From Solibacillus sp. FSL H8-0523 (GTDB lineage Bacteria > Bacillota > Bacilli > Bacillales_A > Planococcaceae): DNA of 64,000 nt. The translations under genes and the position numbers were made by a program. The notes beneath the pieces were generated by a model that saw nothing but the letters and a program-made list of their open reading frames with translations, did no database searches and was not told the origin of the DNA. Shown here in pieces: positions 1 through 64,000 of this stretch. The stretch spans positions 3,100,001 to 3,164,000 of the forward strand of contig NZ_CP150291.1 in NCBI RefSeq assembly GCF_038051985.1, written 5' to 3'. The number at the start of each line of letters is the position of its first letter. Position 1 is the stretch's first letter.

Positions 1-858
1 TTTTTTGCTTACTTAGTGTTTCCGATTTTTAATTACTTTGGACGCCTTTTCCGAATCCCCTTTTTTCTTGTAGTTGCTGTATTCTCCACTTTCTTATTTG
101 CTGTCATTGGCGCGATACTGTTTTTAATCTTACATAGCTTAGTCATACTACTTCCCACGCTGCAATCTACTATTCATCTATTAGAAACAAATTACGATAG
201 CCATCCATTGTTTCCGTTTATACTCGATAAATTCTCAAGTGTACTCAATGAGTTCATGCTGTATCTAGTTGATTTTATCAAAAATAGTTTACATTCTGTT
301 TTTGAATTGCTTATTTTTATTGTGACGTTTTATTTTGCACTATTTGAAAGCAAACGAAATCGGATGTGGTTCTTTGCTTATATCCCTCGCATGTACCGGG
401 AAACTTGGTCTCGCTACTTTCAAAAAGCGATGCAGCTCATTAGCTATTTCTTGCTCGTTGAAATGCAGCTGTTTACCTTAACGTTTTTACTACTGAGCCT
501 CGGGTTTTATTTATTGCAGTTCGAAGCCTTTTTCATGAAAGCCTTTTTAATCGCTTTTGCAGACTCCTTACCGTTTTTAGGCATCGGTATTTTTTTAATT
601 CCACTAGCCATTTATTTTTTTATAGTAGGACAGCCTGTTGTTGGCACACTCATAATTGCACTCTATATTTTTGTCCAAATAATAAGACAGCTAACTGAAT
701 CGATGCTGTGGAGTCATACGTTTCATTTACGTATGATCCACACCTTTATCATCAGCGCTGCCTCGGTTTTATTATTTGGTTTATACGGAATTATTTTAAG
801 TCCCATCTTACTAATGCTTGCCATAAAAGCAAAGCAACATCCTATCTTTGCACGATAA
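1..858 (+). CDS. ytvI: YtvI-like AI-2E family membrane permease, 5' end outside window
   Basis: The frame is open from the first base with no stop, so the N-terminal part lies outside the window; about 285 residues are present against roughly 370 for YtvI. The protein is very hydrophobic with about six membrane segments, and its C-terminal half (LPFLGIGIFLIPLAIYFF, then IVQIIRQLTES-like residues) follows the AI-2E transporter pattern. In B. subtilis YtvI is a sporulation-associated membrane protein of unknown substrate. It converges on fxsA and the two genes overlap by 17 bases at their 3' ends. The ytvI-fxsA-pyk order supports the name; the function is inferred from family and position only. 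Confidence 0.8.
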   Translation, partial: FFAYLVFPIFNYFGRLFRIPFFLVVAVFSTFLFAVIGAILFLILHSLVILLPTLQSTIHLLETNYDSHPLFPFILDKFSSVLNEFMLYLVDFIKNSLHSVFELLIFIVTFYFALFESKRNRMWFFAYIPRMYRETWSRYFQKAMQLISYFLLVEMQLFTLTFLLLSLGFYLLQFEAFFMKAFLIAFADSLPFLGIGIFLIPLAIYFFIVGQPVVGTLIIALYIFVQIIRQLTESMLWSHTFHLRMIHTFIISAASVLLFGLYGIILSPILLMLAIKAKQHPIFAR

Positions 859-1231
859 TAACATTGCCGCTTTTCATTTTTTTACGTAAGAAATAAAAAA
901 TCATTGGTTTAAATACATTACGCGTAACGCCTAGGACGAACAATAAACCAATCACGTCTGTAATAAAGCCAGGCGCCACCATCATGACACCACCGACAAA
1001 AATCATAAATGTTTCAATCATCGCAACACCGGGTGGCTGCCCTTGCTGGATACTTTTTTGAATATCTTGATACGATTTCATACCACGTTTTTTAGCAATC
1101 ATAACACCTATGACTGATGTTAAAACGATTAATAATAATGTATAGAAAACGCCGATAGCTTTACCAATCAGTATGAACACGGCAATTTCTGCAAATACAA
1201 GCGCTAAAAAGCCCCATAATAACTTTTTCAT
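842..1231 (-). CDS. fxsA: FxsA family membrane protein (YtwI)
   Basis: 129 residues with three to four hydrophobic segments: roughly 4-27, 29-50 and 75-100. The conserved FxsA signature is visible as a small-residue-rich loop (MIETFMIFVGGVMMVAPGFITD cannot be quoted whole; residues about 71-92) followed by DVIGLLFVL. FxsA in E. coli alleviates exclusion of phage T7 by the F plasmid; the normal role in Bacillales is unknown. A good ribosome binding site (AGGAGG, eight bases before the ATG) supports this start. It lies on the same strand as pyk but is separated from it by a 650-base gene-free region and the pyk terminator, so it is probably transcribed independently. Confidence 0.88.
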   Translation of the reverse strand: MKKLLWGFLALVFAEIAVFILIGKAIGVFYTLLLIVLTSVIGVMIAKKRGMKSYQDIQKSIQQGQPPGVAMIETFMIFVGGVMMVAPGFITDVIGLLFVLGVTRNVFKPMIFYFLRKKMKSGNVIIVQR

Positions 1232-1340
1232 ATAAACTGCCTCCTCTTTACTAATGTATACGAATTATAGTAAAAAAAGTTTCAAAATTGCTCATAAACC
1301 TAACATTTGATTGATTTTTCTAATAGAATTTCACTTGATT

Positions 1341-1649
1341 TATTTGTGGGCTACGGCATGACAGCATTATGGCCACGTGGTACGTGTCCATACTACTGTC
1401 TTTAATGCCGTTTGCGATGCCCACCAACCCATCATTTTCCTCTCGTCATAAAGTTAAGAGCACAAAATCAAGCCGCTTGCGCTAACGCGAGGCGGCAGAT
1501 TGTGAAAAGGTTTGGCGCGGAATGAAGGAATACTTCGAACACATTGCTTCAACGAAAGGAGTTGGACGGAGTGGAGGGGCCGACTTCTAGAGGATAAGCG
1601 TGCGCGGAAAATCCAATGTGAAGTGCCACCGTCAGAGGCACTTCACATT
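1341..1649 (+). repeat. dispersed structured intergenic repeat, family 1, long copy
   Basis: The left block (about 1341-1365) matches GGGCTACGGCATGACAGC, also present in the copy at 18586-18726 and, with one base missing, in the copy at 34906-35042. The right block (about 1601-1649) contains GCGCGGAAAATCCA followed by a hairpin with loop ACCGTCAGA. Between them lies extra sequence not found in the shorter copies, including an imperfect hairpin at 1346-1424 (GTGGGC/GCCCAC, CGGCAT/ATGCCG, GACAG/CTGTC, TATGG/CCATA). It ends 180 bases from the pyk terminator. Function unknown; it could be a non-autonomous mobile repeat or a structured RNA. Confidence 0.65.
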
Positions 1650-1747
1650 TAGTTGGAGCCACGCCCTCAGAGTAGAAGAACGAATGCTAAGTGCGCCACG
1701 TCCTGTGGCAACGCATTCGTGACCAACATCGTGTTGACCTCCCGCAG

Positions 1748-1810
1748 CGCAGTACAACGGACTCGAGCTTCAAACATCCTTGCTTCAACACGTTTCCCAC
1801 GTAGCAGAAC
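1748..1810 (-). repeat. intergenic repeat, family 2, copy 1
   Basis: Read on the minus strand, this 63-base segment begins GTTCTGCTACG and ends AGTCCGTTGTACTGCG. Both blocks recur exactly at 15498-15562 on the plus strand, 65 bases end to end, while the interior is only partly conserved (a GTTGAA-like patch and a GAT-rich patch). On the minus strand it is followed by a nested hairpin at 1680-1720 with arms ACGAATGC/GCATTCGT and GCCAC/GTGGC. No coding potential is evident. Confidence 0.6.
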
Positions 1811-1830
1811 AGCTCTAAATTAAATGTATA

Positions 1831-1865
1831 AAAAAATCCATTTTCACAACGGAAAATGGATTTTT
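1831..1865 (-). terminator. rho-independent terminator of pfkA-pyk
   Basis: On the minus strand a stem AAATCCATTTTC-type arm pairs across a five-base loop and is followed by a run of seven T. It lies directly downstream of the pyk stop codon. Confidence 0.85.
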
Positions 1866-1878
1866 ATTTGTTTAGCTT

Positions 1879-3639
1879 TTATAGTACGCTCGCATGGCCT
1901 TTATAAATAACGCCTGTTTCTGCGTCCATTGTGATTTCTTGGCCGTGGCGGATTAATGTTGTTGCTTCTTTTACGCCGACGATTACAGGAATCCCAAGGC
2001 TTAAGCCCACTACTGCTGCGTGCGATGTTAAACCACCCGCTTCGGTAATAATCCCTACACAGTTTTCGATGGCTGGCATCATTTCACGGTCAGAACCAAC
2101 CGTAACGATGATAGCGCCTTCTGTATCATACGCTAATGCTTCGCCTGCATTTTTCGCTACGATTGCTTTACCAACAACCGAAGATTTCCCAATGCCTTGT
2201 CCGCGCGCTAGTAAGTCACCGATGATGTGCACTTTCATTAAGTTTGTTGTACCAGCTTCACCAACTGGTACACCCGCTGTAATCACGACAACATCTCCGT
2301 GTTGGACGAATCCATGCTGTAATGCCTCGTCAACTGAAAGCTCTAAAATTTCATCTGTCGTTGTTACGCGGTGCGTTAAAATTGGTTTTACGCCCCACAC
2401 TAATGTTAATTTTTGCGCTGTTGACGCTTGACTAGTTACAGCGATGATTGACACACCTGGACGGTATTTTGCGATCATTTTTGCTGTGTTACCACTTTCG
2501 GTTGGTGCTAATACTGCCGCTACCCCTAAATTGATAGATGTGAACGCTACTGCTTGTGAGATTGCTTCTGTCATGTTTGCTTCTCTTTCGCGGCTACGTT
2601 GCGATACGATTTGACGATAATCCAATGCATTTTCTGTTCGTTCAGCAATTTTGTTCATCGTTGCAACAGATTCTACTGGGTAAATACCAGCCGCTGTTTC
2701 ACCTGAAAGCATAATTGCATCCGTTCCGTCCATGATGGCATTGGCTACATCTGATGCTTCTGCACGTGTTGGACGTGGGTTACGTTGCATAGAGTCTAAC
2801 ATTTGTGTTGCTGTAATAACTGGTTTCCCAACTTGGTTACATTTTTTAATTAGTGATTTTTGTACAAGAGGTACTTCTTCAGCTGGAATTTCTACCCCTA
2901 AATCACCACGTGCCACCATTAAACCATCTGACACTTCAATAATGGCATCAATATTGTCTACGCCTTCTTGATTTTCGATTTTTGGAATAATTTGAATGTG
3001 GCTACCGTCATTTTGCTCTAATAGCTCACGGATTTCTAATACATCTTTTGCCGTACGCACGAATGAAGCGGCGATAAAGTCAACACCTTGATCAATACCG
3101 AATAAAATATCAGCTGCATCCTTTTCCGTAATCCCTGGTAATTTCACAGAAACACCCGGTACGTTAACACCTTTTTTATTTTTTAAGATGCCCGCATTTT
3201 CAACGATTGTGTGAATTAACCCTTTATCAACATCTTTCGCTAATACACGTAATTCAATTAAGCCATCATCTAATAAAATAACGTTGTTTTGTTCGACATC
3301 TTCGATTAAACGTTCATATGTTACAGAAAAACGAGACTCATTTCCAAGTACTTCTGTCATTGAAATATCAATTACTTGACCTGTCACTAAATGAATTTCG
3401 CCGTTTTCCATTGAATGCGTACGAATTTCAGGACCTTTTGTATCTAATAAAATGCCGACTGGTTTTTTCATACGATCAGATGCGTCACGGATCGCTGCAA
3501 TGCGCACTGCATGTTCTTCATGATTACCATGCGAGAAGTTTAAGCGGGCTACGTTCATACCAGCCGTGATTAATTTATCTAGCATTTCTGGTGATTCACT
3601 TGCAGGACCAATCGTACAAACAATTTTCGTTTTTCTCAT
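1879..3639 (-). CDS. pyk: pyruvate kinase
   Basis: 586 residues, matching the long Bacillus-type pyruvate kinase, which transfers phosphate from phosphoenolpyruvate to ADP as the last step of glycolysis in the cytosol. The (beta/alpha)8 domain carries [10 protein letters not shown] (about 65-74), [10 protein letters not shown] (about 220) and the MARGDLGVE and TATQMLDSM signatures (about 243 and 266). After the allosteric C domain there is the extra PEP-utilizer-like domain of Bacillus enzymes, with [10 protein letters not shown] near residue 535; its histidine is the phosphohistidine position in related proteins, though the domain is not needed for catalysis. pfkA ends 26 bases upstream on the same strand, so pfkA-pyk form one operon. 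A GGAG motif precedes the ATG. Confidence 0.97.
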
Positions 3640-3665
3640 AGTTTTGTCATCTCCGTTTTTCCACT

Positions 3666-4628
<963 letters not shown>

Positions 4629-4729
4629 CTATTTTCCTCCTACTTGTCTCATACTATTCACATTAACAGAAAAATGGTCTATATGTAACTATTCTGGAAA
4701 ACAAAAAATACAATGTTAATAAAAAAATT

Positions 4730-4755
4730 AAAGAATGCGCTTTCACGCATTCTTT
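4730..4755 (-). terminator. rho-independent terminator of gntR-accD-accA
   Basis: A perfect ten-base stem (AAAGAATGCG / CGCATTCTTT) with a six-base loop, followed on the minus strand by AATTTTTTT. It lies 30 bases past the accA stop and separates accDA from pfkA-pyk. Confidence 0.88.
4732..4745 (-). promoter_or_regulatory. candidate cre (CcpA) site upstream of pfkA
   Basis: On the minus strand TGAAAGCGCATTCT fits all 14 positions of the core TGNAANCGNWNNCW. The leading W position is G. It is about 110 bases before the pfkA ATG. It coincides with the accDA terminator stem and loop, so the match may be accidental. Confidence 0.4.
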
Positions 4756-4784
4756 GTAAATTAATTTAACATTCAGTCGTATTT

Positions 4785-5738
4785 TTATTCTGAAAACTGA
4801 CCGATATTTTTAAATTTTATATAGCGATCTTCAATTAATTGATCGGCAGTTAAACTACTTAATTCAGATAAATGAAGTTCAAGTGCTTGCTTCATAAAGA
4901 TTGCTTGCGCCGCTAAGTCTTTATGTGCGCCGCCTGCTACCTCTGGAATAATGCCATCAATAATAGCTAACTCCTTCAAATCGAGCGCCGTTATTTTCAT
5001 AGCCTCGGCTGCTTGCTTCGCGTAGCTAGCATCTTTCCATAAAATTGATGCCGCGCCTTCTGGTGAAATAACCGAATACGTTGAGTTTTCGAGCATTAAA
5101 ATTTTGTTCGCAACACCCAGCGCTAATGCACCACCACTACCACCTTCGCCAATGACAATACTTATAATTGGTACCCTAAATCCAGCCATTTCAAACAGAT
5201 TTCGTGCAATCGCTTCACTTTGTCCGCGCTCTTCGGCAGCCTTGCCTGGATACGCACCTTTCGTATCAATTAGGCAAATAATTGGACGGTTAAATTTTTC
5301 CGCCTGCTTCATTAAACGCAGTGCTTTTCGGTAGCCTTCCGGATGCGGCATCCCAAAATTGCGACGAATATTTTCCTTCGTTGTTTTCCCACGCTGATGG
5401 CCAATAATCGTTACCGACTGTCCATTAAAGGATGCAATGCCCCCAACAATTGCGGCATCATCTTTAAATGTGCGGTCGCCGTGTAATTCAATAAAATTAT
5501 CGAAAATACGTTCAATGTAATCCAGTGTTGTCGGTCGTCCCACATGGCGAGCAACTTGCACACGATCCCATGGTTCGATATTGGCGTACACAGATTTTTC
5601 AAGCTCACTAAGTCGTGTTTCGAGCTTTTCAATTTCGCCGCTCATATCGACTTCTGCTTCCTGCGCAATCGTCTTTAATTCCACGATTTTTTCTCTAAGC
5701 TTTACAACGGGTTCTTCAAACGCCATTAATTTAGACAT
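4785..5738 (-). CDS. accA: acetyl-CoA carboxylase carboxyltransferase subunit alpha
   Basis: 317 residues from the start chosen here. AccA with AccD forms the carboxyltransferase that moves the carboxyl group from biotin on AccB to acetyl-CoA, giving malonyl-CoA for fatty acid synthesis. Visible family features are the coiled N-terminal region, [15 protein letters not shown] (about 66-80), [19 protein letters not shown]-like residues (about 110-128) and the oxyanion segment [15 protein letters not shown] (about 197-211). An in-frame ATG exists 21 bases earlier, but AAGGAGG lies seven bases before the ATG at 5738, which overlaps the last codons of accD by eight bases. The overlap indicates translational coupling and equal subunit supply. 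Confidence 0.96.
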
Positions 5739-6603
5739 GTGATACGCCTCCTTCAACATGTAGCTTTACAATCGTTGCAATTTTGTCACGCATCTCATTA
5801 CGACTAAAAATGGCGTCTAATTGACCGTGATCAAGTAAAAATTCTGCTGTTTGGAAATCATCCGGCAGTTTTTCACGTACCGTTTGTTCGATAACACGAC
5901 GTCCGGCAAAACCAATCAACGCTTGTGGCTCTGCAATATTGTAATCGCCAATCGATGCAAAGCTTGCAGATACCCCACCAGTCGTTGGATGTGTCAAAAT
6001 CGAAATATACAATAACCCTTCTTCACTATGTCGCTTTAACGCGACACTCGTTTTTGCCATTTGCATCAGTGACAGCACACCTTCTTGCATCCGTGCGCCA
6101 CCACTTGCTGTGAAAATAATAAACGGCACGCGAAGATTCGTCGCCTTTTCCACTGCACGTGTAATTTTTTCCCCTACAACTGAGCCCATTGAGCCCATAC
6201 GGAACGTCGAATCCATGACCGCAACAACAACGGGCATCCCCTTTAATGTACCTGTGCCTGTTAGTACCGCTTCATTTAATCCGGTTTTCTTTTTATCGAC
6301 TTCAATTTTTTCAATATATGCTGGGAACTGCAATGGATTGGTTGTTTGTAGGTGGTCGTCCATTGATGTAAACGAACCCTCATCTATAAAAATCGCCATA
6401 CGCTCTTTTGAGTTGAGCGTAAAATGGTGCTCACATTTCATACATACTTTTAAATTTTTCTCTAATTCTTTTGTGACATGAATCGCTTTGCATTTTGGGC
6501 ATTTTGTGACAATGCCTTCTGGAAATGCCTTCTCATCTTCCCTTTTTGAAATATTACCATTATTTTTTTTACGACTAATTGAAAATAAATCACGAATTGC
6601 CAT
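5731..6603 (-). CDS. accD: acetyl-CoA carboxylase carboxyltransferase subunit beta
   Basis: 290 residues, equal to the B. subtilis protein. A zinc ribbon is formed by C35, C38, C54 and C57 (CPKC...CMKC), followed by the crotonase-fold carboxyltransferase domain with [12 protein letters not shown] (about 152-163) and [11 protein letters not shown] (about 194). The open frame extends further upstream, but AAAGGGGG sits seven bases before the ATG at 6603 (with another ATG one codon earlier), so the shorter start is preferred. It follows gntR by 28 bases and overlaps accA, so the three genes form one operon controlled from the gntR promoter. Confidence 0.96.
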
Positions 6604-6631
6604 CATACATCCCCCTTTGATTGACTGTGCC

Positions 6632-7267
6632 TTAGCGCTCGAGTAATCCCATCCATTTTTCATATGCTTGTATCGCTTCATACGTATAGCCCATTTGCAT
6701 TGCCTTGAGCATCATTTCGACTTCAAGCTTTTCATCTTTTGAAATGGCCTCTGTTAGTAAATCCCCACTAAACGAGGCAAGCTGCATCCAAATTTTTAAC
6801 GCTAATCGGTTGCCACTTGTAATGATGCATTCACGCAGTAAATCTTCGCGAGACACTGGCTCACCTAGCTCAACTTTAATAAAAAAACTGTCCCAAATCG
6901 GTAAGGTACGTAACTGCGTAGACTGACAAATAATATGAATCGCTTCTCTTTCATGCATTTGCCTCGTTGCTAAAACATCGGACGCTGATTTTTCATCTTG
7001 TAAAATAAACGAACTCAAAATTTCAACGAATTGATGCTGCTTCATGCTTGCTAAATACGTTCCGCCACCATGCTTCGTTTCGATTAAGCCTAGTAGCTCT
7101 AAACTACGCAGTGCTTCACGAACAGATGAACGCCCTACCTGCAATTGCTCGGTTAGAACGCGTTCAGAAGGTAATTTTTGCCCCGCTTGAATGTTTTGAT
7201 CGGCAATCAATTCACGCAGTTGCCTTACAATTTGCAAAAACATTTTTTTCTCTGGCTTGTGCTCCAC
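6632..7267 (-). CDS. GntR/FadR-family transcriptional regulator ahead of accDA
   Basis: About 211 residues. The N-terminal winged helix is typical of the FadR subfamily: [24 protein letters not shown] and a wing ending HGGGTYLA (together about 35-80). A shortened, all-helical C-terminal domain follows where FCD ligand-binding domains sit. The GTG at 7267 follows GAGGTGA at about five bases; a GTG three codons earlier (7276) is also possible. It is the first gene of an operon with accD and accA. A perfect TGGTCTGACCA palindrome, the type of site bound by FadR-like GntR proteins, lies about 90 bases upstream beyond a good promoter, so it probably represses itself and accDA. The ligand is unknown; an acyl-CoA or other fatty-acid signal is a guess from context. 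B. subtilis has a malic enzyme gene in this neighbourhood instead. Confidence 0.82.
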
Positions 7268-7320
7268 TGTCCTCACCTCAATCTCAATAACGCCTCGGCA
7301 TTACTTTGTGTAGATTCACC

Positions 7321-7334
7321 TTGCGTCAACGCAA
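7321..7334. promoter_or_regulatory. perfect palindrome in gntR leader
   Basis: TTGCGTCAACGCAA: six-base arms, two-base spacer, about 55 bases before the gntR start. It may be a second operator; no U-run follows, so it is not a terminator. Confidence 0.35.
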
Positions 7335-7356
7335 TAAAATTAAACCAGACTAAAAG

Positions 7357-7367
7357 TGGTCTGACCA
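7357..7367. promoter_or_regulatory. FadR/GntR-type operator of gntR-accDA
   Basis: TGGTCTGACCA is a perfect 5-1-5 palindrome inside AGTGGTCTGACCAGTT, close to the TGGTCNGACCA core known for E. coli FadR and PdhR-like GntR proteins. It lies 15 to 25 bases downstream of the -10 box at 7383-7388, the usual place for a repressor to block initiation. Confidence 0.6.
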
Positions 7368-7382
7368 GTTTTCCTATAACTA

Positions 7383-7411
7383 AGAATACAAAATGTTTTT
7401 GTCGTTGTAAA
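7383..7411 (-). promoter_or_regulatory. sigma-A promoter of gntR-accD-accA
   Basis: On the minus strand TTTACA (7406-7411), a 17-base spacer and TATTCT (7383-7388), about 115 bases before the gntR start. Confidence 0.5.
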
Positions 7412-7508
7412 GGAAATTCCACACAAACGATTCATCGCTATAAGGATATTTATGTATAGCACATAAATTTTACGATTTTTCGATGAATAATTTTTCATAC
7501 AGCAAAAA

Positions 7509-7540
7509 GAGCGCTTTCTAGCAATCACTAGAAAACGCTC
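7509..7540 (-). terminator. rho-independent terminator of dnaE
   Basis: On the minus strand GAGCGTTTTCTAG pairs with CTAGAAAGCGCTC across a six-base loop, followed by TTTTTGC. Confidence 0.88.
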
Positions 7541-7550
7541 TCAATATTAT

Positions 7551-10500
7551 TTAATGAATAGTAATCTGTTTTACTTTAATTTGTGCTTTCTTAAATCGTT
7601 GCTCTAAAAAGCCTTCCACATAGAGCAGCACATCTTCTTGTAGCTTGCCGACAACCTGCTCATATTCTTTTGGGAATAGTGTACAAGAAACCGAACCAAA
7701 TTCGTCTTCAATCGTGACGAACGCCATTAATTCACCGCGCTTCGTACGCAGTTGACGGAACTCGCTTACAATACCAATAATCCGAATGTAGGCGTTATCT
7801 TTTAATGTCGGGAGCGTCTGCATGGTCGCATTGACCTCTTGAAAATGGGCACGCATGCGCACAATCGGATGATCCGATAAATAAAAACCAAGCACTTCTT
7901 TTTCATATTGTAGTTTGATTTTCTCTGGCATCCCTGACATTTCATTGTACTTCGGCTTGCCAAATGCCATGATTGCCCCTTCAAATAAATCATCGCCACC
8001 CGGTCGCATAAAATCGGCCTGCTTTTGTGCGCCCTCAATGGTTGCTAAAAGCGTGGCACGGTCTTTGCCGAATTCATCAAATGCCCCTGCTTTAATGAGC
8101 GGCTCTACCACTTTACGCTGAAAATGCGCGGTTGTTAATGTAACCGCTAAATCAAAAATCGAGTCAAATGGCTGTTGCCGCTCTTTTCGTGCTTGCATCA
8201 ACTGCTGTAAAAACGGCTGTGAAACACCCTTAATAGCGGATAAACTAAAACGAATTTTACCATTTTCAACTTTAAAATGACGCACGCTACGGTTGATTGA
8301 CGGTGGTAAGACTTCAATGCCATTTGCCTTTGCCTCGGCTAAAATTTGCATCAACTTATCGCTATTACCCGTTGCATTCGTTAGTAGTGCGGCATAAAAA
8401 TTAACAGGGAAGTTCGCTTTTAAATAAGCCATTTGATAAGAGATAATACTGTACGCAACCGCATGGCTTTTTGGGAAACCATAATCCGCAAAACGGACGA
8501 TTAATTCGTAAACTTCCTGGGCGACTTGCTTTGTGTAGCCCTTTTTTAGCGAGCCTTTGACAAAAGCGTCTCGTTGCTGTTCGAGTACTTCCCGCTTCTT
8601 CTTACTTACCGCGCGTCGTAGCAAATCGGCCTCACCAATCGTAAAGCCCGCCATGACATTGGCGATGCGCATGATTTGTTCCTGATACACGATAACCCCG
8701 TACGTTTCCTGTAAAATCGGTGTCAAATCCGGGTGTGGCATGACAACAGATTCTAGCTTGTGTTTACGACTTGCATAGACGGGAATAAACTGCATCGGAC
8801 CCGGACGATAAAGCGCGTTGACTGCCACAATATCTAAAAAATGCGTCGGCTTAATCTCACGTAGTGCATTTTTCATACCGTCTGATTCAAGTTGGAAAAT
8901 GCCGACTGTATCGCCGCGCTGTAGCAGTTCAAATGTTTTGGCATCGTTTAATGGGATTTGATTGAACTGGAGTTCGATTTGATGCGTAAATTGAATAGAT
9001 TTACGGATTTGATCTAAAATCGTTAAGTTTCTCAAGCCTAAAAAGTCGATTTTTAGTAAGCCCGTTTGCTCGATTTCAAGCATCGGCCACTGCGTTAAAT
9101 AAATATCATCATGCCCTTGTTCAATCGGCACAACATCCACGAGTGGTACCGGACTTAAGACGACCCCCGCTGCGTGCGTTGACGCATTACGCGGTAAGCC
9201 TTCTAAACGGAGTGCGGTTTGGAACCATTTATGGCGGATTGGCTCAGCGTCCATCCATTTCCGTAAATTTTCCGAGTTCGCATATGCTTCTTGCAGTGTA
9301 ATGCCCGGCTTATTCGGAATGAGCTTCGAAATCATCTCGAGCGTTTCTGATTCAAAGTTAAACATACGCGCCACATCACGTGCGACAGCCTTTGCCGATA
9401 ATGTACCAAACGTAATAATTTGTGCGACGTATTGCTTGCCGTATTTTTTAGCAACGTATTCAATGACCTCATGACGACGTGTATCTATAAAGTCGATATC
9501 AATATCGGGCAATGTCACACGCTCTGGATTTAAAAAGCGTTCAAATAGTAAATCGTAGTACAGTGGGTCCACTTGTGTAATTTCAAGTGCATAGGCAATG
9601 AGTGACGAAGCAGATGAGCCACGTCCTGGGCCTGTTAAAATGTGTTGATCACGAGCAAAGTGCATAAAATCTGCAACGATTAAAAAGTAATCCGAGTAGC
9701 CCATTGATTGAATGACTTGTAGCTCATAGTGCATGCGCTCTGCATACTGATGTGGTAGCTGTTCGGTTTGTAGGCGTCTCTGTAAGCCCATATGTACCTG
9801 CTGCTGTAACACATGCTCCGCAGTCTCCCCTTGTTGGAGTGGAAACTTTGGCATATACACATCGTTTAGGCTTATTTCCACCTGACAACTCGCCAATAGT
9901 TGCTCCGCCGCTTGTAACCAATTCGGTTGATCAGAAAAACGCGTATGCCATTCATTTGCCGTTAATACGTGGCTGTCATATTGCTGTTCGTAGTCACGGT
10001 CATTTAGCTTTACACCCGATTCAATCGCTTGGGCAACTTCATAAGCAAATACGTCTTGTTCATACATATACAAGCTTTCATGGGTTGCGATTACTTGTAA
10101 CTGGTGACGCTGTGCCAGTTCTACAGCTTGTACCTCAAACGGATGGACGCCATTGACACGTGAAATTCCCACGTATACATTCGCTGCATTTGCTTCTTTT
10201 AGTGCTTGTACAACCTCTTGTGCTTCTGGCTGTAGCCATGCTTGCTGGTTTTTAAATGGTAGTACCACAAAGGCGATGTCCTGCGCATAGGCGGTTAACC
10301 AGCGCAGTGGTAACGTTTCGTTTGGACGAATTGCAATACTGCTTGCGATTTTCAATAAATTTTTATAGCCCACATTCGTTTTTGCATATAACACGAGCGG
10401 GAGTGTTTCTTGTTCGGTTTGCTCGAGCTCAATCGTTAAGCCAGCAACTGGGTGAATGCCGGCCTTTTTTAGCTGAAACATAAAAGGCAAAAGCCCGTAC

Positions 10501-10625
10501 AATTTTGTATTAACCATTGCACAGCTTTTTGCCTGTTGTTGTTGTAAAAAAGGGATGAGCTCATCGATACGAATCGTACTTTTCAATAAATCGGCACTCG
10601 TCCGAATTTGTGGATAGACGGTCAC
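7551..10625 (-). CDS. dnaE: DNA polymerase III subunit alpha (DnaE)
   Basis: 1024 residues, a DnaE-type replicative polymerase that in Firmicutes extends primers on the lagging strand before PolC takes over. The N-terminal PHP domain spans about 1-270. The catalytic palm follows with TGPGRGSSASSLIAYAL (about 335) and PDIDIDF near residue 370, whose aspartates bind the catalytic metals. YQEQIMRIANVMAGF and the KKKREVLEQQRD segment are typical; the C-terminal OB fold is seen in the last 120 residues. The start is a GTG placed seven bases after GGAGGGG. The gene follows nrnA by 19 bases on the same strand, so nrnA-dnaE probably form one transcription unit ended at 7509-7540. Confidence 0.96.
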   Translation of the reverse strand: MTVYPQIRTSADLLKSTIRIDELIPFLQQQQAKSCAMVNTKLYGLLPFMFQLKKAGIHPVAGLTIELEQTEQETLPLVLYAKTNVGYKNLLKIASSIAIRPNETLPLRWLTAYAQDIAFVVLPFKNQQAWLQPEAQEVVQALKEANAANVYVGISRVNGVHPFEVQAVELAQRHQLQVIATHESLYMYEQDVFAYEVAQAIESGVKLNDRDYEQQYDSHVLTANEWHTRFSDQPNWLQAAEQLLASCQVEISLNDVYMPKFPLQQGETAEHVLQQQVHMGLQRRLQTEQLPHQYAERMHYELQVIQSMGYSDYFLIVADFMHFARDQHILTGPGRGSSASSLIAYALEITQVDPLYYDLLFERFLNPERVTLPDIDIDFIDTRRHEVIEYVAKKYGKQYVAQIITFGTLSAKAVARDVARMFNFESETLEMISKLIPNKPGITLQEAYANSENLRKWMDAEPIRHKWFQTALRLEGLPRNASTHAAGVVLSPVPLVDVVPIEQGHDDIYLTQWPMLEIEQTGLLKIDFLGLRNLTILDQIRKSIQFTHQIELQFNQIPLNDAKTFELLQRGDTVGIFQLESDGMKNALREIKPTHFLDIVAVNALYRPGPMQFIPVYASRKHKLESVVMPHPDLTPILQETYGVIVYQEQIMRIANVMAGFTIGEADLLRRAVSKKKREVLEQQRDAFVKGSLKKGYTKQVAQEVYELIVRFADYGFPKSHAVAYSIISYQMAYLKANFPVNFYAALLTNATGNSDKLMQILAEAKANGIEVLPPSINRSVRHFKVENGKIRFSLSAIKGVSQPFLQQLMQARKERQQPFDSIFDLAVTLTTAHFQRKVVEPLIKAGAFDEFGKDRATLLATIEGAQKQADFMRPGGDDLFEGAIMAFGKPKYNEMSGMPEKIKLQYEKEVLGFYLSDHPIVRMRAHFQEVNATMQTLPTLKDNAYIRIIGIVSEFRQLRTKRGELMAFVTIEDEFGSVSCTLFPKEYEQVVGKLQEDVLLYVEGFLEQRFKKAQIKVKQITIH

Positions 10626-10644
10626 CTTTCATCCCCTCCTTCAT

Positions 10645-11586
10645 TTATGCGTTTTGACAAATCTCTTTTAAATCTAGAATTACTTGTTCTACCTCGTCCC
10701 AAGAATGCGCAGTTGCACCAGACGCAAGCGGATGACCGCCGCCGTTGTACTTTTTCGCTAAGCCGTTAATGACTGGCCCTTTTGAACGTAGGCGTACACG
10801 GATTGTATCGTTTTCTTCGATAAACATCACCCATGCACGAATATTTTTTACATTGCCTAGTGAACCTACTAATAATGACGTTTCAGACGGTGTTGCATCA
10901 AATTCTTTTAACACATCCGTTGGCAATTTAATATATGCCATACCGTTTTCATCCATCATAAAATGCTGATAAATATAGCCCTGTAAATTCAGTAGCTTAC
11001 GTTCCATTTCGTACATGCCGTCAAACACTTGATTGCGATCGAAGTTGTACTGCACAAGCTGACCTGCTGTTTCAAATGTTTTTGGACTCGCACTTGGGAA
11101 TAGGAAACGACCTGTATCCCCTACAATCCCCGCAAATAACAGACGTGCTGCTGCATCAGACATAATCCAGCCCGCGTAATCCTTTGCTTCATCATATAAT
11201 TCATAAATCATTTCACTACAAGAACTTGCCGATGTTTCTACCCACAGTAAATCACCGTATGCATCATCATTTGGATGGTGGTCGATTTTAATTAAGAAAT
11301 CACCTGTCGTGTAGCGTTGATCGTCGATACGTTCTGTGTTTGCTGTATCCGTTGCAATGATTAAGGCACCTTCAAATGTCGCATCGGTAATTTCTTCAGG
11401 ATGCGCTAAAAATGACAGTGATTCATCATGTTCCCCAACGGTATACACCTTTTTTTCTGGAAAGTTGGCGCGGATTAATTCCGCTAAACCAATTTGTGAT
11501 CCGTATGCATCTGGGTCTGGACGCACGTGTCGGTGTAGAATAATTGTTTCGTATTGTTTAATTTTGTCAATAATTTGACGTTTCAT
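10645..11586 (-). CDS. nrnA: bifunctional oligoribonuclease / PAP phosphatase NrnA
   Basis: 313 residues, a DHH-DHHA1 phosphoesterase. NrnA degrades 2-5 nt RNA to mononucleotides and dephosphorylates 3'-phosphoadenosine 5'-phosphate in Firmicutes that lack Orn. Metal-binding motifs are RHVRPDPDAYGS (about 19-30), ATDTANTERID (about 81) and DHHPNDDAYG (about 102); the C-terminal DHHA1 domain ends with the substrate-binding GGGHPLASGAT (about 281-291). A GGGGG ribosome binding site precedes the ATG. It sits directly upstream of dnaE as ytqI does in B. subtilis. Confidence 0.94.
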   Translation of the reverse strand: MKRQIIDKIKQYETIILHRHVRPDPDAYGSQIGLAELIRANFPEKKVYTVGEHDESLSFLAHPEEITDATFEGALIIATDTANTERIDDQRYTTGDFLIKIDHHPNDDAYGDLLWVETSASSCSEMIYELYDEAKDYAGWIMSDAAARLLFAGIVGDTGRFLFPSASPKTFETAGQLVQYNFDRNQVFDGMYEMERKLLNLQGYIYQHFMMDENGMAYIKLPTDVLKEFDATPSETSLLVGSLGNVKNIRAWVMFIEENDTIRVRLRSKGPVINGLAKKYNGGGHPLASGATAHSWDEVEQVILDLKEICQNA

Positions 11587-11678
11587 AAAGTTTCCCCCTA
11601 AGACATCATGAATACCTATCGCAATTTCCAGAAAAAGCCGTTACAATACTTAGTAGTTTTGCGATTGGGAGGTTCATT

Positions 11679-11990
11679 ATGGTTTATTTAAATTTTTTGT
11701 TAGTAGCTTGTATTATTGCTTCACTTGTCTTTTATTTTTACTTTAAAACAAAACAGTTCCGTTCGACTTTACCGATTCGTTCGAAATGGTATAAGGCAAA
11801 GTCAGGTGTAGCACTTGCTTCATTTATCATTTCCTTTGGTTTAAATGCAACCATTCTTTACCCTGACGTAGTTGGCTATATCGTAGCGATTGTATTCTTA
11901 ATAATTGGTATCGGTGTCGGTACGAATAGCTACAAACGCATGCGTCACGAAGGGCGCTTTGTGCAAGAAGAGTATGATTTAAATAACTAA
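11679..11990 (+). CDS. ytpI: YtpI family small membrane protein
   Basis: 103 residues with three hydrophobic helices (about 3-22, 42-60 and 65-83), a basic middle loop and a charged C-terminal tail. A GGGAGG ribosome binding site lies seven bases before the ATG. It is divergent from nrnA and convergent with ytoI, the same arrangement as ytpI in B. subtilis. The function of the family is unknown. Confidence 0.85.
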   Translation: MVYLNFLLVACIIASLVFYFYFKTKQFRSTLPIRSKWYKAKSGVALASFIISFGLNATILYPDVVGYIVAIVFLIIGIGVGTNSYKRMRHEGRFVQEEYDLNN

Positions 11991-11992
11991 TG

Positions 11993-12028
11993 GTAAAGGG
12001 CCACTACAAGACGTAGCGGCCCTTTTAC
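11993..12028. terminator. bidirectional terminator between ytpI and ytoI
   Basis: Arms GTAAAGGGCC and GGCCCTTTTAC with an inner CTAC/GTAG pairing and a five-base loop. T runs on the plus strand are short but usable; it lies between two convergent genes. Confidence 0.75.
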
Positions 12029-12054
12029 GTCTGAGTTAAAATGTCTGTTTGTTC

Positions 12055-13362
12055 TTAGCGCTCTAATAGCTGGAATGTCATCATGGCTTTCCCGACTAAA
12101 ACGGTTCCATTAAATACTTCGAAATCCATTTTCACGAATTTACGAGACATATCTAAAATACGGGGTTGTACCGTTAATACGCTTTCCATTTGCACTGGTT
12201 TAATGAAATAAATATTCATATTTTCAACCACTGCCTCACCGCGTTTGCGACGTTTTAAAGCAAATGCCCCAACTTCTGATAAGAGTGTGGTAAAAGCACC
12301 ATACGAAATGGCACCAAATTGGTTGGTCATTTGAGGTGTTACCGTAAATTCAACAACGATATCCTCTTCACCTTTAACGCGCATTTCATTTTTCACTAAA
12401 TCATCAATCGTTTCACCTTGCTGTGGCTGGCGCTGTGCAAGTTGAATTGCCTTTAACACGTCCTGACGACTAATAACACCACGTAAAGCCCCGTCTTCAT
12501 CGATTACTGGAAGAAGATCAATTCCTTCCCAAATCATACGGTGACCTGCTGTTGCGACACTCGTCTTCATTGACGCCGCGATTGGGTTTTTCGTCATTAC
12601 TTTGTCGATTGGCTCATACTCGTCTTTTCCGATTACGTCTTTACTCGTAATAACCCCGACTAGCTTATTTTGTACTGTAACAACGGGGAATGCCCCGTGT
12701 GATGTACGTAAATTTTGTTTATGGAAATCTGCAATCGTATCGGTATTTTTTAATACCGCTGTATCTTCAATTGGTACATACACATCTTCAATTAATAAAA
12801 TGTCTTTTTTAATTAATTGGTCATAAATGGCACGGTTAATCATCGTCGCTACCGTAAATGTATCGTAGCTTGTTGAAATAATCGGTAAATCTAACTCATC
12901 TGCTAACGTCTTATTTGCATCTGTCGTATCGAAACCACCTGTAATTAATACAGCTGCGCCTGTTTTTAGTGCATATTCATGCGCTTGCGTACGGTTTCCG
13001 ACAATCAGTAAACTCCCTGCATCCGTATAGCGCATCATATCTTCAAGCTTCATCGCACCGATAACGAATTTCGTTAACGTTTTATGTAAGCCTGTCTTTC
13101 CACCTAAAACTTGGCCATCAATAATATTCACAATCTCCGCAAATGTTAAACGCTCAATGTTTTCTTTCTTTTTCTTCTCAATACGAATTGTACCGACACG
13201 TTCAATCGAGCTTACTAAACGGCGATTTTCTGCTTCCTTAATCGCACGGTAAGCTGTTCCTTCACTCACTTGCATTTCTTTTGCAATTTGACGAACAGAA
13301 ATTTTGTCTCCGACCGGTAGTGATTCGATATATTGTAAAATCTTCTCGTGTTTTGTTGACAA
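12055..13362 (-). CDS. ytoI: YtoI: HTH, DRTGG, CBS-pair and hotdog domain regulator
   Basis: 435 residues with a four-part architecture: an N-terminal winged-helix region (about 1-65, VRQIAKEMQVSEGTAYRAIK), a DRTGG domain (about 75-180), two CBS domains (about 190-310, with AAFPVV-type and DLLPVIDEDGALRGVISRQD segments) and a C-terminal thioesterase-like hotdog fold (about 320-435, ending GKAMMTFQLLER). CBS pairs usually bind adenine nucleotides, so the protein may couple a nucleotide and an acyl-type signal to transcription, but its targets are unknown. The start is TTG, preceded by AGGTGA at about six bases. Order next to ytpI and nrnA matches B. subtilis. Confidence 0.9.
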   Translation of the reverse strand: MSTKHEKILQYIESLPVGDKISVRQIAKEMQVSEGTAYRAIKEAENRRLVSSIERVGTIRIEKKKKENIERLTFAEIVNIIDGQVLGGKTGLHKTLTKFVIGAMKLEDMMRYTDAGSLLIVGNRTQAHEYALKTGAAVLITGGFDTTDANKTLADELDLPIISTSYDTFTVATMINRAIYDQLIKKDILLIEDVYVPIEDTAVLKNTDTIADFHKQNLRTSHGAFPVVTVQNKLVGVITSKDVIGKDEYEPIDKVMTKNPIAASMKTSVATAGHRMIWEGIDLLPVIDEDGALRGVISRQDVLKAIQLAQRQPQQGETIDDLVKNEMRVKGEEDIVVEFTVTPQMTNQFGAISYGAFTTLLSEVGAFALKRRKRGEAVVENMNIYFIKPVQMESVLTVQPRILDMSRKFVKMDFEVFNGTVLVGKAMMTFQLLER

Positions 13363-13495
13363 TTACATCACCTATTTCTCTTCATTCATTTCTGTCCTTA
13401 GTGTAACACATTTAATCATCGCAATTACACCATTTTCACTAGTACAGTTCTGAATTATTTCAGCAATTGATTAAAAATTAGTAATACACAAACAG

Positions 13496-13540
13496 AAAAA
13501 ACTGCCCTAGTAAGGACAAACTTACAGGACAGTTTTAAAA
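13496..13540 (-). terminator. terminator of ytkL
   Basis: On the minus strand AAAACTGTCCTGTAAG pairs imperfectly with CTTACTAGGGCAGTTTT and is followed by TTTTTTCTG. Confidence 0.8.
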
Positions 13541-13542
13541 GA

Positions 13543-14223
13543 TTAGAACTTCACCGACTCACCGGCAGTTAAAATCTGTACTTCTGCGTCTTCTACTAAT
13601 TTTGCAAATTCGTTCGGATCTTGTTCGATTGGTGGGAATGTATTGTAGTGAATAGGCACAACAATTTTTGGCTTTAACAATGAAACCGCATAGGCAGCAT
13701 CATCTGGCCCCATTGTAAAATTATCACCGATTGGTAAAAATGCGACATCAATTGGGTGGCGCTTCCCGATGAGCTCCATATCACCAAACAGCGCTGTATC
13801 ACCCGCATGGTAAATGGTTTTTCCTTCTGCTGTAAATAAAATCCCCGCCGGCATCCCCATATAAATTATTTCGTTGTTTTCTGTTACATAGGATGAGCCA
13901 TGAAATGCTTGCGTGAATTTCACCTTGCCAAATTCAAATTGACACGCCCCGCCAATATGCATATTGTGCACTTTGCAGCCTTGCCAACCTAAATAATTCG
14001 CCAATTCATTTGGGGCGACAACAAGCGCACCGCTTTTCTTTGCAAGTTCTACTGTATCTCCTACGTGATCATTATGACCATGCGTCAATAAAATGACATC
14101 TGGATTTTCATTTTCTACTTGTAAATCCGTTTGTCCATTCCCATTAATAAATGGGTCAATTAAAATCGTTGTACCGTTCGTTTTGATTTTTACGACGGAA
14201 TGTCCATGATAAGAAATTTGCAT
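13543..14223 (-). CDS. ytkL: metallo-beta-lactamase superfamily hydrolase YtkL (UPF0173)
   Basis: 226 residues, typical for UPF0173. The metal-binding motif [11 protein letters not shown] lies at about 46-56, with further ligands in FHGSS (about 104), [11 protein letters not shown] (about 136-146) and PIHYNTFP near residue 192. The physiological substrate is not established. A strong AGGAGG ribosome binding site lies seven bases before the ATG. It is divergent from the M24 peptidase gene and has its own terminator. Confidence 0.92.
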
Positions 14224-14350
14224 AACATACCTCCTAAAAAATTGAGTCCCCCTTTTATTCGTTATTTCTGCACAATTCTCCTTTTTTTGATATGCTTAAT
14301 AAGCAAAATTCAATTTATGATTTTTTTACAAAATCAAAGGAGTCTTTACT

Positions 14351-15439
14351 ATGTCAAAACTTAATGAATTACAAGCTTATTTAATGGAGCACCAAATCGA
14401 TGCGGCGTTTATTACAACACCGGATAATGTGTTTTATTTCTCAGGTTTTAGTAGCGACCCACACGAACGTTTACTAGGTATTATGGTCTTTAAGGATGCT
14501 GCACCATTTTTAATTTGTCCGAAAATGGAAATGCCTGACGTTGTGGCTGCTGGCTGGACACATGAGGTTGTAGGTCATGAAGATACAGAAAACGCATGGG
14601 ATGTTGTAGCAAAAACAGTGGCAACACGTGAAACTGCATTTACATTACTTGCGATTGAAAAATCTCACCTAACAGTAGAGCGCTTTGAAGCCATTCAAGA
14701 ACGCTATGAAAACTTAACATTCAAAGGCATTGACGATAAAGTAAACGCGATGCGTATTTGCAAAGATGAAAAAGAATTAGTAAAAATGCGTAAAGCGGCG
14801 GAGCTTGCAGACTATGCGATTCAAGTAGGCTGTGATGCAATTACTGAAGGCAAAACAGAAATGGAAGTCTTAAATGAAGTCGAATCAGCTATTAAAGCAA
14901 AAGGCTATGCAATGAGCTTTGATACGATGGTTTTAGCTGGCGAAAAAGCCGCTTCCCCTCACGGTACACCGGGTGACCGTAAAATCCAAAAAGGCGACCT
15001 GATTTTATTCGACCTTGGCGTAATTTACGAGGGCTACTGCTCTGACATCACGCGTACAGTAGCATTTGGTCAACCAGGCGAAGAACAAATGAAAATTTAC
15101 AACACGGTTCGTGCAGCAAACGAAAACGCAATTGCCGCAGTAAAACCGGGCGTTCGCGCAATGGACTTAGATAAAATTGCACGTGACACGATTACAGAGG
15201 CTGGCTACGGTGAGTACTTCACACACCGTTTAGGTCACGGCCTTGGGATATCGGTCCATGAATTCCCTTCAATTAACGGGGCGAACGATTTCGTATTAAA
15301 TGAAGGGGCAGTGTTCACAATCGAACCAGGCGTTTATAAAACAAACGTTGCCGGTGTTCGTATTGAAGATGACGTTGTCGTAACAAAGGACGGCGTTGAA
15401 GTATTAACGAAGTTCACGAAAGAATTAGTCATTCTTTAA
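14351..15439 (+). CDS. M24 family Xaa-Pro peptidase
   Basis: 362 residues: an N-terminal creatinase-like domain (about 1-125) and a C-terminal pita-bread metallopeptidase domain. The five metal ligands are visible: the two aspartates in ILFDLGVIYEGYCSDITR (about 218-235), the histidine in HRLGHGLGISVHEFP (about 294-308), the glutamate in TIEPGVY (about 328-334) and the one in GVRIEDDVVV (about 340-349). Such enzymes cleave dipeptides or N-terminal residues next to proline in the cytosol. B. subtilis YkvY and YqhT are relatives; this could be annotated PepQ-like. AAAGGAG lies seven bases before the ATG. Confidence 0.92.
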   Translation: MSKLNELQAYLMEHQIDAAFITTPDNVFYFSGFSSDPHERLLGIMVFKDAAPFLICPKMEMPDVVAAGWTHEVVGHEDTENAWDVVAKTVATRETAFTLLAIEKSHLTVERFEAIQERYENLTFKGIDDKVNAMRICKDEKELVKMRKAAELADYAIQVGCDAITEGKTEMEVLNEVESAIKAKGYAMSFDTMVLAGEKAASPHGTPGDRKIQKGDLILFDLGVIYEGYCSDITRTVAFGQPGEEQMKIYNTVRAANENAIAAVKPGVRAMDLDKIARDTITEAGYGEYFTHRLGHGLGISVHEFPSINGANDFVLNEGAVFTIEPGVYKTNVAGVRIEDDVVVTKDGVEVLTKFTKELVIL

Positions 15440-15450
15440 TTTAACTAGGG

Positions 15451-15487
15451 GGCAATCAGCAACATTTTGTTGTTGGTTGTCTTTTTT
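15451..15487 (+). terminator. terminator of the M24 peptidase gene
   Basis: GGCAATCAGCAACA pairs with TTGTTGGTTGTC (several G-U pairs) and is followed by TTTTTTA. Confidence 0.78.
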
Positions 15488-15497
15488 ATTTGGGACC

Positions 15498-15562
15498 GTT
15501 CTGCTACGCTACGGGGAGAGTACGTTGAATGATGATTTTAGCCCCAAGTCCGTTGTACTGCG
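15498..15562 (+). repeat. intergenic repeat, family 2, copy 2
   Basis: Begins GTTCTGCTACG and ends AGTCCGTTGTACTGCG, both identical to the copy on the minus strand at 1748-1810, with overall length 65 against 63 bases. The middle is diverged. Confidence 0.6.
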
Positions 15563-15629
15563 TTCCGAGGCATATCGAAATTAGTAGAAAAACTAGTTGA
15601 ATAAAACGTGAAATTTATGCGTAACCTAT

Positions 15630-15673
15630 AACGAGTAATTGACTAGCAGTAAGCAGTTAATTACTCGTTTTTT
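15630..15673 (+). terminator. orphan rho-independent terminator
   Basis: AACGAGTAATTGACT pairs with AGTTAATTACTCGTT across a ten-base loop, followed by TTTTTTT. It lies about 150 bases past the peptidase terminator and 120 before the SH3 gene, so it may end a short untranslated RNA or act as a backup. Confidence 0.7.
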
Positions 15674-15790
15674 TCGTTTGCTAATAGCTAAATTATATCG
15701 AAAATGATTTTTTTACAATATTTAACTAGTTTTTAATAGTAAGAAATAAGGAATAGAATACTAATTATCTTTGAAAGGAAGTGGTGTATC

Positions 15791-16558
15791 ATGAAAAAAT
15801 GGTCAATCATCACCATCGTTGTGTTATTTTTCTCAATTGTACCTATTAGTCAAATGGTGCAACATACAGAAGCGGCCACAACACAATTTGTCGTTGCAAA
15901 AAATGAGATCCTTTTACGTGATGCACCTAAAATAAATGCAAAAACAATCACAAAAATTAAGAGTACGTCAAAAGTTATTGTTCATTCAAAAAAAGGGGAA
16001 TGGGCATTCATTGAATATAATGGTAAAGAAGGATACATTTACGCCTCTACATTAACGAAGAAAAACCCAAATGCATTTGCTTCACCACCAGTTGTCACAA
16101 AAGGATTAATGCCAAAAGCGAACCGTAGTTACACGTATGAACCATCATTTGAAGGACCCGAAAAAGTAACATACAAAGCGTCAAATAATCCATCAATTGA
16201 AAATTCAATTGAACTGTTAGAATCTGACTATATGGGCTACACCTATATTGAAAGGGAGAACACACTGGAATTAGGTGTTGCGTATTCCGATGTCTTTTTC
16301 TTCTCTCTTAGCTATCCGATGAAAGAAAAAGGAACAATCATCGATACAGATTACGGTTTTGACGGCATCAATACGACAACAAAAGTAGCAGTTGAAAGTA
16401 CTTCTGCTACTGTGAAAACAAAGGCCGGTACATTTAAAAATGTTGTCATTTTAACCTATCCAAATGGTACTAAACTTTATTTAGCTAAGGATTACGGAAT
16501 TATCCGTATTACTGATTTTGACGGCACGATTACAACGGAGTTAATTGCAGTAAAATAA
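15791..16558 (+). CDS. exported SH3-domain protein
   Basis: 255 residues. A signal peptide is clear: basic MKKW, a hydrophobic stretch of about 16 residues and a probable cleavage after TEAA (about residue 29). An SH3b-type domain follows (about 30-90, with LLRDAPKINAKTI and GYIYASTL), as in cell-wall-targeting modules. The remaining 160 residues are beta-rich and unrecognised. The protein is probably secreted or wall-associated; no catalytic domain is visible. GAAAGGAAG precedes the ATG. It stands alone between terminators on both sides. Confidence 0.82.
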   Translation: MKKWSIITIVVLFFSIVPISQMVQHTEAATTQFVVAKNEILLRDAPKINAKTITKIKSTSKVIVHSKKGEWAFIEYNGKEGYIYASTLTKKNPNAFASPPVVTKGLMPKANRSYTYEPSFEGPEKVTYKASNNPSIENSIELLESDYMGYTYIERENTLELGVAYSDVFFFSLSYPMKEKGTIIDTDYGFDGINTTTKVAVESTSATVKTKAGTFKNVVILTYPNGTKLYLAKDYGIIRITDFDGTITTELIAVK

Positions 16559-16560
16559 AA

Positions 16561-16604
16561 AAAACCACCACACTTTCTCTACTTAAAGAAAGCGTGGCGG
16601 TTTT
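16561..16604. terminator. bidirectional terminator between SH3 gene and ald
   Basis: AAAACCACCACACTTTC pairs with GAAAGCGTGGCGGTTTT across a ten-base loop; T runs occur on both strands. Confidence 0.85.
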
Positions 16605-16609
16605 TTAAT

Positions 16610-17746
16610 TTATTGACTTAATCCTGTTAATACACCTAATACATCATCCACTACTACATATGGTAAGCCTTGCGCGTCTGCTACTGCACGGTATACGACT
16701 TTCCCATCAATTGTATTTACACCGCGCTTTAATGCTTCGTTATCTAAACACGCACGAATGTAGCCTTTATTCGCAATTTGTAATGCGTATGGTACTGTGT
16801 TGTTTGTTAACGCAATCGTTGATGTACGAGGTACGGCTCCAGGCATATTTGCTACTGTATAATGTACTACCCCGTGCTTCAGGAATGTCGGGTTGTCATG
16901 TGTTGTTACAATTTCAGATGTCGCGAAACAACCACCTTGGTCAATCGCAATATCTACAACTACTGAACCTGGAGACATCGCTTCGATCATTTCCTCTGTA
17001 ACTAGTTTTGGTGCTTTTGCGCCTGGAATTAATACAGAACCGATTACTAAGTCAGCTGAACGCACCGCATCCGCAATATTATATGGGTTCGAAATTAATG
17101 TTTGCACATCGCGACCAAAAATATCATCTAATTGACGTAGACGCTCTGGGCTTAAATCGATGATCGTCACATCCGCGCCCATACCTACTGCGACCTTAGC
17201 AGCGTTCGTTCCTGCGATACCCCCGCCGATTACCGTTACTTTTGCGCGCTGTACACCTGATACACCACCTAATAAAATTCCCTTACCCCCTGGTAATTTT
17301 TCTAAGTAATGTGCACCAATCTGAGTAGCCATACGCCCTGCTACTTCGCTCATTGGCGTCAGTAATGGTAGTGAACCGTTTGGTAATTGTACCGTTTCAT
17401 ATGCAATGGCAATCACTTTATTTTCAAGTAACGCCTTTGTTAATTCTGGTTCTGGCGCTAAATGTAAGTATGTGAATAAAATTAATCCTTCGTGGAAATA
17501 TTGGTATTCACTTGCTACTGGCTCTTTTACCTTTAATACCATTTCGGCATCCCATGCTTCGGCTGCCGTATCTACAATATGTGCCCCTACTAATAAATAA
17601 TCATTATCTGTAAATGAAGAGCCTAAACCCGCGCCTGTTTCGATAAACACTTCATGACCATTTGCTATTAGTGATAACACTCCTGGTGGTGTCATAGCTA
17701 CACGGTTTTCATTGTTTTTAATTTCTTTTGGTACCCCGATTTTCAT
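16610..17746 (-). CDS. ald: alanine dehydrogenase
   Basis: 378 residues, the standard length. Ald interconverts L-alanine and pyruvate plus ammonia with NAD. The N-terminal signature [20 protein letters not shown] (1-20) includes the substrate-binding arginine; K74-region and H95-type residues fall in [10 protein letters not shown] and [10 protein letters not shown]. The NAD-binding Rossmann fold has [15 protein letters not shown] (about 172-186) followed by an acidic residue in [15 protein letters not shown] lies eight bases before the ATG. In B. subtilis ald is needed for growth on alanine and for normal sporulation. No adeR-like regulator is adjacent here. Confidence 0.96.
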
Positions 17747-18073
17747 GTGAAATCCTCCTTTGTGAATTATATAATGTACTAATTCAAATCCATTCTACCA
17801 ACTTTATTCAAAAAATAGTAGATAAATTTTTAATATATAATATTTTCAGAAAAAAGGTGTTTTTATATTGTTTTTATTTTTTAAAAAACTTTACTTACAT
17901 AGCCATGAAAAATATTTTATAATAGTATTGCAACAATATTTTTACTTTTCTGAAGAAATATTATACATATGCGATAGGAAATAATTGAATTTTTCACATT
18001 TTTTTACGTAAAGTGTTTCCAATCGAAAAACATTTGCTATAATAAAGCTATAGAAAACTAGGAGGTAATGGAA
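17747..18073. other. AT-rich divergent intergenic region, ald / stress protein
   Basis: About 325 very AT-rich bases between the divergent ald and universal stress protein genes. Apart from the ald ribosome binding site and the promoter at 18016-18043 nothing specific was recognised. Confidence 0.6.
18016..18043 (+). promoter_or_regulatory. candidate sigma-A promoter of the stress protein gene
   Basis: TTTCCA, 16-base spacer and a perfect TATAAT at 18038-18043, 30 bases before the start codon. Confidence 0.5.
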
Positions 18074-18520
18074 ATGGCTAATCATTATAAAAGCATTGTA
18101 GTCGCAGTAGACGGTTCGAAAGAAGCAGAATACGCATTCCGTAAATCAATTGACGTTGCAAAACGTAACGACGGTGCGACAATTAACTTAGTAAACGTAA
18201 TTGATACACGTTCATTCGCTGCAATCGAAGCATACGATCGTTCTATCGCTGAGCGTGCACAACAACACTCAGAAGAATTATTAAATGGTTACAAAAAACA
18301 AGCAGAAGAAGCGGGCGTTGCTAACGTAAACTTAGTAATCGAGTACGGTTCTCCTAAAAACATCATCACTAAAGAGCTTTCTAATGTTGTAGAAGCTGAC
18401 TTAATCATCTGTGGTGCTACTGGTTTAAACGCTGTTGAACGTTTCTTAATCGGTTCTGTATCAGAAGCGATCGTACGTTCAGCGAAATGTGACGTATTAG
18501 TCATCCGTACGCCTGAGTGA
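18074..18520 (+). CDS. universal stress protein UspA family
   Basis: 148 residues, one Usp domain. The N-terminal strand IVVAVDGSKEAEYAF (about 8-22) and the C-terminal nucleotide loop GATGLNAVERFLIGSVSEAIV (about 114 onwards, pattern GxxG-x9-GS) indicate an ATP-binding member. The open frame has an ATG six bases earlier, but that is only two bases from AGGAGG; the ATG at 18074 has the normal eight-base spacing. The codon use is strongly biased to the most common codons, consistent with high expression. A second Usp gene lies at 48562. Confidence 0.93.
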   Translation: MANHYKSIVVAVDGSKEAEYAFRKSIDVAKRNDGATINLVNVIDTRSFAAIEAYDRSIAERAQQHSEELLNGYKKQAEEAGVANVNLVIEYGSPKNIITKELSNVVEADLIICGATGLNAVERFLIGSVSEAIVRSAKCDVLVIRTPE

Positions 18521-18540
18521 TTTTACCTTAACTGGAAATG

Positions 18541-18580
18541 AAAACGCCATCATCCTTTAATTTGGATGATGGCGTTTTTT
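18541..18580 (+). terminator. terminator of the stress protein gene
   Basis: AAAACGCCATCATCC pairs with GGATGATGGCGTTTT across an eight-base loop, followed by TTTTTTAATT. Confidence 0.92.
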
Positions 18581-18585
18581 AATTA

Positions 18586-18726
18586 TTTTTTGCCTGTGAC
18601 GGTGGCAAAAAAAAATGGATTTTCCGCGCGGTGCTCCTGTCGCTCTGCTTTCGTCGCAGAATTTAAAGTCAGTCCATAAGGAACTGACTTTAAATTTGCT
18701 GTCATGCCGTAGCCCGCCAATAAATA
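18586..18726 (-). repeat. dispersed structured intergenic repeat, family 1, short copy
   Basis: Read on the minus strand: GGCGGGCTACGGCATGACAGC, a perfect 14-bp hairpin (arms AATTTAAAGTCAGT/ACTGACTTTAAATT at 18660-18673 and 18683-18696), then GCGACGAAAGC, AGCGACAGGAGCACCGCGCGG, AAAATCCA and a terminal hairpin with loop ACCGTCACA closed by GCC/GGC and a T/A stem (18586-18612). It starts six bases past the terminator of the stress protein gene and lies between convergent genes. Confidence 0.7.
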
Positions 18727-18781
18727 TGCAATACTTTATACGGAAATTTCCTACATATGATTAAATTTCATTTATTGATTA

Positions 18782-19726
18782 TTATCTTTGTTGGTCATTC
18801 CCCTCGCGCCACATGCTTACTTTTTCAAAGAACATTGCAAGTGCTTCGCGGTTTGACATATTTGGTACTTTTGCTAGTAACACCTCACGTGGTGCTTTTA
18901 ATGTACTGCTTTGCTTTTGTAAAATTAAAATACTCTTCTCATGCGCACGTGATGTAAATAGGTTTTCCGGTAGTTGAATGACCGCTTGAATCCATGCATT
19001 ACCTTTAATGAATTTGTGTAATTGCTTTGATTGCTCTGATTCAAACAAGTTTGCTGGCACTAAGAAGAATGCAAAGCCGCCCTCTTTTGTATAATTCATC
19101 GATTGCTCGATAAATAAGTGATGTGCATAGCTCATGCCCTCTGTTGCACATAATTCGTAATCAATTGCCACTTCTTCATTTGGATAATAGCCAACTGGTA
19201 AATCACACACGACTGCGTCCACTGGATCTACTAATAATTTTTCAAGTGCATCTTGACGGAATAATGTCACCGGCTGCTCGATTAAATCTCCCGTTGCAGC
19301 TGCAAGACGAATTAATAAATCATCCACTTCAACACCTGATGCTTGCACATTGCCCTGTAACGCATTCATGACCGTAAATAACAAGTTCCCTGTTCCAAGT
19401 GCTGGATCTACTACTGAAATCGGTCCTTGCTTTAATTGGTCCTCGAAGCATTGCTCCACAAAGTGGGCCACGAGTAAGCCTAATGTATCTGGCGTCATTT
19501 GGTGGTTGGGCTGTGCACTTTTACGCATGCCTTTTAAAATGGCAATTTGGATCGCTTTACGCATATCTTCCTTTGTTGCCTCTGCTACTTGCCACTCAAA
19601 CTTGCCATCAAGCGTATCTTCTAACGCCTGTAATAATGCCTCTAAATAATCTAAACCTTCTGCTTCGACTACTTTTTCAGCATAGTCATTTACATATTTA
19701 AAAATCTGTTCGAATTTTTCCATCAT
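18782..19726 (-). CDS. ytxK: class I SAM-dependent methyltransferase YtxK
   Basis: About 314 residues. The architecture resembles the N6-adenine methyltransferase core of type I restriction enzymes: a helical N-terminal part, motif I DPALGTGNLLF (about 114-124) for S-adenosylmethionine binding, and DLPVGYYP (about 180-187) in place of the NPPY catalytic motif. The altered catalytic motif is shared by YtxK proteins, so DNA methylation cannot be assumed; the substrate is unknown. AAGGAG precedes two adjacent ATG codons (19726 and 19723); longer in-frame starts lack a ribosome binding site. It follows tpx on the same strand, as in B. subtilis. Confidence 0.85.
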   Translation of the reverse strand: MMEKFEQIFKYVNDYAEKVVEAEGLDYLEALLQALEDTLDGKFEWQVAEATKEDMRKAIQIAILKGMRKSAQPNHQMTPDTLGLLVAHFVEQCFEDQLKQGPISVVDPALGTGNLLFTVMNALQGNVQASGVEVDDLLIRLAAATGDLIEQPVTLFRQDALEKLLVDPVDAVVCDLPVGYYPNEEVAIDYELCATEGMSYAHHLFIEQSMNYTKEGGFAFFLVPANLFESEQSKQLHKFIKGNAWIQAVIQLPENLFTSRAHEKSILILQKQSSTLKAPREVLLAKVPNMSNREALAMFFEKVSMWREGNDQQR

Positions 19727-19757
19727 TATAACTCCTTCATACACTAAAGAAATGAAC

Positions 19758-19784
19758 AACCCACTCAAAGTATTTGAGTGGGTT
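19758..19784 (-). terminator. inverted repeat, probable terminator of tpx
   Basis: Perfect twelve-base stem AACCCACTCAAA/TTTGAGTGGGTT with a three-base loop. The T run after it on the minus strand is weak. Confidence 0.6.
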
Positions 19785-19829
19785 TATGATACCTTTATTT
19801 ACTTTACACTAAATTCATAGAAAACGAAA

Positions 19830-20336
19830 TTATTTTGAAAGAGCTTTTACTGCTTCTAAGGCAGCTTCGTAGTTCGGGTGGTTTGTGCCCTCTGGAACAT
19901 ATTCCACATACGCTACTTTACCGTCTGCATCTACTACGAAAATTGAACGCGCTAATAGGCGTAATTCTTTCATATGTACGCCGTACGCTTCACCGAATGA
20001 TGCTTCTCGGTGATCTGATACTGTTACTAATTTGTCGATACCCGCAGCGCCGCACCAACGTTTTTGTGCAAATGGTAAGTCCATTGATACTGTGTAGATT
20101 GCTACATCGTCGCCTAATTCAGCAGCAGCTTCATTGAATTTACGAGTTTGTTGGTCACATACACCTGTATCAAGTGATGGAACAACTGAGAATAAACGAA
20201 TTTTACCTGCTAAATCATTTAACGTAACTGCTGATAAGTCGTTTGCTGTTACTGTGAAATTCGGTGCTTGGTCACCTACTTTAATTTCGTTGCCGATTAA
20301 TGTTACTGGTTTGTTAATGAATGTTACTTGTACCAT
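19830..20336 (-). CDS. tpx: thiol peroxidase (atypical 2-Cys peroxiredoxin)
   Basis: 168 residues, the family length. Tpx reduces hydroperoxides in the cytosol using thioredoxin. The peroxidatic cysteine lies in VPSLDTGVCDQQTRKF (about 53-68, C61) and the resolving cysteine in KRWCGAAG (about C95), as in the atypical 2-Cys class. A good ribosome binding site (AAGGAGG) precedes the ATG. A promoter with TTGCAA, 18 bases and TAATAT lies 27 to 56 bases upstream. The hairpin at 19758 separates it from ytxK. Confidence 0.96.
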   Translation of the reverse strand: MVQVTFINKPVTLIGNEIKVGDQAPNFTVTANDLSAVTLNDLAGKIRLFSVVPSLDTGVCDQQTRKFNEAAAELGDDVAIYTVSMDLPFAQKRWCGAAGIDKLVTVSDHREASFGEAYGVHMKELRLLARSIFVVDADGKVAYVEYVPEGTNHPNYEAALEAVKALSK

Positions 20337-20362
20337 AATAACGCCTCCTTATTTATTACCTT

Positions 20363-20392
20363 ATATTACTAAACTAGAAATACACTTTGCAA
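20363..20392 (-). promoter_or_regulatory. candidate sigma-A promoter of tpx
   Basis: Minus strand TTGCAA (20387-20392), 18-base spacer, TAATAT (20363-20368). Confidence 0.45.
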
Positions 20393-20415
20393 CTGACGGG
20401 ACTTAGAAACCAAAG

Positions 20416-20454
20416 AAAAAAGCCATTTTATAAGTAAGTACTCACAAAATAGCT
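20416..20454 (-). terminator. terminator of sppA-RDD operon
   Basis: On the minus strand GCTATTTT pairs with AAAATGGC across a region that itself contains AGTA/TACT, followed by TTTTTTC. Confidence 0.75.
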
Positions 20455-20507
20455 TTCTTCTTGTTTAGAAGGTGTCGATACTTAAGATTACCCTCTACAA
20501 TTACGCA

Positions 20508-20996
20508 TTAAACCTTTTGTACATAAATATTTTCATGGACTACCATCGTATCGGCAAAATAATCCGCGATACTTTTATTGTTCGGTGCAAAGGCAACAAT
20601 TAAATATGGTAAGTTCAGCATCGTACCGTTAATAAAGCGGCCGATACCTTCACGGAATAATACCGTCATCCAGTCTAATGCTTCACCGTTATCCTTTTGT
20701 ACCTTAATGCCAAATACCATTTTGCCTAATGTTTGTTTGAAAAATTTGGTCATCAATACAAAATAGGCATAAAAGATGAGACCTGATACGATTGTAAACG
20801 GCGCATACCATGCACTGTCACTTACGCTCCAGTCCATTACCGCGAATAGCGGCCGTACCGAAATCCCCACAATGGCACTAATTACAATGAAATCTAGTGC
20901 AAATGCCCAAAAACGCATCCAAAAACCTGCTGTTTTCAACTGAATAGAAGGTTCAACAACGACTGCTGTATCTACGGTTTCCATTACATCTGACAT
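20508..20996 (-). CDS. RDD family membrane protein
   Basis: 162 residues with an RDD domain: three or four hydrophobic helices (about 25-50, 70-92 and 125-145) and the conserved charged positions, here FWMRFWAFALDF (R then D) and FVLMTKFFKQTLGKMVFGIKV. RDD proteins have been linked to ion exchange in some bacteria, but this one's role is unknown. AGGAGG lies about eight bases before the ATG at 20996; a TTG two codons earlier is less likely. It begins 12 bases after sppA, so the two are co-transcribed, as YteJ follows SppA in B. subtilis. Confidence 0.87.
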   Translation of the reverse strand: MSDVMETVDTAVVVEPSIQLKTAGFWMRFWAFALDFIVISAIVGISVRPLFAVMDWSVSDSAWYAPFTIVSGLIFYAYFVLMTKFFKQTLGKMVFGIKVQKDNGEALDWMTVLFREGIGRFINGTMLNLPYLIVAFAPNNKSIADYFADTMVVHENIYVQKV

Positions 20997-21008
20997 CGCC
21001 AATCCCTC

Positions 21009-22016
21009 CTATTGCTCACCATATAAGTACATCATACGTGGTGAACTCGTTGATGAAATGATTTTTGAAATCGCCTGTGTTTCTGCTGATGGACTAAACA
21101 TTGAACCGATTTTCACACCTAACAAAGAAGCCCAGCTATCAGACTCAGCTGCATACTCAAATAGTTGCGCTTCCTCTAATCCTTGTTCGGCACGTAATGT
21201 GTCTAATGCGACTTTTTCGTTACCGATTTCATCGACTAAGCCTGCCTTCACTGCTTGTGTCCCACCTAAAATTCGACCGTCTGCTACCTTTTTCACGTCC
21301 GCTTCAGACATGTTACGACCGTCTTCGATAATATCGACAAATTGTTCATACGATTCATCAATCATTTCTTGCAACATCGCTAGCTCATCTGGTGTGGATG
21401 GACGTGTGCCACCGAACATATCTTTATGTTCGCCTGATTTAATCGTTTCGTATTCGATGCCTACTTTTTCAGCAAGCTTGCTGTAGTTTAATGATTGCAT
21501 AATGACACCGATTGAGCCAGTAATCGTTTCACGCTGCGCGAAAATTTTATCTGCAGGTGCGGCAATATAATAGCCCCCTGATGCAGCCATTGAGCCCATT
21601 GAAACGTAAATTGGAATTTGTTTTTCCTCTTTAATTTGTACGAGCTTTTCATGGATTTCAGCGGATTCAATGACACCGCCACCTGGCGAGTTCACTGAAA
21701 GTAGTACGGCCTTGACCGTCTCATCGGCTAATACCGTATCTAATTGTTCCATAAATGCTTGGTGATTATATTCCACCGTTTCCCAAATACTCGGCTCTCC
21801 AACATCTTGAATGACCCCGTTCACAGTTAAATGTGCGATACGGCTTGAGAACTCACCCGTTTCGATGACATTTTCATACGTCACCGGATCTCCTAGCATA
21901 CTATCAAAGCTAGAAAAGAAATCTGTTTTGAAAATAGTAATAATCGTATTTATTCCAATAGAAAAGAATAATAATACAGCTGCGACAATAAGCGCAACGA
22001 CACGTTTTGTATTCAT
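21009..22016 (-). CDS. sppA: signal peptide peptidase SppA
   Basis: 335 residues, the short Gram-positive form of this membrane serine protease that digests leftover signal peptides. One N-terminal membrane helix (about 7-28) anchors it with the protease domain outside. The nucleophile serine is in SMGSMAASGGYYIAAP (about 142-157), and the general-base lysine is expected in ETIKSGEHKDMFG (about 196-208). The ClpP-like fold segment VNSPGGGVIESAEI is also present (about 107-120). GGGAGG precedes the ATG. It heads an operon with the RDD-domain gene. Confidence 0.93.
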   Translation of the reverse strand: MNTKRVVALIVAAVLLFFSIGINTIITIFKTDFFSSFDSMLGDPVTYENVIETGEFSSRIAHLTVNGVIQDVGEPSIWETVEYNHQAFMEQLDTVLADETVKAVLLSVNSPGGGVIESAEIHEKLVQIKEEKQIPIYVSMGSMAASGGYYIAAPADKIFAQRETITGSIGVIMQSLNYSKLAEKVGIEYETIKSGEHKDMFGGTRPSTPDELAMLQEMIDESYEQFVDIIEDGRNMSEADVKKVADGRILGGTQAVKAGLVDEIGNEKVALDTLRAEQGLEEAQLFEYAAESDSWASLLGVKIGSMFSPSAETQAISKIISSTSSPRMMYLYGEQ

Positions 22017-22089
22017 TTATCTAACCTCCCTATGTACTGTACGAAAGTATTTTACAAAAAGTTTCATCTTTCAAAAAAAGTTTCTCAAA

Positions 22090-22120
22090 ATAAAAAGGAT
22101 GGAAAAATATCCACCCTCCT
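22090..22120 (-). terminator. terminator of the acyl-CoA synthetase gene
   Basis: Minus strand AGGGTGGA pairs with TCCATCCT, followed by TTTATTTT. Confidence 0.65.
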
Positions 22121-22143
22121 TATTACCCAGGAAATATGGGGAA

Positions 22144-23718
22144 TTATCTGCTTTTTTCTTTTGAGCGAAGCTCCACGCGGCGAATTTTGCCGGAAATTGT
22201 TTTTGGAAGCTCCTCTAAAAATTCAATAATACGCGGATATTTATATGGCGCTGTTAATTGCTTTACGTGATTTTGTAGTTCTTCTACAATTGTCGGACTG
22301 TCCCTTTGACTTGGATCACGAAGTACGATGAATGCCTTTACGACATTACCTCGTATTTCATCTGGACTTGCAACAACCGCGCATTCTTGGACAGCTGGGT
22401 GCTTTGTTAAGGCATCTTCTACCTCAAATGGGCCAATTGTGTAGCCCGATGAAATAATAATGTCATCATTGCGCCCTTCAAACCAGAAGTAGCCGTCGTC
22501 ATCCTTTGTTGCACGGTCACCAGTAATATACCAATCACCGCGGAACTGAATCGATGTGCGTTCTGAATCCTTATAATAGCCTTTAAATAATGCCGGTGTA
22601 GATTTATGCACCGCAATATCGCCAACCTCACCAGTAGCGACCGGCTCTCCGAACTCATCAATTAGCTCAATGCGATTGCCTGGAGTTGGTTTGCCCATTG
22701 AACCTGAACGTAACTCCGTATTTAATAATGTACCAATTAATAGCGTATTTTCTGTTTGCCCATAGCCATCACGAACGACAAGCTTGTGCTCGCGCTTAAA
22801 TGTTTCAATAACTTCACGATTTAATGGTTCACCCGCTGAGACGGCACTACGTAATGATGTTAAATTAAACGTGCTTAGCTGATCGAGTTTTGCCATCATA
22901 CGATATTCTGTTGGCGTACAGCATAGTACGTTAATGTGCTGACTTTGAATATTTTGTAGATACGCTTTTGCGTCAAATTTCCCTTTATAAACAAATCCCG
23001 TTGCTCCGCTACCAAGTACCGCTAAAAACGGACTCCAAATCCACTTTTGCCAGCCTGGTGCTGCGGTTGCCCACACGATGTCACCATCTTGCACACCTAG
23101 CCACTCACTTGCGGTTGTACGTAAGTGCGCATAACCCCAGCCATGTGAATGCATAACTCCTTTTGGATTCCCCGTTGTACCAGATGTGTATGCTAAAAAC
23201 GCTAAATCATCCGCCTCTGTTTGAACTGCATCGAATACAGTTGACTGTTTTTCAGCTAAAGACATGAATGACGTCCAGCTTTCGCGTTCCTCACCAACGA
23301 TAAAACATGTAACATTTGCTAAACTCTCTACCTGCTCAAACTCCGCGATATACTGCTCTTGCACGATGATTGCTTTGGCATTCGAGTGAATTAAACGATA
23401 ATCTATATCCTTTGCACGCAGTAACTCCGAACTTGGAATAATAACTAATCCTGCCTTTAACGCCCCAATATATGACACATATGCTTCTATACAACGCGGC
23501 AGCATAATTAAAATAACGTCACCCTTTTTTAAGCCTTGTGCTAAAAAGGCATTTGCTGCTTGGTTTGCTTTGTCGAGTAGCGCTTCGTATGTATAACGCG
23601 CTTCTTCCCCATTTTCCTCTTGAATAATGAGTGCTGTTTTTTCCCCTTTATTAACGTGCTTTTCGAATTCATCCACAATATTGTAAATTTGTGGTGCGAT
23701 TAATTGCTCGGTATTCAT
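22144..23718 (-). CDS. mbcS: AMP-forming acyl-CoA synthetase (MbcS/YtcI-like)
   Basis: 524 residues of the ANL adenylating superfamily. The P-loop-like motif AYTSGTTGNPKGVMHSH (about 167-183), YGQTEN (about 325) and the hinge and C-terminal lysine motif PKTISGKIRRVELR (about 504-517) are all present, so it should be active and open to lysine acylation. B. subtilis YtcI (MbcS) activates branched short-chain acids such as 2-methylbutyrate and sits at this position before sspA; substrate assignment here rests on that synteny. GGGGAG lies eight bases before the ATG at 23718. A paralogous AcsA is encoded at 44032. Confidence 0.87.
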   Translation of the reverse strand: MNTEQLIAPQIYNIVDEFEKHVNKGEKTALIIQEENGEEARYTYEALLDKANQAANAFLAQGLKKGDVILIMLPRCIEAYVSYIGALKAGLVIIPSSELLRAKDIDYRLIHSNAKAIIVQEQYIAEFEQVESLANVTCFIVGEERESWTSFMSLAEKQSTVFDAVQTEADDLAFLAYTSGTTGNPKGVMHSHGWGYAHLRTTASEWLGVQDGDIVWATAAPGWQKWIWSPFLAVLGSGATGFVYKGKFDAKAYLQNIQSQHINVLCCTPTEYRMMAKLDQLSTFNLTSLRSAVSAGEPLNREVIETFKREHKLVVRDGYGQTENTLLIGTLLNTELRSGSMGKPTPGNRIELIDEFGEPVATGEVGDIAVHKSTPALFKGYYKDSERTSIQFRGDWYITGDRATKDDDGYFWFEGRNDDIIISSGYTIGPFEVEDALTKHPAVQECAVVASPDEIRGNVVKAFIVLRDPSQRDSPTIVEELQNHVKQLTAPYKYPRIIEFLEELPKTISGKIRRVELRSKEKSR

Positions 23719-23838
23719 CTTCAACTCTCCCCTTTGATTGAAAAAATGATACTTACCATCTTAGTATAATAATTTTTCACAATAAACTCAAAAAATTCCG
23801 CTAATTTTTTGAATAAATTTTTATCACACGTCAAAAAT

Positions 23839-23873
23839 AAAAGGAACGCCTCCATTTTGTAGGCGTCCCTTTT
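23839..23873 (-). terminator. terminator of sspA
   Basis: AAAAGGAACGCCT pairs with AGGCGTCCCTTTT across a nine-base loop; on the minus strand the T run TTTTATTTTT follows. Confidence 0.85.
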
Positions 23874-23885
23874 ACTAATTATTTA

Positions 23886-24098
23886 TTATTGATTTGAATT
23901 GCCGCGTAATTGTTGTTCAGCCATTTGTACAAGACGTTTTGTAATTTCGCCGCCGACTGAACCGTTTGCGCGAGATGATGCTTCTGCTCCAAGTTGCACA
24001 CCGAATTCTTGTGCGATTTCGTACTTCATTTGATCAAGCGCTTGTTGTGCACCAGGTACACGTAATTTGTTTGAGCTACCGTTGTTGTTTGAAGCCAT
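23886..24098 (-). CDS. sspA: small acid-soluble spore protein, alpha/beta type
   Basis: 70 residues from the chosen start, the usual SASP size. These proteins coat and protect spore DNA and are degraded by Gpr protease at germination. The conserved motifs are [20 protein letters not shown] (about 12-31), the Gpr cleavage region [10 protein letters not shown] and the second helix [16 protein letters not shown]. The open frame extends upstream, but AAGGAGG lies eight bases before the ATG at 24098. A sigma-G-type promoter lies at 24123-24152, so expression in the forespore is expected. Confidence 0.95.
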
Positions 24099-24122
24099 AT
24101 GTTGCTCACCTCCTTGTGACAT

Positions 24123-24152
24123 TAGAATGCACCGGATGAACATTTTCATACA
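24123..24152 (-). promoter_or_regulatory. sigma-G-type promoter of sspA
   Basis: Minus strand TGTATG (24147-24152), 17-base spacer, CATTCTA (24123-24129), close to the sigma-G pattern TGAATA-N17/18-CATACTA. It ends 24 bases before the start codon. Confidence 0.7.
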
Positions 24153-24210
24153 CGCTCAAAAACAGGTAATTCCTACTTCTACTAGGAAATCAAAGGCAAC
24201 TTTGTATCAA

Positions 24211-25422
24211 TTATAGTAAATCTGCAAATTTATCTTGTTTGACTTCTTTTTGTGGGAAGCTATAGACTTCGCGGTTTTTCACTGCGCGTTCGATTAATTC
24301 CTCGAATTCCGTGAAGCTTTCGAAGTGTTGTACTTTTTCTAGCTTTGGTTTTGTTTTTGGGCTAGATGGTGTGAAAATCGTACAGCAATCTTCGTATGGC
24401 TGAATCGACGTTTCGAATGTACCAATTTTTTCAGCGATTTTAATGATATCGTTTTTATCCGATGAAATCAGTGGACGTAAAATAGGTGTGTTTGTTACGT
24501 CGTTAATTGCAGTTAAGCTTTCTAATGTTTGAGAAGCTACTTGACCTAAGCTCTCGCCTGTAACAATACCTAATGCGCCAACTTCTTCACGTACTCGGTC
24601 TGCAACTTTCATCATCATACGACGCGTTGACGTCATCGACATATTATCAGGTACTGCATCTTTGACTGCTACTTGTAATTCAGTAAATGGAATAACAAAT
24701 AAACGAATACGCGCACCAAATTTTGTTAATTCGTTGGCAAGATCTTTTACTTTTTGCAAGGCATTATCGCTTGTATATGGCGGGCTGAAGAAGTGAATCG
24801 CGTCAATACGAACACCGCGCTTCATCATTAAATAACCAGCTACTGGGCTATCGATACCGCCTGAAAGCATCAGTAATGATTTCCCATTCGAACCGATTGG
24901 CATACCACCAGCACCAGGAACTACCTGTGCCATCATGTAGATTGCATCTTCACGTACCTCAATGCGTAATGCAACATCAGGATTTTTCACTTGTACTTTA
25001 AAATTCGGGAACTGTGGTAGTACGGTTGCACCCATTTCACGCTGTAATTCATGCGTGTTCAGTGGGAATGACTTATCTGTACGATGAACCTCTACTTTAA
25101 ATGTAACCAATTCACGCTCACGGTAGTCTTCTAAAATTTCAACAGCTAACGCTTTCATGACATCTAAATCTTTTTCACAAGAAGCAACTGGGCTAAATGA
25201 TTGAATCCCAAAAACATGCGGTAAACGTTCCATTAATACCCCAAACTTTTCTTGGTTTTCGATTTCGATAAACATACGATCGCGCTCAGCACGAATTTTT
25301 AATGGTGCGATATCGTGAAATGAATAACGTACATTGTCACGTAAACGGCTAATAAAGTCTTTTTTGTTACGACCTTTCGTCGATAATTCGCCGTAGCGAA
25401 CTAGAATTTCTTTAAAAATCAT
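24211..25422 (-). CDS. thiI: tRNA 4-thiouridine synthase ThiI
   Basis: 403 residues: an N-terminal ferredoxin-like and THUMP region (about 1-165) and a PP-loop ATP pyrophosphatase domain with LMLSGGIDSPVAGYLM (about 183-198). ThiI adenylates uridine 8 of tRNA and introduces sulfur; it can also feed thiamine thiazole synthesis. The C-terminal rhodanese domain of E. coli ThiI is absent, as in B. subtilis, where sulfur is delivered directly by the dedicated cysteine desulfurase. That partner is encoded immediately upstream with an ATGA overlap. The ribosome binding site AAAAGGAG lies inside the end of iscS. Confidence 0.96.
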   Translation of the reverse strand: MIFKEILVRYGELSTKGRNKKDFISRLRDNVRYSFHDIAPLKIRAERDRMFIEIENQEKFGVLMERLPHVFGIQSFSPVASCEKDLDVMKALAVEILEDYRERELVTFKVEVHRTDKSFPLNTHELQREMGATVLPQFPNFKVQVKNPDVALRIEVREDAIYMMAQVVPGAGGMPIGSNGKSLLMLSGGIDSPVAGYLMMKRGVRIDAIHFFSPPYTSDNALQKVKDLANELTKFGARIRLFVIPFTELQVAVKDAVPDNMSMTSTRRMMMKVADRVREEVGALGIVTGESLGQVASQTLESLTAINDVTNTPILRPLISSDKNDIIKIAEKIGTFETSIQPYEDCCTIFTPSSPKTKPKLEKVQHFESFTEFEELIERAVKNREVYSFPQKEVKQDKFADLL

Positions 25423-26567
25423 GGTGTAATTTCTCCTTTTAACTCATTCATTACTGCTGTAAATTGTTTTTTAAATGCCTCAATATCAGCATCTGTATTG
25501 TTTGCGCCAAAGCTAATGCGTAATACGCCGTTTTTAAAACGTCCATCAATATTTAACGCTTCTACGACATGGCTTGTTTTCGTTTGTTTCGATGAACAAG
25601 CGCTTGACGTCGATACAATAATATCACGTTTTTGTAGCGCATTAATTAATACTTCACCTTTTAAGCCTCGAACGCTAAAACTCATGATATGTGGTGCACC
25701 TTCACGCGTTGATAATACATGGACTTCTTCCCCAAATGTTGCAAAGAAATCATGTAGCTCATTTGCCCACTTTTTATAGTTTTCGAAGTGTTCCTGCATA
25801 CTTTCAATGGCTAAACGGGCAGCTTTTGCCATCGCAACCGCTTGCGGCACAGCAACCGTACCACTACGTAGACCAAACTCTTGTCCCCCACCAACGATGA
25901 ATGCCTTCACTTGTGGCTTTTTACGGAAGGCTAACACACCCGTTCCTTTTAACGCATGAATTTTATGACCTGAAATCGAAATTAAATCCGGGCCTAAGTC
26001 ATCGTTAAATTTGATTGGTAGTTTCCCAAAGCTTTGAATGGCATCGACATGGAACATCGCTTGGCATGTTTCGTGAATCAGCTGTGCAGCTTGTTCGATC
26101 GGCTGAATCGCGCCGATTTCGTTATTCACATGCATGATGCTGACGATAATTGTATCTTTACGTAATTTCGCGCGCAACTCATCTAATGAAATGACACCTT
26201 GTTTATTTACTTTTAAATAATCGATTTCGTAGCCTTCTTCGGCTAAGCGTTTTGTCGCTTCTAAAATCGAAGGGTGCTCTACTTCTGTTGTGATGATGTG
26301 CTTACCACGGAATTCACTTGATTTTGCTAAACCGTAAAGCGCTGCGTTATTTGACTCTGTTCCACCCGCTGTGAAGAGTATATTTTTATCTTCTGTATTT
26401 AAAAGCTTCGCGATTTGCTCACGTGCTTTTGTCAGTAATGCATTCGATTCCACACCCGCTTTATGAATTGATGACGGATTGGCAAAGTACTGTTCATTCA
26501 CTTGAATAAATGCTGCTAAAACATCTTTGTGCGGCTTTGTTGTCGCACTATTATCTAAATAGATCAT
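25419..26567 (-). CDS. nifZ: cysteine desulfurase (NifZ/IscS-like) for ThiI
   Basis: 382 residues, a class V PLP enzyme that removes sulfur from cysteine and carries it as a persulfide. The PLP lysine is in ISGHKIHALKGTGV (about 199-212), the cofactor histidine in FTAGGTESNN (about 66-75) and HVDAIQSFGK (about 176), and the catalytic cysteine in STSSACSSKQ (about 322-331). The short loop around that cysteine resembles the group I enzymes. It overlaps thiI by four bases, and the pair works in tRNA thiolation as B. subtilis NifZ-ThiI. The start has an AAGAAGG site. Confidence 0.94.
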   Translation of the reverse strand: MIYLDNSATTKPHKDVLAAFIQVNEQYFANPSSIHKAGVESNALLTKAREQIAKLLNTEDKNILFTAGGTESNNAALYGLAKSSEFRGKHIITTEVEHPSILEATKRLAEEGYEIDYLKVNKQGVISLDELRAKLRKDTIIVSIMHVNNEIGAIQPIEQAAQLIHETCQAMFHVDAIQSFGKLPIKFNDDLGPDLISISGHKIHALKGTGVLAFRKKPQVKAFIVGGGQEFGLRSGTVAVPQAVAMAKAARLAIESMQEHFENYKKWANELHDFFATFGEEVHVLSTREGAPHIMSFSVRGLKGEVLINALQKRDIIVSTSSACSSKQTKTSHVVEALNIDGRFKNGVLRISFGANNTDADIEAFKKQFTAVMNELKGEITP

Positions 26568-26607
26568 TTTTTCATACCTTCTTTTTTTGTCCTAATATCC
26601 GAAAGAA

Positions 26608-26637
26608 AACCACCCGCATCATACATGCAAGGTGGTT
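26608..26637 (-). terminator. terminator of ezrA
   Basis: Minus strand AACCACCTTGCAT pairs with ATGCGGGTGGTT across a four- to five-base loop, followed by TTCTTTC. Confidence 0.72.
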
Positions 26638-26692
26638 GTTCATTTTGCTTATTTATTATACCGCTAAAATACTTAACATGTAACCGTTATGC

Positions 26693-28396
26693 TTATGAAT
26701 TTGCTAGCAATTGCTCTTCAACTAATTCACCAATGCGTTTAATAGCACTTGGATCAATCATTTCTACCGCTTTTGCTGCATCTTCAAGCGCCTTCGCGTA
26801 ACGGAAATTTTTAAAAGCTTCCTCTGCGTCTAGTAAACTTTCGTGTACTTGACGGTTATTCGCACGGTAACGGTTACCAAATTGAATTAAACGTTCAATA
26901 ATTAATACATTTTCAATCATTTCTTGCGCTTTTTCGTGTGTATTTTCAATCGATTGCTTGGCCGCTACTAAATTCTGATTAACTTTAACAATATTCAGTG
27001 GCACTTCTTGCAAGCTTTGAATAACAACATAAATAAGTTCTTCCGCTTCTTCTAAACGTGCATCCATTTCTTCAGGGATTCCTGGAATATTAGCACGGTT
27101 TAATAAGCGGTCTGTATTTTGTAGTGTACGCTTTAACGCCTCTAAATCAGCACGGGCTTTGTTTTCATCGATGCGCAGGTTTTTTAATTGGTTCGAGAAT
27201 CGTTCTTGCTCTTCTGCAATACGATCGATATCTTCGGTAATTTCGGATAGCTCTTCTTGTAAGCTAGAGTATGCGGACTTTTCTTCCTGTACACGCATTG
27301 ATAACATCTCATAACGCTTTTGAAGTACTTCTAATTGCTTTAATCCTACTTTTGGAATTTCGGCTTCTTTTTCTTGTAAACGGTAACTGTGCTGTACATA
27401 TTCAACTTCATTACTCATGTCTTTCGTTAAGCGCATGACGTCTGTAATCGTTGTGTACATTCCTGCACAATGACGTTCGACATATTTACGTGCCATTACC
27501 TCTTTTTCAAGTAAATCATAGAAATGATCGATTTCATCGTTAATTTCTTGAATACGCGGTGACACGGTTTGTAAATTTAATTCTGCTATGGCTGTTTTTA
27601 ATGTATCTAATTCCCCGTCGAGTGCATCTAAGTATTCTGTCATCTCTAAATGACGTAAATAATAATTTTGTTCTTCCATTTCACGTTGACCATTTCGCAG
27701 TTCGTGAATCGACGTTGGAATTTTTGCTTGAATTTCAGTAAGTAATGTTGGCACTTCATTTAACAGGTTAAAAATTTCCTGTGCTTCGCTATTTAGCTGC
27801 AACACAATTTCGCGCGCCTGCAAATAATTTCCTTCTTTTGTTAATTCAGTAAACTCTTCGAATCTTGGTGTGAATTGCTCTAGACGCTTTTCTAAGCCTT
27901 CTAATGCAGGACCAAACGAGTGTTGATGAGCTAAAATCGTCTTACGCGCTGAGCGGTAATATTCTTTTAGTTGCTCCATTTCAATACGGTTCTTTTCTTC
28001 ACTGCCAATTAATTCATCAAGCTCTGTAATAATTTGCACACGAACTTGCTCACAGTTTGTTAATTGCTGTTCAATTTCACGCTCAGTAGTAGATGCCTTT
28101 TTAAATTGGAAGCGATCAATATGCTCCTCTGCATCAAACAGCATTTCGTCTACTTTTGGAATTTTTTTATCCATTACATCTAGCCAACGATTACGCCAAT
28201 CTTCGAACAACTCTTCTGTTTGACCATTCATGTTTAGTGCTTTCACTTTTGCTAACTCTTCAAAAATTGGATAATGTTGAATTTGTAACTTTTCTTTATC
28301 TAATCGCCCTATTTCTGCATTATGTTTACGTCGTATTACTAAGCCGACAATTAATAATGCTAATAGTATGACGACAACAATGATGATATACTCCAT
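26693..28396 (-). CDS. ezrA: septation ring formation regulator EzrA
   Basis: 567 residues, matching EzrA of Bacillus (about 562). One N-terminal membrane helix (about 3-22) is followed by a long heptad-rich region forming the spectrin-like coiled-coil repeats in the cytoplasm. The conserved QNR patch near the C-terminus is visible as LIQFGNRYRANN (about 508-519). EzrA binds FtsZ, restricts Z-ring assembly to midcell and helps shift PBP1 during the division cycle. A GGGGG site precedes the ATG. It is divergent from hisJ as in B. subtilis. Confidence 0.96.
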   Translation of the reverse strand: MEYIIIVVVILLALLIVGLVIRRKHNAEIGRLDKEKLQIQHYPIFEELAKVKALNMNGQTEELFEDWRNRWLDVMDKKIPKVDEMLFDAEEHIDRFQFKKASTTEREIEQQLTNCEQVRVQIITELDELIGSEEKNRIEMEQLKEYYRSARKTILAHQHSFGPALEGLEKRLEQFTPRFEEFTELTKEGNYLQAREIVLQLNSEAQEIFNLLNEVPTLLTEIQAKIPTSIHELRNGQREMEEQNYYLRHLEMTEYLDALDGELDTLKTAIAELNLQTVSPRIQEINDEIDHFYDLLEKEVMARKYVERHCAGMYTTITDVMRLTKDMSNEVEYVQHSYRLQEKEAEIPKVGLKQLEVLQKRYEMLSMRVQEEKSAYSSLQEELSEITEDIDRIAEEQERFSNQLKNLRIDENKARADLEALKRTLQNTDRLLNRANIPGIPEEMDARLEEAEELIYVVIQSLQEVPLNIVKVNQNLVAAKQSIENTHEKAQEMIENVLIIERLIQFGNRYRANNRQVHESLLDAEEAFKNFRYAKALEDAAKAVEMIDPSAIKRIGELVEEQLLANS

Positions 28397-28534
28397 TGTA
28401 AGCCCCCTAATTCCAAGAAAAAATCAATAAATTGGCTATATACATATAACTAATAATAACACGTTTTTTTGGATTTGTTTAACTATTTACAGGTTTTTTT
28501 ACAAGGAATCCCTTAATTTTAAAGGAGGACAATT

Positions 28535-29341
28535 ATGCAAAAGCGAGACGGTCATATACATACACCTTTTTGCCCACATGGTAGTAGTGATTCATTCGAA
28601 AAATACATTACAAAAGCCATAGATAATGGGTTTACTGAAATTACGTTTACAGAGCATGCACCACTGCCATTTCCCTTTACCGACCCTACTCCGGACAAAG
28701 ATAGTGGGATGAAGCATGAATTATTACCCGCGTATTTCGAACAATTACAAGTGGTAAAAGAACGCTACAAAGGGCAAATAATTATTAATATTGGTTTAGA
28801 AGTTGATTATATTGTAGGCTTTGAAGAGCAAACACGAAATTTTTTAAATAAAGTGGGGCCAATGCTTGATGATGCCATCCTTTCCGTACACTTTTTACAG
28901 CATCACGCACGTTACACATGCATTGATTTTTCAGATGAGGTGTATTTACAATTTGCAAAAGAGGTTGGTGGCATCCAACCAATGTACGATTTGTATTATG
29001 AAACAGTGAAGCAATCGATTTTAGCGGATTTAGGTCCATATAAACCGAAGCGCATCGGACATCCAACACTCATTCATAAATTTCAGCTTGCGCATAGTGA
29101 AACAATAGATGATAGTGCACAAATCGAATCTGTCCTACAACTCATGAAAGCACATCACTATGAACTTGATTTCAACAGTGCTGGCTTAAGTAAATCGTTT
29201 TGCCAGGAGCCTTATCCTACGATTGACCATGCTTTGTTTGCTAAAAAAATCGGTGTCCCCATCGTTTTTGGATCCGATGCACATACTGCTAACGATTTAC
29301 ATCAACACTATAATGTGTTACAACAAAAACTAACTTTTTAA
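28535..29341 (+). CDS. hisJ: histidinol-phosphatase, PHP type (HisJ)
   Basis: 268 residues, HisK/HisJ class. The PHP metal-binding motifs are DGHIHTPFCPHGS (about 5-17), FTEHAP (about 38-43), the glutamate in NIGLEVDY (about 87-94), SVHFLQ (about 118) and the terminal GSDAHTANDLHQ (about 248-259). It dephosphorylates L-histidinol phosphate in histidine biosynthesis. AAAGGAGG precedes the ATG. No other his gene is near. ytsP starts 14 bases downstream on the same strand, so the two are probably co-transcribed. Confidence 0.95.
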   Translation: MQKRDGHIHTPFCPHGSSDSFEKYITKAIDNGFTEITFTEHAPLPFPFTDPTPDKDSGMKHELLPAYFEQLQVVKERYKGQIIINIGLEVDYIVGFEEQTRNFLNKVGPMLDDAILSVHFLQHHARYTCIDFSDEVYLQFAKEVGGIQPMYDLYYETVKQSILADLGPYKPKRIGHPTLIHKFQLAHSETIDDSAQIESVLQLMKAHHYELDFNSAGLSKSFCQEPYPTIDHALFAKKIGVPIVFGSDAHTANDLHQHYNVLQQKLTF

Positions 29342-29355
29342 ATTTGGAGGCTACT

Positions 29356-29835
29356 ATGTTCGCAAAAACAATGTATAACGGCACCCTTGCCGATCAGTAT
29401 GACTTATTATCAAAACAGCTCGATGCATTATGCACAGGCGAAACAGATGCCATTGCGAACTACAGCAATGCTTCTGCCTTGTTAAATCAATTTTTAACGG
29501 ACATTAATTGGGTAGGCTTTTACTTTATGAAAGGCGGCGAGCTTGTTCTTGGGCCATTCCAGGGGCTACCTGCTTGCGTACGTATCCCAGTAGGTCGTGG
29601 CGTTTGTGGGACAACAGTTGCTAAAAAAGAAACGATGGTTGTTGAGGATGTACACGCATTCCCAGGTCATATCGCTTGTGATGCTGCATCAAAATCAGAA
29701 ATCGTTGTTCCAATTATAAAAAACAACGAAGTAATCGGCGTACTTGATATCGATAGTCCAATAGAAGCGCGTTTTAATGCGGAAGATCAAGCAGGCTTAG
29801 AAAAGTTTGTTGCTGTCTTACTTAAACATGTCTAA
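29356..29835 (+). CDS. ytsP: GAF-domain free-methionine-(R)-sulfoxide reductase (YtsP)
   Basis: 159 residues, one GAF domain. The three cysteines that define free methionine-R-sulfoxide reductases are in place: LPACVRIPVGRGVCGTTVA (about 77-95) supplies two and HIACDAASKSEIV (about 111-123) the third, followed by GVLDIDSP (about 134-141). It should reduce free methionine-R-sulfoxide with thioredoxin. TTGGAGG lies about six bases before the ATG at 29356; an in-frame TTG four codons earlier overlaps the Shine-Dalgarno and is rejected. Paired with hisJ. Confidence 0.93.
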   Translation: MFAKTMYNGTLADQYDLLSKQLDALCTGETDAIANYSNASALLNQFLTDINWVGFYFMKGGELVLGPFQGLPACVRIPVGRGVCGTTVAKKETMVVEDVHAFPGHIACDAASKSEIVVPIIKNNEVIGVLDIDSPIEARFNAEDQAGLEKFVAVLLKHV

Positions 29836-29839
29836 CACT

Positions 29840-29872
29840 AAAAAGCTCCCCACGACTGTGGAGAGCTTTTTA
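29840..29872. terminator. bidirectional terminator between ytsP and the cyclase gene
   Basis: AAAAAGCTCCCCAC pairs with GTGGAGAGCTTTTT across four bases; it overlaps the stop codon of the minus-strand gene. Confidence 0.9.
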
Positions 29873-31723
29873 ATATTGTAATTCCATTGATTCTTCAAAT
29901 AAGCAAACACGATTTTTCCCACTTCGTTTTGCATTATATAATGCAGTATCTGCATGTAGGAAAATCTCTTGGAAGTCTGGGCGTACTTGTTTATGCCATG
30001 TAATGAGTCCAGCTGAAATGGTTACAGATGGGCTAGTCGTTTGCGGTACAATGTCCACAACCATTTGCGCGATTTTTATCGCTTCGTGGTCTAAAATATT
30101 TGGAATATAGACCGCGAGCTCTTCCCCGCCCCATCTTGAGCAAATGCCACGCGTCCCGATTTCTTGTTGTAAAACAGAACCAATCTGAACGAGTACTTCA
30201 TCACCGACCTGATGCCCATAGGTGTCATTTACCTTTTTAAAGTTATCAATATCGATTAATAAAAACATACCTGAATCATCTTGCTGAATCGATTGTTCTA
30301 CATAATTATCCGAAAATCTTCGTGCATATAGCTTCGTTAAATGATCACGGTCCACCATTTCTTGCAAGCGGTTACGTAAAATTGAATTCGAAATGGCAAG
30401 TGATGAATGATGAATCAGTGATTGCATTAATTTAAAACTATCAAACGAGAAGAAATAAGGGTCTTCATGTAACACAATGCTAAATCCATTGATTCGTTCC
30501 TCGACAATCATTGGAATGGCCATAATCGATTTAAATGGGATTTCTTCATCGATTAAACGACTAAAATCCGCAATAAACAGCGAATCTTGTGTCACTTCAA
30601 AATGTTTTTCCACATGCTCGATATATGTCTGACTTGATTCGTGTAGGAGGAAATTTGTACAAGCCTTCATTGCCTTATATTCGTCTCCCTCTTTAAAGAA
30701 GAAGCCTATTTCCATTGGCTGGAATGATTTTAGAAGTTGCTTTTGTAAAAACAGTAGCATCTCATTAATGGACAGCTTCATATTTAAACGATGCGACGTT
30801 TCGTTGATTAATTGTAAATCGCTCACTAGGCGATGTGACTGATGATAAAGTTTTGCATTTTCTAATGCATTGCCTGACGCTTGCGCGAGCATACGAATAA
30901 ATTCTTTTTCTGTATTTGAAAAAGTATATTCAATCGGTGCCTTTACTTGTAAAATTCCGTAGATCGCTTGTCGTCCTTTAATTGGCGCGTTTAATAAACG
31001 AACACCTAACTCAACTACTTCATCTTCCTTCATTTCACCTGAAACAAACGATTCAATTGTTGACGGGCGCTCTGACAAATAATCAAACGGCTTAATATGT
31101 ACGCGCGTTTGGCGATCTTGGTCATTCGATAAAATAAGCTCTACTTCAAAATTCGTGAAGTTTTCTTCAATTGTGACCAGTACATTTTCTAAAATCACAT
31201 CAATGTTCATCGTTGAATGGAATAAATCTGTGATGTTATATAATTTACGATATTTATTCTCATTGGATTGCACTTCATAGTTACGAAGTATAAATTGATA
31301 GATATTTGAAATTTCTTTAACAATATCTTGCGTTAGATTTATTTGGAGCGTAGGATCTTCATAGCTAAAAATGAGGATTGCTAAAATCTCTCCATCTACC
31401 ATTAATGGCACAGCGTGTGTATAATGTTGAAAATACGGATACACGCTAAATACATCTGGTATCTCGATAATCTGTTGTCCATTTAAATAGGGTTGCACTT
31501 CGCTAAATGTAAGCTCAACCGAAAATTTAAATTCTTTGAAGTTCGGCTTCAGTACATCGTGACTTACTCGAAACAAAAAGCAATCTTTCATTGCAAAATT
31601 CTTAATTAAACTTTTTTCTAGTAAAATAAATGATTCATTAGACATGCCGTGTTTTTTGTTCATGCTAATAAAACTCAAGACATCTGATTTAAATCGGTCA
31701 ACCAATAGCTGATAATCTACCAT
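29870..31723 (-). CDS. dgcP: GAF-GGDEF diguanylate cyclase DgcP (YtrP)
   Basis: 617 residues. Two or three GAF-like sensory domains fill about residues 20-440 and a C-terminal GGDEF domain spans about 455-610, starting DRDHLTKLYARRFSD. The active-site signature reads RWGGEELAVYI, a GG[DE]E[FL] variant with the metal and catalytic acids kept, and LLIDIDNFKKVNDTYGH is intact, so synthesis of cyclic di-GMP from GTP is likely. No I-site RxxD is evident directly upstream of the signature. No membrane segments, so the sensor should be cytosolic. Position before rpsD matches B. subtilis dgcP. AAAAGGTGG precedes the ATG. Confidence 0.92.
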   Translation of the reverse strand: MVDYQLLVDRFKSDVLSFISMNKKHGMSNESFILLEKSLIKNFAMKDCFLFRVSHDVLKPNFKEFKFSVELTFSEVQPYLNGQQIIEIPDVFSVYPYFQHYTHAVPLMVDGEILAILIFSYEDPTLQINLTQDIVKEISNIYQFILRNYEVQSNENKYRKLYNITDLFHSTMNIDVILENVLVTIEENFTNFEVELILSNDQDRQTRVHIKPFDYLSERPSTIESFVSGEMKEDEVVELGVRLLNAPIKGRQAIYGILQVKAPIEYTFSNTEKEFIRMLAQASGNALENAKLYHQSHRLVSDLQLINETSHRLNMKLSINEMLLFLQKQLLKSFQPMEIGFFFKEGDEYKAMKACTNFLLHESSQTYIEHVEKHFEVTQDSLFIADFSRLIDEEIPFKSIMAIPMIVEERINGFSIVLHEDPYFFSFDSFKLMQSLIHHSSLAISNSILRNRLQEMVDRDHLTKLYARRFSDNYVEQSIQQDDSGMFLLIDIDNFKKVNDTYGHQVGDEVLVQIGSVLQQEIGTRGICSRWGGEELAVYIPNILDHEAIKIAQMVVDIVPQTTSPSVTISAGLITWHKQVRPDFQEIFLHADTALYNAKRSGKNRVCLFEESMELQY

Positions 31724-31983
31724 TTAACCACCTTTTCTTTCACATTTGCCGTTTTTACATTTTATTTTAATTTATTCTAAGTATACACATCTCGTGTCTA
31801 TTTGACCATTTAATTTTGTTATATTTTTCTAATTTATATAACGAAAGATCTTATTTCAGACATTTTCTAGCACTTTCGTTAAATCAAAGCCACCCACCCA
31901 TAGGTAATTAAACCTAAGAATTCCTCTAAATAAATAATTTTATTTTACAAATTAAATCCTTTAGCATATAACACTCTTATTGG

Positions 31984-32012
31984 TTGACGCCCACTTTAAA
32001 AAAAGTTACAAT
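31984..32012 (+). promoter_or_regulatory. sigma-A promoter of rpsD
   Basis: TTGACG (31984-31989), 17-base spacer, TACAAT (32007-32012). Confidence 0.78.
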
Positions 32013-32018
32013 AGCAGT

Positions 32019-32211
32019 TGTGTAAAATGAATGCAGTAGTTGTATAGCTTATGTGTATATTTTATTCCTTCTATCTTAGTAGAATGGTGTATTGCGTAAC
32101 CCTCTAGGCTGCATGGGCGAAGGTACATGAAAATAAAATATCTCGTAAGACAGGGTACAACTGGTTTTTTCTTTTACAACAAAAACCAAATTTGAAGGAG
32201 GAGACACAATT
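32019..32211 (+). ncRNA. rpsD (S4) autoregulatory leader
   Basis: About 190 bases of untranslated RNA lie between the promoter and the rpsD start. The part from 32090 to 32160 includes GGCTGCATGGGCGAAGGTAC, which I recognise as similar to the Bacillus S4 leader, where free S4 binds and represses its own translation. A hairpin TGGTTTTT/AAAAACCA (32162-32169 with 32181-32188) lies just before the AAGGAGG ribosome binding site. The assignment rests on position and remembered consensus. Confidence 0.65.
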
Positions 32212-32814
32212 ATGTCTCGTTATACAGGTCCATCTTGGAAACTTTCTCGTCGCTTAGGTATTTCTTTAAGCGGTACAGGTAAAGAAATCGCAAAACGCCC
32301 ATACGCACCAGGTCAACACGGCCCGAATGCTCGCGGTAAAAAATCAGAATACGCTTTACAATTAACTGAAAAGCAAAAGTTACGCCACACTTACGGCATG
32401 ACTGAGCGTCAATTCAAAAACGTATTCTTAAAAGCTGCTAAATTAAAAGGTCTACACGGTGAAAACTTCATGATCCTTCTTGAAACTCGCCTTGACAACT
32501 TAGTATACCGTTTAGGTTTAGCTCGCACTCGTCGTGCAGCTCGTCAATTAGTAAACCACGGCCATATCTTAGTTGATGGTAAACGCCTTGACATCCCTTC
32601 TTACTCAGTAAAACCAGGTCAAACGATCTCTTTACGTGAGAAATCAGCTAACTTAACAGTTGTTGCTGAAGCTATCGAAGTTAACAACTTCTTACCTGAA
32701 TATGTATCATTCGATGCTGACTCTAAAGTAGGTACTTTCGTACGTTTACCAGAGCGCTCTGAATTACATGCTGAAATCAACGAACAATTAATCGTAGAGT
32801 ACTACTCTCGTTAA
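32212..32814 (+). CDS. rpsD: 30S ribosomal protein S4
   Basis: 200 residues, the standard size. S4 nucleates 30S assembly by binding 16S rRNA. The N-terminus [18 protein letters not shown] and the RNA-binding S4 domain (about 92-155, [34 protein letters not shown] in part) are clear. The zinc-type cysteines of some S4 paralogues are absent. Codon use is strongly biased as expected for a ribosomal protein. It stands alone, away from other ribosomal genes, as in Bacillus, and has its own promoter, leader, AAGGAGGAG ribosome binding site and terminator. Confidence 0.98.
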
Positions 32815-32832
32815 TCGTAACGAACTTCAGAC

Positions 32833-32869
32833 AAAAACCATCAAACATTATGTTTGGTGGTTTTTTTTA
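32833..32869 (+). terminator. terminator of rpsD
   Basis: CCATCAAACA pairs with TGTTTGGTGG across a three-base loop, followed by eight T. Confidence 0.92.
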
Positions 32870-32875
32870 CGTTCT

Positions 32876-32913
32876 AAAAAAGACATTCACAGTCAATCCG
32901 TGAATGTCTTTTT
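32876..32913 (-). terminator. terminator of the Yip1-family gene
   Basis: AAAGACATTCAC pairs with GTGAATGTCTTT across a nine-base loop, with T runs on both strands. Confidence 0.85.
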
Positions 32914-32914
32914 A

Positions 32915-33532
32915 TTAAAATAGCAGAGCAATTGCTAGTACACCTAAAATAATTAACACTAACAACGACGCAAAAAATGCTTTCCATTTCGAAATTTTAT
33001 GCACTTCCGAAATCCCGACAATTGTTAGGATATACGTCCAAACACTGGCAATAATAATAAATGTCCCGCAAACAAACTGAAGTAGGAAATCGCTCATTTG
33101 TTGTGGCATGTAGGCTATCTCAAAAAATGATTGCGGAGCGAATTGCATCCAAAATAGGATAACCGGTAATATCCAAATATACGGCACCATCGTTATACTG
33201 ATCATGCGGAACATATTTTTGAACGTTCCCACACCACCAAATGCTTTGGCGGATAATGTTAATACTCCAGCAGATAAGAACGTAGAAAGAAAGTACATTA
33301 AAAAACTCGATAGAAATGTTGAATAAATAATATCCCCTAATGTATATTCCCCGGTAAATTTTGTCCCCACAAAGCTAATCAGATTGCTCGCGAACATACC
33401 AACAATCCCAACAAAAATGAAATACGGTAGATTTTTTGTCGCTAATACATAGCGCATTGTCTCACGAGGTTTTAGCGCAATACTCAAAATCGCGTGACGA
33501 TCATCGGCTAATGTATTTTGTTCAATAGTCAA
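32915..33532 (-). CDS. Yip1/YIP-family membrane protein
   Basis: 205 residues with about five membrane helices (near 33-55, 75-97, 115-135, 150-172 and 183-204). The N-terminal segment with a short motif PRETMRYVLATKNLPYF (about 18-34) just before the first helix is typical of bacterial Yip1-domain proteins, whose function is unknown. The start is a TTG with AGGAGG eight bases upstream; no ATG nearby fits. It is transcribed toward rpsD and ends in its own terminator. Confidence 0.8.
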   Translation of the reverse strand: MTIEQNTLADDRHAILSIALKPRETMRYVLATKNLPYFIFVGIVGMFASNLISFVGTKFTGEYTLGDIIYSTFLSSFLMYFLSTFLSAGVLTLSAKAFGGVGTFKNMFRMISITMVPYIWILPVILFWMQFAPQSFFEIAYMPQQMSDFLLQFVCGTFIIIASVWTYILTIVGISEVHKISKWKAFFASLLVLIILGVLAIALLF

Positions 33533-33621
33533 AGATAGAACCTCCTAAAAATATGTATAGTATCTATTATACTAATATCATACAAGGGATTCAAAGTTAT
33601 TGAAGCACAAATTATCTAGCC

Positions 33622-34797
33622 CTACTCTTCTTCCTTCAAAGAAACATAGCCTGCCTCTTCTATTAACGCTTGCCCTTCATCAGATAAAATCCAATCAATG
33701 AGTGCCTTTACATTTCCCTTTGGTTCACCCGCTGTTACAATATAAAATTCCGAGGCAATCGGATAACTATTTGCTCGAATCGTTTCTTTCGTCGGTTCTA
33801 CACCGTTAAGCTTTAATAATTTGATTTCGTTATTTTTCACCATTTCATTTGAATAATATCGGAATGTATAGCCAATCGCATTTTTATAGTTCTTGTACTG
33901 TGACACCTCATGAATGATCCCACCCATCCCGGTTGCTACGTCTTCACTTGGCGCTTCCATTAATGGTGTCTCGCCCATTAAACGCTCGAGTGCGGTTTGT
34001 GAGCCACTATCTGCTGGACGCTGGAAGGCACGAATTTTTTCATTGTCCCCACCAACTTCAGACCAATTTGTCAACTCGCCTGAATAAATGCCCTTTATTT
34101 GCTCTAGTGAAAGCTCATCAATGTCATTTTTACTATTCACAAAAAACACAAACGCTTCTCTGCCAATCGGTGTTAAATGAAACGCAACACCTTGATTTTT
34201 CGCGCGCTCAATTTGCTGATCAGATGGACCTGCTACAAAAATCATGTCTACGTTACCATAAATTAAATTATCATACGCACCATGTGTTTGATTGACCATC
34301 ACTTCACTCGCATAGGGGTTATACGTTTTTTCTGGATATACGGCCTCTGCAACGGCAGCGTATAGCGGATACAGCGCAGTTGCCCCGTCCATGATTGGTA
34401 AGTTGTCTTGTAATTGTAGTGAAGCCGGCTGATCTAAACGCACGATATTACTCTCTTCCACAAACGGCTCATACTGGTAAATATTTACTTCCGCGCTTAC
34501 CGTTGACACTCGGCTATCAATCCATTTCATCATAGGCTGTATAGAGGCTGCAATCACCACAATCGCTACAATTCCCCAATACAGTTGTACACGCCTTTTC
34601 TGTTGAACAAAGAAACCAAATAGTTGAAGCACAAAGCCAATATAAAAACTGACCACTACTGCAACTAACAACGGTAAATAATGCATTCCACCACTTAACG
34701 AAATCATAAAAAATGCAATAAACGAAAAGAACCCTATCGGTATCAACGTAAATATCGCCAAAGCAATCTTTCCACCACAAGATTTTTCCACTATCAT
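33622..34797 (-). CDS. membrane-anchored PstS-like substrate-binding protein
   Basis: About 391 residues. Three hydrophobic helices at the N-terminus (about 10-30, 38-60 and 70-90) precede a periplasmic-type binding domain. That domain has the PstS-like phosphate loop LPIMDGATALYPLYAAVAEA (about 132-151), VDMIFVAGPSD (about 184-194), IGREAFVFFVN (about 212-222), GELTNWSEVGG (about 242-252) and RPADSGSQT (about 262-270). PstS is normally a lipoprotein with permease genes alongside; here there is no lipobox and no pst transporter gene, so a sensor or receptor role is as likely as transport. AGGAGG precedes overlapping candidate starts (GTG 34800, ATG 34797, GTG 34791); the last has the best spacing. 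Confidence 0.8.
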   Translation of the reverse strand: MIVEKSCGGKIALAIFTLIPIGFFSFIAFFMISLSGGMHYLPLLVAVVVSFYIGFVLQLFGFFVQQKRRVQLYWGIVAIVVIAASIQPMMKWIDSRVSTVSAEVNIYQYEPFVEESNIVRLDQPASLQLQDNLPIMDGATALYPLYAAVAEAVYPEKTYNPYASEVMVNQTHGAYDNLIYGNVDMIFVAGPSDQQIERAKNQGVAFHLTPIGREAFVFFVNSKNDIDELSLEQIKGIYSGELTNWSEVGGDNEKIRAFQRPADSGSQTALERLMGETPLMEAPSEDVATGMGGIIHEVSQYKNYKNAIGYTFRYYSNEMVKNNEIKLLKLNGVEPTKETIRANSYPIASEFYIVTAGEPKGNVKALIDWILSDEGQALIEEAGYVSLKEEE

Positions 34798-34905
34798 CAC
34801 CCTCCTTTTTATAGTGTAATTTTACACTATCAGTTTAAAATTACAACTAAAAAATAAAAGATTCTCATTATTATAAGGATTGTTTTAAGTATAAATTTCT
34901 ACATA

Positions 34906-35042
34906 TTTATTGGTGGGCTAGGCATGACAGCGCTAAAGCCATGTATACTCCTGTGGGAACAGCAAATCTTTATTTGCGACGAAAGCGTAGCGACAGGAGC
35001 ACCGCGCGGAAAATTCATTTTTTGTGCCGTCATCAAGAAAAA
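34906..35042 (+). repeat. dispersed structured intergenic repeat, family 1, second short copy
   Basis: Contains TTGGTGGGCTAGGCATGACA, a variable middle with the small hairpin GCAAAT/ATTTGC, then GCGACGAAAGCG, AGCGACAGGAGCACCGCGCG and a terminal hairpin (35018-35042) with loop TGCCGTCAT closed by TTG/CAA and a T/A stem. It ends exactly against the tyrS terminator, between the PstS-like gene and tyrS. Confidence 0.7.
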
Positions 35043-35044
35043 CA

Positions 35045-35075
35045 AAAACGCCCTAGAAAATACTAGGACGCTTTG
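35045..35075 (-). terminator. terminator of tyrS
   Basis: Minus strand AAAGCGTCCTAG pairs with CTAGGGCGTTT across a six-base loop, followed by TTTTTGTTTTTC. Confidence 0.87.
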
Positions 35076-35090
35076 TACTTGCTTCTTTAA

Positions 35091-36377
<1,287 letters not shown>

Positions 36378-36404
36378 TTACATGTTTGTTCATCTGCAAT
36401 GTAA

Positions 36405-36656
36405 GGAAAAATAAAAACGCCCCTACACGCAAATTTGCATGCAGGGACGTTAAATTAACAGTTTAACGCGGTACCACCCGGCTTGAAGAAAAAAATTTCT
36501 TCCACTTTAAGCGTTTTTATCGCAGACGATGCGTTCAAGCTCCAAGAACGTAATTCGTAAAATCGTTTTGTCTAGCTTTCACCAACCGCTAGCTCTCTAA
36601 AACAGGGAACGTTTTTACTACTGCAAACTCTTCAATGCTTGAAATTTATACTCTCT
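36405..36656 (-). ncRNA. tyrosine T-box riboswitch of tyrS
   Basis: On the minus strand the conserved T-box sequence GGGTGGTACCGCG lies at 36467-36479. Upstream, Stem I has AGAGAGC near its base and GGTTGGTGAAAGC, with a TAC tyrosine codon at 36550-36552 in the expected specifier region followed by GTTCTTGGAGC. Downstream, ACGTCCCTGC pairs with GTGTAGGGGCGT (about 36414-36452) and is followed by TTTTTATTTTT, the regulated terminator. Uncharged tRNA-Tyr should stabilise the antiterminator and switch tyrS on. Confidence 0.93.
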
Positions 36657-36684
36657 ATTCTACTTAGTATTTAGACGATGTCAA
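36657..36684 (-). promoter_or_regulatory. sigma-A promoter of tyrS
   Basis: Minus strand TTGACA (36679-36684), 16-base spacer, TAGAAT (36657-36662), at the 5' edge of the T-box. Confidence 0.8.
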
Positions 36685-36713
36685 TAATTATATTCGCTTA
36701 GATGGCAAATATG

Positions 36714-36720
36714 CTATAAT
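36714..36720 (+). promoter_or_regulatory. -10 element of the PBP gene
   Basis: CTATAAT about 26 bases before the GTG start. No good -35 box is seen at the right distance; ATTCGC or TTCGCT is the nearest. Confidence 0.4.
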
Positions 36721-36746
36721 AAACAGGATTTTAGGAGGGCGATACT

Positions 36747-39599
36747 GTGAAAGAATGGCTTGATCAATTAAACGAAAAAATCGAATCCCTTGCTTCTTCA
36801 AAGCCGATGCGCTATTTAAGAATTAGTGGTGGCGTATTTTGGAATCTTTCGTTATTAGCAATGATTTTTCTAACGACCGCCGTTATTGCCGTTGGTGGTA
36901 TTGGCTTAGGTTATTTTGCTTCATTAGTAAAAGACGAGCCCCTACGTTCCAAAGAAGAAATGCGCGAACAAATTCTTAGCTATGAAGAAACAAGTGAAAT
37001 TTACTTTGCAAATGATATTTACATAGGAAAAATTCGTACAGATTTAGACCGACGTGAAACATCACTAGCAAACATATCTCCAATTGTTATTAATGCTGTT
37101 ATGGCAACTGAAGATGAATACTTCCGCGAGCATCCTGGAATTGTACCAAAAGCGGTGCTGCGCGGGCTATTACAAGACGTCTCGAACTCATCGACACAAA
37201 CAGGTGGTTCAACGCTAACACAGCAATTAATCAAAAACCAAATTTTAACGAATGAAGTATCCTACGAACGTAAAGCAAAAGAAATTTTGCTAGCATATCG
37301 TTTAGAGCACTTCATGAGTAAAGAAGAAATTTTAGAAGCATACTTAAATATTATTCCATATGGTCGTAACTCATCAGGGCGTAATATTGCCGGGATTGAA
37401 ACAGCCGCACAAGGAATTTTCGGTGTCAAAGCATCCGAGTTAAACTTACCTCAAGCTGCTTACATTGCCGGGATTCCGCAAGCACCTTTTAAATACACGC
37501 CATTCACGAACAAAGGTGAAAAAAAGAGTGCAGAGGGTATGCAACCAGGGATTGACCGTATGAAAACGGTACTTTACCGCATGCAAGAAGTTGGCTACAT
37601 TACAGAAAAAGAATACGATGAAGCCGTTAAATACGATATTACAAAAGACTTCAAGGAGCGCGAAAATCGCCCCGAAGACAAATATCCTTGGTTAACTATA
37701 GAACTCGAGGAACGTGCCAAAGAGATTTTTGCAAAAAAGCTCGCTGAAAAAGATGGCATCGATCCCGCGCGTTTTACAGAAGAGTCCAATTTAAAACTAA
37801 AATATGGTATTTTAGCTGACCGTACATTACGTTCTGGTGGCTATCGTATTTACTCAACTATCGATAAAGATATGTATGACGCCATGCAACAAGTAACCAA
37901 AGACTTCACGCTTTATGGTCAAACCTATAAGAAAAAGGTAAAAGATCCTGAAACGGGCGAAGAAATCGAAGAGGATGTACCTGTTCAAACAGGTAGTATC
38001 GTCATTGATAATAAAACTGGCAGAATTTTAAGTTTCGTTGGTGGACGTGACCATGAACTAAATAAGTTAAATCATGCCACACAAGCATACCGTTCAAACG
38101 GTTCAACGATGAAACCATTATTAACGTATGCACCAGCATTAGAATACGGTGTGATTGGTGCAGGTAGTCCAGTGGTCGACGTAAAGTTCATACGTGCATA
38201 CGATGACTATGAACCAGTAAACTATAACCCAGAGCAGCAACTTGGGATTATTCCTGCGCGTCAAGCGGTGGCGTCTTCTCAAAACTTACCGGTCTTACGA
38301 TTATATGACTCAATTTTAGATCGACGCCCTGCAACCTACTTAGAAAAAATGGGCTTCTCAAGATTAACAGAAGGTGATTATGTCCACCTTTCAACAGCAA
38401 TCGGTGGTATAACAAACGGTACGACAGTTGAAGAAAACGTGAATGCTTATGCAACGTTCGCAAATAATGGTCAATTCCTTGATGCGTACATGATTGAACG
38501 TATTGAAGATTTAGACGGCAACATCGTCTATGAGCATAAAGTAGAACCGGTTGAGGTATTCTCTCCGGAGACAGCTTACATGATGACAGATATGCTACGC
38601 GATGTCTTACAAGAAGGTGGTACCGCAACTCTTGGTAAAAGCCAGTTGAAGTTCTCATCTGACTTTGCAGCTAAAACAGGGACAACGCAAGATCATAAAG
38701 ACGTTTGGTTAGTCGGTTACAACCCAAATATCTCGATTGGTGTTTGGCTAGGTTATAGTCAGCCACGTACATTATTTGCATTTAATAACCGTTACCAGCA
38801 TCCAAGTAATCGTGTGAACCGCTTATGGGCCAATTATTTAAATGCTCTCTATGACGTTAATCCTGAATATATTGGCACGAAAGATACCTTCGAGCAACCT
38901 GAGGGCGTTGTCACACAAGACTTCTGTGGTATTTCTGGTCTAGCTCCTTCAAGCTCTTGCTCGAATGCAGGATTAGTTCGTTCTGATTTGTTTAATAAAA
39001 ATGTATTCTTACCAACAGAACCTGATGATAGTTTCGTATCATCAACTACCGTTGTCGTAAACGATGGCACATATGCTGCCTTGCCAACAACACCAACAGA
39101 ATTTGTCCAAATGAGTGGTTATGGTTTAAACCAAACATTCATTGATCGAATGCTAGGTAAATTAGGTGGCGATGCCTCAAGATTATTACCGTTTAGTTCA
39201 GGTAATGGCGTTGTGACTGCACAATTTAATGCTGACAGCGCTGCTCCAGAAGCAGTTTGGGCAACATTAACTGAAGGCTCGTTATCATGGACAGCTTCTG
39301 CTTCGAGTGATGTTGTCGGTTACCGTGTTTACAGTATGACAAACGAAGGGACAGCACTCGTAGGCTCACGCAAGGCTTACGAAGGGTTCCAAATGAGCGT
39401 AACACCTGGTGTACGCTACGTAGTTGTTGCTGTGGATATTACAGGCTTTGAATCACCTTACTCAAATGAGGTGGGTGAAATTACCAGTATTCCTGAACCA
39501 CCAGAAGAAGAAGAAGAAGAAGAAGAAGAAGAAATTATCGAAGATGAAGTCATCGAGGAAGAAATCGATGTAGATCCATTTGAATCAACGGTAGAATAA
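36747..39599 (+). CDS. class A penicillin-binding protein (transglycosylase/transpeptidase)
   Basis: 950 residues. After a short cytoplasmic tail and a membrane helix (about 37-62) comes the GT51 glycosyltransferase with TEDEYFREHPG (about 117-127) and GGSTLTQQLIKNQ (about 153-165), then a transpeptidase domain with the active-site SNGSTMKP (about 450), SSQN (about 512) and KTGTTQDH (about 643). A fibronectin-like domain follows (about 830-915) and the protein ends in an acidic tail with ten glutamates in a row encoded by (GAA)10. It builds and cross-links peptidoglycan outside the membrane. The start is GTG after TAGGAGGG. It is divergent from tyrS. Exact orthologue name (PBP1A, 1B or 2C-like) is uncertain. 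Confidence 0.93.
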   Translation: MKEWLDQLNEKIESLASSKPMRYLRISGGVFWNLSLLAMIFLTTAVIAVGGIGLGYFASLVKDEPLRSKEEMREQILSYEETSEIYFANDIYIGKIRTDLDRRETSLANISPIVINAVMATEDEYFREHPGIVPKAVLRGLLQDVSNSSTQTGGSTLTQQLIKNQILTNEVSYERKAKEILLAYRLEHFMSKEEILEAYLNIIPYGRNSSGRNIAGIETAAQGIFGVKASELNLPQAAYIAGIPQAPFKYTPFTNKGEKKSAEGMQPGIDRMKTVLYRMQEVGYITEKEYDEAVKYDITKDFKERENRPEDKYPWLTIELEERAKEIFAKKLAEKDGIDPARFTEESNLKLKYGILADRTLRSGGYRIYSTIDKDMYDAMQQVTKDFTLYGQTYKKKVKDPETGEEIEEDVPVQTGSIVIDNKTGRILSFVGGRDHELNKLNHATQAYRSNGSTMKPLLTYAPALEYGVIGAGSPVVDVKFIRAYDDYEPVNYNPEQQLGIIPARQAVASSQNLPVLRLYDSILDRRPATYLEKMGFSRLTEGDYVHLSTAIGGITNGTTVEENVNAYATFANNGQFLDAYMIERIEDLDGNIVYEHKVEPVEVFSPETAYMMTDMLRDVLQEGGTATLGKSQLKFSSDFAAKTGTTQDHKDVWLVGYNPNISIGVWLGYSQPRTLFAFNNRYQHPSNRVNRLWANYLNALYDVNPEYIGTKDTFEQPEGVVTQDFCGISGLAPSSSCSNAGLVRSDLFNKNVFLPTEPDDSFVSSTTVVVNDGTYAALPTTPTEFVQMSGYGLNQTFIDRMLGKLGGDASRLLPFSSGNGVVTAQFNADSAAPEAVWATLTEGSLSWTASASSDVVGYRVYSMTNEGTALVGSRKAYEGFQMSVTPGVRYVVVAVDITGFESPYSNEVGEITSIPEPPEEEEEEEEEEIIEDEVIEEEIDVDPFESTVE
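39504..39533 (+). repeat. (GAA)10 trinucleotide tract in the PBP tail
   Basis: Ten uninterrupted GAA codons near the 3' end of the PBP gene. Slippage would change the acidic tail length without breaking the frame. Confidence 0.9.
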
Positions 39600-39604
39600 A
39601 CAAT

Positions 39605-39643
39605 AAAATCCCTAAGCCAATATTAGCTTAGGGATTTTTTTCG
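39605..39643 (+). terminator. terminator of the PBP gene
   Basis: AAAATCCCTAAGC pairs with GCTTAGGGATTTT across an eight-base loop, followed by more T. Confidence 0.92.
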
Positions 39644-39659
39644 TTTAGTTAGCCATTCT

Positions 39660-39700
39660 ATAAAAAATCCCTGCACATGAAATACGATTCGCATACAGGG
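39660..39700 (-). terminator. terminator of argCJBD
   Basis: Minus strand CTCCCTG pairs with CAGGGAT; an inner ATG/CAT pairing is possible. TTTTTTATA follows. Confidence 0.7.
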
Positions 39701-39712
39701 AGCGTTGTCATT

Positions 39713-40849
39713 TTATTTTTTAATAACTGCTACTAGCTTTTCAACCGCTTCATCGATTTCTTGCTCTGTTACCGTTAATGGCGGTAATAAACGGATGACT
39801 TTTGGGCCAGCTGCTACAGTTAGTAAGCCGGCTTCATCTAAAGCCGTTACATACGGTGCTACCTCTTCGCCACCTAAGCTAAGGCCCAGCATTAAGCCTT
39901 TCCCTTGAATACTATACTTCGCTTCAGGAAACGCTTGCTGTAGCTTATCAACGATGTATGTAGACTTGTGCTGGACATTTTGTAAGAATGCTTCGTCAAA
40001 TATATGGTTAATGACTGTTTGTGCTACTGCCACACCTAGTGGATTGCCACCAAATGTCGTACCGTGCGTGCCCGCGCTAAATGTATCAAAGAATTTTGCC
40101 TTCGCTAAGATCCCACCAATTGGGAAACCACCGCCAAGACCTTTTGCCATCGACACAATGTCCGGTGTAATCGCTGTTTGCTCAAACGCAAAGCGCGTAC
40201 CCGTACGGCCAATACCCGTTTGCACTTCATCAACAATGACTAATACATCCGAGCTTGCTTGAATGTCCGCTATCGCCTGTGCGAATTCATCAGTAACGCT
40301 GTTTACGCCACCTTCACCTTGAATGATTTCAAGCATGATTGCCGCAGTTTCTCCGTCTACCGCTGCTTTCAACTGCGCTACGTCATTAAATGGTAATGTA
40401 ATGAATTCACTTACTAATGGACCGAAACCTTGGCGCACCTTATCTTGACCTGTCGCACTCATCGCACCAAATGTACGACCATGGAAGCTTTGCTCAAAGA
40501 CAATAATTTTATGCTTGCTTGTATGCTTGCGTGCTAATTTAATGGCAGCTTCGTTGGCTTCCGCACCACTATTACAGAAAAATGCGTAGTCTAATGGAAT
40601 ATCTTTGACTAAAGACGCGGCTAATTGTTCTTGGCCTGGGCTTTCAAATAAGTTGCTAATATGCCATAGCTTTTCACTTTGGGTTTTAATCGCTTCCACA
40701 ATCGCTGGATGTGCGTGACCTAAGTTACACACCGCAATACCACTTGTAAAATCTAAATAACGTTTACCTGTTGTATCAAAAACCTCTGTGCCTTTTCCTT
40801 CGACAATGGCAAACGGTCTTCTTGCGTAATTTTGAAATAATGCACTCAT
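39713..40849 (-). CDS. argD: acetylornithine aminotransferase
   Basis: 378 residues, a class III PLP aminotransferase. It converts N-acetylglutamate 5-semialdehyde to N2-acetylornithine. Visible features are DFTSGIAVCNLGHAHP (about 33-48), the glycine-alanine patch CNSGAEANEAAIKLAR (about 94-109), the PLP aspartate in VIVDEVQTGIGRTG (about 208-221) and the Schiff-base lysine in SMAKGLGGGFPIGG (about 237-250). Its ATG overlaps the argB stop by four bases with GAGGAG inside argB, so the two are coupled. Last gene of argCJBD. Confidence 0.95.
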   Translation of the reverse strand: MSALFQNYARRPFAIVEGKGTEVFDTTGKRYLDFTSGIAVCNLGHAHPAIVEAIKTQSEKLWHISNLFESPGQEQLAASLVKDIPLDYAFFCNSGAEANEAAIKLARKHTSKHKIIVFEQSFHGRTFGAMSATGQDKVRQGFGPLVSEFITLPFNDVAQLKAAVDGETAAIMLEIIQGEGGVNSVTDEFAQAIADIQASSDVLVIVDEVQTGIGRTGTRFAFEQTAITPDIVSMAKGLGGGFPIGGILAKAKFFDTFSAGTHGTTFGGNPLGVAVAQTVINHIFDEAFLQNVQHKSTYIVDKLQQAFPEAKYSIQGKGLMLGLSLGGEEVAPYVTALDEAGLLTVAAGPKVIRLLPPLTVTEQEIDEAVEKLVAVIKK

Positions 40850-41622
40850 CTTACTAGCTCCTCACTTTGTATCGTCGTACCAGTTAATGTTTCATTGACA
40901 ATTCGAACGGATGGAATCCCGGCTTGTAGGCAATTTAGCGCGCCCTGTACTTTCGGTATCATCCCTCCGTATATGTGACCTTCTTTAATCCAAGTATCGA
41001 TTAAACTCGGTGTCACTTCGGTTTGGTATTCATCGTTAATACGAATTCCCGCAACATCTGTGACAAGTAATAGGCAATCTGCGCCAACTGCGAGCGCGAT
41101 TTCACTTGCTACTGTATCCCCATTAATATTTAATGCCTGACCTGACTGCGTTGCGCCAATACAAGCAATGACTGGCACAACGCCTGCTTCAGTTAACGTA
41201 TTTAAAATATCGACATTTACTCGTTTGACTTCCCCTACGTATTGATACGTTTCAAAATCTAAAAAGTCACTTGTTAGCAGCGCGTTATCAAAGCCGTTTA
41301 AGCCGATCGCTGCAATACCTGCCGCCTGAAGCTCATGTACAAGTGCTGGGTTTACTTTACCAATTAACGTTGATTGGACAAGGCCAATCATTTCTTCACT
41401 CGTAACACGCAGGCCGTTTACTGTATGTGACGTAATGCCTGCCGCTGCTAATTCGCGGTTAATTGCCGGACCGCCACCATGGGTAATTATCAGCTCAATC
41501 CCTTGTGCTTGCAGCGCTTTGAAATTACGAAAGAAGGCTTCGTTTAGACCTTCTAGCGCACTGCCTCCAAGCTTAATGACCATTTTACGAGCGGTATGAT
41601 GCGTTGATTTGAACATAGTCAT
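40846..41622 (-). CDS. argB: acetylglutamate kinase
   Basis: 258 residues, equal to B. subtilis ArgB. It phosphorylates N-acetylglutamate. The amino acid kinase motifs are VIKLGGSALEG (about 14-24), ITHGGGPAINRELA (about 45-58) and the NINGDTVASEIALAVGAD segment (about 167-184). The first ATG lies inside the end of argJ (38-base overlap), with a weak GGGGGTG upstream; an ATG two codons later or the one at 41583 are alternatives, but the last would have no ribosome binding site. Third gene of argCJBD. Confidence 0.93.
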   Translation of the reverse strand: MTMFKSTHHTARKMVIKLGGSALEGLNEAFFRNFKALQAQGIELIITHGGGPAINRELAAAGITSHTVNGLRVTSEEMIGLVQSTLIGKVNPALVHELQAAGIAAIGLNGFDNALLTSDFLDFETYQYVGEVKRVNVDILNTLTEAGVVPVIACIGATQSGQALNINGDTVASEIALAVGADCLLLVTDVAGIRINDEYQTEVTPSLIDTWIKEGHIYGGMIPKVQGALNCLQAGIPSVRIVNETLTGTTIQSEELVR

Positions 41623-42808
41623 AAGTTAAATCACACCCCCATGCAAATCCGTGCCCTTCGCCAACTTCAAGCGACACGTAAATTTTTACTTCATGCTGCT
41701 TTAAAATTTCGATTAGCTCATCTTCTGAAAATTTAATTGGCTCACCGTTTTCGACCATTGTTGCGCCACCAATTTTAATTGTAATTTTTTCTGGATCAAC
41801 CGTTGCACCTGAATAACCGACCGCGGCGATAATACGACCCCAGTTTGCATCACAGCCAAATACCGCTGTTTTAACAAGTGGTGAACCGACAACTGTTTTT
41901 GCAATTTTACGTGCTTCCTCGTCTGAAACCGCTCCCTCTACTTCCACTTCGATTAACTTCGTTGCCCCTTCACCATCACGTGCAATGGATTTCGCTAAAT
42001 CCTCTGCAACAAGGCGTAGTGCTGTATAGAAGTTTTCCCAATCTGGATGTGCTGGTGACAGTGGCTCATTACCTGCTAGACCATTCGCCATGACAACAAC
42101 TGTGTCATTTGTCGACGTATCTCCGTCTACTGTAATTGAGTTAAATGTACGGTCTGTCACGCTTGATAATGCCTTTTGTAATTCATCAGATTCAATGTTT
42201 GCATCTGTCGTAATAAAACCAAGCATTGTTGCCATGTTTGGCTCAATCATCCCTGAACCTTTTGCCGCGCCTGAAACTAACACTTCTTTTCCGTCAATAA
42301 CGGTTGCGTACGTAGTATTTTTCATCACTGTATCTGTCGTCATGATTGCTTGCGCAAAATCAATGCCGTTTTCTAATTTTGAATCTGGTTTCAGTAGCGC
42401 CATCCCGCTTTGCACTGGCTCCATTTTCATAATTTCACCGATTACCCCTGTTGAAGCAACCCCTACTAAACTTGCATCAATGCCTAATTTTTCAGCAGTT
42501 AGCTGCTGCATTTGGTACGCATCTGCTAATCCTTGCTTGCCTGTACAAGCATTGGCATTTCCTGAATTGACGATTACTGCTTGCATTTTTTTCGTATTGT
42601 AAACAACTTCTTTTGTTACCTTAATCGGTGCTGCTTGCACAGCATTTGTTGTGAAGACACCGGCAACGCTCGCCGGAACGTCACTAATTAAAATGGCTAA
42701 ATCTTTTTTCTTATGTTTGATTCCGCAGTGTACTCCTGCTGCTGTAAAGCCTTTTGGTGACACGATATTTTTGCTTGATAATTTTTTCATTTCAATTGTT
42801 GATGCCAT
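41585..42808 (-). CDS. argJ: bifunctional ornithine acetyltransferase / N-acetylglutamate synthase
   Basis: 407 residues. ArgJ transfers the acetyl group from acetylornithine to glutamate, closing the cyclic arginine pathway, and in many Bacillales also uses acetyl-CoA. The precursor cleaves itself before the threonine in EPNMATMLGFITTDA (about 188-202), preceded by KGSGMI; the oxyanion residues and NSGNANACTGKQG (about 78-90) are present. GGGGG precedes the ATG. It begins 11 bases after argC. Because ArgJ recycles acetyl groups, no argE or argA is needed nearby. Confidence 0.95.
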   Translation of the reverse strand: MASTIEMKKLSSKNIVSPKGFTAAGVHCGIKHKKKDLAILISDVPASVAGVFTTNAVQAAPIKVTKEVVYNTKKMQAVIVNSGNANACTGKQGLADAYQMQQLTAEKLGIDASLVGVASTGVIGEIMKMEPVQSGMALLKPDSKLENGIDFAQAIMTTDTVMKNTTYATVIDGKEVLVSGAAKGSGMIEPNMATMLGFITTDANIESDELQKALSSVTDRTFNSITVDGDTSTNDTVVVMANGLAGNEPLSPAHPDWENFYTALRLVAEDLAKSIARDGEGATKLIEVEVEGAVSDEEARKIAKTVVGSPLVKTAVFGCDANWGRIIAAVGYSGATVDPEKITIKIGGATMVENGEPIKFSEDELIEILKQHEVKIYVSLEVGEGHGFAWGCDLTYDYVQINASYRS

Positions 42809-42819
42809 GAGTTTGCCCC

Positions 42820-43854
42820 CTAAATAAAGTATGGTACAAGTTGTAAACCTGTTTGTTGTGGTAGCCCGAATTGCACGTTCATATTTTGAATCGCTTGACC
42901 TGCCGCGCCTTTAACTAAGTTATCAATCACCCCAATGATTGTTGCGCGCTTTGTTCGTTCATCAAGCTTGACGTAAATGTCACAGAAGTTGGAGCCCTTC
43001 ACTCGGTTTGTGCCAATCGCATTCGCATCTTGAATAACACGCACGAATGGATGGTTTTTATACGTTTCATTTAAGCAATCGATTAATTGCTGCTGCGTCA
43101 CACCTTCTGTCACTTGTGCATAAGACGTCGCTAAAATGCCGCGCGTCATCGGCACTAAATGTGTATTAAATGTAATCGTCGTATCAATACCTGCAAATAA
43201 GCTAATTGCCTGCTCGATTTCCGGAATATGCTGATGCTCATTAATTTTATAAATCGAGAAGCTTTCGTTCGCTTCACTATAATGTGCCGCTTGTGAAGGT
43301 TTGTTGCCCGCGCCTGAAATGCCACTTTTCGCATCAATAATTAATAAGCTCGGATCGATTAATTTATGCTTAATTAACGGAAGTAGTGATAATAATACCG
43401 CTGTTGGATAGCAGCCAGGATTGGCGATTAATTCAGCGTCACGAATTGCTTGTTCATTCCATTCCGTTAAGCCGTATACACTTTTATCAACGGCCGCTTG
43501 TGGCGCTGGTGTTTTTTTATACCACTGCTCGTAGCTTGCTAAGTCCTTTAATCGGAAATCACCTGATAGATCAATCAGTTTTGGACCTAAGCCAACAAGG
43601 GGTGGAAATAGACTGCTTGAGACTCCAGACGGCGTGCTCGCAAACACAACATCGTATTTTGCTAGTGCGTCATAATCAATTTTCTGTAATGGTACATTAT
43701 ATAAATCTGTTAAATGTGGAAATTTATCTGAGAATACCGTGCCTTCTTCAGATGATGTAAATAAGCCAATTTGTTCTACCTCTTTATGGTTATGCAAAAA
43801 GCGTAGCAGCTCTAACCCGCCATAGCCTGTTGCACCAATTATTCCTACCTTCAT
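42820..43854 (-). CDS. argC: N-acetyl-gamma-glutamyl-phosphate reductase
   Basis: 344 residues from this start, the usual size. It reduces N-acetylglutamyl phosphate with NADPH. The Rossmann motif GIIGATGYGGLELLRFL opens the protein (4-20) and the catalytic cysteine lies in IANPGCYPTAVL (about 146-157). The frame continues 33 bases upstream, but GAGGTGA lies six bases before the ATG at 43854. It is the first gene of argC-argJ-argB-argD; argF and carAB, which follow in the B. subtilis operon, are absent from this window. Confidence 0.95.
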   Translation of the reverse strand: MKVGIIGATGYGGLELLRFLHNHKEVEQIGLFTSSEEGTVFSDKFPHLTDLYNVPLQKIDYDALAKYDVVFASTPSGVSSSLFPPLVGLGPKLIDLSGDFRLKDLASYEQWYKKTPAPQAAVDKSVYGLTEWNEQAIRDAELIANPGCYPTAVLLSLLPLIKHKLIDPSLLIIDAKSGISGAGNKPSQAAHYSEANESFSIYKINEHQHIPEIEQAISLFAGIDTTITFNTHLVPMTRGILATSYAQVTEGVTQQQLIDCLNETYKNHPFVRVIQDANAIGTNRVKGSNFCDIYVKLDERTKRATIIGVIDNLVKGAAGQAIQNMNVQFGLPQQTGLQLVPYFI

Positions 43855-43907
43855 GATGTCACCTCGGATTTTCATTTCGTACGTCATTTCATTAAAAGAT
43901 AAAATTA

Positions 43908-43936
43908 AGTATAGTTATGTATAATTATTTAGTCAA
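43908..43936 (-). promoter_or_regulatory. sigma-A promoter of argCJBD
   Basis: Minus strand TTGACT (43931-43936), 17-base spacer, TATACT (43908-43913), about 55 bases before the argC start. Confidence 0.75.
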
Positions 43937-43952
43937 CTGTATTTTTATATAT
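43917..43952 (-). promoter_or_regulatory. two ARG-box-like sites (AhrC/ArgR) over the arg promoter
   Basis: Minus strand TAAATAATTATACAT (43917-43931) differs at two of 15 positions from the palindromic form TGAATAATTATTCAT and fills the promoter spacer. ATATATAAAAATACAGT (43936-43952) fits the Bacillus ARG box with about four mismatches just upstream of the -35. Arginine-dependent repression is expected. Confidence 0.5.
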
Positions 43953-43994
43953 TCTTAAATAATTCTAAATTTTTAATTTCATTATAGAACCAAA

Positions 43995-44026
43995 CAGGCA
44001 AAGCTAGTGTAAAGTAGCTTTGCCTG
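43995..44026 (-). terminator. terminator of acsA
   Basis: Perfect twelve-base stem CAGGCAAAGCTA/TAGCTTTGCCTG with an eight-base loop; the following minus-strand T run (TTTGGTTC) is weak. Confidence 0.7.
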
Positions 44027-44031
44027 CTCAT

Positions 44032-45759
44032 TTAATCTTCCATTGTTGATAAGTCGCCCGTTGGTAAATCAAGCTCCCATGCTTTTAACACGCGACGCAT
44101 AATTTTACCACTGCGTGTTTTCGGTAATTTGTCTTTGAATTCAATTTCACGTGGTGCTGCGTGCGCTGAAAGACCCGTTTTTACAAATTCACGAATTTCT
44201 GCTTCAAGCGCTTCACTTGGCACGGCACCTTCACGTAATGAAACGAATGCTTTAATTATTTCACCGCGTATTGGGTCTGGCTTTCCGATTACACCAGCTT
44301 CCAGGACATCCGGATGTTCAAGCAATTTACTTTCAACTTCAAACGGACCAACGCGCTCACCTGCTGTCATAATGACATCATCCACACGCCCCTGGAACCA
44401 GAAGTAACCTTCATCATCCATATAAGCAGAATCCCCCGACACATACCACTCACCTTTTAAGAAGTACGAGTCATAGCGTTCTGGATTGCCCCAAATCCCG
44501 CGCATCATTGCCGGCCAACCTTTTTTTATAGCTAAATTGCCCATTGTAAACGGTGGTACTTCATTTCCCGCATCATCAACAATCGTTGCGTAAACACCTG
44601 GCACAGGTTTTCCCATTGAACCGAGCTTGATTTCCATTGATGGGTAATTACAGATCATGTGGCCACCTGTTTCGGTCATCCACCATGTGTCATGAATACG
44701 GTGATCTAAGGTATCCATACCCCAGCGTACTACCTCTGGGTTTAACGGCTCCCCAACCGATAACACATGACGTAGTGACGATAAATCGTACTGTTGAATG
44801 ACACTTGGACCTGCACCCATTAACATACGAAATGCGGTCGGTGCACTATACCAAACGGTTACCTTGTATTCTTGAATTGCACTGTACCAGGCTTGCGGAC
44901 TAAAACGACCACCGATAATGACATTCGTTACCCCGTTCAGCCACGGACCGAAAATCCCGTATGCGGTTCCAGTTACCCAACCTGGGTCTGCTGTACACCA
45001 ATAAATGTCGTCATCTTTTAAATCAAGTACCCACTTTGACGTTTGATATTGTTGAACCATCGCATAATGTACATGGAGTACCCCTTTAGGTGCACCTGTA
45101 GAACCTGACGTATAGTGTAAAATTGAGCCATCCTCTTTATCAACCCATTCGATGTCAAAGTCTGTAGATGCCTCTTGTAAGTGCTTGTTAAAGTCGATAA
45201 TTTTATCTGTTTCTTCTATATGTTCTCCTACTAAAAAGACCGTTTTTAAGTGTGGCAATTTTTCAAGTGGTATGCGACTCAGTAGCGCTGACGTTGTTAC
45301 GATTGCAACTGCCTCACTATCCGCTAGACGGTCATATACTGCACCTTCCATAAAGGCTTCGAATAATGGTCCAACAATTGCTCCAATTTTAAGCGACCCT
45401 AATAAGCTAAAATAAAGCTCTGGTGTCCGCGGCATAAAAATGAAAATCCGATCCCCTTTTTGTAAATTCGCTTTTGCCTGAATAACATTCGCTGCTTGGT
45501 TTGAATAGTACTTCATTTGTTCAAACGTATACGCCTCTTTACGTGAACCATCATTATAATGGAGCGCAACCTTGTCTTTTAGCTGTGAATCGGCGTGGCG
45601 ATCAATCGCTTCATATGCAATATTTACCTTGCCTGTTTCATACCAAGAGAATGCTTTCTCAGTATTTCCCCATTCGTGTGTAGCAACTGTTTCCTCATAA
45701 TTTTTTAAATTATGTTCCCCTGGAATCGCCGCTAATTTCTCCATTGTTTTCATCCCCAT
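44032..45759 (-). CDS. acsA: acetyl-CoA synthetase
   Basis: 575 residues, close to B. subtilis AcsA (572). It makes acetyl-CoA from acetate, ATP and CoA. The adenylation motif HYTSGSTGAPKGVLHVH (about 213-229), WWMTETGG (about 361) and the C-terminal PKTRSGKIMRRVLKAWE (about 542-558) are all present. The lysine in SGK is the residue acetylated by AcuA to switch the enzyme off and freed by AcuC. Those regulators are encoded divergently, 160 bases away, exactly as in B. subtilis. GGGGGGCG lies about six bases before the ATG. Confidence 0.96.
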   Translation of the reverse strand: MGMKTMEKLAAIPGEHNLKNYEETVATHEWGNTEKAFSWYETGKVNIAYEAIDRHADSQLKDKVALHYNDGSRKEAYTFEQMKYYSNQAANVIQAKANLQKGDRIFIFMPRTPELYFSLLGSLKIGAIVGPLFEAFMEGAVYDRLADSEAVAIVTTSALLSRIPLEKLPHLKTVFLVGEHIEETDKIIDFNKHLQEASTDFDIEWVDKEDGSILHYTSGSTGAPKGVLHVHYAMVQQYQTSKWVLDLKDDDIYWCTADPGWVTGTAYGIFGPWLNGVTNVIIGGRFSPQAWYSAIQEYKVTVWYSAPTAFRMLMGAGPSVIQQYDLSSLRHVLSVGEPLNPEVVRWGMDTLDHRIHDTWWMTETGGHMICNYPSMEIKLGSMGKPVPGVYATIVDDAGNEVPPFTMGNLAIKKGWPAMMRGIWGNPERYDSYFLKGEWYVSGDSAYMDDEGYFWFQGRVDDVIMTAGERVGPFEVESKLLEHPDVLEAGVIGKPDPIRGEIIKAFVSLREGAVPSEALEAEIREFVKTGLSAHAAPREIEFKDKLPKTRSGKIMRRVLKAWELDLPTGDLSTMED

Positions 45760-45856
45760 AAAACGCCCCCCTTTTTATATAACACAAAAACATTTTAACC
45801 CACTGTACTATAATAATCAAAAACTTTTTTAAATTTTCTAAAAATTAAGTTATAAC

Positions 45857-45882
45857 ATGTAAATTTAAGCGTTTTTTTACAT
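45857..45882. promoter_or_regulatory. inverted repeat with cre-like core between acsA and acuA
   Basis: ATGTAAA and TTTACAT flank a twelve-base centre containing AAGCGTTT. It lies just upstream of the acuA -10 box (TATAAT, 45892-45897). The centre resembles a cre core but matches the full consensus poorly (three mismatches). CcpA control of this locus is known in B. subtilis. Confidence 0.35.
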
Positions 45883-45925
45883 TAATTAGAGTATAATGGA
45901 AATATCATAAGCAGGTGGTGTGACT

Positions 45926-46558
45926 ATGAATCATGTAAAAAATCATTATTGCGTTGAGCTTGATACAAGGCATGGCAAAGTTTTAGTGGAGGGACCTGTT
46001 CCTTCTGAGCAGCTTGCTTCGTATACTTTACACGAAGATTTAAAAGCATTTCGCCCTTCTCAGCAGCAACACGAGGCACTTGTGGACATTGCAAAATTAG
46101 AGGAAGGCCGCATTATTGTTATTCGCCAAGATCATATGATTGTTGGCTATGTAACGTATTTGTACCCTGACCCACTTGAACGCTGGGCAGAAGATCGTAT
46201 TCCAAATATGATTGAACTCGGTGCCATCGAGGTAATTCCATCATTTCGTGGGACAGGTGCAGGTAAAAAATTACTAGAAGTATCATTTATGGACGATTCA
46301 ATGGAAGATTATTTAGTCATTACAACCGAATATTATTGGCATTGGGACTTAAAAGGCACAGGTCTTTCAGTGTGGGATTATCGTAATATGATGGAACGTA
46401 TGATGACAACGACCAACTTTGAATACTATGCAACGGATGATCCAGAAATTACATCGCATCCAGCGAACTGTCTCATGGCACGTGTGGGGTCACGTGTTGG
46501 ACCAGAAACGCTTGAGCGTTTTGACAGATTACGCTTTAGAAGCCGCTTCATGTATTAA
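45926..46558 (+). CDS. acuA: AcsA protein acetyltransferase AcuA
   Basis: 210 residues from the ATG at 45926, the same as B. subtilis AcuA; an in-frame GTG two codons earlier is less likely. A GNAT fold is shown by IELGAIEVIPSFRGTGAGKKLLE (about 93-115), with the acetyl-CoA-binding RGTGAGKK loop. AcuA acetylates the active-site lysine of AcsA and inactivates it. First gene of acuA-acuB-acuC; acuB starts 25 bases later. Confidence 0.94.
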   Translation: MNHVKNHYCVELDTRHGKVLVEGPVPSEQLASYTLHEDLKAFRPSQQQHEALVDIAKLEEGRIIVIRQDHMIVGYVTYLYPDPLERWAEDRIPNMIELGAIEVIPSFRGTGAGKKLLEVSFMDDSMEDYLVITTEYYWHWDLKGTGLSVWDYRNMMERMMTTTNFEYYATDDPEITSHPANCLMARVGSRVGPETLERFDRLRFRSRFMY

Positions 46559-46583
46559 TTCTTATCACAAAGGGGACCTGAAA

Positions 46584-47231
46584 ATGATTGTCGAAGAGAT
46601 TATGAACCGTGAACTACATACGCTCACGCCTGAAAATTCAGTGCGTGATGCCGTGCGCTTAATGCGCGAAAAAAATATTCGTCATGTACCCATTGTGAAC
46701 AATGAACATAACGTTGTTGGAATCGTCACAGATCATGACATCAAAAAGGCGTTACCTTCCTGCTTACGTGAGGAGCCGAACTCGACGATTTACGATGCAG
46801 CAGTTGATGAAATTATGACGAAAAATCCACTTGTTGGTCATCCGCTCGACTTTGTTGAAGAGGTTGCATTGACATTTTACGATGCTAAAATTAGCTGCTT
46901 ACCGATTATTTCTGCCAATAAGTTAGTGGGGATTGTCACAACAACGGATTTATTGTACACATACATTGAATTAACTGGTGCGCATAAACCGGGCTCCAAA
47001 ATCGATATCCGTGTAGAAGACCGTCCTGGCATCTTGAACGAAATCACAAAAGTATTTTACGAAAATCATGCCAATATGTTAAGCGTGCTTGTTTATCCAG
47101 ATGGTGATAGTGAAAAAACGCGTATTTTAAGTGTCCGATTACAAGTAATTAATCCACTTCCGATTATTGAAGATTTACGAAATCAAGGCTTCCATGTATT
47201 GTGGCCTCATTTACCTGGCGTAACACGATGA
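46584..47231 (+). CDS. acuB: CBS-ACT domain protein AcuB
   Basis: 215 residues from the ATG at 46584, which follows AAAGGGG at about seven bases. The frame is open much further upstream inside acuA, but that part has no ribosome binding site. Two CBS domains (about 1-60 and 75-135: IMNRELHTLTPENSVRDAVR and IMTKNPLVGHPLDFVEEVA) precede a C-terminal ACT domain (about 140-210, IDIRVEDRPGILNEITKVF). It probably senses a nucleotide or amino acid and tunes the AcsA acetylation cycle; the mechanism is not known. Its stop overlaps the acuC start (ATGA). Confidence 0.93.
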   Translation: MIVEEIMNRELHTLTPENSVRDAVRLMREKNIRHVPIVNNEHNVVGIVTDHDIKKALPSCLREEPNSTIYDAAVDEIMTKNPLVGHPLDFVEEVALTFYDAKISCLPIISANKLVGIVTTTDLLYTYIELTGAHKPGSKIDIRVEDRPGILNEITKVFYENHANMLSVLVYPDGDSEKTRILSVRLQVINPLPIIEDLRNQGFHVLWPHLPGVTR

Positions 47232-48391
47232 AAAAAGCCGTTTTTATTTATTCACCAGATCAGCTTAATTACAAATTTTCGGACACACACCCGTTTAATC
47301 ATAAACGCTTACATTTAACAATTGATTTACTAAAAAATATTGGCGCGCTTTCAGAAGATGACATCGTACCCGCGCGCATCGCAACAGATGAAGAAATCGC
47401 ACTTGCTCATGACCCACAATATATAGAAGTTGTCAAAAAAGCCGGACATGGTGACTTAACAACGCAGCAAGGCGAACCATACGGCATTGGAACAGAGGAT
47501 ACACCGATGTTCCCAAACATGCATGAAGCGAGTGCCTTACTCGTTGGTGGTACACTTCAAGCCGTTGACTATGTGCTTCAAGGTAAAGCCGAGCACGCCA
47601 TTAATTTAGGTGGTGGACTGCATCATGGTTTCCGTGGCCGTGCTTCTGGTTTTTGTATTTACAATGACAGTAGCGTCGCCATTAAATACATCCAAGAAAA
47701 ATATGGATTACGCGTGCTCTATGTCGATACGGACGCGCATCATGGGGACGGCGTGCAATGGTCGTTTTACGATGACCCGAATGTTTGTACGTTATCAATT
47801 CATGAAACAGGCCGCTACCTATTCCCAGGCACCGGCAATATTACGGAACGCGGGAACGGAGAAGGTTACGGCACATCCTTTAACTTCCCTATTGATGCTT
47901 TTACTGAAGACGAAAGCTTTTTACAAGTGTATGAAGAATCTATGCGCGAAGTATTTGAATTTTTCAAGCCGGATGTTGTGTTAACACAAAACGGAGCCGA
48001 TGCGCATTATTTCGATCCACTCACACATTTATACGGCACGATGAATATTTATCAAGAAATTCCAAAGCTTGCGCATAAACTTGCCCATGAATATTGCGAG
48101 GGTCGTTGGATTGCGGTAGGTGGTGGCGGCTATGATATTTGGCGAGTAGTGCCGCGCGCTTGGTCGTATATTTGGACGGAAATGACGGATCAGCAATTAC
48201 CGAGCGGGCCATTACCACAAGCCTGGCTCGACAAATGGCAGGGCGAGTCGCCAGTACCATTCATTCCTACATGGGAAGATCCAAATCCATTATACGAAGC
48301 CATTCCACGTAAAGCCGAAATCGAGGAAAAAAATGCACAAATGCTCGAAAAGGCCTTACATATGATTCGCACAGAAAAAAATCGGAGTTAG
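47228..48391 (+). CDS. acuC: AcsA protein deacetylase AcuC
   Basis: 387 residues, a zinc-dependent class I/II histone-deacetylase-like enzyme. The active-site segments are LGGGLHHGFRGRASGFCIYND (residues about 128-148, paired histidines), YVDTDAHHGDGVQ (about 169-181, metal-binding aspartate and histidine), the second metal aspartate in NGADAH (about 256-261) and GGGGYD (about 297-302). AcuC removes the acetyl group from AcsA and restores acetate use. Its ATG overlaps the acuB stop, which rejects the longer open frame. A terminator at 48445-48484 ends the operon. Confidence 0.95.
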   Translation: MKKAVFIYSPDQLNYKFSDTHPFNHKRLHLTIDLLKNIGALSEDDIVPARIATDEEIALAHDPQYIEVVKKAGHGDLTTQQGEPYGIGTEDTPMFPNMHEASALLVGGTLQAVDYVLQGKAEHAINLGGGLHHGFRGRASGFCIYNDSSVAIKYIQEKYGLRVLYVDTDAHHGDGVQWSFYDDPNVCTLSIHETGRYLFPGTGNITERGNGEGYGTSFNFPIDAFTEDESFLQVYEESMREVFEFFKPDVVLTQNGADAHYFDPLTHLYGTMNIYQEIPKLAHKLAHEYCEGRWIAVGGGGYDIWRVVPRAWSYIWTEMTDQQLPSGPLPQAWLDKWQGESPVPFIPTWEDPNPLYEAIPRKAEIEEKNAQMLEKALHMIRTEKNRS

Positions 48392-48444
48392 TGAACAAAA
48401 GAGTGCTAAAGTGCCTTTTAAGCCCCGATCGGTCAAAACGCCTA

Positions 48445-48484
48445 AAACTATGCACGCTTTTGACAAAGTTTGCATAGTTTTTTT
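48445..48484 (+). terminator. terminator of acuABC
   Basis: AAACTATGCA pairs with TGCATAGTTT across 16 bases and is followed by TTTTCG. An alternative stem GTCAAAA/TTTTGAC (about 48432-48463) encloses the first arm. Confidence 0.8.
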
Positions 48485-48500
48485 CGTTTTCACAAGGGAA

Positions 48501-48529
48501 TTGCACCAAAATTTGAAAATATATACTAT
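48501..48529 (+). promoter_or_regulatory. candidate promoter of the second stress protein gene
   Basis: TTGCAC (48501-48506), 17-base spacer, TACTAT (48524-48529). Confidence 0.5.
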
Positions 48530-48561
48530 AATAATTACATTAACAAATTGGGGGTTTTTTT

Positions 48562-48975
48562 ATGTATAAACACATTTTACTAGCTGTTGACGGCTCTGAA
48601 AACTCATTGCGCGCAGCACAAGACGCTGTAAAAGTAGCTTCTGAAGAATCGTTAATCGAACTGATTACCGTGATTCCAGCAGAAGGTATCGCTTCTCAGG
48701 CAGTACATGAAGGTACATTAGACAACCTAGAAGCAGAGTATACGCAAAAAGTAAATACAGAACAAGAATATATTCAACAAAACCATACGAACTCTAAATT
48801 AACGATTGTACACGGTCCAGCTGGTCGTATGATCTCTAACTATGCAAATAATAATAAAGTAGACCTAGTCGTAATCGGATGTCGTGGCCTAAACCCAATG
48901 CAAGAGATGGTATTTGGTAGTGTCAGCACCTACGTTACAAAAAACGCGAACTGTTCAACGCTACTCGTTAAATAA
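48562..48975 (+). CDS. universal stress protein UspA family, second copy
   Basis: 137 residues, one Usp domain. IHLLAVDGS-like N-terminus (HILLAVDGSENSLRAA, 4-19) and the ATP loop GCRGLNPMQEMVFGSVSTYV (about 107-126) with GxxG-x9-GS place it with ATP-binding Usps. It differs clearly from the copy at 18074, so it is an old paralogue. TTGGGGG precedes the ATG. It is a single-gene unit between acuABC and ccpA. B. subtilis has flagellar stator genes near this point; none are seen here. Confidence 0.92.
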   Translation: MYKHILLAVDGSENSLRAAQDAVKVASEESLIELITVIPAEGIASQAVHEGTLDNLEAEYTQKVNTEQEYIQQNHTNSKLTIVHGPAGRMISNYANNNKVDLVVIGCRGLNPMQEMVFGSVSTYVTKNANCSTLLVK

Positions 48976-49005
48976 TTTTTACTGAGCTTTTTTAATTCCA
49001 AATGA

Positions 49006-49035
49006 AAAGTCAGCCCGGCAATTCGGGCTGACTTT
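49006..49035. terminator. terminator between stress protein gene and ccpA
   Basis: Perfect twelve-base stem AAAGTCAGCCCG/CGGGCTGACTTT with a six-base loop. The better T run (TTTTCATTT) is on the minus strand, so it serves mainly ccpA. Confidence 0.85.
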
Positions 49036-49056
49036 CACTGTTTTACAAGCTACTTT

Positions 49057-50055
49057 TTATTTACTTGAATCTCGTTTTTCAATGCGGTGAGGTAAGATGA
49101 CATGCGGTTCATCTACTTCCTCTTTATTCATGTACTTCGTCAGTAGGCGCATTGCTACTGCACCAATATCGTACAGTGGTAAGACAACGCTTGATAATTG
49201 TGGTCGGACCATGCGTGCAAGCTTTGAATTTTCAAAACTAATCACTTCTACATCTTCAGGTACACGTTTGCCGTTATCTTGAACGCCGTGTACTAAGCCG
49301 ATTGCTAGCTCATCATTGCCCACAAAAATAGCTGTTGGTGGTACGTCAATTGTTGCTAAGGTCGCCCAGCTTTCTAACCCATCATCATACGAGCCATCAC
49401 CCGATACAATTAACGCCTCATCTAGCTCAATGCCTGCTTGCTGCAAAGCGTCTTTATAGGCCGCTAATTTATATTTCCCATTCACTGTGTACTGTAGTGG
49501 ACCTGAAACAAAAGCAATGCGCTGATGGCCGTTGTTAATTAGTAGCTCTACCGCTTCTTTTGCTGCTGAATAATAATCAACGTTTACAGAAGAAATTTTT
49601 TCTACATCACAAATCGAACTTGCAAGTACAATTGGCACTGGGGATGTCTCTACCGCACGCTGAATATTTTCAGTTACCTCTTCACTCATCATGACAATCC
49701 CGTCTACTTGTTTTCCGAGCATTGTATCAAGGAGTGAGAGTTCCTTGTCTTCGTTTTGATCTGAGTTCGCCAAAATAATATTATAACGATACATCGTTGC
49801 AATATCTTCAATACCGCGCGCAAGCTCCGCATTTAAATTGTTCGAAATATCAGGGATAATGACTCCTACTGATGTTGTTTTTTTGCTTGCTAGCCCACGT
49901 GCAACCGCATTTGGTCGATATTCAAGTCGTTCAATAACTTCCAATACTTTTTTTCTCGTTGCTGGCTTAACATTTTGATTTCCGTTAACTACGCGTGAAA
50001 CCGTTGCCATCGATACATTCGCCTCGCGTGCAACATCGTAAATTGTGACAGTCAA
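49057..50055 (-). CDS. ccpA: catabolite control protein A
   Basis: 332 residues, LacI/GalR family. The N-terminal helix-turn-helix and hinge ([20 protein letters not shown], residues 3-22, then [11 protein letters not shown] about 51-61) are nearly identical to Bacillus CcpA. The periplasmic-binding-protein-like domain includes the conserved segments that contact HPr-Ser46-P. CcpA controls carbon catabolite repression and activation through cre sites; candidate sites in this window lie near pfkA and the FtsA-like gene. The start is TTG, with AAGGGGGAG seven bases upstream; no ATG fits. Position next to aroA and acu genes agrees with B. subtilis. Confidence 0.96.
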
Positions 50056-50248
50056 ACTAATCTCCCCCTTTTACCTTAACCTTTTCATTAAAAATATCAA
50101 GAATACCGATATTTATGTATAGTTTCATCATATAATACTTTCATTTCCATTTTCAATTGAAAACCCAGTAAATTACTAGATTTTTCGACATTTTTGTGGA
50201 AATTATGATGAAAAGAGTCCTATCTCTACTGATAGTCCCCTTTTCCCC

Positions 50249-50671
50249 TTATTCTTTGTGCTGTATTAGCTTTTTTTGAAGCGCTAAATATGTTTCAATT
50301 TCTTCTGCCGTTAACGCTGAAAATAGATCCAAATAAATCTGTTCACCAATTTCTGCTGCCTTTTTTAGTGCATTTCTTCCCTCATCCGTAATATCAAGTT
50401 GAATTGTACGGCGATCCGTTTCATCATAAATGCGCACGACTAAGTCATTGGCCGCAAGCTTGTTGGCAATGCTTGTCATCGCTCCTTTTGTAAAACCGAG
50501 CATACCCGCTAGTTCTATTTGCTTTTTTGGTCCATTTACTTTCAATTCTTGTAAAACTAGAATGGGCGAAATGCCTATTGGGTACGGGAACTTTTTCGTG
50601 AAACGAACGATGTTGGCATTACTTACTTGTTCGAGTGTATGAATTAATTGAAAAATATTTTGTTGATCCAT
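50249..50671 (-). CDS. MarR-family transcriptional regulator
   Basis: 140 residues, a single MarR winged-helix domain: FPYPIGISPILVLQELKV, ELAGMLGFTKGAMTSIANKL (recognition helix, about 58-77) and the wing with DETDRRTIQLDITDEGR (about 92-108). Ligand and targets are unknown. AAAGGG lies nine bases before the ATG at 50671; a TTG three codons earlier is weaker. An eight-base tandem repeat ACTTAATT just upstream may be its operator. It is inserted between ccpA and aroA, which are adjacent in B. subtilis. Confidence 0.85.
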   Translation of the reverse strand: MDQQNIFQLIHTLEQVSNANIVRFTKKFPYPIGISPILVLQELKVNGPKKQIELAGMLGFTKGAMTSIANKLAANDLVVRIYDETDRRTIQLDITDEGRNALKKAAEIGEQIYLDLFSALTAEEIETYLALQKKLIQHKE

Positions 50672-50687
50672 TGTTGTCAAACCCTTT

Positions 50688-50703
50688 ACTTAATTACTTA
50701 ATT
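50688..50703. promoter_or_regulatory. tandem ACTTAATT repeat upstream of marR gene
   Basis: Two exact adjacent copies of ACTTAATT, 17 to 32 bases before the ATG. Could be an autoregulatory operator; AT-rich, so chance is possible. Confidence 0.3.
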
Positions 50704-50796
50704 TATCCTGTTAAAACGGATTATTATTTATTGCATCATACCGCTTTTTTCACCTACTTTTCAATAGTTTCCTACGGATCTAAGTACTTCTATATA

Positions 50797-50835
50797 AAAA
50801 GCCCCCAAAGTAGATACACTACTTAAGGGGCAAAA
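50797..50835 (-). terminator. terminator of aroA
   Basis: Minus strand GCCCCTTAAGTAG pairs with CTACTTTGGGGGC across a five-base loop, followed by TTTTTATA. Confidence 0.88.
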
Positions 50836-50838
50836 ATT

Positions 50839-51924
50839 TTATTTAGACACTTCGTATTGCTTCATGAATTTTAAAATTTCGTTGTAGTACGCATTGAACG
50901 TTGGGATATCCATTTGTTGCTGTTGATCTGATAAGGCAACCGATGGATCTGGGTGAACTTCTGCCATAACCCCATCTGCACCAATCGCGATAGCAGCTTT
51001 TGTACATGGTAATAATAGATCACGACGACCTGTAGAGTGCGTTACGTCAACCATTACCGGTAAGTGCGTTTCTTGTTTTAAAATCGGTACAGCTGAAATA
51101 TCTAACGTATTACGCGTTGCTTTTTCGTATGTACGAATACCACGCTCACAAAGGATGATGTTTTCGTTCCCTTTAGACATAATATATTCAGCAGCGTGAA
51201 TGAACTCGTCGATTGTTGCTGCTAAACCACGTTTTAATAAAATTGGTTTTTTCAACTCGCCCGCTGCTTTTAATAATTCGAAGTTTTGCATATTACGTGC
51301 ACCAATTTGGATTACATCTACGTAATCTAACGCTGTTTCTAAGTCAGCTGGTGTTACGATTTCAGTCACAACGCCTAAGCCGTGCTTGTCCGCTGCTTGT
51401 TTTAAGATTTTTAAGCCTTCTAAACCTAAGCCTTGGAAATCATATGGCGATGTACGTGGCTTGTATGCACCACCACGAATTAATTTTAAGCCTTTTTCAG
51501 CAATTGTTGCTGCAACTGCCTCTACTTGTTCGTATGATTCAACAGCACATGGACCGAATACGAATGATGGACCACCAGCACCTACTAAATCACCATTAAT
51601 ATTAATAACAGTATCTTCTGACTTTTCTTTACGTGAAACAAGTAATTCTTTTTTCTTTTCAGCTTCAAGTTGTTTTAAAGCCGTTTTGAAGATTTGTTTG
51701 AAGATGTAATCAACCGTCATTTGGTTTAATGGACCGTTGTTATGCTTTTGGATTAAATCGAGCATGTGACGCTCACGTAATGGATCGTAACGGTGCACAC
51801 CTTGCTTCTCTTTAATTTTACCGATTTCTTCCACGACAGCTGCACGCTCATTAATTAAACGTAAAATATCTAAGTTCAAGCTATCAATCTGACTACGTAA
51901 TCCTTCTAAATCTTGTTGACTCAT
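50839..51924 (-). CDS. aroA: bifunctional chorismate mutase / DAHP synthase
   Basis: 361 residues. An AroQ-type chorismate mutase domain (about 1-90: [20 protein letters not shown]) is fused to a class Ib 3-deoxy-D-arabino-heptulosonate 7-phosphate synthase (about 110-361) with [26 protein letters not shown] and [14 protein letters not shown] motifs. The mutase domain acts as a feedback sensor of chorismate and prephenate in Bacillus; the enzyme starts the shikimate pathway. It is also called AroG in other species. The frame extends 21 codons upstream, but the ATG at 51924 has AAGAGGA and AGGGG directly before it and gives the family length (358 in B. subtilis). Confidence 0.95.
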
Positions 51925-52043
51925 ATTCCTCTTACCCCTCTTCTTTGCGTATACGGCACTTTCAGATAACTTAAAAGTGTGATACATTTTTAAATAATAA
52001 ACCTATTATAATCAACTCTCGCCAAATTGTCACGCATTTTTAA

Positions 52044-52065
52044 TTTAGCGCATCAACTCGCTAAA
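52044..52065. promoter_or_regulatory. perfect inverted repeat in the FtsA-like gene promoter
   Basis: TTTAGCG and CGCTAAA separated by eight bases, seven bases upstream of TATAAT (52072-52077). It occupies the -35 region, which otherwise has no good -35 box. A regulator binding site is likely; the protein is unknown. Confidence 0.5.
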
Positions 52066-52088
52066 GTATATTATAATAATAAAAGGAA

Positions 52089-52102
52089 AGGAAGCGTTTT
52101 CA
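52089..52102 (+). promoter_or_regulatory. candidate cre site at the ribosome binding site of the FtsA-like gene
   Basis: AGGAAGCGTTTTCA differs from TGNAANCGNWNNCW only at the first position. It lies between -10 box and ATG, overlapping the Shine-Dalgarno. ccpA is encoded 2 kb away. Confidence 0.45.
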
Positions 52103-52103
52103 T

Positions 52104-54260
52104 ATGACAAATAAATTGTTTGCACTCGACATCGGTACACGCTCAGTTGTCGGGATTATTTTAGAGCAACAGGGAGATCAATACCACGTTGCCGATATTT
52201 TAGTAAAAGAACATAAAGAACGTGCCATGGTAGACGGCCAAATACATAATGTCCTGTACGTAGCAGAACTCATCCAAGAAATTAAATCTGAGCTTGAACA
52301 AACACATGGCGATTTAAAGAAAGTAAGTGTAGCAGCAGCCGGTCGTGCGCTTAAAACGGAGCAAGCCAGTGTGACGATTCCGATAAAAAATCGCCCAATT
52401 TTTACTGAAGAAGACATCAACCGCATGGAATTACAAGCCGTACAGCAGGCACAGCAACAGCTCTTACAACAAAAAGAAGATGCTAAAAATAATCATTACT
52501 ACTGCGTTGGTTATTCGGTACTGTACTTCCGCTTAGACGGTGAAGAAATCGGTAGCTTACTTGATCAGCAGGGAGACGAAGCAAGCGTTGAAGTAATTGC
52601 TACATTCTTACCACGTGTCGTTGTCGAGTCGTTACTTGCTGCGTTAAAACGCGCGGATTTAGAAATGGAAGCACTCACACTTGAGCCAATAGCTGCAATA
52701 AACGCCTTAATTCCACCGACAATGCGTCGATTAAATGTAGCCCTAGTCGATATAGGGGCTGGGACTTCGGATATCGCGATTACTGATAAGAGTACAGTCG
52801 TTGCATACGGAATGGTGCCAACAGCTGGTGACGAGATCACAGAAGCCCTTAGTGACCATTATCTATTAGACTTCCCAATTGCAGAGACAGCTAAGCGTCA
52901 AATGCATACAAGTGAGGAAATATTAATTCAGGATATTTTAGGCTTTGATCAATACTTCCCACGTGAAGAAGTGTTAGAAGCTATTTTCCCAGCAATTGAA
53001 AACTTAGCAAAATCCATTGGCGAGGAAATTCTACGTCTAAATAGCAACGAAGCGCCAAAAGCGGTCATGCTTGTAGGTGGTGGGAGTTTAACGCCTAACC
53101 TAACAGATGAACTATGCAAAATTTTACAATTACCTAAAAATCGTGTGGCTGTACGTGATGTCAACGCCATTCAGAACCTAACACGTGCAGAACATATTAT
53201 GGCGACACCGGAGCTAGTAACACCGATTGGGATTGCAATCGCTGCACAAAAGGCACCTGTACATTACATGTCATTAACGGTAAATAACCAAGTAGTACGT
53301 TTATTTGAATTAAAGGAAATGACGGTCGGTGATGCCTTTTTAGCGGCAAATATTCGCGCAAAACAGCTATACGGCAAACCTGGACACGGCTTATCTATTA
53401 CCGTAAATAATCAAAATGTTTTAGTACCCGGCGAACACGGACAAGCAGCAAAAATTTTAGTTAACGGTGAGGAGGCCTCTACAAAAACGCAAATTAAAAG
53501 TGGAGACATCATCGAGCTTGTTGCAGGCTTAGACGGCACGGATGCAAAAGTAACGGTGCGAGAAATTATTGACGAGGCGTCGGTACTATCCGTAACGATT
53601 CGCGATACCCAATATATGATTGAACCAAAAGTGTATGTAAATGGTGCCGTTGTAAATTTAGATACAGCATTAAATGACCGTGATGTAGTCGTTGTCGAAA
53701 GCGTGGAAACGATTGAGGATGCATTTAAGCATACGAATAACTTAATGCATTTACAGCAATTTAGTTCATACTGCGTGCATATTGATGGCAAGCCACTGTA
53801 TTTACCAGAGTTCTCATCTCAGCTCTACGTAAACGGCAAACAAGGCAAAATTAATTATCCTGTTCAAAACGGGGATATCATTACATTTGAACAAAGTTCG
53901 CTACCAACAGCTGATCAGCTAGCAGCGCATTTGAATTTATTGTTAGAGGAAAAAGTTATCGTGACATTCCAAAATGAACAGGTTGAACTAATCAAACAAG
54001 CTCGTGAATTCTTTGTAAACGGACATGTCGTTCAATCAATTGCGACTGTACCAAACGGCGCAACGATTAAAATTTCAGAAAAAGATACGAGTAAATGGAT
54101 CTATCAAGATGTATTCCGCTTCTCTACTTGGCAATTGCCAACTGCATTTAAAGGGTCCTTTACGATTTTGCGTAATGGCCAGCCTGCTACGTTTGATGCA
54201 GAAATTTTTGGCGGCGATCGTTTAGAAATTCAATTAACCGAACAACCGATTGTCCAATAA
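52104..54260 (+). CDS. FtsA/PilM-like ASKHA ATPase with C-terminal VNG repeats
   Basis: 718 residues, far longer than FtsA (about 420) or PilM (about 350). Residues 1-385 form an FtsA-like actin fold: phosphate-1 FALDIGTRSVVGI (6-18), an SHS2-type insert region, phosphate-2 ALVDIGAGTSDIAI (213-226) and the adenosine motif MLVGGGSLTPNL (322-333). Residues 390-718 hold five similar units of 52-65 residues, each with a VNG turn followed 10-14 residues later by a GD-x-I type turn (for example 452-472, 511-531, 575-595, 637-657, 688-710). No membrane-binding amphipathic helix of FtsA type is seen at the end. Relatives are annotated as cell division FtsA-like proteins in Bacillales; the role is unknown. 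It replaces ytxJ of B. subtilis at this spot. Confidence 0.85.
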   Translation: MTNKLFALDIGTRSVVGIILEQQGDQYHVADILVKEHKERAMVDGQIHNVLYVAELIQEIKSELEQTHGDLKKVSVAAAGRALKTEQASVTIPIKNRPIFTEEDINRMELQAVQQAQQQLLQQKEDAKNNHYYCVGYSVLYFRLDGEEIGSLLDQQGDEASVEVIATFLPRVVVESLLAALKRADLEMEALTLEPIAAINALIPPTMRRLNVALVDIGAGTSDIAITDKSTVVAYGMVPTAGDEITEALSDHYLLDFPIAETAKRQMHTSEEILIQDILGFDQYFPREEVLEAIFPAIENLAKSIGEEILRLNSNEAPKAVMLVGGGSLTPNLTDELCKILQLPKNRVAVRDVNAIQNLTRAEHIMATPELVTPIGIAIAAQKAPVHYMSLTVNNQVVRLFELKEMTVGDAFLAANIRAKQLYGKPGHGLSITVNNQNVLVPGEHGQAAKILVNGEEASTKTQIKSGDIIELVAGLDGTDAKVTVREIIDEASVLSVTIRDTQYMIEPKVYVNGAVVNLDTALNDRDVVVVESVETIEDAFKHTNNLMHLQQFSSYCVHIDGKPLYLPEFSSQLYVNGKQGKINYPVQNGDIITFEQSSLPTADQLAAHLNLLLEEKVIVTFQNEQVELIKQAREFFVNGHVVQSIATVPNGATIKISEKDTSKWIYQDVFRFSTWQLPTAFKGSFTILRNGQPATFDAEIFGGDRLEIQLTEQPIVQ

Positions 54261-54263
54261 ATT

Positions 54264-54300
54264 AACGCCTGGTGTGAAAGTTCTCACACCAGGCGTTTTT
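54264..54300 (+). terminator. terminator of the FtsA-like gene
   Basis: AACGCCTGGTGTGA pairs with TCACACCAGGCGTT across seven bases (GAAAGTTC region), followed by TTTTT. Confidence 0.92.
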
Positions 54301-54305
54301 ATGAA

Positions 54306-54336
54306 AAAAACGGCCCTCAAATTATTGAGAGCCGTA
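54306..54336 (-). terminator. terminator of ytxG-ytxH
   Basis: Minus strand ACGGCTCTCAA pairs with TTGAGGGCCGT across four bases, followed by TTTTTTTC. Confidence 0.9.
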
Positions 54337-54340
54337 GTTC

Positions 54341-54841
54341 TTATTCTACATTTGAATGACGTGTTGAGTTTAATAACTCGTCTTGTGCTTCTTGTGCCAC
54401 ATCGACAATACCCTCTGTAGCCTCAGCTACTGCATCACCGACTGCATCGATAATTTCATCTAATGGCTCTTCGCCTTCAGAAGAAACCGTACCGTCATCT
54501 AGAATTGGTGCTTGCTTGGCTGTTTTTGCTTTTACCTTTTCAACAAGCGTTGTTGATTGCTCTTTTAACTGGGAAGAAAGCTGCACGGTTTTATCTTTCG
54601 CTGTCCCTGAAAGCTCAATCCCCTTATCCTTTAATGTTACAGCTTGTACAGCAACATCGTTTCGTAGCTCGCTGCCTGCTTTTGGTGCAAGTAACAATGC
54701 TACCGCAGCACCTACAATGCCTCCAACTAATGCGCCAATGACAAAGTCTTTTGCATGTAGTTTGTCATCACCATAAATCGCGTCGTTAATTTGCGTGTAA
54801 TCTTGAGTTGCATTGTAATTTACTGGTTGTTCTACCGTCAT
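54341..54841 (-). CDS. ytxH: YtxH domain general-stress protein
   Basis: 166 residues. An N-terminal tail is followed by the glycine- and alanine-rich membrane segment DFVIGALVGGIVGAAVALLL (about 32-51) and the conserved APKAGSELRNDV (about 52-63) that defines YtxH proteins, then a coiled, acidic C-terminal part. The family is associated with the general stress response in B. subtilis, where ytxG-ytxH-ytxJ are sigma-B and sigma-H controlled; the molecular role is unknown. AAGGGGGAA precedes the ATG. It follows ytxG by 36 bases, so they are one operon. Confidence 0.88.
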   Translation of the reverse strand: MTVEQPVNYNATQDYTQINDAIYGDDKLHAKDFVIGALVGGIVGAAVALLLAPKAGSELRNDVAVQAVTLKDKGIELSGTAKDKTVQLSSQLKEQSTTLVEKVKAKTAKQAPILDDGTVSSEGEEPLDEIIDAVGDAVAEATEGIVDVAQEAQDELLNSTRHSNVE

Positions 54842-54877
54842 AACAAATTCCCCCTTCGTTCACAAAATTAATAAGTA

Positions 54878-55387
54878 TTATTTACGTTTTAAAAAGCCAA
54901 ACTTTTGCTTTTGTTCCATAGATGGTGGTGTTTCGTTTGTTTTTGTACTTGTGTATACAACCTCATCTTGGTCGATTGGTTTACGTTGACGCCATTGACT
55001 GGCAATCCCCATCGCTACGTTACTCCATTGAACAACTTGTGCAATTTTGTCTTCGTTTTTATGAACTTCTGAAGAAATCGAAGAAGTGACACGCTGTACA
55101 GAGTTATTTAACCCATTTACCGATTCACCAACGCCTTTTACTGCATCTATGACAGAATTCAGTTTTTCCGATTTATCAGAAATATCATCTGCTAAAGCGT
55201 TTGTTTTTGTCAGTAACGTTGTCGTTTCACGCGTGATGCCTTCTAATTGACCCTCAATCCCTGCAACTGTTCCTGCAATTGAATTTAACGTATTCTTTAG
55301 TGAAAACAGTGTCATACCAATACTTACACATAATACTAAAAAGCCGATTGCTGCAACAAGTGCTGCAATATACAGTACTACTTCCAT
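54878..55387 (-). CDS. ytxG: DUF948 protein YtxG
   Basis: 169 residues. One N-terminal membrane helix (about 3-27) is followed by a long helical coiled-coil region with methyl-accepting-protein-like heptads (TLNSIAGTVAGIEGQLEGIT, about 33-52, through about residue 120) and a basic tail ending FGFLKRK. DUF948 proteins are stress-associated and of unknown function. AGGAGGG precedes the ATG. First gene of ytxG-ytxH, downstream of murC as in B. subtilis. Confidence 0.88.
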   Translation of the reverse strand: MEVVLYIAALVAAIGFLVLCVSIGMTLFSLKNTLNSIAGTVAGIEGQLEGITRETTTLLTKTNALADDISDKSEKLNSVIDAVKGVGESVNGLNNSVQRVTSSISSEVHKNEDKIAQVVQWSNVAMGIASQWRQRKPIDQDEVVYTSTKTNETPPSMEQKQKFGFLKRK

Positions 55388-55539
55388 TCAATACGCCCTC
55401 CTCTATCTAGTTCAATTTAAACATTCGACAAAAAATAGTACAATCCCTTTTCTTTAAATTGAATTACATTTTTGTCCATATTTATATATTTCCCATTCGA
55501 CCTTCAAATAAAACGCTTATTTCTTCGTTATGTATGAAA

Positions 55540-55571
55540 AACAGCTTAGCCAGTCATGCCGGTAAGCTGTT
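55540..55571 (-). terminator. terminator of murC
   Basis: AACAGCTTA pairs with TAAGCTGTT (extended by GCC/GGT-type pairs); the minus strand then reads TTTTTCAT. Confidence 0.82.
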
Positions 55572-55581
55572 AAATTTGTTC

Positions 55582-56880
55582 TTATTTCAAAATTGCTTCA
55601 AATGCGTCTTGGTATTTGTGTACGTCGCCTGCGCCCATAAATAGGAACACTGCGTTGTCATGCTTTTTCAAGTGATCAATGGCTTCTAGCTTTAAAACTT
55701 CACAGCCTTCGATTAAGTTTGCTAAGTCTTCGATCGATAGCTCGCCTTGTTTTTCACGTGCTGAACCGAAAATGTCACATAAATAGACCGAATCGGCAGG
55801 GCTTAAGCTATCCGCAAAGTTTTGTAAAAATGCCTTTGTACGTGAGAATGTATGCGGTTGGAAAATCGCGACTACTTCACGCTCTGGATATTTTTGACGA
55901 GCAGATTGTAATGTTGCCGCAATTTCTGTTGGGTGATGCGCATAGTCATCTACTAATACAGCATTACCAATTTTTGTTTCCGTGAAGCGACGTTTCACCC
56001 CACCGTATGTTAGTAAACGCTCTTGAATTAAATTCGCTGGAACACCTTCGTAATGACATAACGAAATAACAGCAAGTGAGTTTAATACGGTATGGTCGCC
56101 GAATAACGGAATAAAGAATTTACTGTAAAATTCATTACGTACATATACGTCAAACTCCGTACCCTCTGTCGTTTTCACGATATTGCGCGCGGCAAAATCA
56201 TTTTCCTGACCGAAGCCGTAGTAAATAACTGGTACGTTTGCTTGAATTTTTTGAAGTTGCTCATCGTCACCACAAGCGATAATCGCTTTATTTACTTGAT
56301 GTGCTAGCTCTTGGAATGCGTTATACACATCTTCAATATCAGTAAAGTAATCCGGGTGATCGAAATCGATATTCGTCATCACTGCATAATCTGGGTGATA
56401 CGCTAAAAAGTGTCGACGGTATTCACATGCTTCCATCACAAAATATGAAGCATCCGCTTTACCTGATCCTGTACCGTCACCAATTAAAAACGAAGTTGGC
56501 ATATAACCACCGACAACATGACTCATTAAGCCTGTTGTTGACGTTTTACCATGTGCGCCAGTAATCGCGATTGATGTGTAATGATTAATGTAGTCACCTA
56601 AAAACTTGTGGTAACGAATGACTTCTATGCCTAAGTCGCGTGCACGTACTAATTCAGGATGCTCATCTGGAAACGCATTGCCCGCGATGACTGTTAAGCC
56701 TTCTGTAATATTATTTTCATCAAATGTTAAAATTTCAATTCCGCGGTCACGTAAAGGCTGTTCTGTAAAGTAATATGTGTCGACATCAGAACCTTGTACT
56801 TGCTCTCCAGCATCAAATAAAATTTGTGCAAGTGAACTCATGCCTGAACCTTTAATACCGGTAAAATGATAGCGTGTCAT
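55582..56880 (-). CDS. murC: UDP-N-acetylmuramate-L-alanine ligase
   Basis: 432 residues, standard for Bacillus MurC. It adds L-alanine to UDP-MurNAc, the first amino acid of the peptidoglycan stem. The N-terminal UDP-binding motif is [16 protein letters not shown] (about 5-20), the ATP P-loop [18 protein letters not shown] (about 108-125), and [12 protein letters not shown] (about 310-321) belongs to the C-terminal Mur ligase domain. AGGAGGG lies about ten bases before the ATG. It lies downstream of sftA, 150 bases apart, as ytpT-murC in B. subtilis. Confidence 0.97.
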
Positions 56881-57029
56881 TATTGTTAAAACCCTCCTAG
56901 GATACGAAAGATCCCATTGAATTATGAATGATTATTTCTAAAAAGTATTCCTATATTATAGCACTAAATGCACAAAAGAATAATAGAACGACAATTCTAA
57001 CTTTTCATTTCCTTCTATTTTTTAGTGCT

Positions 57030-60000
57030 TTAGTCACCAAATTGAATAGCCAAATCTTCTTCTGTAATAAAGACATCTCTTGGCTTACTTCCTTTTGGCT
57101 CGGAAACATACCCTTGACGCTCTAACATGTCAATTAGTCTAGCCGCGCGATTATAGCCAATATGGTATTTACGTTGTAAGAGAGAGGTTGAAGCTGAGCC
57201 TTGTTCGTAAACAAAACGGCATACTTCTTCAAATAATTCGTCTTGCTCTTCAACAGCTTCTGAACGCTTAAGAAGCTCCTCTTGCTTGAAAATATATTCT
57301 GGCTCCCCTTGCTCACGAACGAATTCGATAATTTCTTCAATTTCTTCATCCGTTACAAACGTACCTTGAATACGAGTTGGTGCTGACATACCGTTTCCTA
57401 AATATAACATATCTCCTCGGCCAAGTAAGCGCTCCGCTCCTTGTGCATCTAAAATCGTACGTGAATCGATTTGCGAAGATACCGAAAACGCAATACGTGT
57501 CGGGATATTTGATTTAATTAAGCCCGTAATGACGTCTACTGATGGACGCTGTGTCGCAACGATTAAGTGAATTCCTGCAGCACGTGCCTTTTGCGTAATG
57601 CGCACAATACTATCTTCCACATCTTGTGGGGACATCATCATTAAATCGGCTAACTCATCAATTACGATTAATAAGTATGGTAACTTTTGCGCGTGCATAC
57701 CATTTTCGTCACACATTTTATTGTATGCTTCAATTTTACGTGCACCGCTATGCATAAATAACTGATAACGACGTTCCATTTCCTCAACCGCCCATTTCAA
57801 GGCAGCAGTTGCGGCTTTTACATCGGTAATAACCGGACTCACTAAATGCGGAATGTGGTTAAATGGTGCAAGCTCCACCATTTTCGGGTCGATTAACATC
57901 AGCTTTAACTCGTTTGGATTGGACTTATAAAGTAAACTCACTAAAATCGAGTTAATACAGACAGATTTTCCTGAGCCGGTTGCCCCTGCGATTAATCCGT
58001 GTGGCATTTTGCGTAAGTCAATTGTTACTGGTTTACCCGTTAAATCTAAACCTAATGCCGCTTCTAACGGTGAGTCTGAATTACGGAATGAATCAGAGTC
58101 CGTTACTTCTGACAGGCGCACTGAACGAGAAATACGGTTCGGAATTTCAATACCGATTGAACGCTTACCTGGAATTGGTGCGTCAATACGAATATCTTTT
58201 GCGGCAAGCGCAAGTTTAATATCATCTGCTAGGTTACGAACTTTACTTACTTTTGTCCCTTGACCAACTGTAATTTCAAACTGTGTAACTGCCGGCCCTT
58301 GAACGATCGATTCAATGTTCGCTTGGACTTGGAAATACGATAAGGCTTCTACTAAATTTTCACCTTGCTCATCCATCCATTCACGGTCTTCAACCATTTC
58401 CTCTGGTGGCTCTAAAAAGTCTAGTGGTGGCTTCACATACGGAATGCGTTTTTTCTCGGGTTCTTCAACCAGTTGTGCCACTTCTGGCTCTTTTTCTACT
58501 ACTGGTGTTAGGATTGCCTCCGGTACAATCGTAGCAACTACCTCATTTACCTGCGCTTGTGTTTCTTGTGGCTTAACTTCAATAATCGACTCCCCTTCGA
58601 TAAGGGGGGTCGGTAAGTTTTCTTCAACAGTTAACGATGTAGATACTCGTTCGGTTTCTGAAACTTCTCCAATGGCTTGTGCTAGTTCTTCTAATGACTC
58701 AATTTCCAGCGAAGTTGATGGGTCATTTTCTAATTGTTCAATTTCTACAATTGATTCGATTTCTATCACTTCTGCTTGTGGTACATTCATTGGCTCGTCA
58801 TACTGATGTACTTCAATCGATTCATCTGGTTGTTCACGCTCTAGTAACCCGATTGCTGCTTGTTGTACTTGTTGCTCGTAAGCATTTGTTGGCTCCGCGC
58901 TTCCAGCTTGTGGTGTCTCTACTGTGAATGTCACTACTTGTTCGATTTGTAAACGCTCTTGTTCTAGCACTTCTGGCAGTTCAACTGGTTCCAGTTCTTC
59001 CACTTCATTGACTGGCTCAATCACGATTTGTGGCTTGGCTTCCAGAAGTTCTTGCTCTTGTTGTACCTCTACTTTTGGCTCGACTTGAATCGGCTCTTGT
59101 TCAAAAATAATTTCATTTGTTAACTGTTCATCGACTTCTTCTGGAGTTGTTTCTTCCGCTTCTGAATTATTTTCAGGAACTTCATCTAATTTTTCAATGC
59201 GCTGTGCAACGTATTGCTTTGTTAAGAGCTTTTGTTTATCTGACTTGAGCATTAACACATTAAACGGCAGACGGCTTCCCGAAGGCTGTGGCTGTACTGG
59301 CGTAGGTGTCATTTGCTGTGCTTGCTCCATTATTTTGTCCTGCTCTTGCTGCGGTAATTGCTCGACATTTAGCTGACCAATATGGATTGTGGAGTTTTCA
59401 ATGGTCACATGCTTTACTTGCACATCGTTTAATACATCCTCTACAGACTGCGCTTTTGGTGAAGCTTCCTCTTCTTCTAACAAAATAGTAGGTGGATTCA
59501 AAGGCTCCAGAACCGGCTCTAATACGATTGGTTCTGGTTCTGTCACAGCAGGCTCATCTTCAAATAAAATTGGCTCTGCGTGTATTACAGTGTCTTTAGC
59601 AATCGGTTCTTCTACTACAACAGATGCTTCTGGTTCATGCATCACTTCTTGTTGCTGTAGTTCAAATGGCTCAATGATTGGTGGAAACACTTCTTCAACT
59701 GGCTCTTTATGAACTGGAAGATTCGCTTGTGGCTCTGATATTGCTATTTTTTCTAGTTGTGGCGCTACCTGTTCATCCGCTACGGGCATGATAGCTATTG
59801 GTTCATCGAATTTTGTTAGCTGCTCGACTGCAGCTTCTTTCGCTGGCTCAATCTTAACGGGCGTCTCTTCTTCAAGCTTGTGCTTTAAGTCATGCTGTTT
59901 TTCAATCAACTGCTCAATCGGTGTTGGCTTTAAAAAGCCATGCACCGGTGATGGCACTTCCGTCGGCACAAAACGTTTTCGATTTTCAAGCGGATTAATA

Positions 60001-60503
60001 AATTCCTTATTCACCGTTTTGCTGTCTTCACGCTTCGGATTTTTCGTCAGCACTTGACGCTCTTCCTTCGATACTGGCACTTTACGTACTTGTTCTGGCG
60101 TGCGAATCACATTCGAGTGCCCTTTCCCTTTACGGCGTCGTTCTAACAGATCACGAATGCCTGATACCTCTACATTAAGCACCTCATTTGACGGTCTTTT
60201 TTGCAAATGATTCGGTAAGGATAATCGCTCGTTATCCTCATTGTAATAGCCCGTCGTTTGCTGCTCGACACGCGGTTTCGGCTGTTGTTGTGGTTGTTGT
60301 GGTTGTGGCTCATATTCATCGTCCATTAATGGAAAACGAAACGTCTTCTTAGGTGACTGTGGCTCTTGATAGACGTCTTGTTGTCTTTGCCTGTTTTGCT
60401 CGGTAGACTGTTCCATTTCCTCGTCGTATTCTTCGTATTCATCGTATTCATTACTTTCATCCATCTTAAAATATTTATTAAATTGATTTTTAATCCAACT
60501 CAT
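57030..60503 (-). CDS. sftA: FtsK/SpoIIIE-type DNA translocase SftA
   Basis: 1157 residues from the ATG at 60503. There is no N-terminal membrane domain, which separates SftA (YtpT) from SpoIIIE. A long, low-complexity linker rich in Glu, Pro, Gln and Val fills about residues 20-680. The motor follows with the Walker A motif IAGATGSGKSVCINSIL (about 822-838), Walker B LLIVIDELADLMMM (about 930-943) and a C-terminal winged-helix gamma domain (about 1075-1157) that reads oriented DNA sequences. SftA clears chromosome termini from the closing septum and acts with XerCD. The ribosome binding site GAAGTGA is weak; an ATG nine codons earlier also exists. No clear terminator follows before murC. Confidence 0.95.
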   Translation of the reverse strand: MSWIKNQFNKYFKMDESNEYDEYEEYDEEMEQSTEQNRQRQQDVYQEPQSPKKTFRFPLMDDEYEPQPQQPQQQPKPRVEQQTTGYYNEDNERLSLPNHLQKRPSNEVLNVEVSGIRDLLERRRKGKGHSNVIRTPEQVRKVPVSKEERQVLTKNPKREDSKTVNKEFINPLENRKRFVPTEVPSPVHGFLKPTPIEQLIEKQHDLKHKLEEETPVKIEPAKEAAVEQLTKFDEPIAIMPVADEQVAPQLEKIAISEPQANLPVHKEPVEEVFPPIIEPFELQQQEVMHEPEASVVVEEPIAKDTVIHAEPILFEDEPAVTEPEPIVLEPVLEPLNPPTILLEEEEASPKAQSVEDVLNDVQVKHVTIENSTIHIGQLNVEQLPQQEQDKIMEQAQQMTPTPVQPQPSGSRLPFNVLMLKSDKQKLLTKQYVAQRIEKLDEVPENNSEAEETTPEEVDEQLTNEIIFEQEPIQVEPKVEVQQEQELLEAKPQIVIEPVNEVEELEPVELPEVLEQERLQIEQVVTFTVETPQAGSAEPTNAYEQQVQQAAIGLLEREQPDESIEVHQYDEPMNVPQAEVIEIESIVEIEQLENDPSTSLEIESLEELAQAIGEVSETERVSTSLTVEENLPTPLIEGESIIEVKPQETQAQVNEVVATIVPEAILTPVVEKEPEVAQLVEEPEKKRIPYVKPPLDFLEPPEEMVEDREWMDEQGENLVEALSYFQVQANIESIVQGPAVTQFEITVGQGTKVSKVRNLADDIKLALAAKDIRIDAPIPGKRSIGIEIPNRISRSVRLSEVTDSDSFRNSDSPLEAALGLDLTGKPVTIDLRKMPHGLIAGATGSGKSVCINSILVSLLYKSNPNELKLMLIDPKMVELAPFNHIPHLVSPVITDVKAATAALKWAVEEMERRYQLFMHSGARKIEAYNKMCDENGMHAQKLPYLLIVIDELADLMMMSPQDVEDSIVRITQKARAAGIHLIVATQRPSVDVITGLIKSNIPTRIAFSVSSQIDSRTILDAQGAERLLGRGDMLYLGNGMSAPTRIQGTFVTDEEIEEIIEFVREQGEPEYIFKQEELLKRSEAVEEQDELFEEVCRFVYEQGSASTSLLQRKYHIGYNRAARLIDMLERQGYVSEPKGSKPRDVFITEEDLAIQFGD

Positions 60504-60656
60504 CTTAATCACTTCTTTCTCTAAAAACATTGCCTTACAAATACTTTATTTGTAGCGGTCTTATACGTATTACTTCAAAATACGTATACCTCAAAAGCAT
60601 ATCATATTTATTGCATAAATGCGCCATTCCTAAAGATTTTTCAAAGGCAAAATAAA

Positions 60657-60691
60657 AAGTCAGTACGAAAGACTTCCCTTCGTACTGACTT
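60657..60691 (-). terminator. terminator of ytpQ-ytpR
   Basis: Perfect stem AAGTCAGTACGAA/TTCGTACTGACTT with a nine-base loop, followed on the minus strand by TTTATTTTG. Confidence 0.88.
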
Positions 60692-60698
60692 GTTTTAA

Positions 60699-61313
60699 TT
60701 ATCGAGTTGGAACGATGAATGCGCTACCTACCTCAGCATCTTCTTCTAATACTAAAATACCTTTTACTTCTGGTGCGCCTGGAATTGCTAACTCACGTGC
60801 TGAGCAAAGCATACCGAATGAATCTTCACCGCGTAAGTTACCTGCTTTAATTAATAAACCTGATGGCATTACTGCGCCAACTTTGGCTACCACTACTTTT
60901 TGACCCGCTTCAACATTTGGTGCACCACATACAATTTGTACAGATTCTTCACCGATGTTTACTTGGCAAACACTTAATTTATCCGCATTTGGGTGTTTTT
61001 CTTTTGATTCAACAAACCCAACAACAAATTTAGGTGAGAAATCTACGTCTAATGAAATTTCTACGCCGTTTTCTTTGATGGCTGCTTCTAATTTTTCAAC
61101 TAACTCAGGTGTTACATCTACGTTACCCGCTACATCAAGTGTGATGTATTTGCTTGCATTGAATAAGTTAAAGGCTTTGATTTCACCTGTTTCTTCTTCT
61201 TTCAAGATTGCGATGTCGCCTGTACGCTCCATTTGTGTTTTTACGATTGATTCCATTGCTAATTGGACTAATAATACGTCCCCTACATGTGCTTTGTTGT
61301 AAGCTACTTTCAT
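60699..61313 (-). CDS. ytpR: YtpR-like tRNA-binding-domain protein
   Basis: 204 residues. The C-terminal half (about 95-200) is an EMAPII/CsaA-type OB fold: VGFVESKEKHPNADKLSVCQVNIG, QIVCGAPNVEAGQKVVVA and a GMLCSARELAIPG motif, the same as the tRNA-binding domain of PheT. The N-terminal 90 residues are specific to YtpR proteins. It probably binds RNA, but no partner is known. AAAGGAG lies about nine bases before the ATG. ytpQ ends seven bases upstream, so they are co-transcribed. Confidence 0.92.
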   Translation of the reverse strand: MKVAYNKAHVGDVLLVQLAMESIVKTQMERTGDIAILKEEETGEIKAFNLFNASKYITLDVAGNVDVTPELVEKLEAAIKENGVEISLDVDFSPKFVVGFVESKEKHPNADKLSVCQVNIGEESVQIVCGAPNVEAGQKVVVAKVGAVMPSGLLIKAGNLRGEDSFGMLCSARELAIPGAPEVKGILVLEEDAEVGSAFIVPTR

Positions 61314-61320
61314 GATATCG

Positions 61321-62121
61321 TTACTCCTTTTTCTTGTTTTTCGCTAATATAAAGATTGGTTCAAAATGACCGTCTTCGTAGACAAATGAAAGACTCGTAA
61401 TCGGTACGGCTCCCACAGTAAAGAAGTGCATCGTCATCTGTGCTAATACATCATAACCTACTTCGTTACGAATATCACCAATAATTAATACATCTTGGTG
61501 GGGTACAGATACCGTCATTTCGCCTTCAATTTGGCTCTCCATTTCCTTTAGGAAACTGTCATTTAAAATACGACTCGCATCATAGCCGTCGTTCTGATTT
61601 AAAAAATAATAGATATTGCCCGAAACTTCATCACGTTTGACAGAAGTCGGCAATTTTTTGACAGAAAAACGTGCTGCTTCACGCACTTGTTCTACCGTTA
61701 CATTCAGTTTTTGTAGCATGGATTCATCAATTAAACGAAACGTTGTGCCTAAATCAAGCGCATAGAAAATACGTGTTTCTGCTGTATGATCTGTTGTGAC
61801 AAACGCGTGACCCTCATTTGATTTTTGAGGGAATGAAGTTGAGCGAATAACCGGGTACACAGATGCCAGTCCATCAAAGCCTTGCTCTTTTTCACGTGTC
61901 ATCGCTTGAAATGTTTGCTCGATTGTATAAATCACTTCATCAATTGCTGTTTGTTTTTTTGTTTCGTACTTCGATAGAATTCCCGCTAATGAAATCTCCA
62001 TCCCGCGCCCAATCGTTTTATGATCAAGACGTAATTTATCGTGTTTTTCATCAAATGTAAATGTATATTGGGCCTCGCCTAGTTTCTTTTTTAGCTCGGC
62101 GACTAATTGTTTCGACTCCAT
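61321..62121 (-). CDS. ytpQ: DUF1444 family protein YtpQ
   Basis: 266 residues from the ATG at 62121, which has AAGGAAGTGA before it; a longer frame upstream lacks such a site. DUF1444 is recognised by the central segment FVTTDHTAETRIFYALDLGTTFRLI (about 125-149) and the C-terminal VGAVPITSLSFVYEDGHFEPIFIL (about 235-258). Soluble, no membrane segment, function unknown. It is in an operon with ytpR as in B. subtilis, though the thioredoxin gene ytpP expected upstream is replaced by a lipoprotein gene. Confidence 0.9.
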   Translation of the reverse strand: MESKQLVAELKKKLGEAQYTFTFDEKHDKLRLDHKTIGRGMEISLAGILSKYETKKQTAIDEVIYTIEQTFQAMTREKEQGFDGLASVYPVIRSTSFPQKSNEGHAFVTTDHTAETRIFYALDLGTTFRLIDESMLQKLNVTVEQVREAARFSVKKLPTSVKRDEVSGNIYYFLNQNDGYDASRILNDSFLKEMESQIEGEMTVSVPHQDVLIIGDIRNEVGYDVLAQMTMHFFTVGAVPITSLSFVYEDGHFEPIFILAKNKKKE

Positions 62122-62151
62122 GAGGTCACTTCCTTTTCTATTCCACCAACA

Positions 62152-62182
62152 CAAAACGGCTCACAATTGTGAACCGTTTTGA
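62152..62182 (-). terminator. terminator of the lipoprotein gene
   Basis: A near-perfect palindrome CAAAACGG-TCACAATTGTGA-CCGTTTTG. T runs are short on both strands. Confidence 0.72.
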
Positions 62183-62238
62183 TTAACTCTCAATATTGTA
62201 TCAAAAACGCTATGCATTTACTGCGTAGAAAGCTCGCG

Positions 62239-62757
62239 TTAATGAACAACCTTCACAGATTTTGCAATTTCCATCATGTTTTGGAGTTTTTCATCGATTT
62301 TTTTCTTATCAGAAATCGTTGAAATTTTTACACCACCAACACTGACTACTAATTCAAACGTTTCTTCATCTTGTTTATTTACTGCTGAAAACCCGAATAC
62401 GCCATCTTTTTCAAAGGTTTTATCTTCGATGATGTTGTTCTTCGCATCATTCTTTATAAGTTCGTAATGTAATTGGCTATCTTCTGTTTCGTTTGGATTG
62501 ACAAATAAAATATACGAGCTCTTACCGTTAATGACTGTATAGTTAGATTCATCGATGCCCTTTTCAATATTAAAACCAGTTGGTAAATACAGTTCGATAT
62601 GGCCGATTGCTTTGTTCGTTTCATTTGGTTCACTCGTAAATACTAATTCTGCGTTTTCAATACCTGCTGTTGCATTTTCCTCTACCGTATTCCCACAAGC
62701 CGATAACACGAGGATACACGCTGCGACTAACAGTACATGAATCCATTTTCGATTCAT
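62239..62757 (-). CDS. lipoprotein of unknown function
   Basis: 172 residues. MNRKW, a hydrophobic core and the lipobox LSAC (18-21) show a lipoprotein signal peptide; the mature protein begins CGNTVEEN and would be attached to the outer face of the membrane. The rest is a small beta-rich domain without cysteines or recognised motifs. GAAGGAGAGG precedes the ATG. It sits between the DUF84 gene and ytpQ on the same strand, 30 bases after the former. I do not recognise the family. Confidence 0.8.
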   Translation of the reverse strand: MNRKWIHVLLVAACILVLSACGNTVEENATAGIENAELVFTSEPNETNKAIGHIELYLPTGFNIEKGIDESNYTVINGKSSYILFVNPNETEDSQLHYELIKNDAKNNIIEDKTFEKDGVFGFSAVNKQDEETFELVVSVGGVKISTISDKKKIDEKLQNMMEIAKSVKVVH

Positions 62758-62787
62758 TTAATTCCCTCTCCTTCGAACGTTCATTCG

Positions 62788-63312
62788 TTATGATTGATTG
62801 TGTTGCTTAAATAACACTTGTCCTACAAGTAATTTCAAAATATGCTCAAACATTTGCTGACGATCGATTAAATTGTTCGTAAAAATACCAATCGCCCCTT
62901 GATGATGACGAATATTTTCCGTATTGGTATAGACGTCCATAATTGGCCCAAGTTCCTTACCTATTCGAAGCTCTTTTGCAATAACTTCTGGTAATGCAAA
63001 CTGCGCGCCTGAGCTTGAAATTACGGTGCCGTCTTTCATGGCTACCGCGCCCCAGTTACAGCAGTACATGACCCCTTCGATTTCATCCACGCCACCTTCT
63101 AAACCAAATGCTAAATCCGCATTCGTTTTCAGTAAAGTATTACGCGCTCGATTAATGGCACCTTGCCGTGTTTCTTCATTCGAAAACGGCTGCACTGAAA
63201 CGTCCGATGCCACTTCTAAATTTTCCAACTGTGCTTCAGGGTAGTATTCACGAACAATCGCTTCTACCGCGCCAACCTTTGCTTTATTTTCTGTTCCAAC
63301 TGCGATTTTCAT
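62788..63312 (-). CDS. DUF84 family inosine/xanthosine triphosphatase
   Basis: 174 residues. The N-terminal nucleotide loop AVGTENKAKVGAVEAI (3-18), QPFSNEETRQGAINRARN (about 42-59) and AFGLEGGVDE (about 67-76) match the DUF84/YjjX family, which hydrolyses ITP and XTP and other damaged nucleotides. Length equals that of YjjX (about 170). GGAGATG lies a few bases before the ATG. It precedes the lipoprotein gene and lies downstream of the M42 peptidase gene, separated by a terminator. Confidence 0.88.
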   Translation of the reverse strand: MKIAVGTENKAKVGAVEAIVREYYPEAQLENLEVASDVSVQPFSNEETRQGAINRARNTLLKTNADLAFGLEGGVDEIEGVMYCCNWGAVAMKDGTVISSSGAQFALPEVIAKELRIGKELGPIMDVYTNTENIRHHQGAIGIFTNNLIDRQQMFEHILKLLVGQVLFKQHNQS

Positions 63313-63358
63313 TCGTTCATCTCCAAGATTATAATATCGTTTTATTTTAACAAACTAA

Positions 63359-63391
63359 AAACGAGAATGTGAACAATCCACATCCTCGTAT
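63359..63391 (-). terminator. terminator of the M42 peptidase gene
   Basis: Minus strand ACGAGGATGTG pairs with CACATTCTCGT across seven bases, followed by TTTTTAG. Confidence 0.88.
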
Positions 63392-63413
63392 TATAATACA
63401 TGATTTAACTTTT

Positions 63414-64000
63414 TTACACGTTTGCACGAATTGAATCGATTGTCGAACGGTCTGCTGATTGAATTAATTTCACTAATAATTCTTTCGCAGCAGCATAGTC
63501 ATCTACATGAATAATCGATGCAGACGTGTGGATGTAGCGTGAGCAAATGCCGATTACCGCTGAAGGAATCCCATCATTTTGCGTATGCACGCGACCTGCA
63601 TCCGTACCACCTGGTGAAACAAAGTATTGATACGGGATATTATTTGATTCTGCTGTATCTAACACGAATTCACGCATCCCACGGTGTGTCACCATAGAAC
63701 GGTCAAAAATTCGTAGTAATGGGCCGTTTCCTAATTGACCAAACTGTGTTTTGTCACCTGATGTATCATTCGCTGGTGATGCATCGAGTGCGAAGAATAA
63801 ATCTGGCTTGATTAGGTTTGCTGAAACCGCTGCACCGCGTAAGCCAACCTCTTCCATAACGTTTGCACCTGAATAAATATGACTTTGTACTTCTTTGCCA
63901 TGTAATTCTTTTAATAATTCGATGGCTAAACCACAGCCGTAACGGTTATCCCAAGCTTTTGCCATGATCTTATTCGGATTGGCCATTGGTGTGAATGGGC
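63414..64000 (-). CDS. ytoP: M42 family aminopeptidase YtoP, 5' end outside window
   Basis: About 195 C-terminal residues are present; the frame stays open to the window edge, so the start is missing (the family is about 350-360 residues). M42 glutamyl aminopeptidase features are the metal-bridging aspartate in [10 protein letters not shown], the catalytic pair of glutamates in [11 protein letters not shown], the zinc aspartate in [11 protein letters not shown] and the final histidine in [13 protein letters not shown]. These enzymes are two-metal, multimeric cytosolic aminopeptidases. Position after ytpQ-like genes matches ytoP. Confidence 0.92.

Follow-up and report, generated by a model that had tools for sequence, protein, structure and literature searches.

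Transposons of the ISL3 family have GG-initial termini and generate 8-bp A+T-rich target duplications. BOX elements of Streptococcus pneumoniae, in the available text of Croucher et al. (2011, PMC3049150), are modular and intergenic, vary in length and have a predicted RNA fold; their middle modules are variable, their termini resemble those of resident insertion sequences, and repeats occur nested within repeats. The same text places BOX-type repeats in streptococci and reports that hidden Markov models gave no cases in Staphylococcus aureus. The accessible part of a 2008 study (PMC2267715) describes bcr1 and other stem-loop repeat families as intergenic, with tens of copies (for example, the 74-nt Bhal-1 of Bacillus halodurans, with 36 copies). 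REP/RAYT systems consist of GTAG/CGTC-tagged palindromes of 20-40 bp moved by a RAYT transposase (see PMC3733652). Finally, Bacillaceae-1 RNA (RF01690), typed in Rfam as an sRNA gene, has the entry 'Y n n' in its table row in the available part of Weinberg et al. (2010, PMC2864571).

We analyzed a window of 64,000 nucleotides from Solibacillus sp. FSL H8-0523 (contig NZ_CP150291.1, positions 3,100,001 to 3,164,000), in which a first-pass annotation had pointed out three intergenic repeats as either a MITE-like mobile element or a structured RNA family. The repeats are present at the places and on the strands it gave, and they are decayed or truncated copies of a non-autonomous transposon (MITE) of about 600 nt. 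Both of the offered options hold together, because the element contains a segment with strong covariation. Our reading, to which we assign a probability of roughly 0.8, is that the sites are MITEs moved by a DDE transposase of the ISL3 family, and that the structured core they carry is a wider, exchangeable module that is found across Bacilli and in some cases inside transposons. An intergenic location, modularity, variable length, a predicted RNA fold, variable middles, IS-like termini and nesting are common to this element and to BOX as presented in the available text (PMC3049150), a likeness in description; unlike BOX as described there, the core is class-wide, has several terminal frames, and in two transposon families lies within autonomous elements. 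The bcr1/Bhal-1-type families likewise are intergenic, form stem-loops and have tens of copies, but the accessible part of PMC2267715 gives species-level lists, with no transposase link or cross-genus covariation described; Bhal-1 could be a fragment of the core. A REP/RAYT-like repeat was rejected, since size, termini and 8-bp duplications favor ISL3.

The coordinates of the three copies and their parts are given in Table 1. By Pfam, site 1 lies between FxsA and pyruvate kinase; site 2 has a universal stress protein on one side and on the other a YtxK-like/N6-methylase protein; and site 3 lies between a PBP-like protein and TyrS. For copy 1 the place stood but the extent had been set too short: the left flank of the relatives aligns up to 1285-1288 and the right flank restarts at 1828-1886 (9/9 relatives), which delimits the insertion. 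Copies 2 and 3 are more than shortened versions holding an unrelated insert; they are internally deleted and carry within them a distinct hairpin unit (a variable stem plus TGCGACGAAAGCG.AGCGACAGGAGCA). This unit (GCGACGAAAGCG..AGCGACAGGAGCA) is found elsewhere in other copies too, also in reversed orientation, and positions 18632-18738 are 85-89% identical to other places in three genomes (G001, G002 and G014). Fold z scores, in addition to that of hp1 (Table 1), were -4.6 for the 3' hairpin of copy 1, -4.0 for copy 2 and only -1.2 for copy 3. Copy 3 gave no match to covariance model R1 at E <= 0.01 and is assigned by sequence similarity; it has no orthologous site for comparison because the neighboring gene differs.

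Table 1. Features of the three element copies (positions in the window)
Feature	Position	Strand	Evidence
Copy 1: nearly full-length, degenerate MITE, fxsA to pyk terminator	1288..1825 (approximate)	+	Absent in 9/9 congeners
Copy 1 5' terminal repeat, degenerate	1289..1313	+	9 errors relative to GGTTCATCACCATAACATGGGGTTGC, weak alone; coincides with insertion boundary
hp1, long hairpin begun by left block GGGCTACGGCATGACAGC	1346..1424	+	Fold z -3.3
hp2, GCCGCTTGCGCTAACGCGAGGCGGC hairpin	1472..1496	+	Seen in sequence; recurs in aligned copies
Copy 1 inner core: outer GCGTG/CACGC stem that covaries, a conserved internal loop, then a variable stem with loop ACCGTCAGA	1597..1668	+	Covariance model R1, 95.9 bits
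Bacillaceae-1 RNA (RF01690) nested in core 3' strand	1671..1737	+	73.4 bits (gathering 35)
Core 3' strand resumed, CTCCCGCAGCGCAGTACAACGG	1738..1760	+	Alignment of copies
Copy 2: internally deleted MITE by universal-stress-protein terminator	~18590..18790	-	Absent in 9/9 congeners
Copy 2 left block	18698..18715	-	Exact match
Copy 2 nested unit: variable stem-loop + CTGCGACGAAAGCAGAGCGACAGGAGCA	18632..18697	-	Sequence
Copy 2 inner-core remnant: CCGCGCGGAAAATCCA + hairpin, loop ACCGTCACA	18592..18631	-	R1 at 18568-18635, 47.1 bits
Copy 3: internally deleted, decayed MITE by tyrS terminator	34896..35042	+	Sequence similarity
Copy 3 nested unit: AAATCTTTATTTGCGACGAAAGCGTAGCGACAGGAGCA	34964..35001	+	Sequence

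The family extends well beyond the window and shows several marks of transposition. The left block (up to three mismatches) occurs 44 times genome-wide, and 18 matches were counted for the other conserved block, GCGACGAAAGCGNAGCGACAGGAGCA, with no hits for either control (a reversed pattern in the case of the left block); at up to two mismatches, the left block is found in 7/16 genomes of the genus (own genome included) and is absent from the remaining nine. The ends of the MITE are inverted terminal repeats of about 22 bp (GGYTCATCACCATAACATGGGG..CCCCAACTTATGGTGATGAACC), both recognizable in 19 of the 87 listed copies (68 lack one or both). Around these two-ended copies, exact 8-bp duplications were seen in 5/19 and at least seven matches in 9/19, compared with means of 0.37 (maximum 3) and 0.69 (maximum 4) when partners were shuffled; the other ten have no clear 8-bp duplication. 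Searches of the relatives for empty sites found copies 1 and 2 both absent from every congener compared (Table 1), and model R1 detected no core in the 18 orthologous stretches (both sites, nine congeners each). Two of the congeners, G001 and G002, carry another insert at site 1, which looked like Bacillaceae-1 by eye, an assignment we dropped when no Rfam model matched at gathering level. The position of copies is not conserved, as expected for a mobile element. One MITE copy (L139) gave no match to plasmids.

The link to ISL3 comes from one end of one remnant: the right end of an ISL3 (PF01610) remnant, L180, is TTTGTCATCCCCGACTTATGGTGATGAGCC, identical with the MITE right end, and a similar end lies beside fragment L181. 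We found no intact ISL3 element with exactly the MITE termini (in G013, the end of the intact ISL3 is GGTTCTACAATATTTGTTGGGG), and where an intact ISL3 contains the core, its terminus is related to, yet different from, that of the MITE. A search of the window's own genome (G000) for PF01610 returned a single ISL3 stretch, a fragment with an internal stop and not an active matching transposase; the MITEs, which unlike ISL3 transposons contain no transposase, therefore have no evident mover today. GG-initial ends and A+T-rich duplications of 8 bp are nevertheless traits that the MITE has in common with ISL3 transposons; among the latter they were seen for the core-carrying copy, L172 (duplication TTTAAAAT).

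In its 3' half the element carries a core of about 140 nt, in which five helices make up one imperfect rod. Its internal loops are conserved and asymmetric (GAGACUCC / GGAAAGCG, then GCGGAAAAUCC / UUAGUUGGAGCC), and the inner stem varies freely in sequence with pairing kept. Alignment A3 contains 12 compact copies (among them L209 and L211, compact copies of congeners) and was obtained from A2 by leaving out 8 of its 20 copies (long-form copies from the genus), so that the compact form aligned; it is 92.5% paired, with changes on both sides in 18/34 pairs (70 cells), compared with 12.1 pairs and 23.5 cells in shuffled controls and 6-10 pairs and 9-15 cells in slid controls. For the 68 copies of alignment A4, both-side changes were found in 32/34 pairs (364 cells), compared with 22.5 and 86 (shuffled) and 20-22 and 53-63 (slid). 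Alignment A1, for which 62 copies were thinned to 41, leaves out four dissimilar copies of those 41. For the inner arms (5/67 false matches dropped, then 7/62 without a parsable loop), 30 distinct pairs are 93% complementary, compared with 44% (maximum 57%) when partners are shuffled. Among 52 distinct copies of hp1, restricted to those of exactly 85 nt, 14/28 pairs changed on both sides. The structured part of the element is real, in that its covariation exceeds what column composition and slid controls produce.

Wobble pairs bear on whether the structure acts as RNA. In helices P2-P4, which we picked post hoc, G.U exceeds A.C by 21 to 4 genome-by-pair events (p = 0.0009), and over all helices by 29 to 15 (p = 0.049). 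Counts were 4 G.U and 8 A.C in P1 and 4 and 3 in P5, and in hp1 the bias is reversed (52 A.C cells and 7 G.U, mostly in two columns), so that P1, P5 and hp1, which have no G.U excess, resemble DNA palindromes or act on the opposite strand. Wobble intermediates are scarce overall (31 G.U in 1,752 cells). This scarcity, with the missing excess in P1, P5 and hp1, is what would be expected if the core were a DNA-level palindrome with no RNA role, its arms kept by hairpin-templated repair or by a transposase's need for a cruciform; we consider that explanation unlikely, because of the G.U excess in P2-P4 (subject to the post hoc choice) and because the asymmetric internal loops are conserved with fixed sequence on both sides.

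Model R1 matches 49/250 genomes of the family (9/19 genera) and the core model R2 matches 91/398 Bacilli genomes (33/146 genera), so the structure recurs in relatives. In a sample of the phylum, 3/299 genomes match, each in Bacilli, with none among those sampled outside Bacilli. Copies in distant genomes were searched for in 20 hand-picked genomes of the 91 that match. Copy number among Bacilli runs from none to at least 148 in a single genome (148/150 scored candidates match). One compact copy gave no match to phage records. Of 54 elements, 43 have called genes on both sides (the other 11 lack one on one side or both); both neighbors lie on the element's strand in 14 of the 43 and on the opposite strand in 17, and are convergent in 9 and divergent in 3; such near-random orientation argues against a fixed cis-regulatory role. 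It also weighs against the idea that the core is a domesticated structured RNA that benefits its host (or a terminator or 3'-UTR stabilizer) and was spread by transposons. The strong covariation would fit that idea, as would a copy that lies between the same flanks in three genomes belonging to a single genus (L264, L266 and L267); these genomes have one or two core matches each and are close relatives, 92-96% identical over 3 kb. Given also that congeners of the window's species lack the copies at the orthologous sites, and given the span of copy numbers, we regard a host-beneficial RNA as quite improbable.

The core also occurs inside autonomous transposons. In a congener, L172 encodes a 400-residue ISL3 transposase with the core directly after the stop codon, and is an intact ISL3 copy; in L168, an ISL3 element 70% identical to L172 over the shared part, the stop codon is followed by the terminal repeat and the core is missing, as it is from seven genus loci with open ISL3 frames in total (L168-L171, L177, L182 and L185). 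In a Peribacillus element of the IS1182 family (copies L296, L297 and L298), the core lies closely in front of the transposase gene and on the other strand, and relatives from Cytobacillus (L299) and an Arthrobacter-labeled record (L300) are without it. With related elements of both families lacking it, the core behaves as an exchangeable module. At least three outer frames surround it: the ISL3-type frame of the window's species and relatives, a type II frame with CTAACATTGAGCA.. ends (G001, G002 and G014) and a AAGAGGCTGGGACAAAA.. frame in Priestia. The label 'IS1182-like' for the Priestia frame was dropped, because the IS1182 copies here end differently. No transposase was found for the type II frame, and an exact 6-7-bp repeat flanks 6/17 of its copies at an offset chosen post hoc (17 of the 26 rows entered the count).

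Several of these observations would also be accounted for if the core were a hairpin mobile in its own right, with ends GTTGATT..AATCAAC, for which MITEs, transposons and terminator regions are insertion targets and the termini merely belong to its hosts: stand-alone compact copies with such ends occur in many genera, some ISL3 and IS1182 elements have the core while their relatives lack the whole block, and its outer frames differ. We think this rather unlikely, as no target duplication or empty site was found for compact copies, no record with the flanks minus the core was found for the Priestia and B. badius plasmid copies, no encoded recombinase was seen in the core, and the P1 sequence is not fixed across lineages (L236, L242 and L261), unlike the ends served by a single transposase. 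We instead read the core as a transposon-carried, exchangeable structured module, whose molecular role we infer as follows.

An ISL3-family transposase would bind the terminal repeats of the MITE, and cut-and-paste of the element into A+T-rich intergenic DNA would leave the 8-bp duplication. Transcription from the element's own or outside promoters would then allow the rod to fold, and the folded rod may keep both the expression of the transposase and the stability of the transcript independent of the neighborhood; insulated in this way, insertions would be tolerated. Such a role as an RNA-level boundary is the one we think likeliest, though at less than even odds. The nested hairpins (Bacillaceae-1 and the unit of copies 2 and 3) are taken as further small modules, perhaps gained likewise. 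A broader speculation, which we hold at somewhat less than even odds, is that in Bacilli one folded RNA module commonly accompanies unrelated DDE transposons (ISL3 and IS1182) and several MITE frames, either as passenger or as partner. It would be handed on as a unit, would reach well over 100 copies per genome in some cases and would live on transposons, at the RNA level, as a symbiont or hyperparasite, with Bacillaceae-1 and perhaps tsr24 as fragments or relatives of it. The same folded module in two unrelated transposon families makes it testable whether RNA modules with a taming effect on insertions are common to different DNA transposons.

Three unexplained intergenic repeats are thus part of a structured repeat spread over 33 of the 146 sampled Bacilli genera, for which Rfam 15 has no family at gathering level. 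The statement that no named family fits is borne out there, the nested Bacillaceae-1 RNA excepted; of 4,227 models, only this RNA and T-boxes reach gathering in the loci scanned. Bacillaceae-1 is a 67-nt nested module and not the whole element; it sits in the core 3' strand of window copy 1 and of seven further loci (11 of the 20 scanned have none), which gives this RNA a genomic context. Two sub-gathering, same-strand overlaps with the core are weak and serve as leads only: S. aureus tsr24 sRNA (RF02577; 3/14 loci, E 0.0026-0.17) and Listeria rliE (RF01459; 1/14 loci, E 0.012). Our literature search, largely outside subscription journals, found no description of this repeat family, and a sequence-word search of papers gave nothing relevant among the matches listed. 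Motif B (L046 and L052-L054) may be a feature of rRNA operons. The core may also account for some predicted small proteins in databases: on two Priestia plasmids, 'hypothetical proteins' (WP_080754389.1 and WP_205664564.1) are annotated across it.

The family is larger than the three window sites described by the first-pass annotation as a dispersed repeat. In the 4.14-Mb Solibacillus genome that contains the window (G000:C1:3100001-3164000), the conserved left block matches 44 times at up to three mismatches, against 0 in the control. Lined up, the copies define a full-length element of approximately 600 nt (see table), with internal deletions in many copies; a hairpin within the structured 3' half has the right block (GCGCGGAAAATCCA) as its 5' shoulder. 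A small separate unit (a variable stem-loop, then TGCGACGAAAGCG.AGCGACAGGAGCA) is nested at varying places and in both orientations, and it accounts for the resemblance between copies 2 and 3 of the window. The sequence GCGACGATAGCGCAGCGACAGGAGCA stands in the same context at four places in this genome (L046, L052, L053 and L054), which we guess may be rRNA-operon spacers.

Parts of the full-length element, 5' to 3' (from the copy alignment), and coordinates of features
Feature	Position	Description
5' terminus		GGYTCATCACCATAACATGGGGTTGC
hp1		hairpin, left block at its opening
hp2		hairpin GCCGCTTGCGC..GCGAGGCGGC
A+T-rich stretch		between hp2 and 3' half
Structured 3' half		precedes 3' terminus
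3' terminus		TTTGTCATCCCCAACTTATGGTGATGAACC
Copy 1 boundaries	window 1285-1288; 1828-1886	left flank aligns with congeners up to the first; alignment back at the second
Inserts at copy 1 site	L302 (G001) ~6549-6764; L301 (G002) ~6416-6631	~216 nt
ISL3 transposase stretch (L173)	G000:C1:530831-531166	internal stop
T-box leader RF00230	window 36440-36644 (-)	102.5 bits; upstream of tyrS
GCGGCGAAAGCGAAGCGACAGCCGCA repeats (L057-L059)	G000 3786620-3791685	in part tandem; like motif B, ends altered
GCGACGAAAGCGNAGCGACAGGAGCA motif (Psychrobacillus vulpis)	L065 6588-6761	five exact tandem copies, 37-nt spacing
WP_080754389.1	L283 1503-1685	annotated hypothetical protein
WP_205664564.1	L284 1501-1638	annotated hypothetical protein

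The element is ordinary in kind, a MITE (non-autonomous transposon), and unusual in content: it carries an exchangeable folded module, the core, which occurs across Bacilli and inside transposons of two unrelated families. Both ends were recognized in 19 of the 87 listed copies; in five of these 19 an 8-bp duplication is exact, and in nine at least 7 of the 8 positions agree (means of 0.37 and 0.69, and maxima of 3 and 4, over 5,000 shuffles with partners exchanged), a clear duplication being missing in 10. The proposal of a mobile, MITE-like element is borne out by absence at orthologous sites in relatives: copies 1 and 2 are both missing from their orthologous places in all nine congeners read, and R1, a covariance model of the 3' hairpin, detects no core in these 18 stretches (nine per copy). 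The comparison covers copies 1 and 2; at copy 3 the adjacent gene differs. The left alignment limit of copy 1 adjoins an earlier placing of its degenerate 5' terminus. At this site seven of nine congeners have a gap of 40-85 nt, and G001 and G002 have a different insert; insertions seem to favor the pyk terminator side. That insert is structured-looking and by eye resembles Bacillaceae-1 RNA, and it gave no Rfam match at gathering level. Sequence comparison demonstrates mobility of the MITE, and we infer that a transposase acts on it. Among 16 genus genomes, the left block (at most two mismatches) is present in seven, including the window's own, and absent from the other nine; ISL3 transposase (PF01610) is present in nine, and the PF01610 search found a single stretch in the window's genome. 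In the remnant L180 the MITE right end lies behind a transposase tail, and the fragment L181 has a similar end.

The core is common to several frames with different ends, and the shared part is therefore the core rather than the termini. In the congener G013 it lies 3' of the transposase in three ISL3 copies (L172, L178 and L183). L172 encodes an ISL3 transposase of 400 aa with PF01610, Zn-ribbon and HTH domains, and the core starts no more than 10 nt from the transposase stop codon; the element's end, GGTTCTACAATATTTGTTGGGG, resembles the window MITE in layout, and by eye TTTAAAAT flanks the copy on both sides (a 7-bp repeat flanks L178). A related ISL3 element, L168, has approximately 20 nt between stop codon and terminal repeat, without a core, and R2, a model of the core, has no match at E <= 0.001 in L168-L171, L177, L182 or L185. 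In a Peribacillus transposon, IS1182-family by record annotation (Pfam DDE_Tnp_1_6 and DUF772), the core is on the strand opposite to the transposase and 84 nt upstream of it. Two plasmids of a single strain have this unit (98.7% over its length), and a P. muralis copy (90%) has the core with no transposase annotated there; the core is missing from the IS1182 relatives found in Cytobacillus firmus and in a record with the label Arthrobacter citreus. A third frame is a Priestia unit of approximately 345 nt with ends AAGAGGCTGGGACAAAA.., and yet other ends surround the core in G001, G002 and G014. On plasmids L287, L288 and L284 only a few bases separate the start of the Priestia unit from a stop codon, and the unit has a terminator-like hairpin and T-run, as though replacing the gene's terminator.

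For the alternative offered by the first-pass annotation, a structured RNA family, covariation supports a conserved structure. The 3' hairpin set comprised 62 distinct copies (67 matches, five false ones dropped), 55 of them parsed; the inner arms form 30 different pairs with 93% complementarity, compared with 44% (57% at most) for exchanged arms, and the outer stem changes as a unit: GCGTG/CACGC occurs 36 times, GCACG/CGTGC 12 times and GCGCG/CGTGC, a wobble form, 5 times, with nine further combinations once each. A compact form of approximately 140 nt prevails among the copies read from other genera and also occurs in some congeners: GTTGATTGGAGTGGAAGG.GCGAGACTCCTGCGGGAACAGCRCG, loop, variable stem-loop, CGYGCCCGCGGAAAGCG..CCTGGAACGGAAATCAAC. 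Both sides changed in 18 of 34 pairs among 12 compact copies aligned by sequence, with the structure drawn on the alignment afterwards, and in 32 of 34 among 68 model-aligned copies from 54 genomes (364 doubly changed cells versus 86 shuffled and 53-63 slid), an alignment biased towards the model to which it was fitted. At the sequence level, these changes establish the core structure.

Counting each pair once per genome, G.U wobbles on the forward strand of the core outnumber A.C mismatches in helices P2-P4, picked post hoc (21 versus 4, p 0.0009), and in all helices together (29 versus 15, p 0.049), with no excess in P1 (4 versus 8) or P5 (4 versus 3). The hairpin hp1 has the opposite bias (7 wobble versus 52 A.C cells, chiefly in two columns). 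Evidence for an RNA role is moderate for the core, and wobble counts lend none to hp1; we infer that the core may be transcribed and functional. Orientation to neighboring genes, judged for 43 of 54 copies, shows no preference (both neighbors on the same strand 14, both opposite 17); nine places are convergent and only three divergent: the copies keep away from promoters, in the manner of tolerated insertions.

In line with the first suggestion that no named family fits, the core matches no Rfam 15 family at gathering level, and Bacillaceae-1 RNA (RF01690) is only nested in some copies, sitting within the core's 3' strand in copy 1 of the window and in seven other loci that had been picked for it by eye. 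Among 12 other loci scanned for it, 11 lack it and L036 has one upstream of the copy. Weak matches over the core to tsr24 (3/14 loci) and rliE (1/14) are leads only. Bhal-1 of B. halodurans (PMC2267715) may belong to the same family.

The structure recurs in related Planococcaceae, R1 matching all 16 genus genomes and 49 of 250 family genomes in 9 of 19 genera (up to 19 candidates being scored in each genome). Across Bacilli, R2 matches 91 of 398 genomes in 33 of 146 genera (E <= 1e-5, at most eight candidates scored per genome). In 20 genomes chosen by hand from the 91, with 150 candidates scored each, matches range from 1 to 148 per genome (G601 at least 148, G569 95, G592 69, G561 59). A phylum-wide sample, doubling as a specificity control, matched in 3 of 299 genomes, all within Bacilli. 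One compact copy matched none of 50,697 phage records and 14 plasmid records (six from Priestia, three from Peribacillus, two each from Bacillus and Paenibacillus, and one from Sporosarcina), with at least 80% of the query covered in seven. The hypothetical proteins annotated in L283 and L284 lie over the structured core and are perhaps not real genes.
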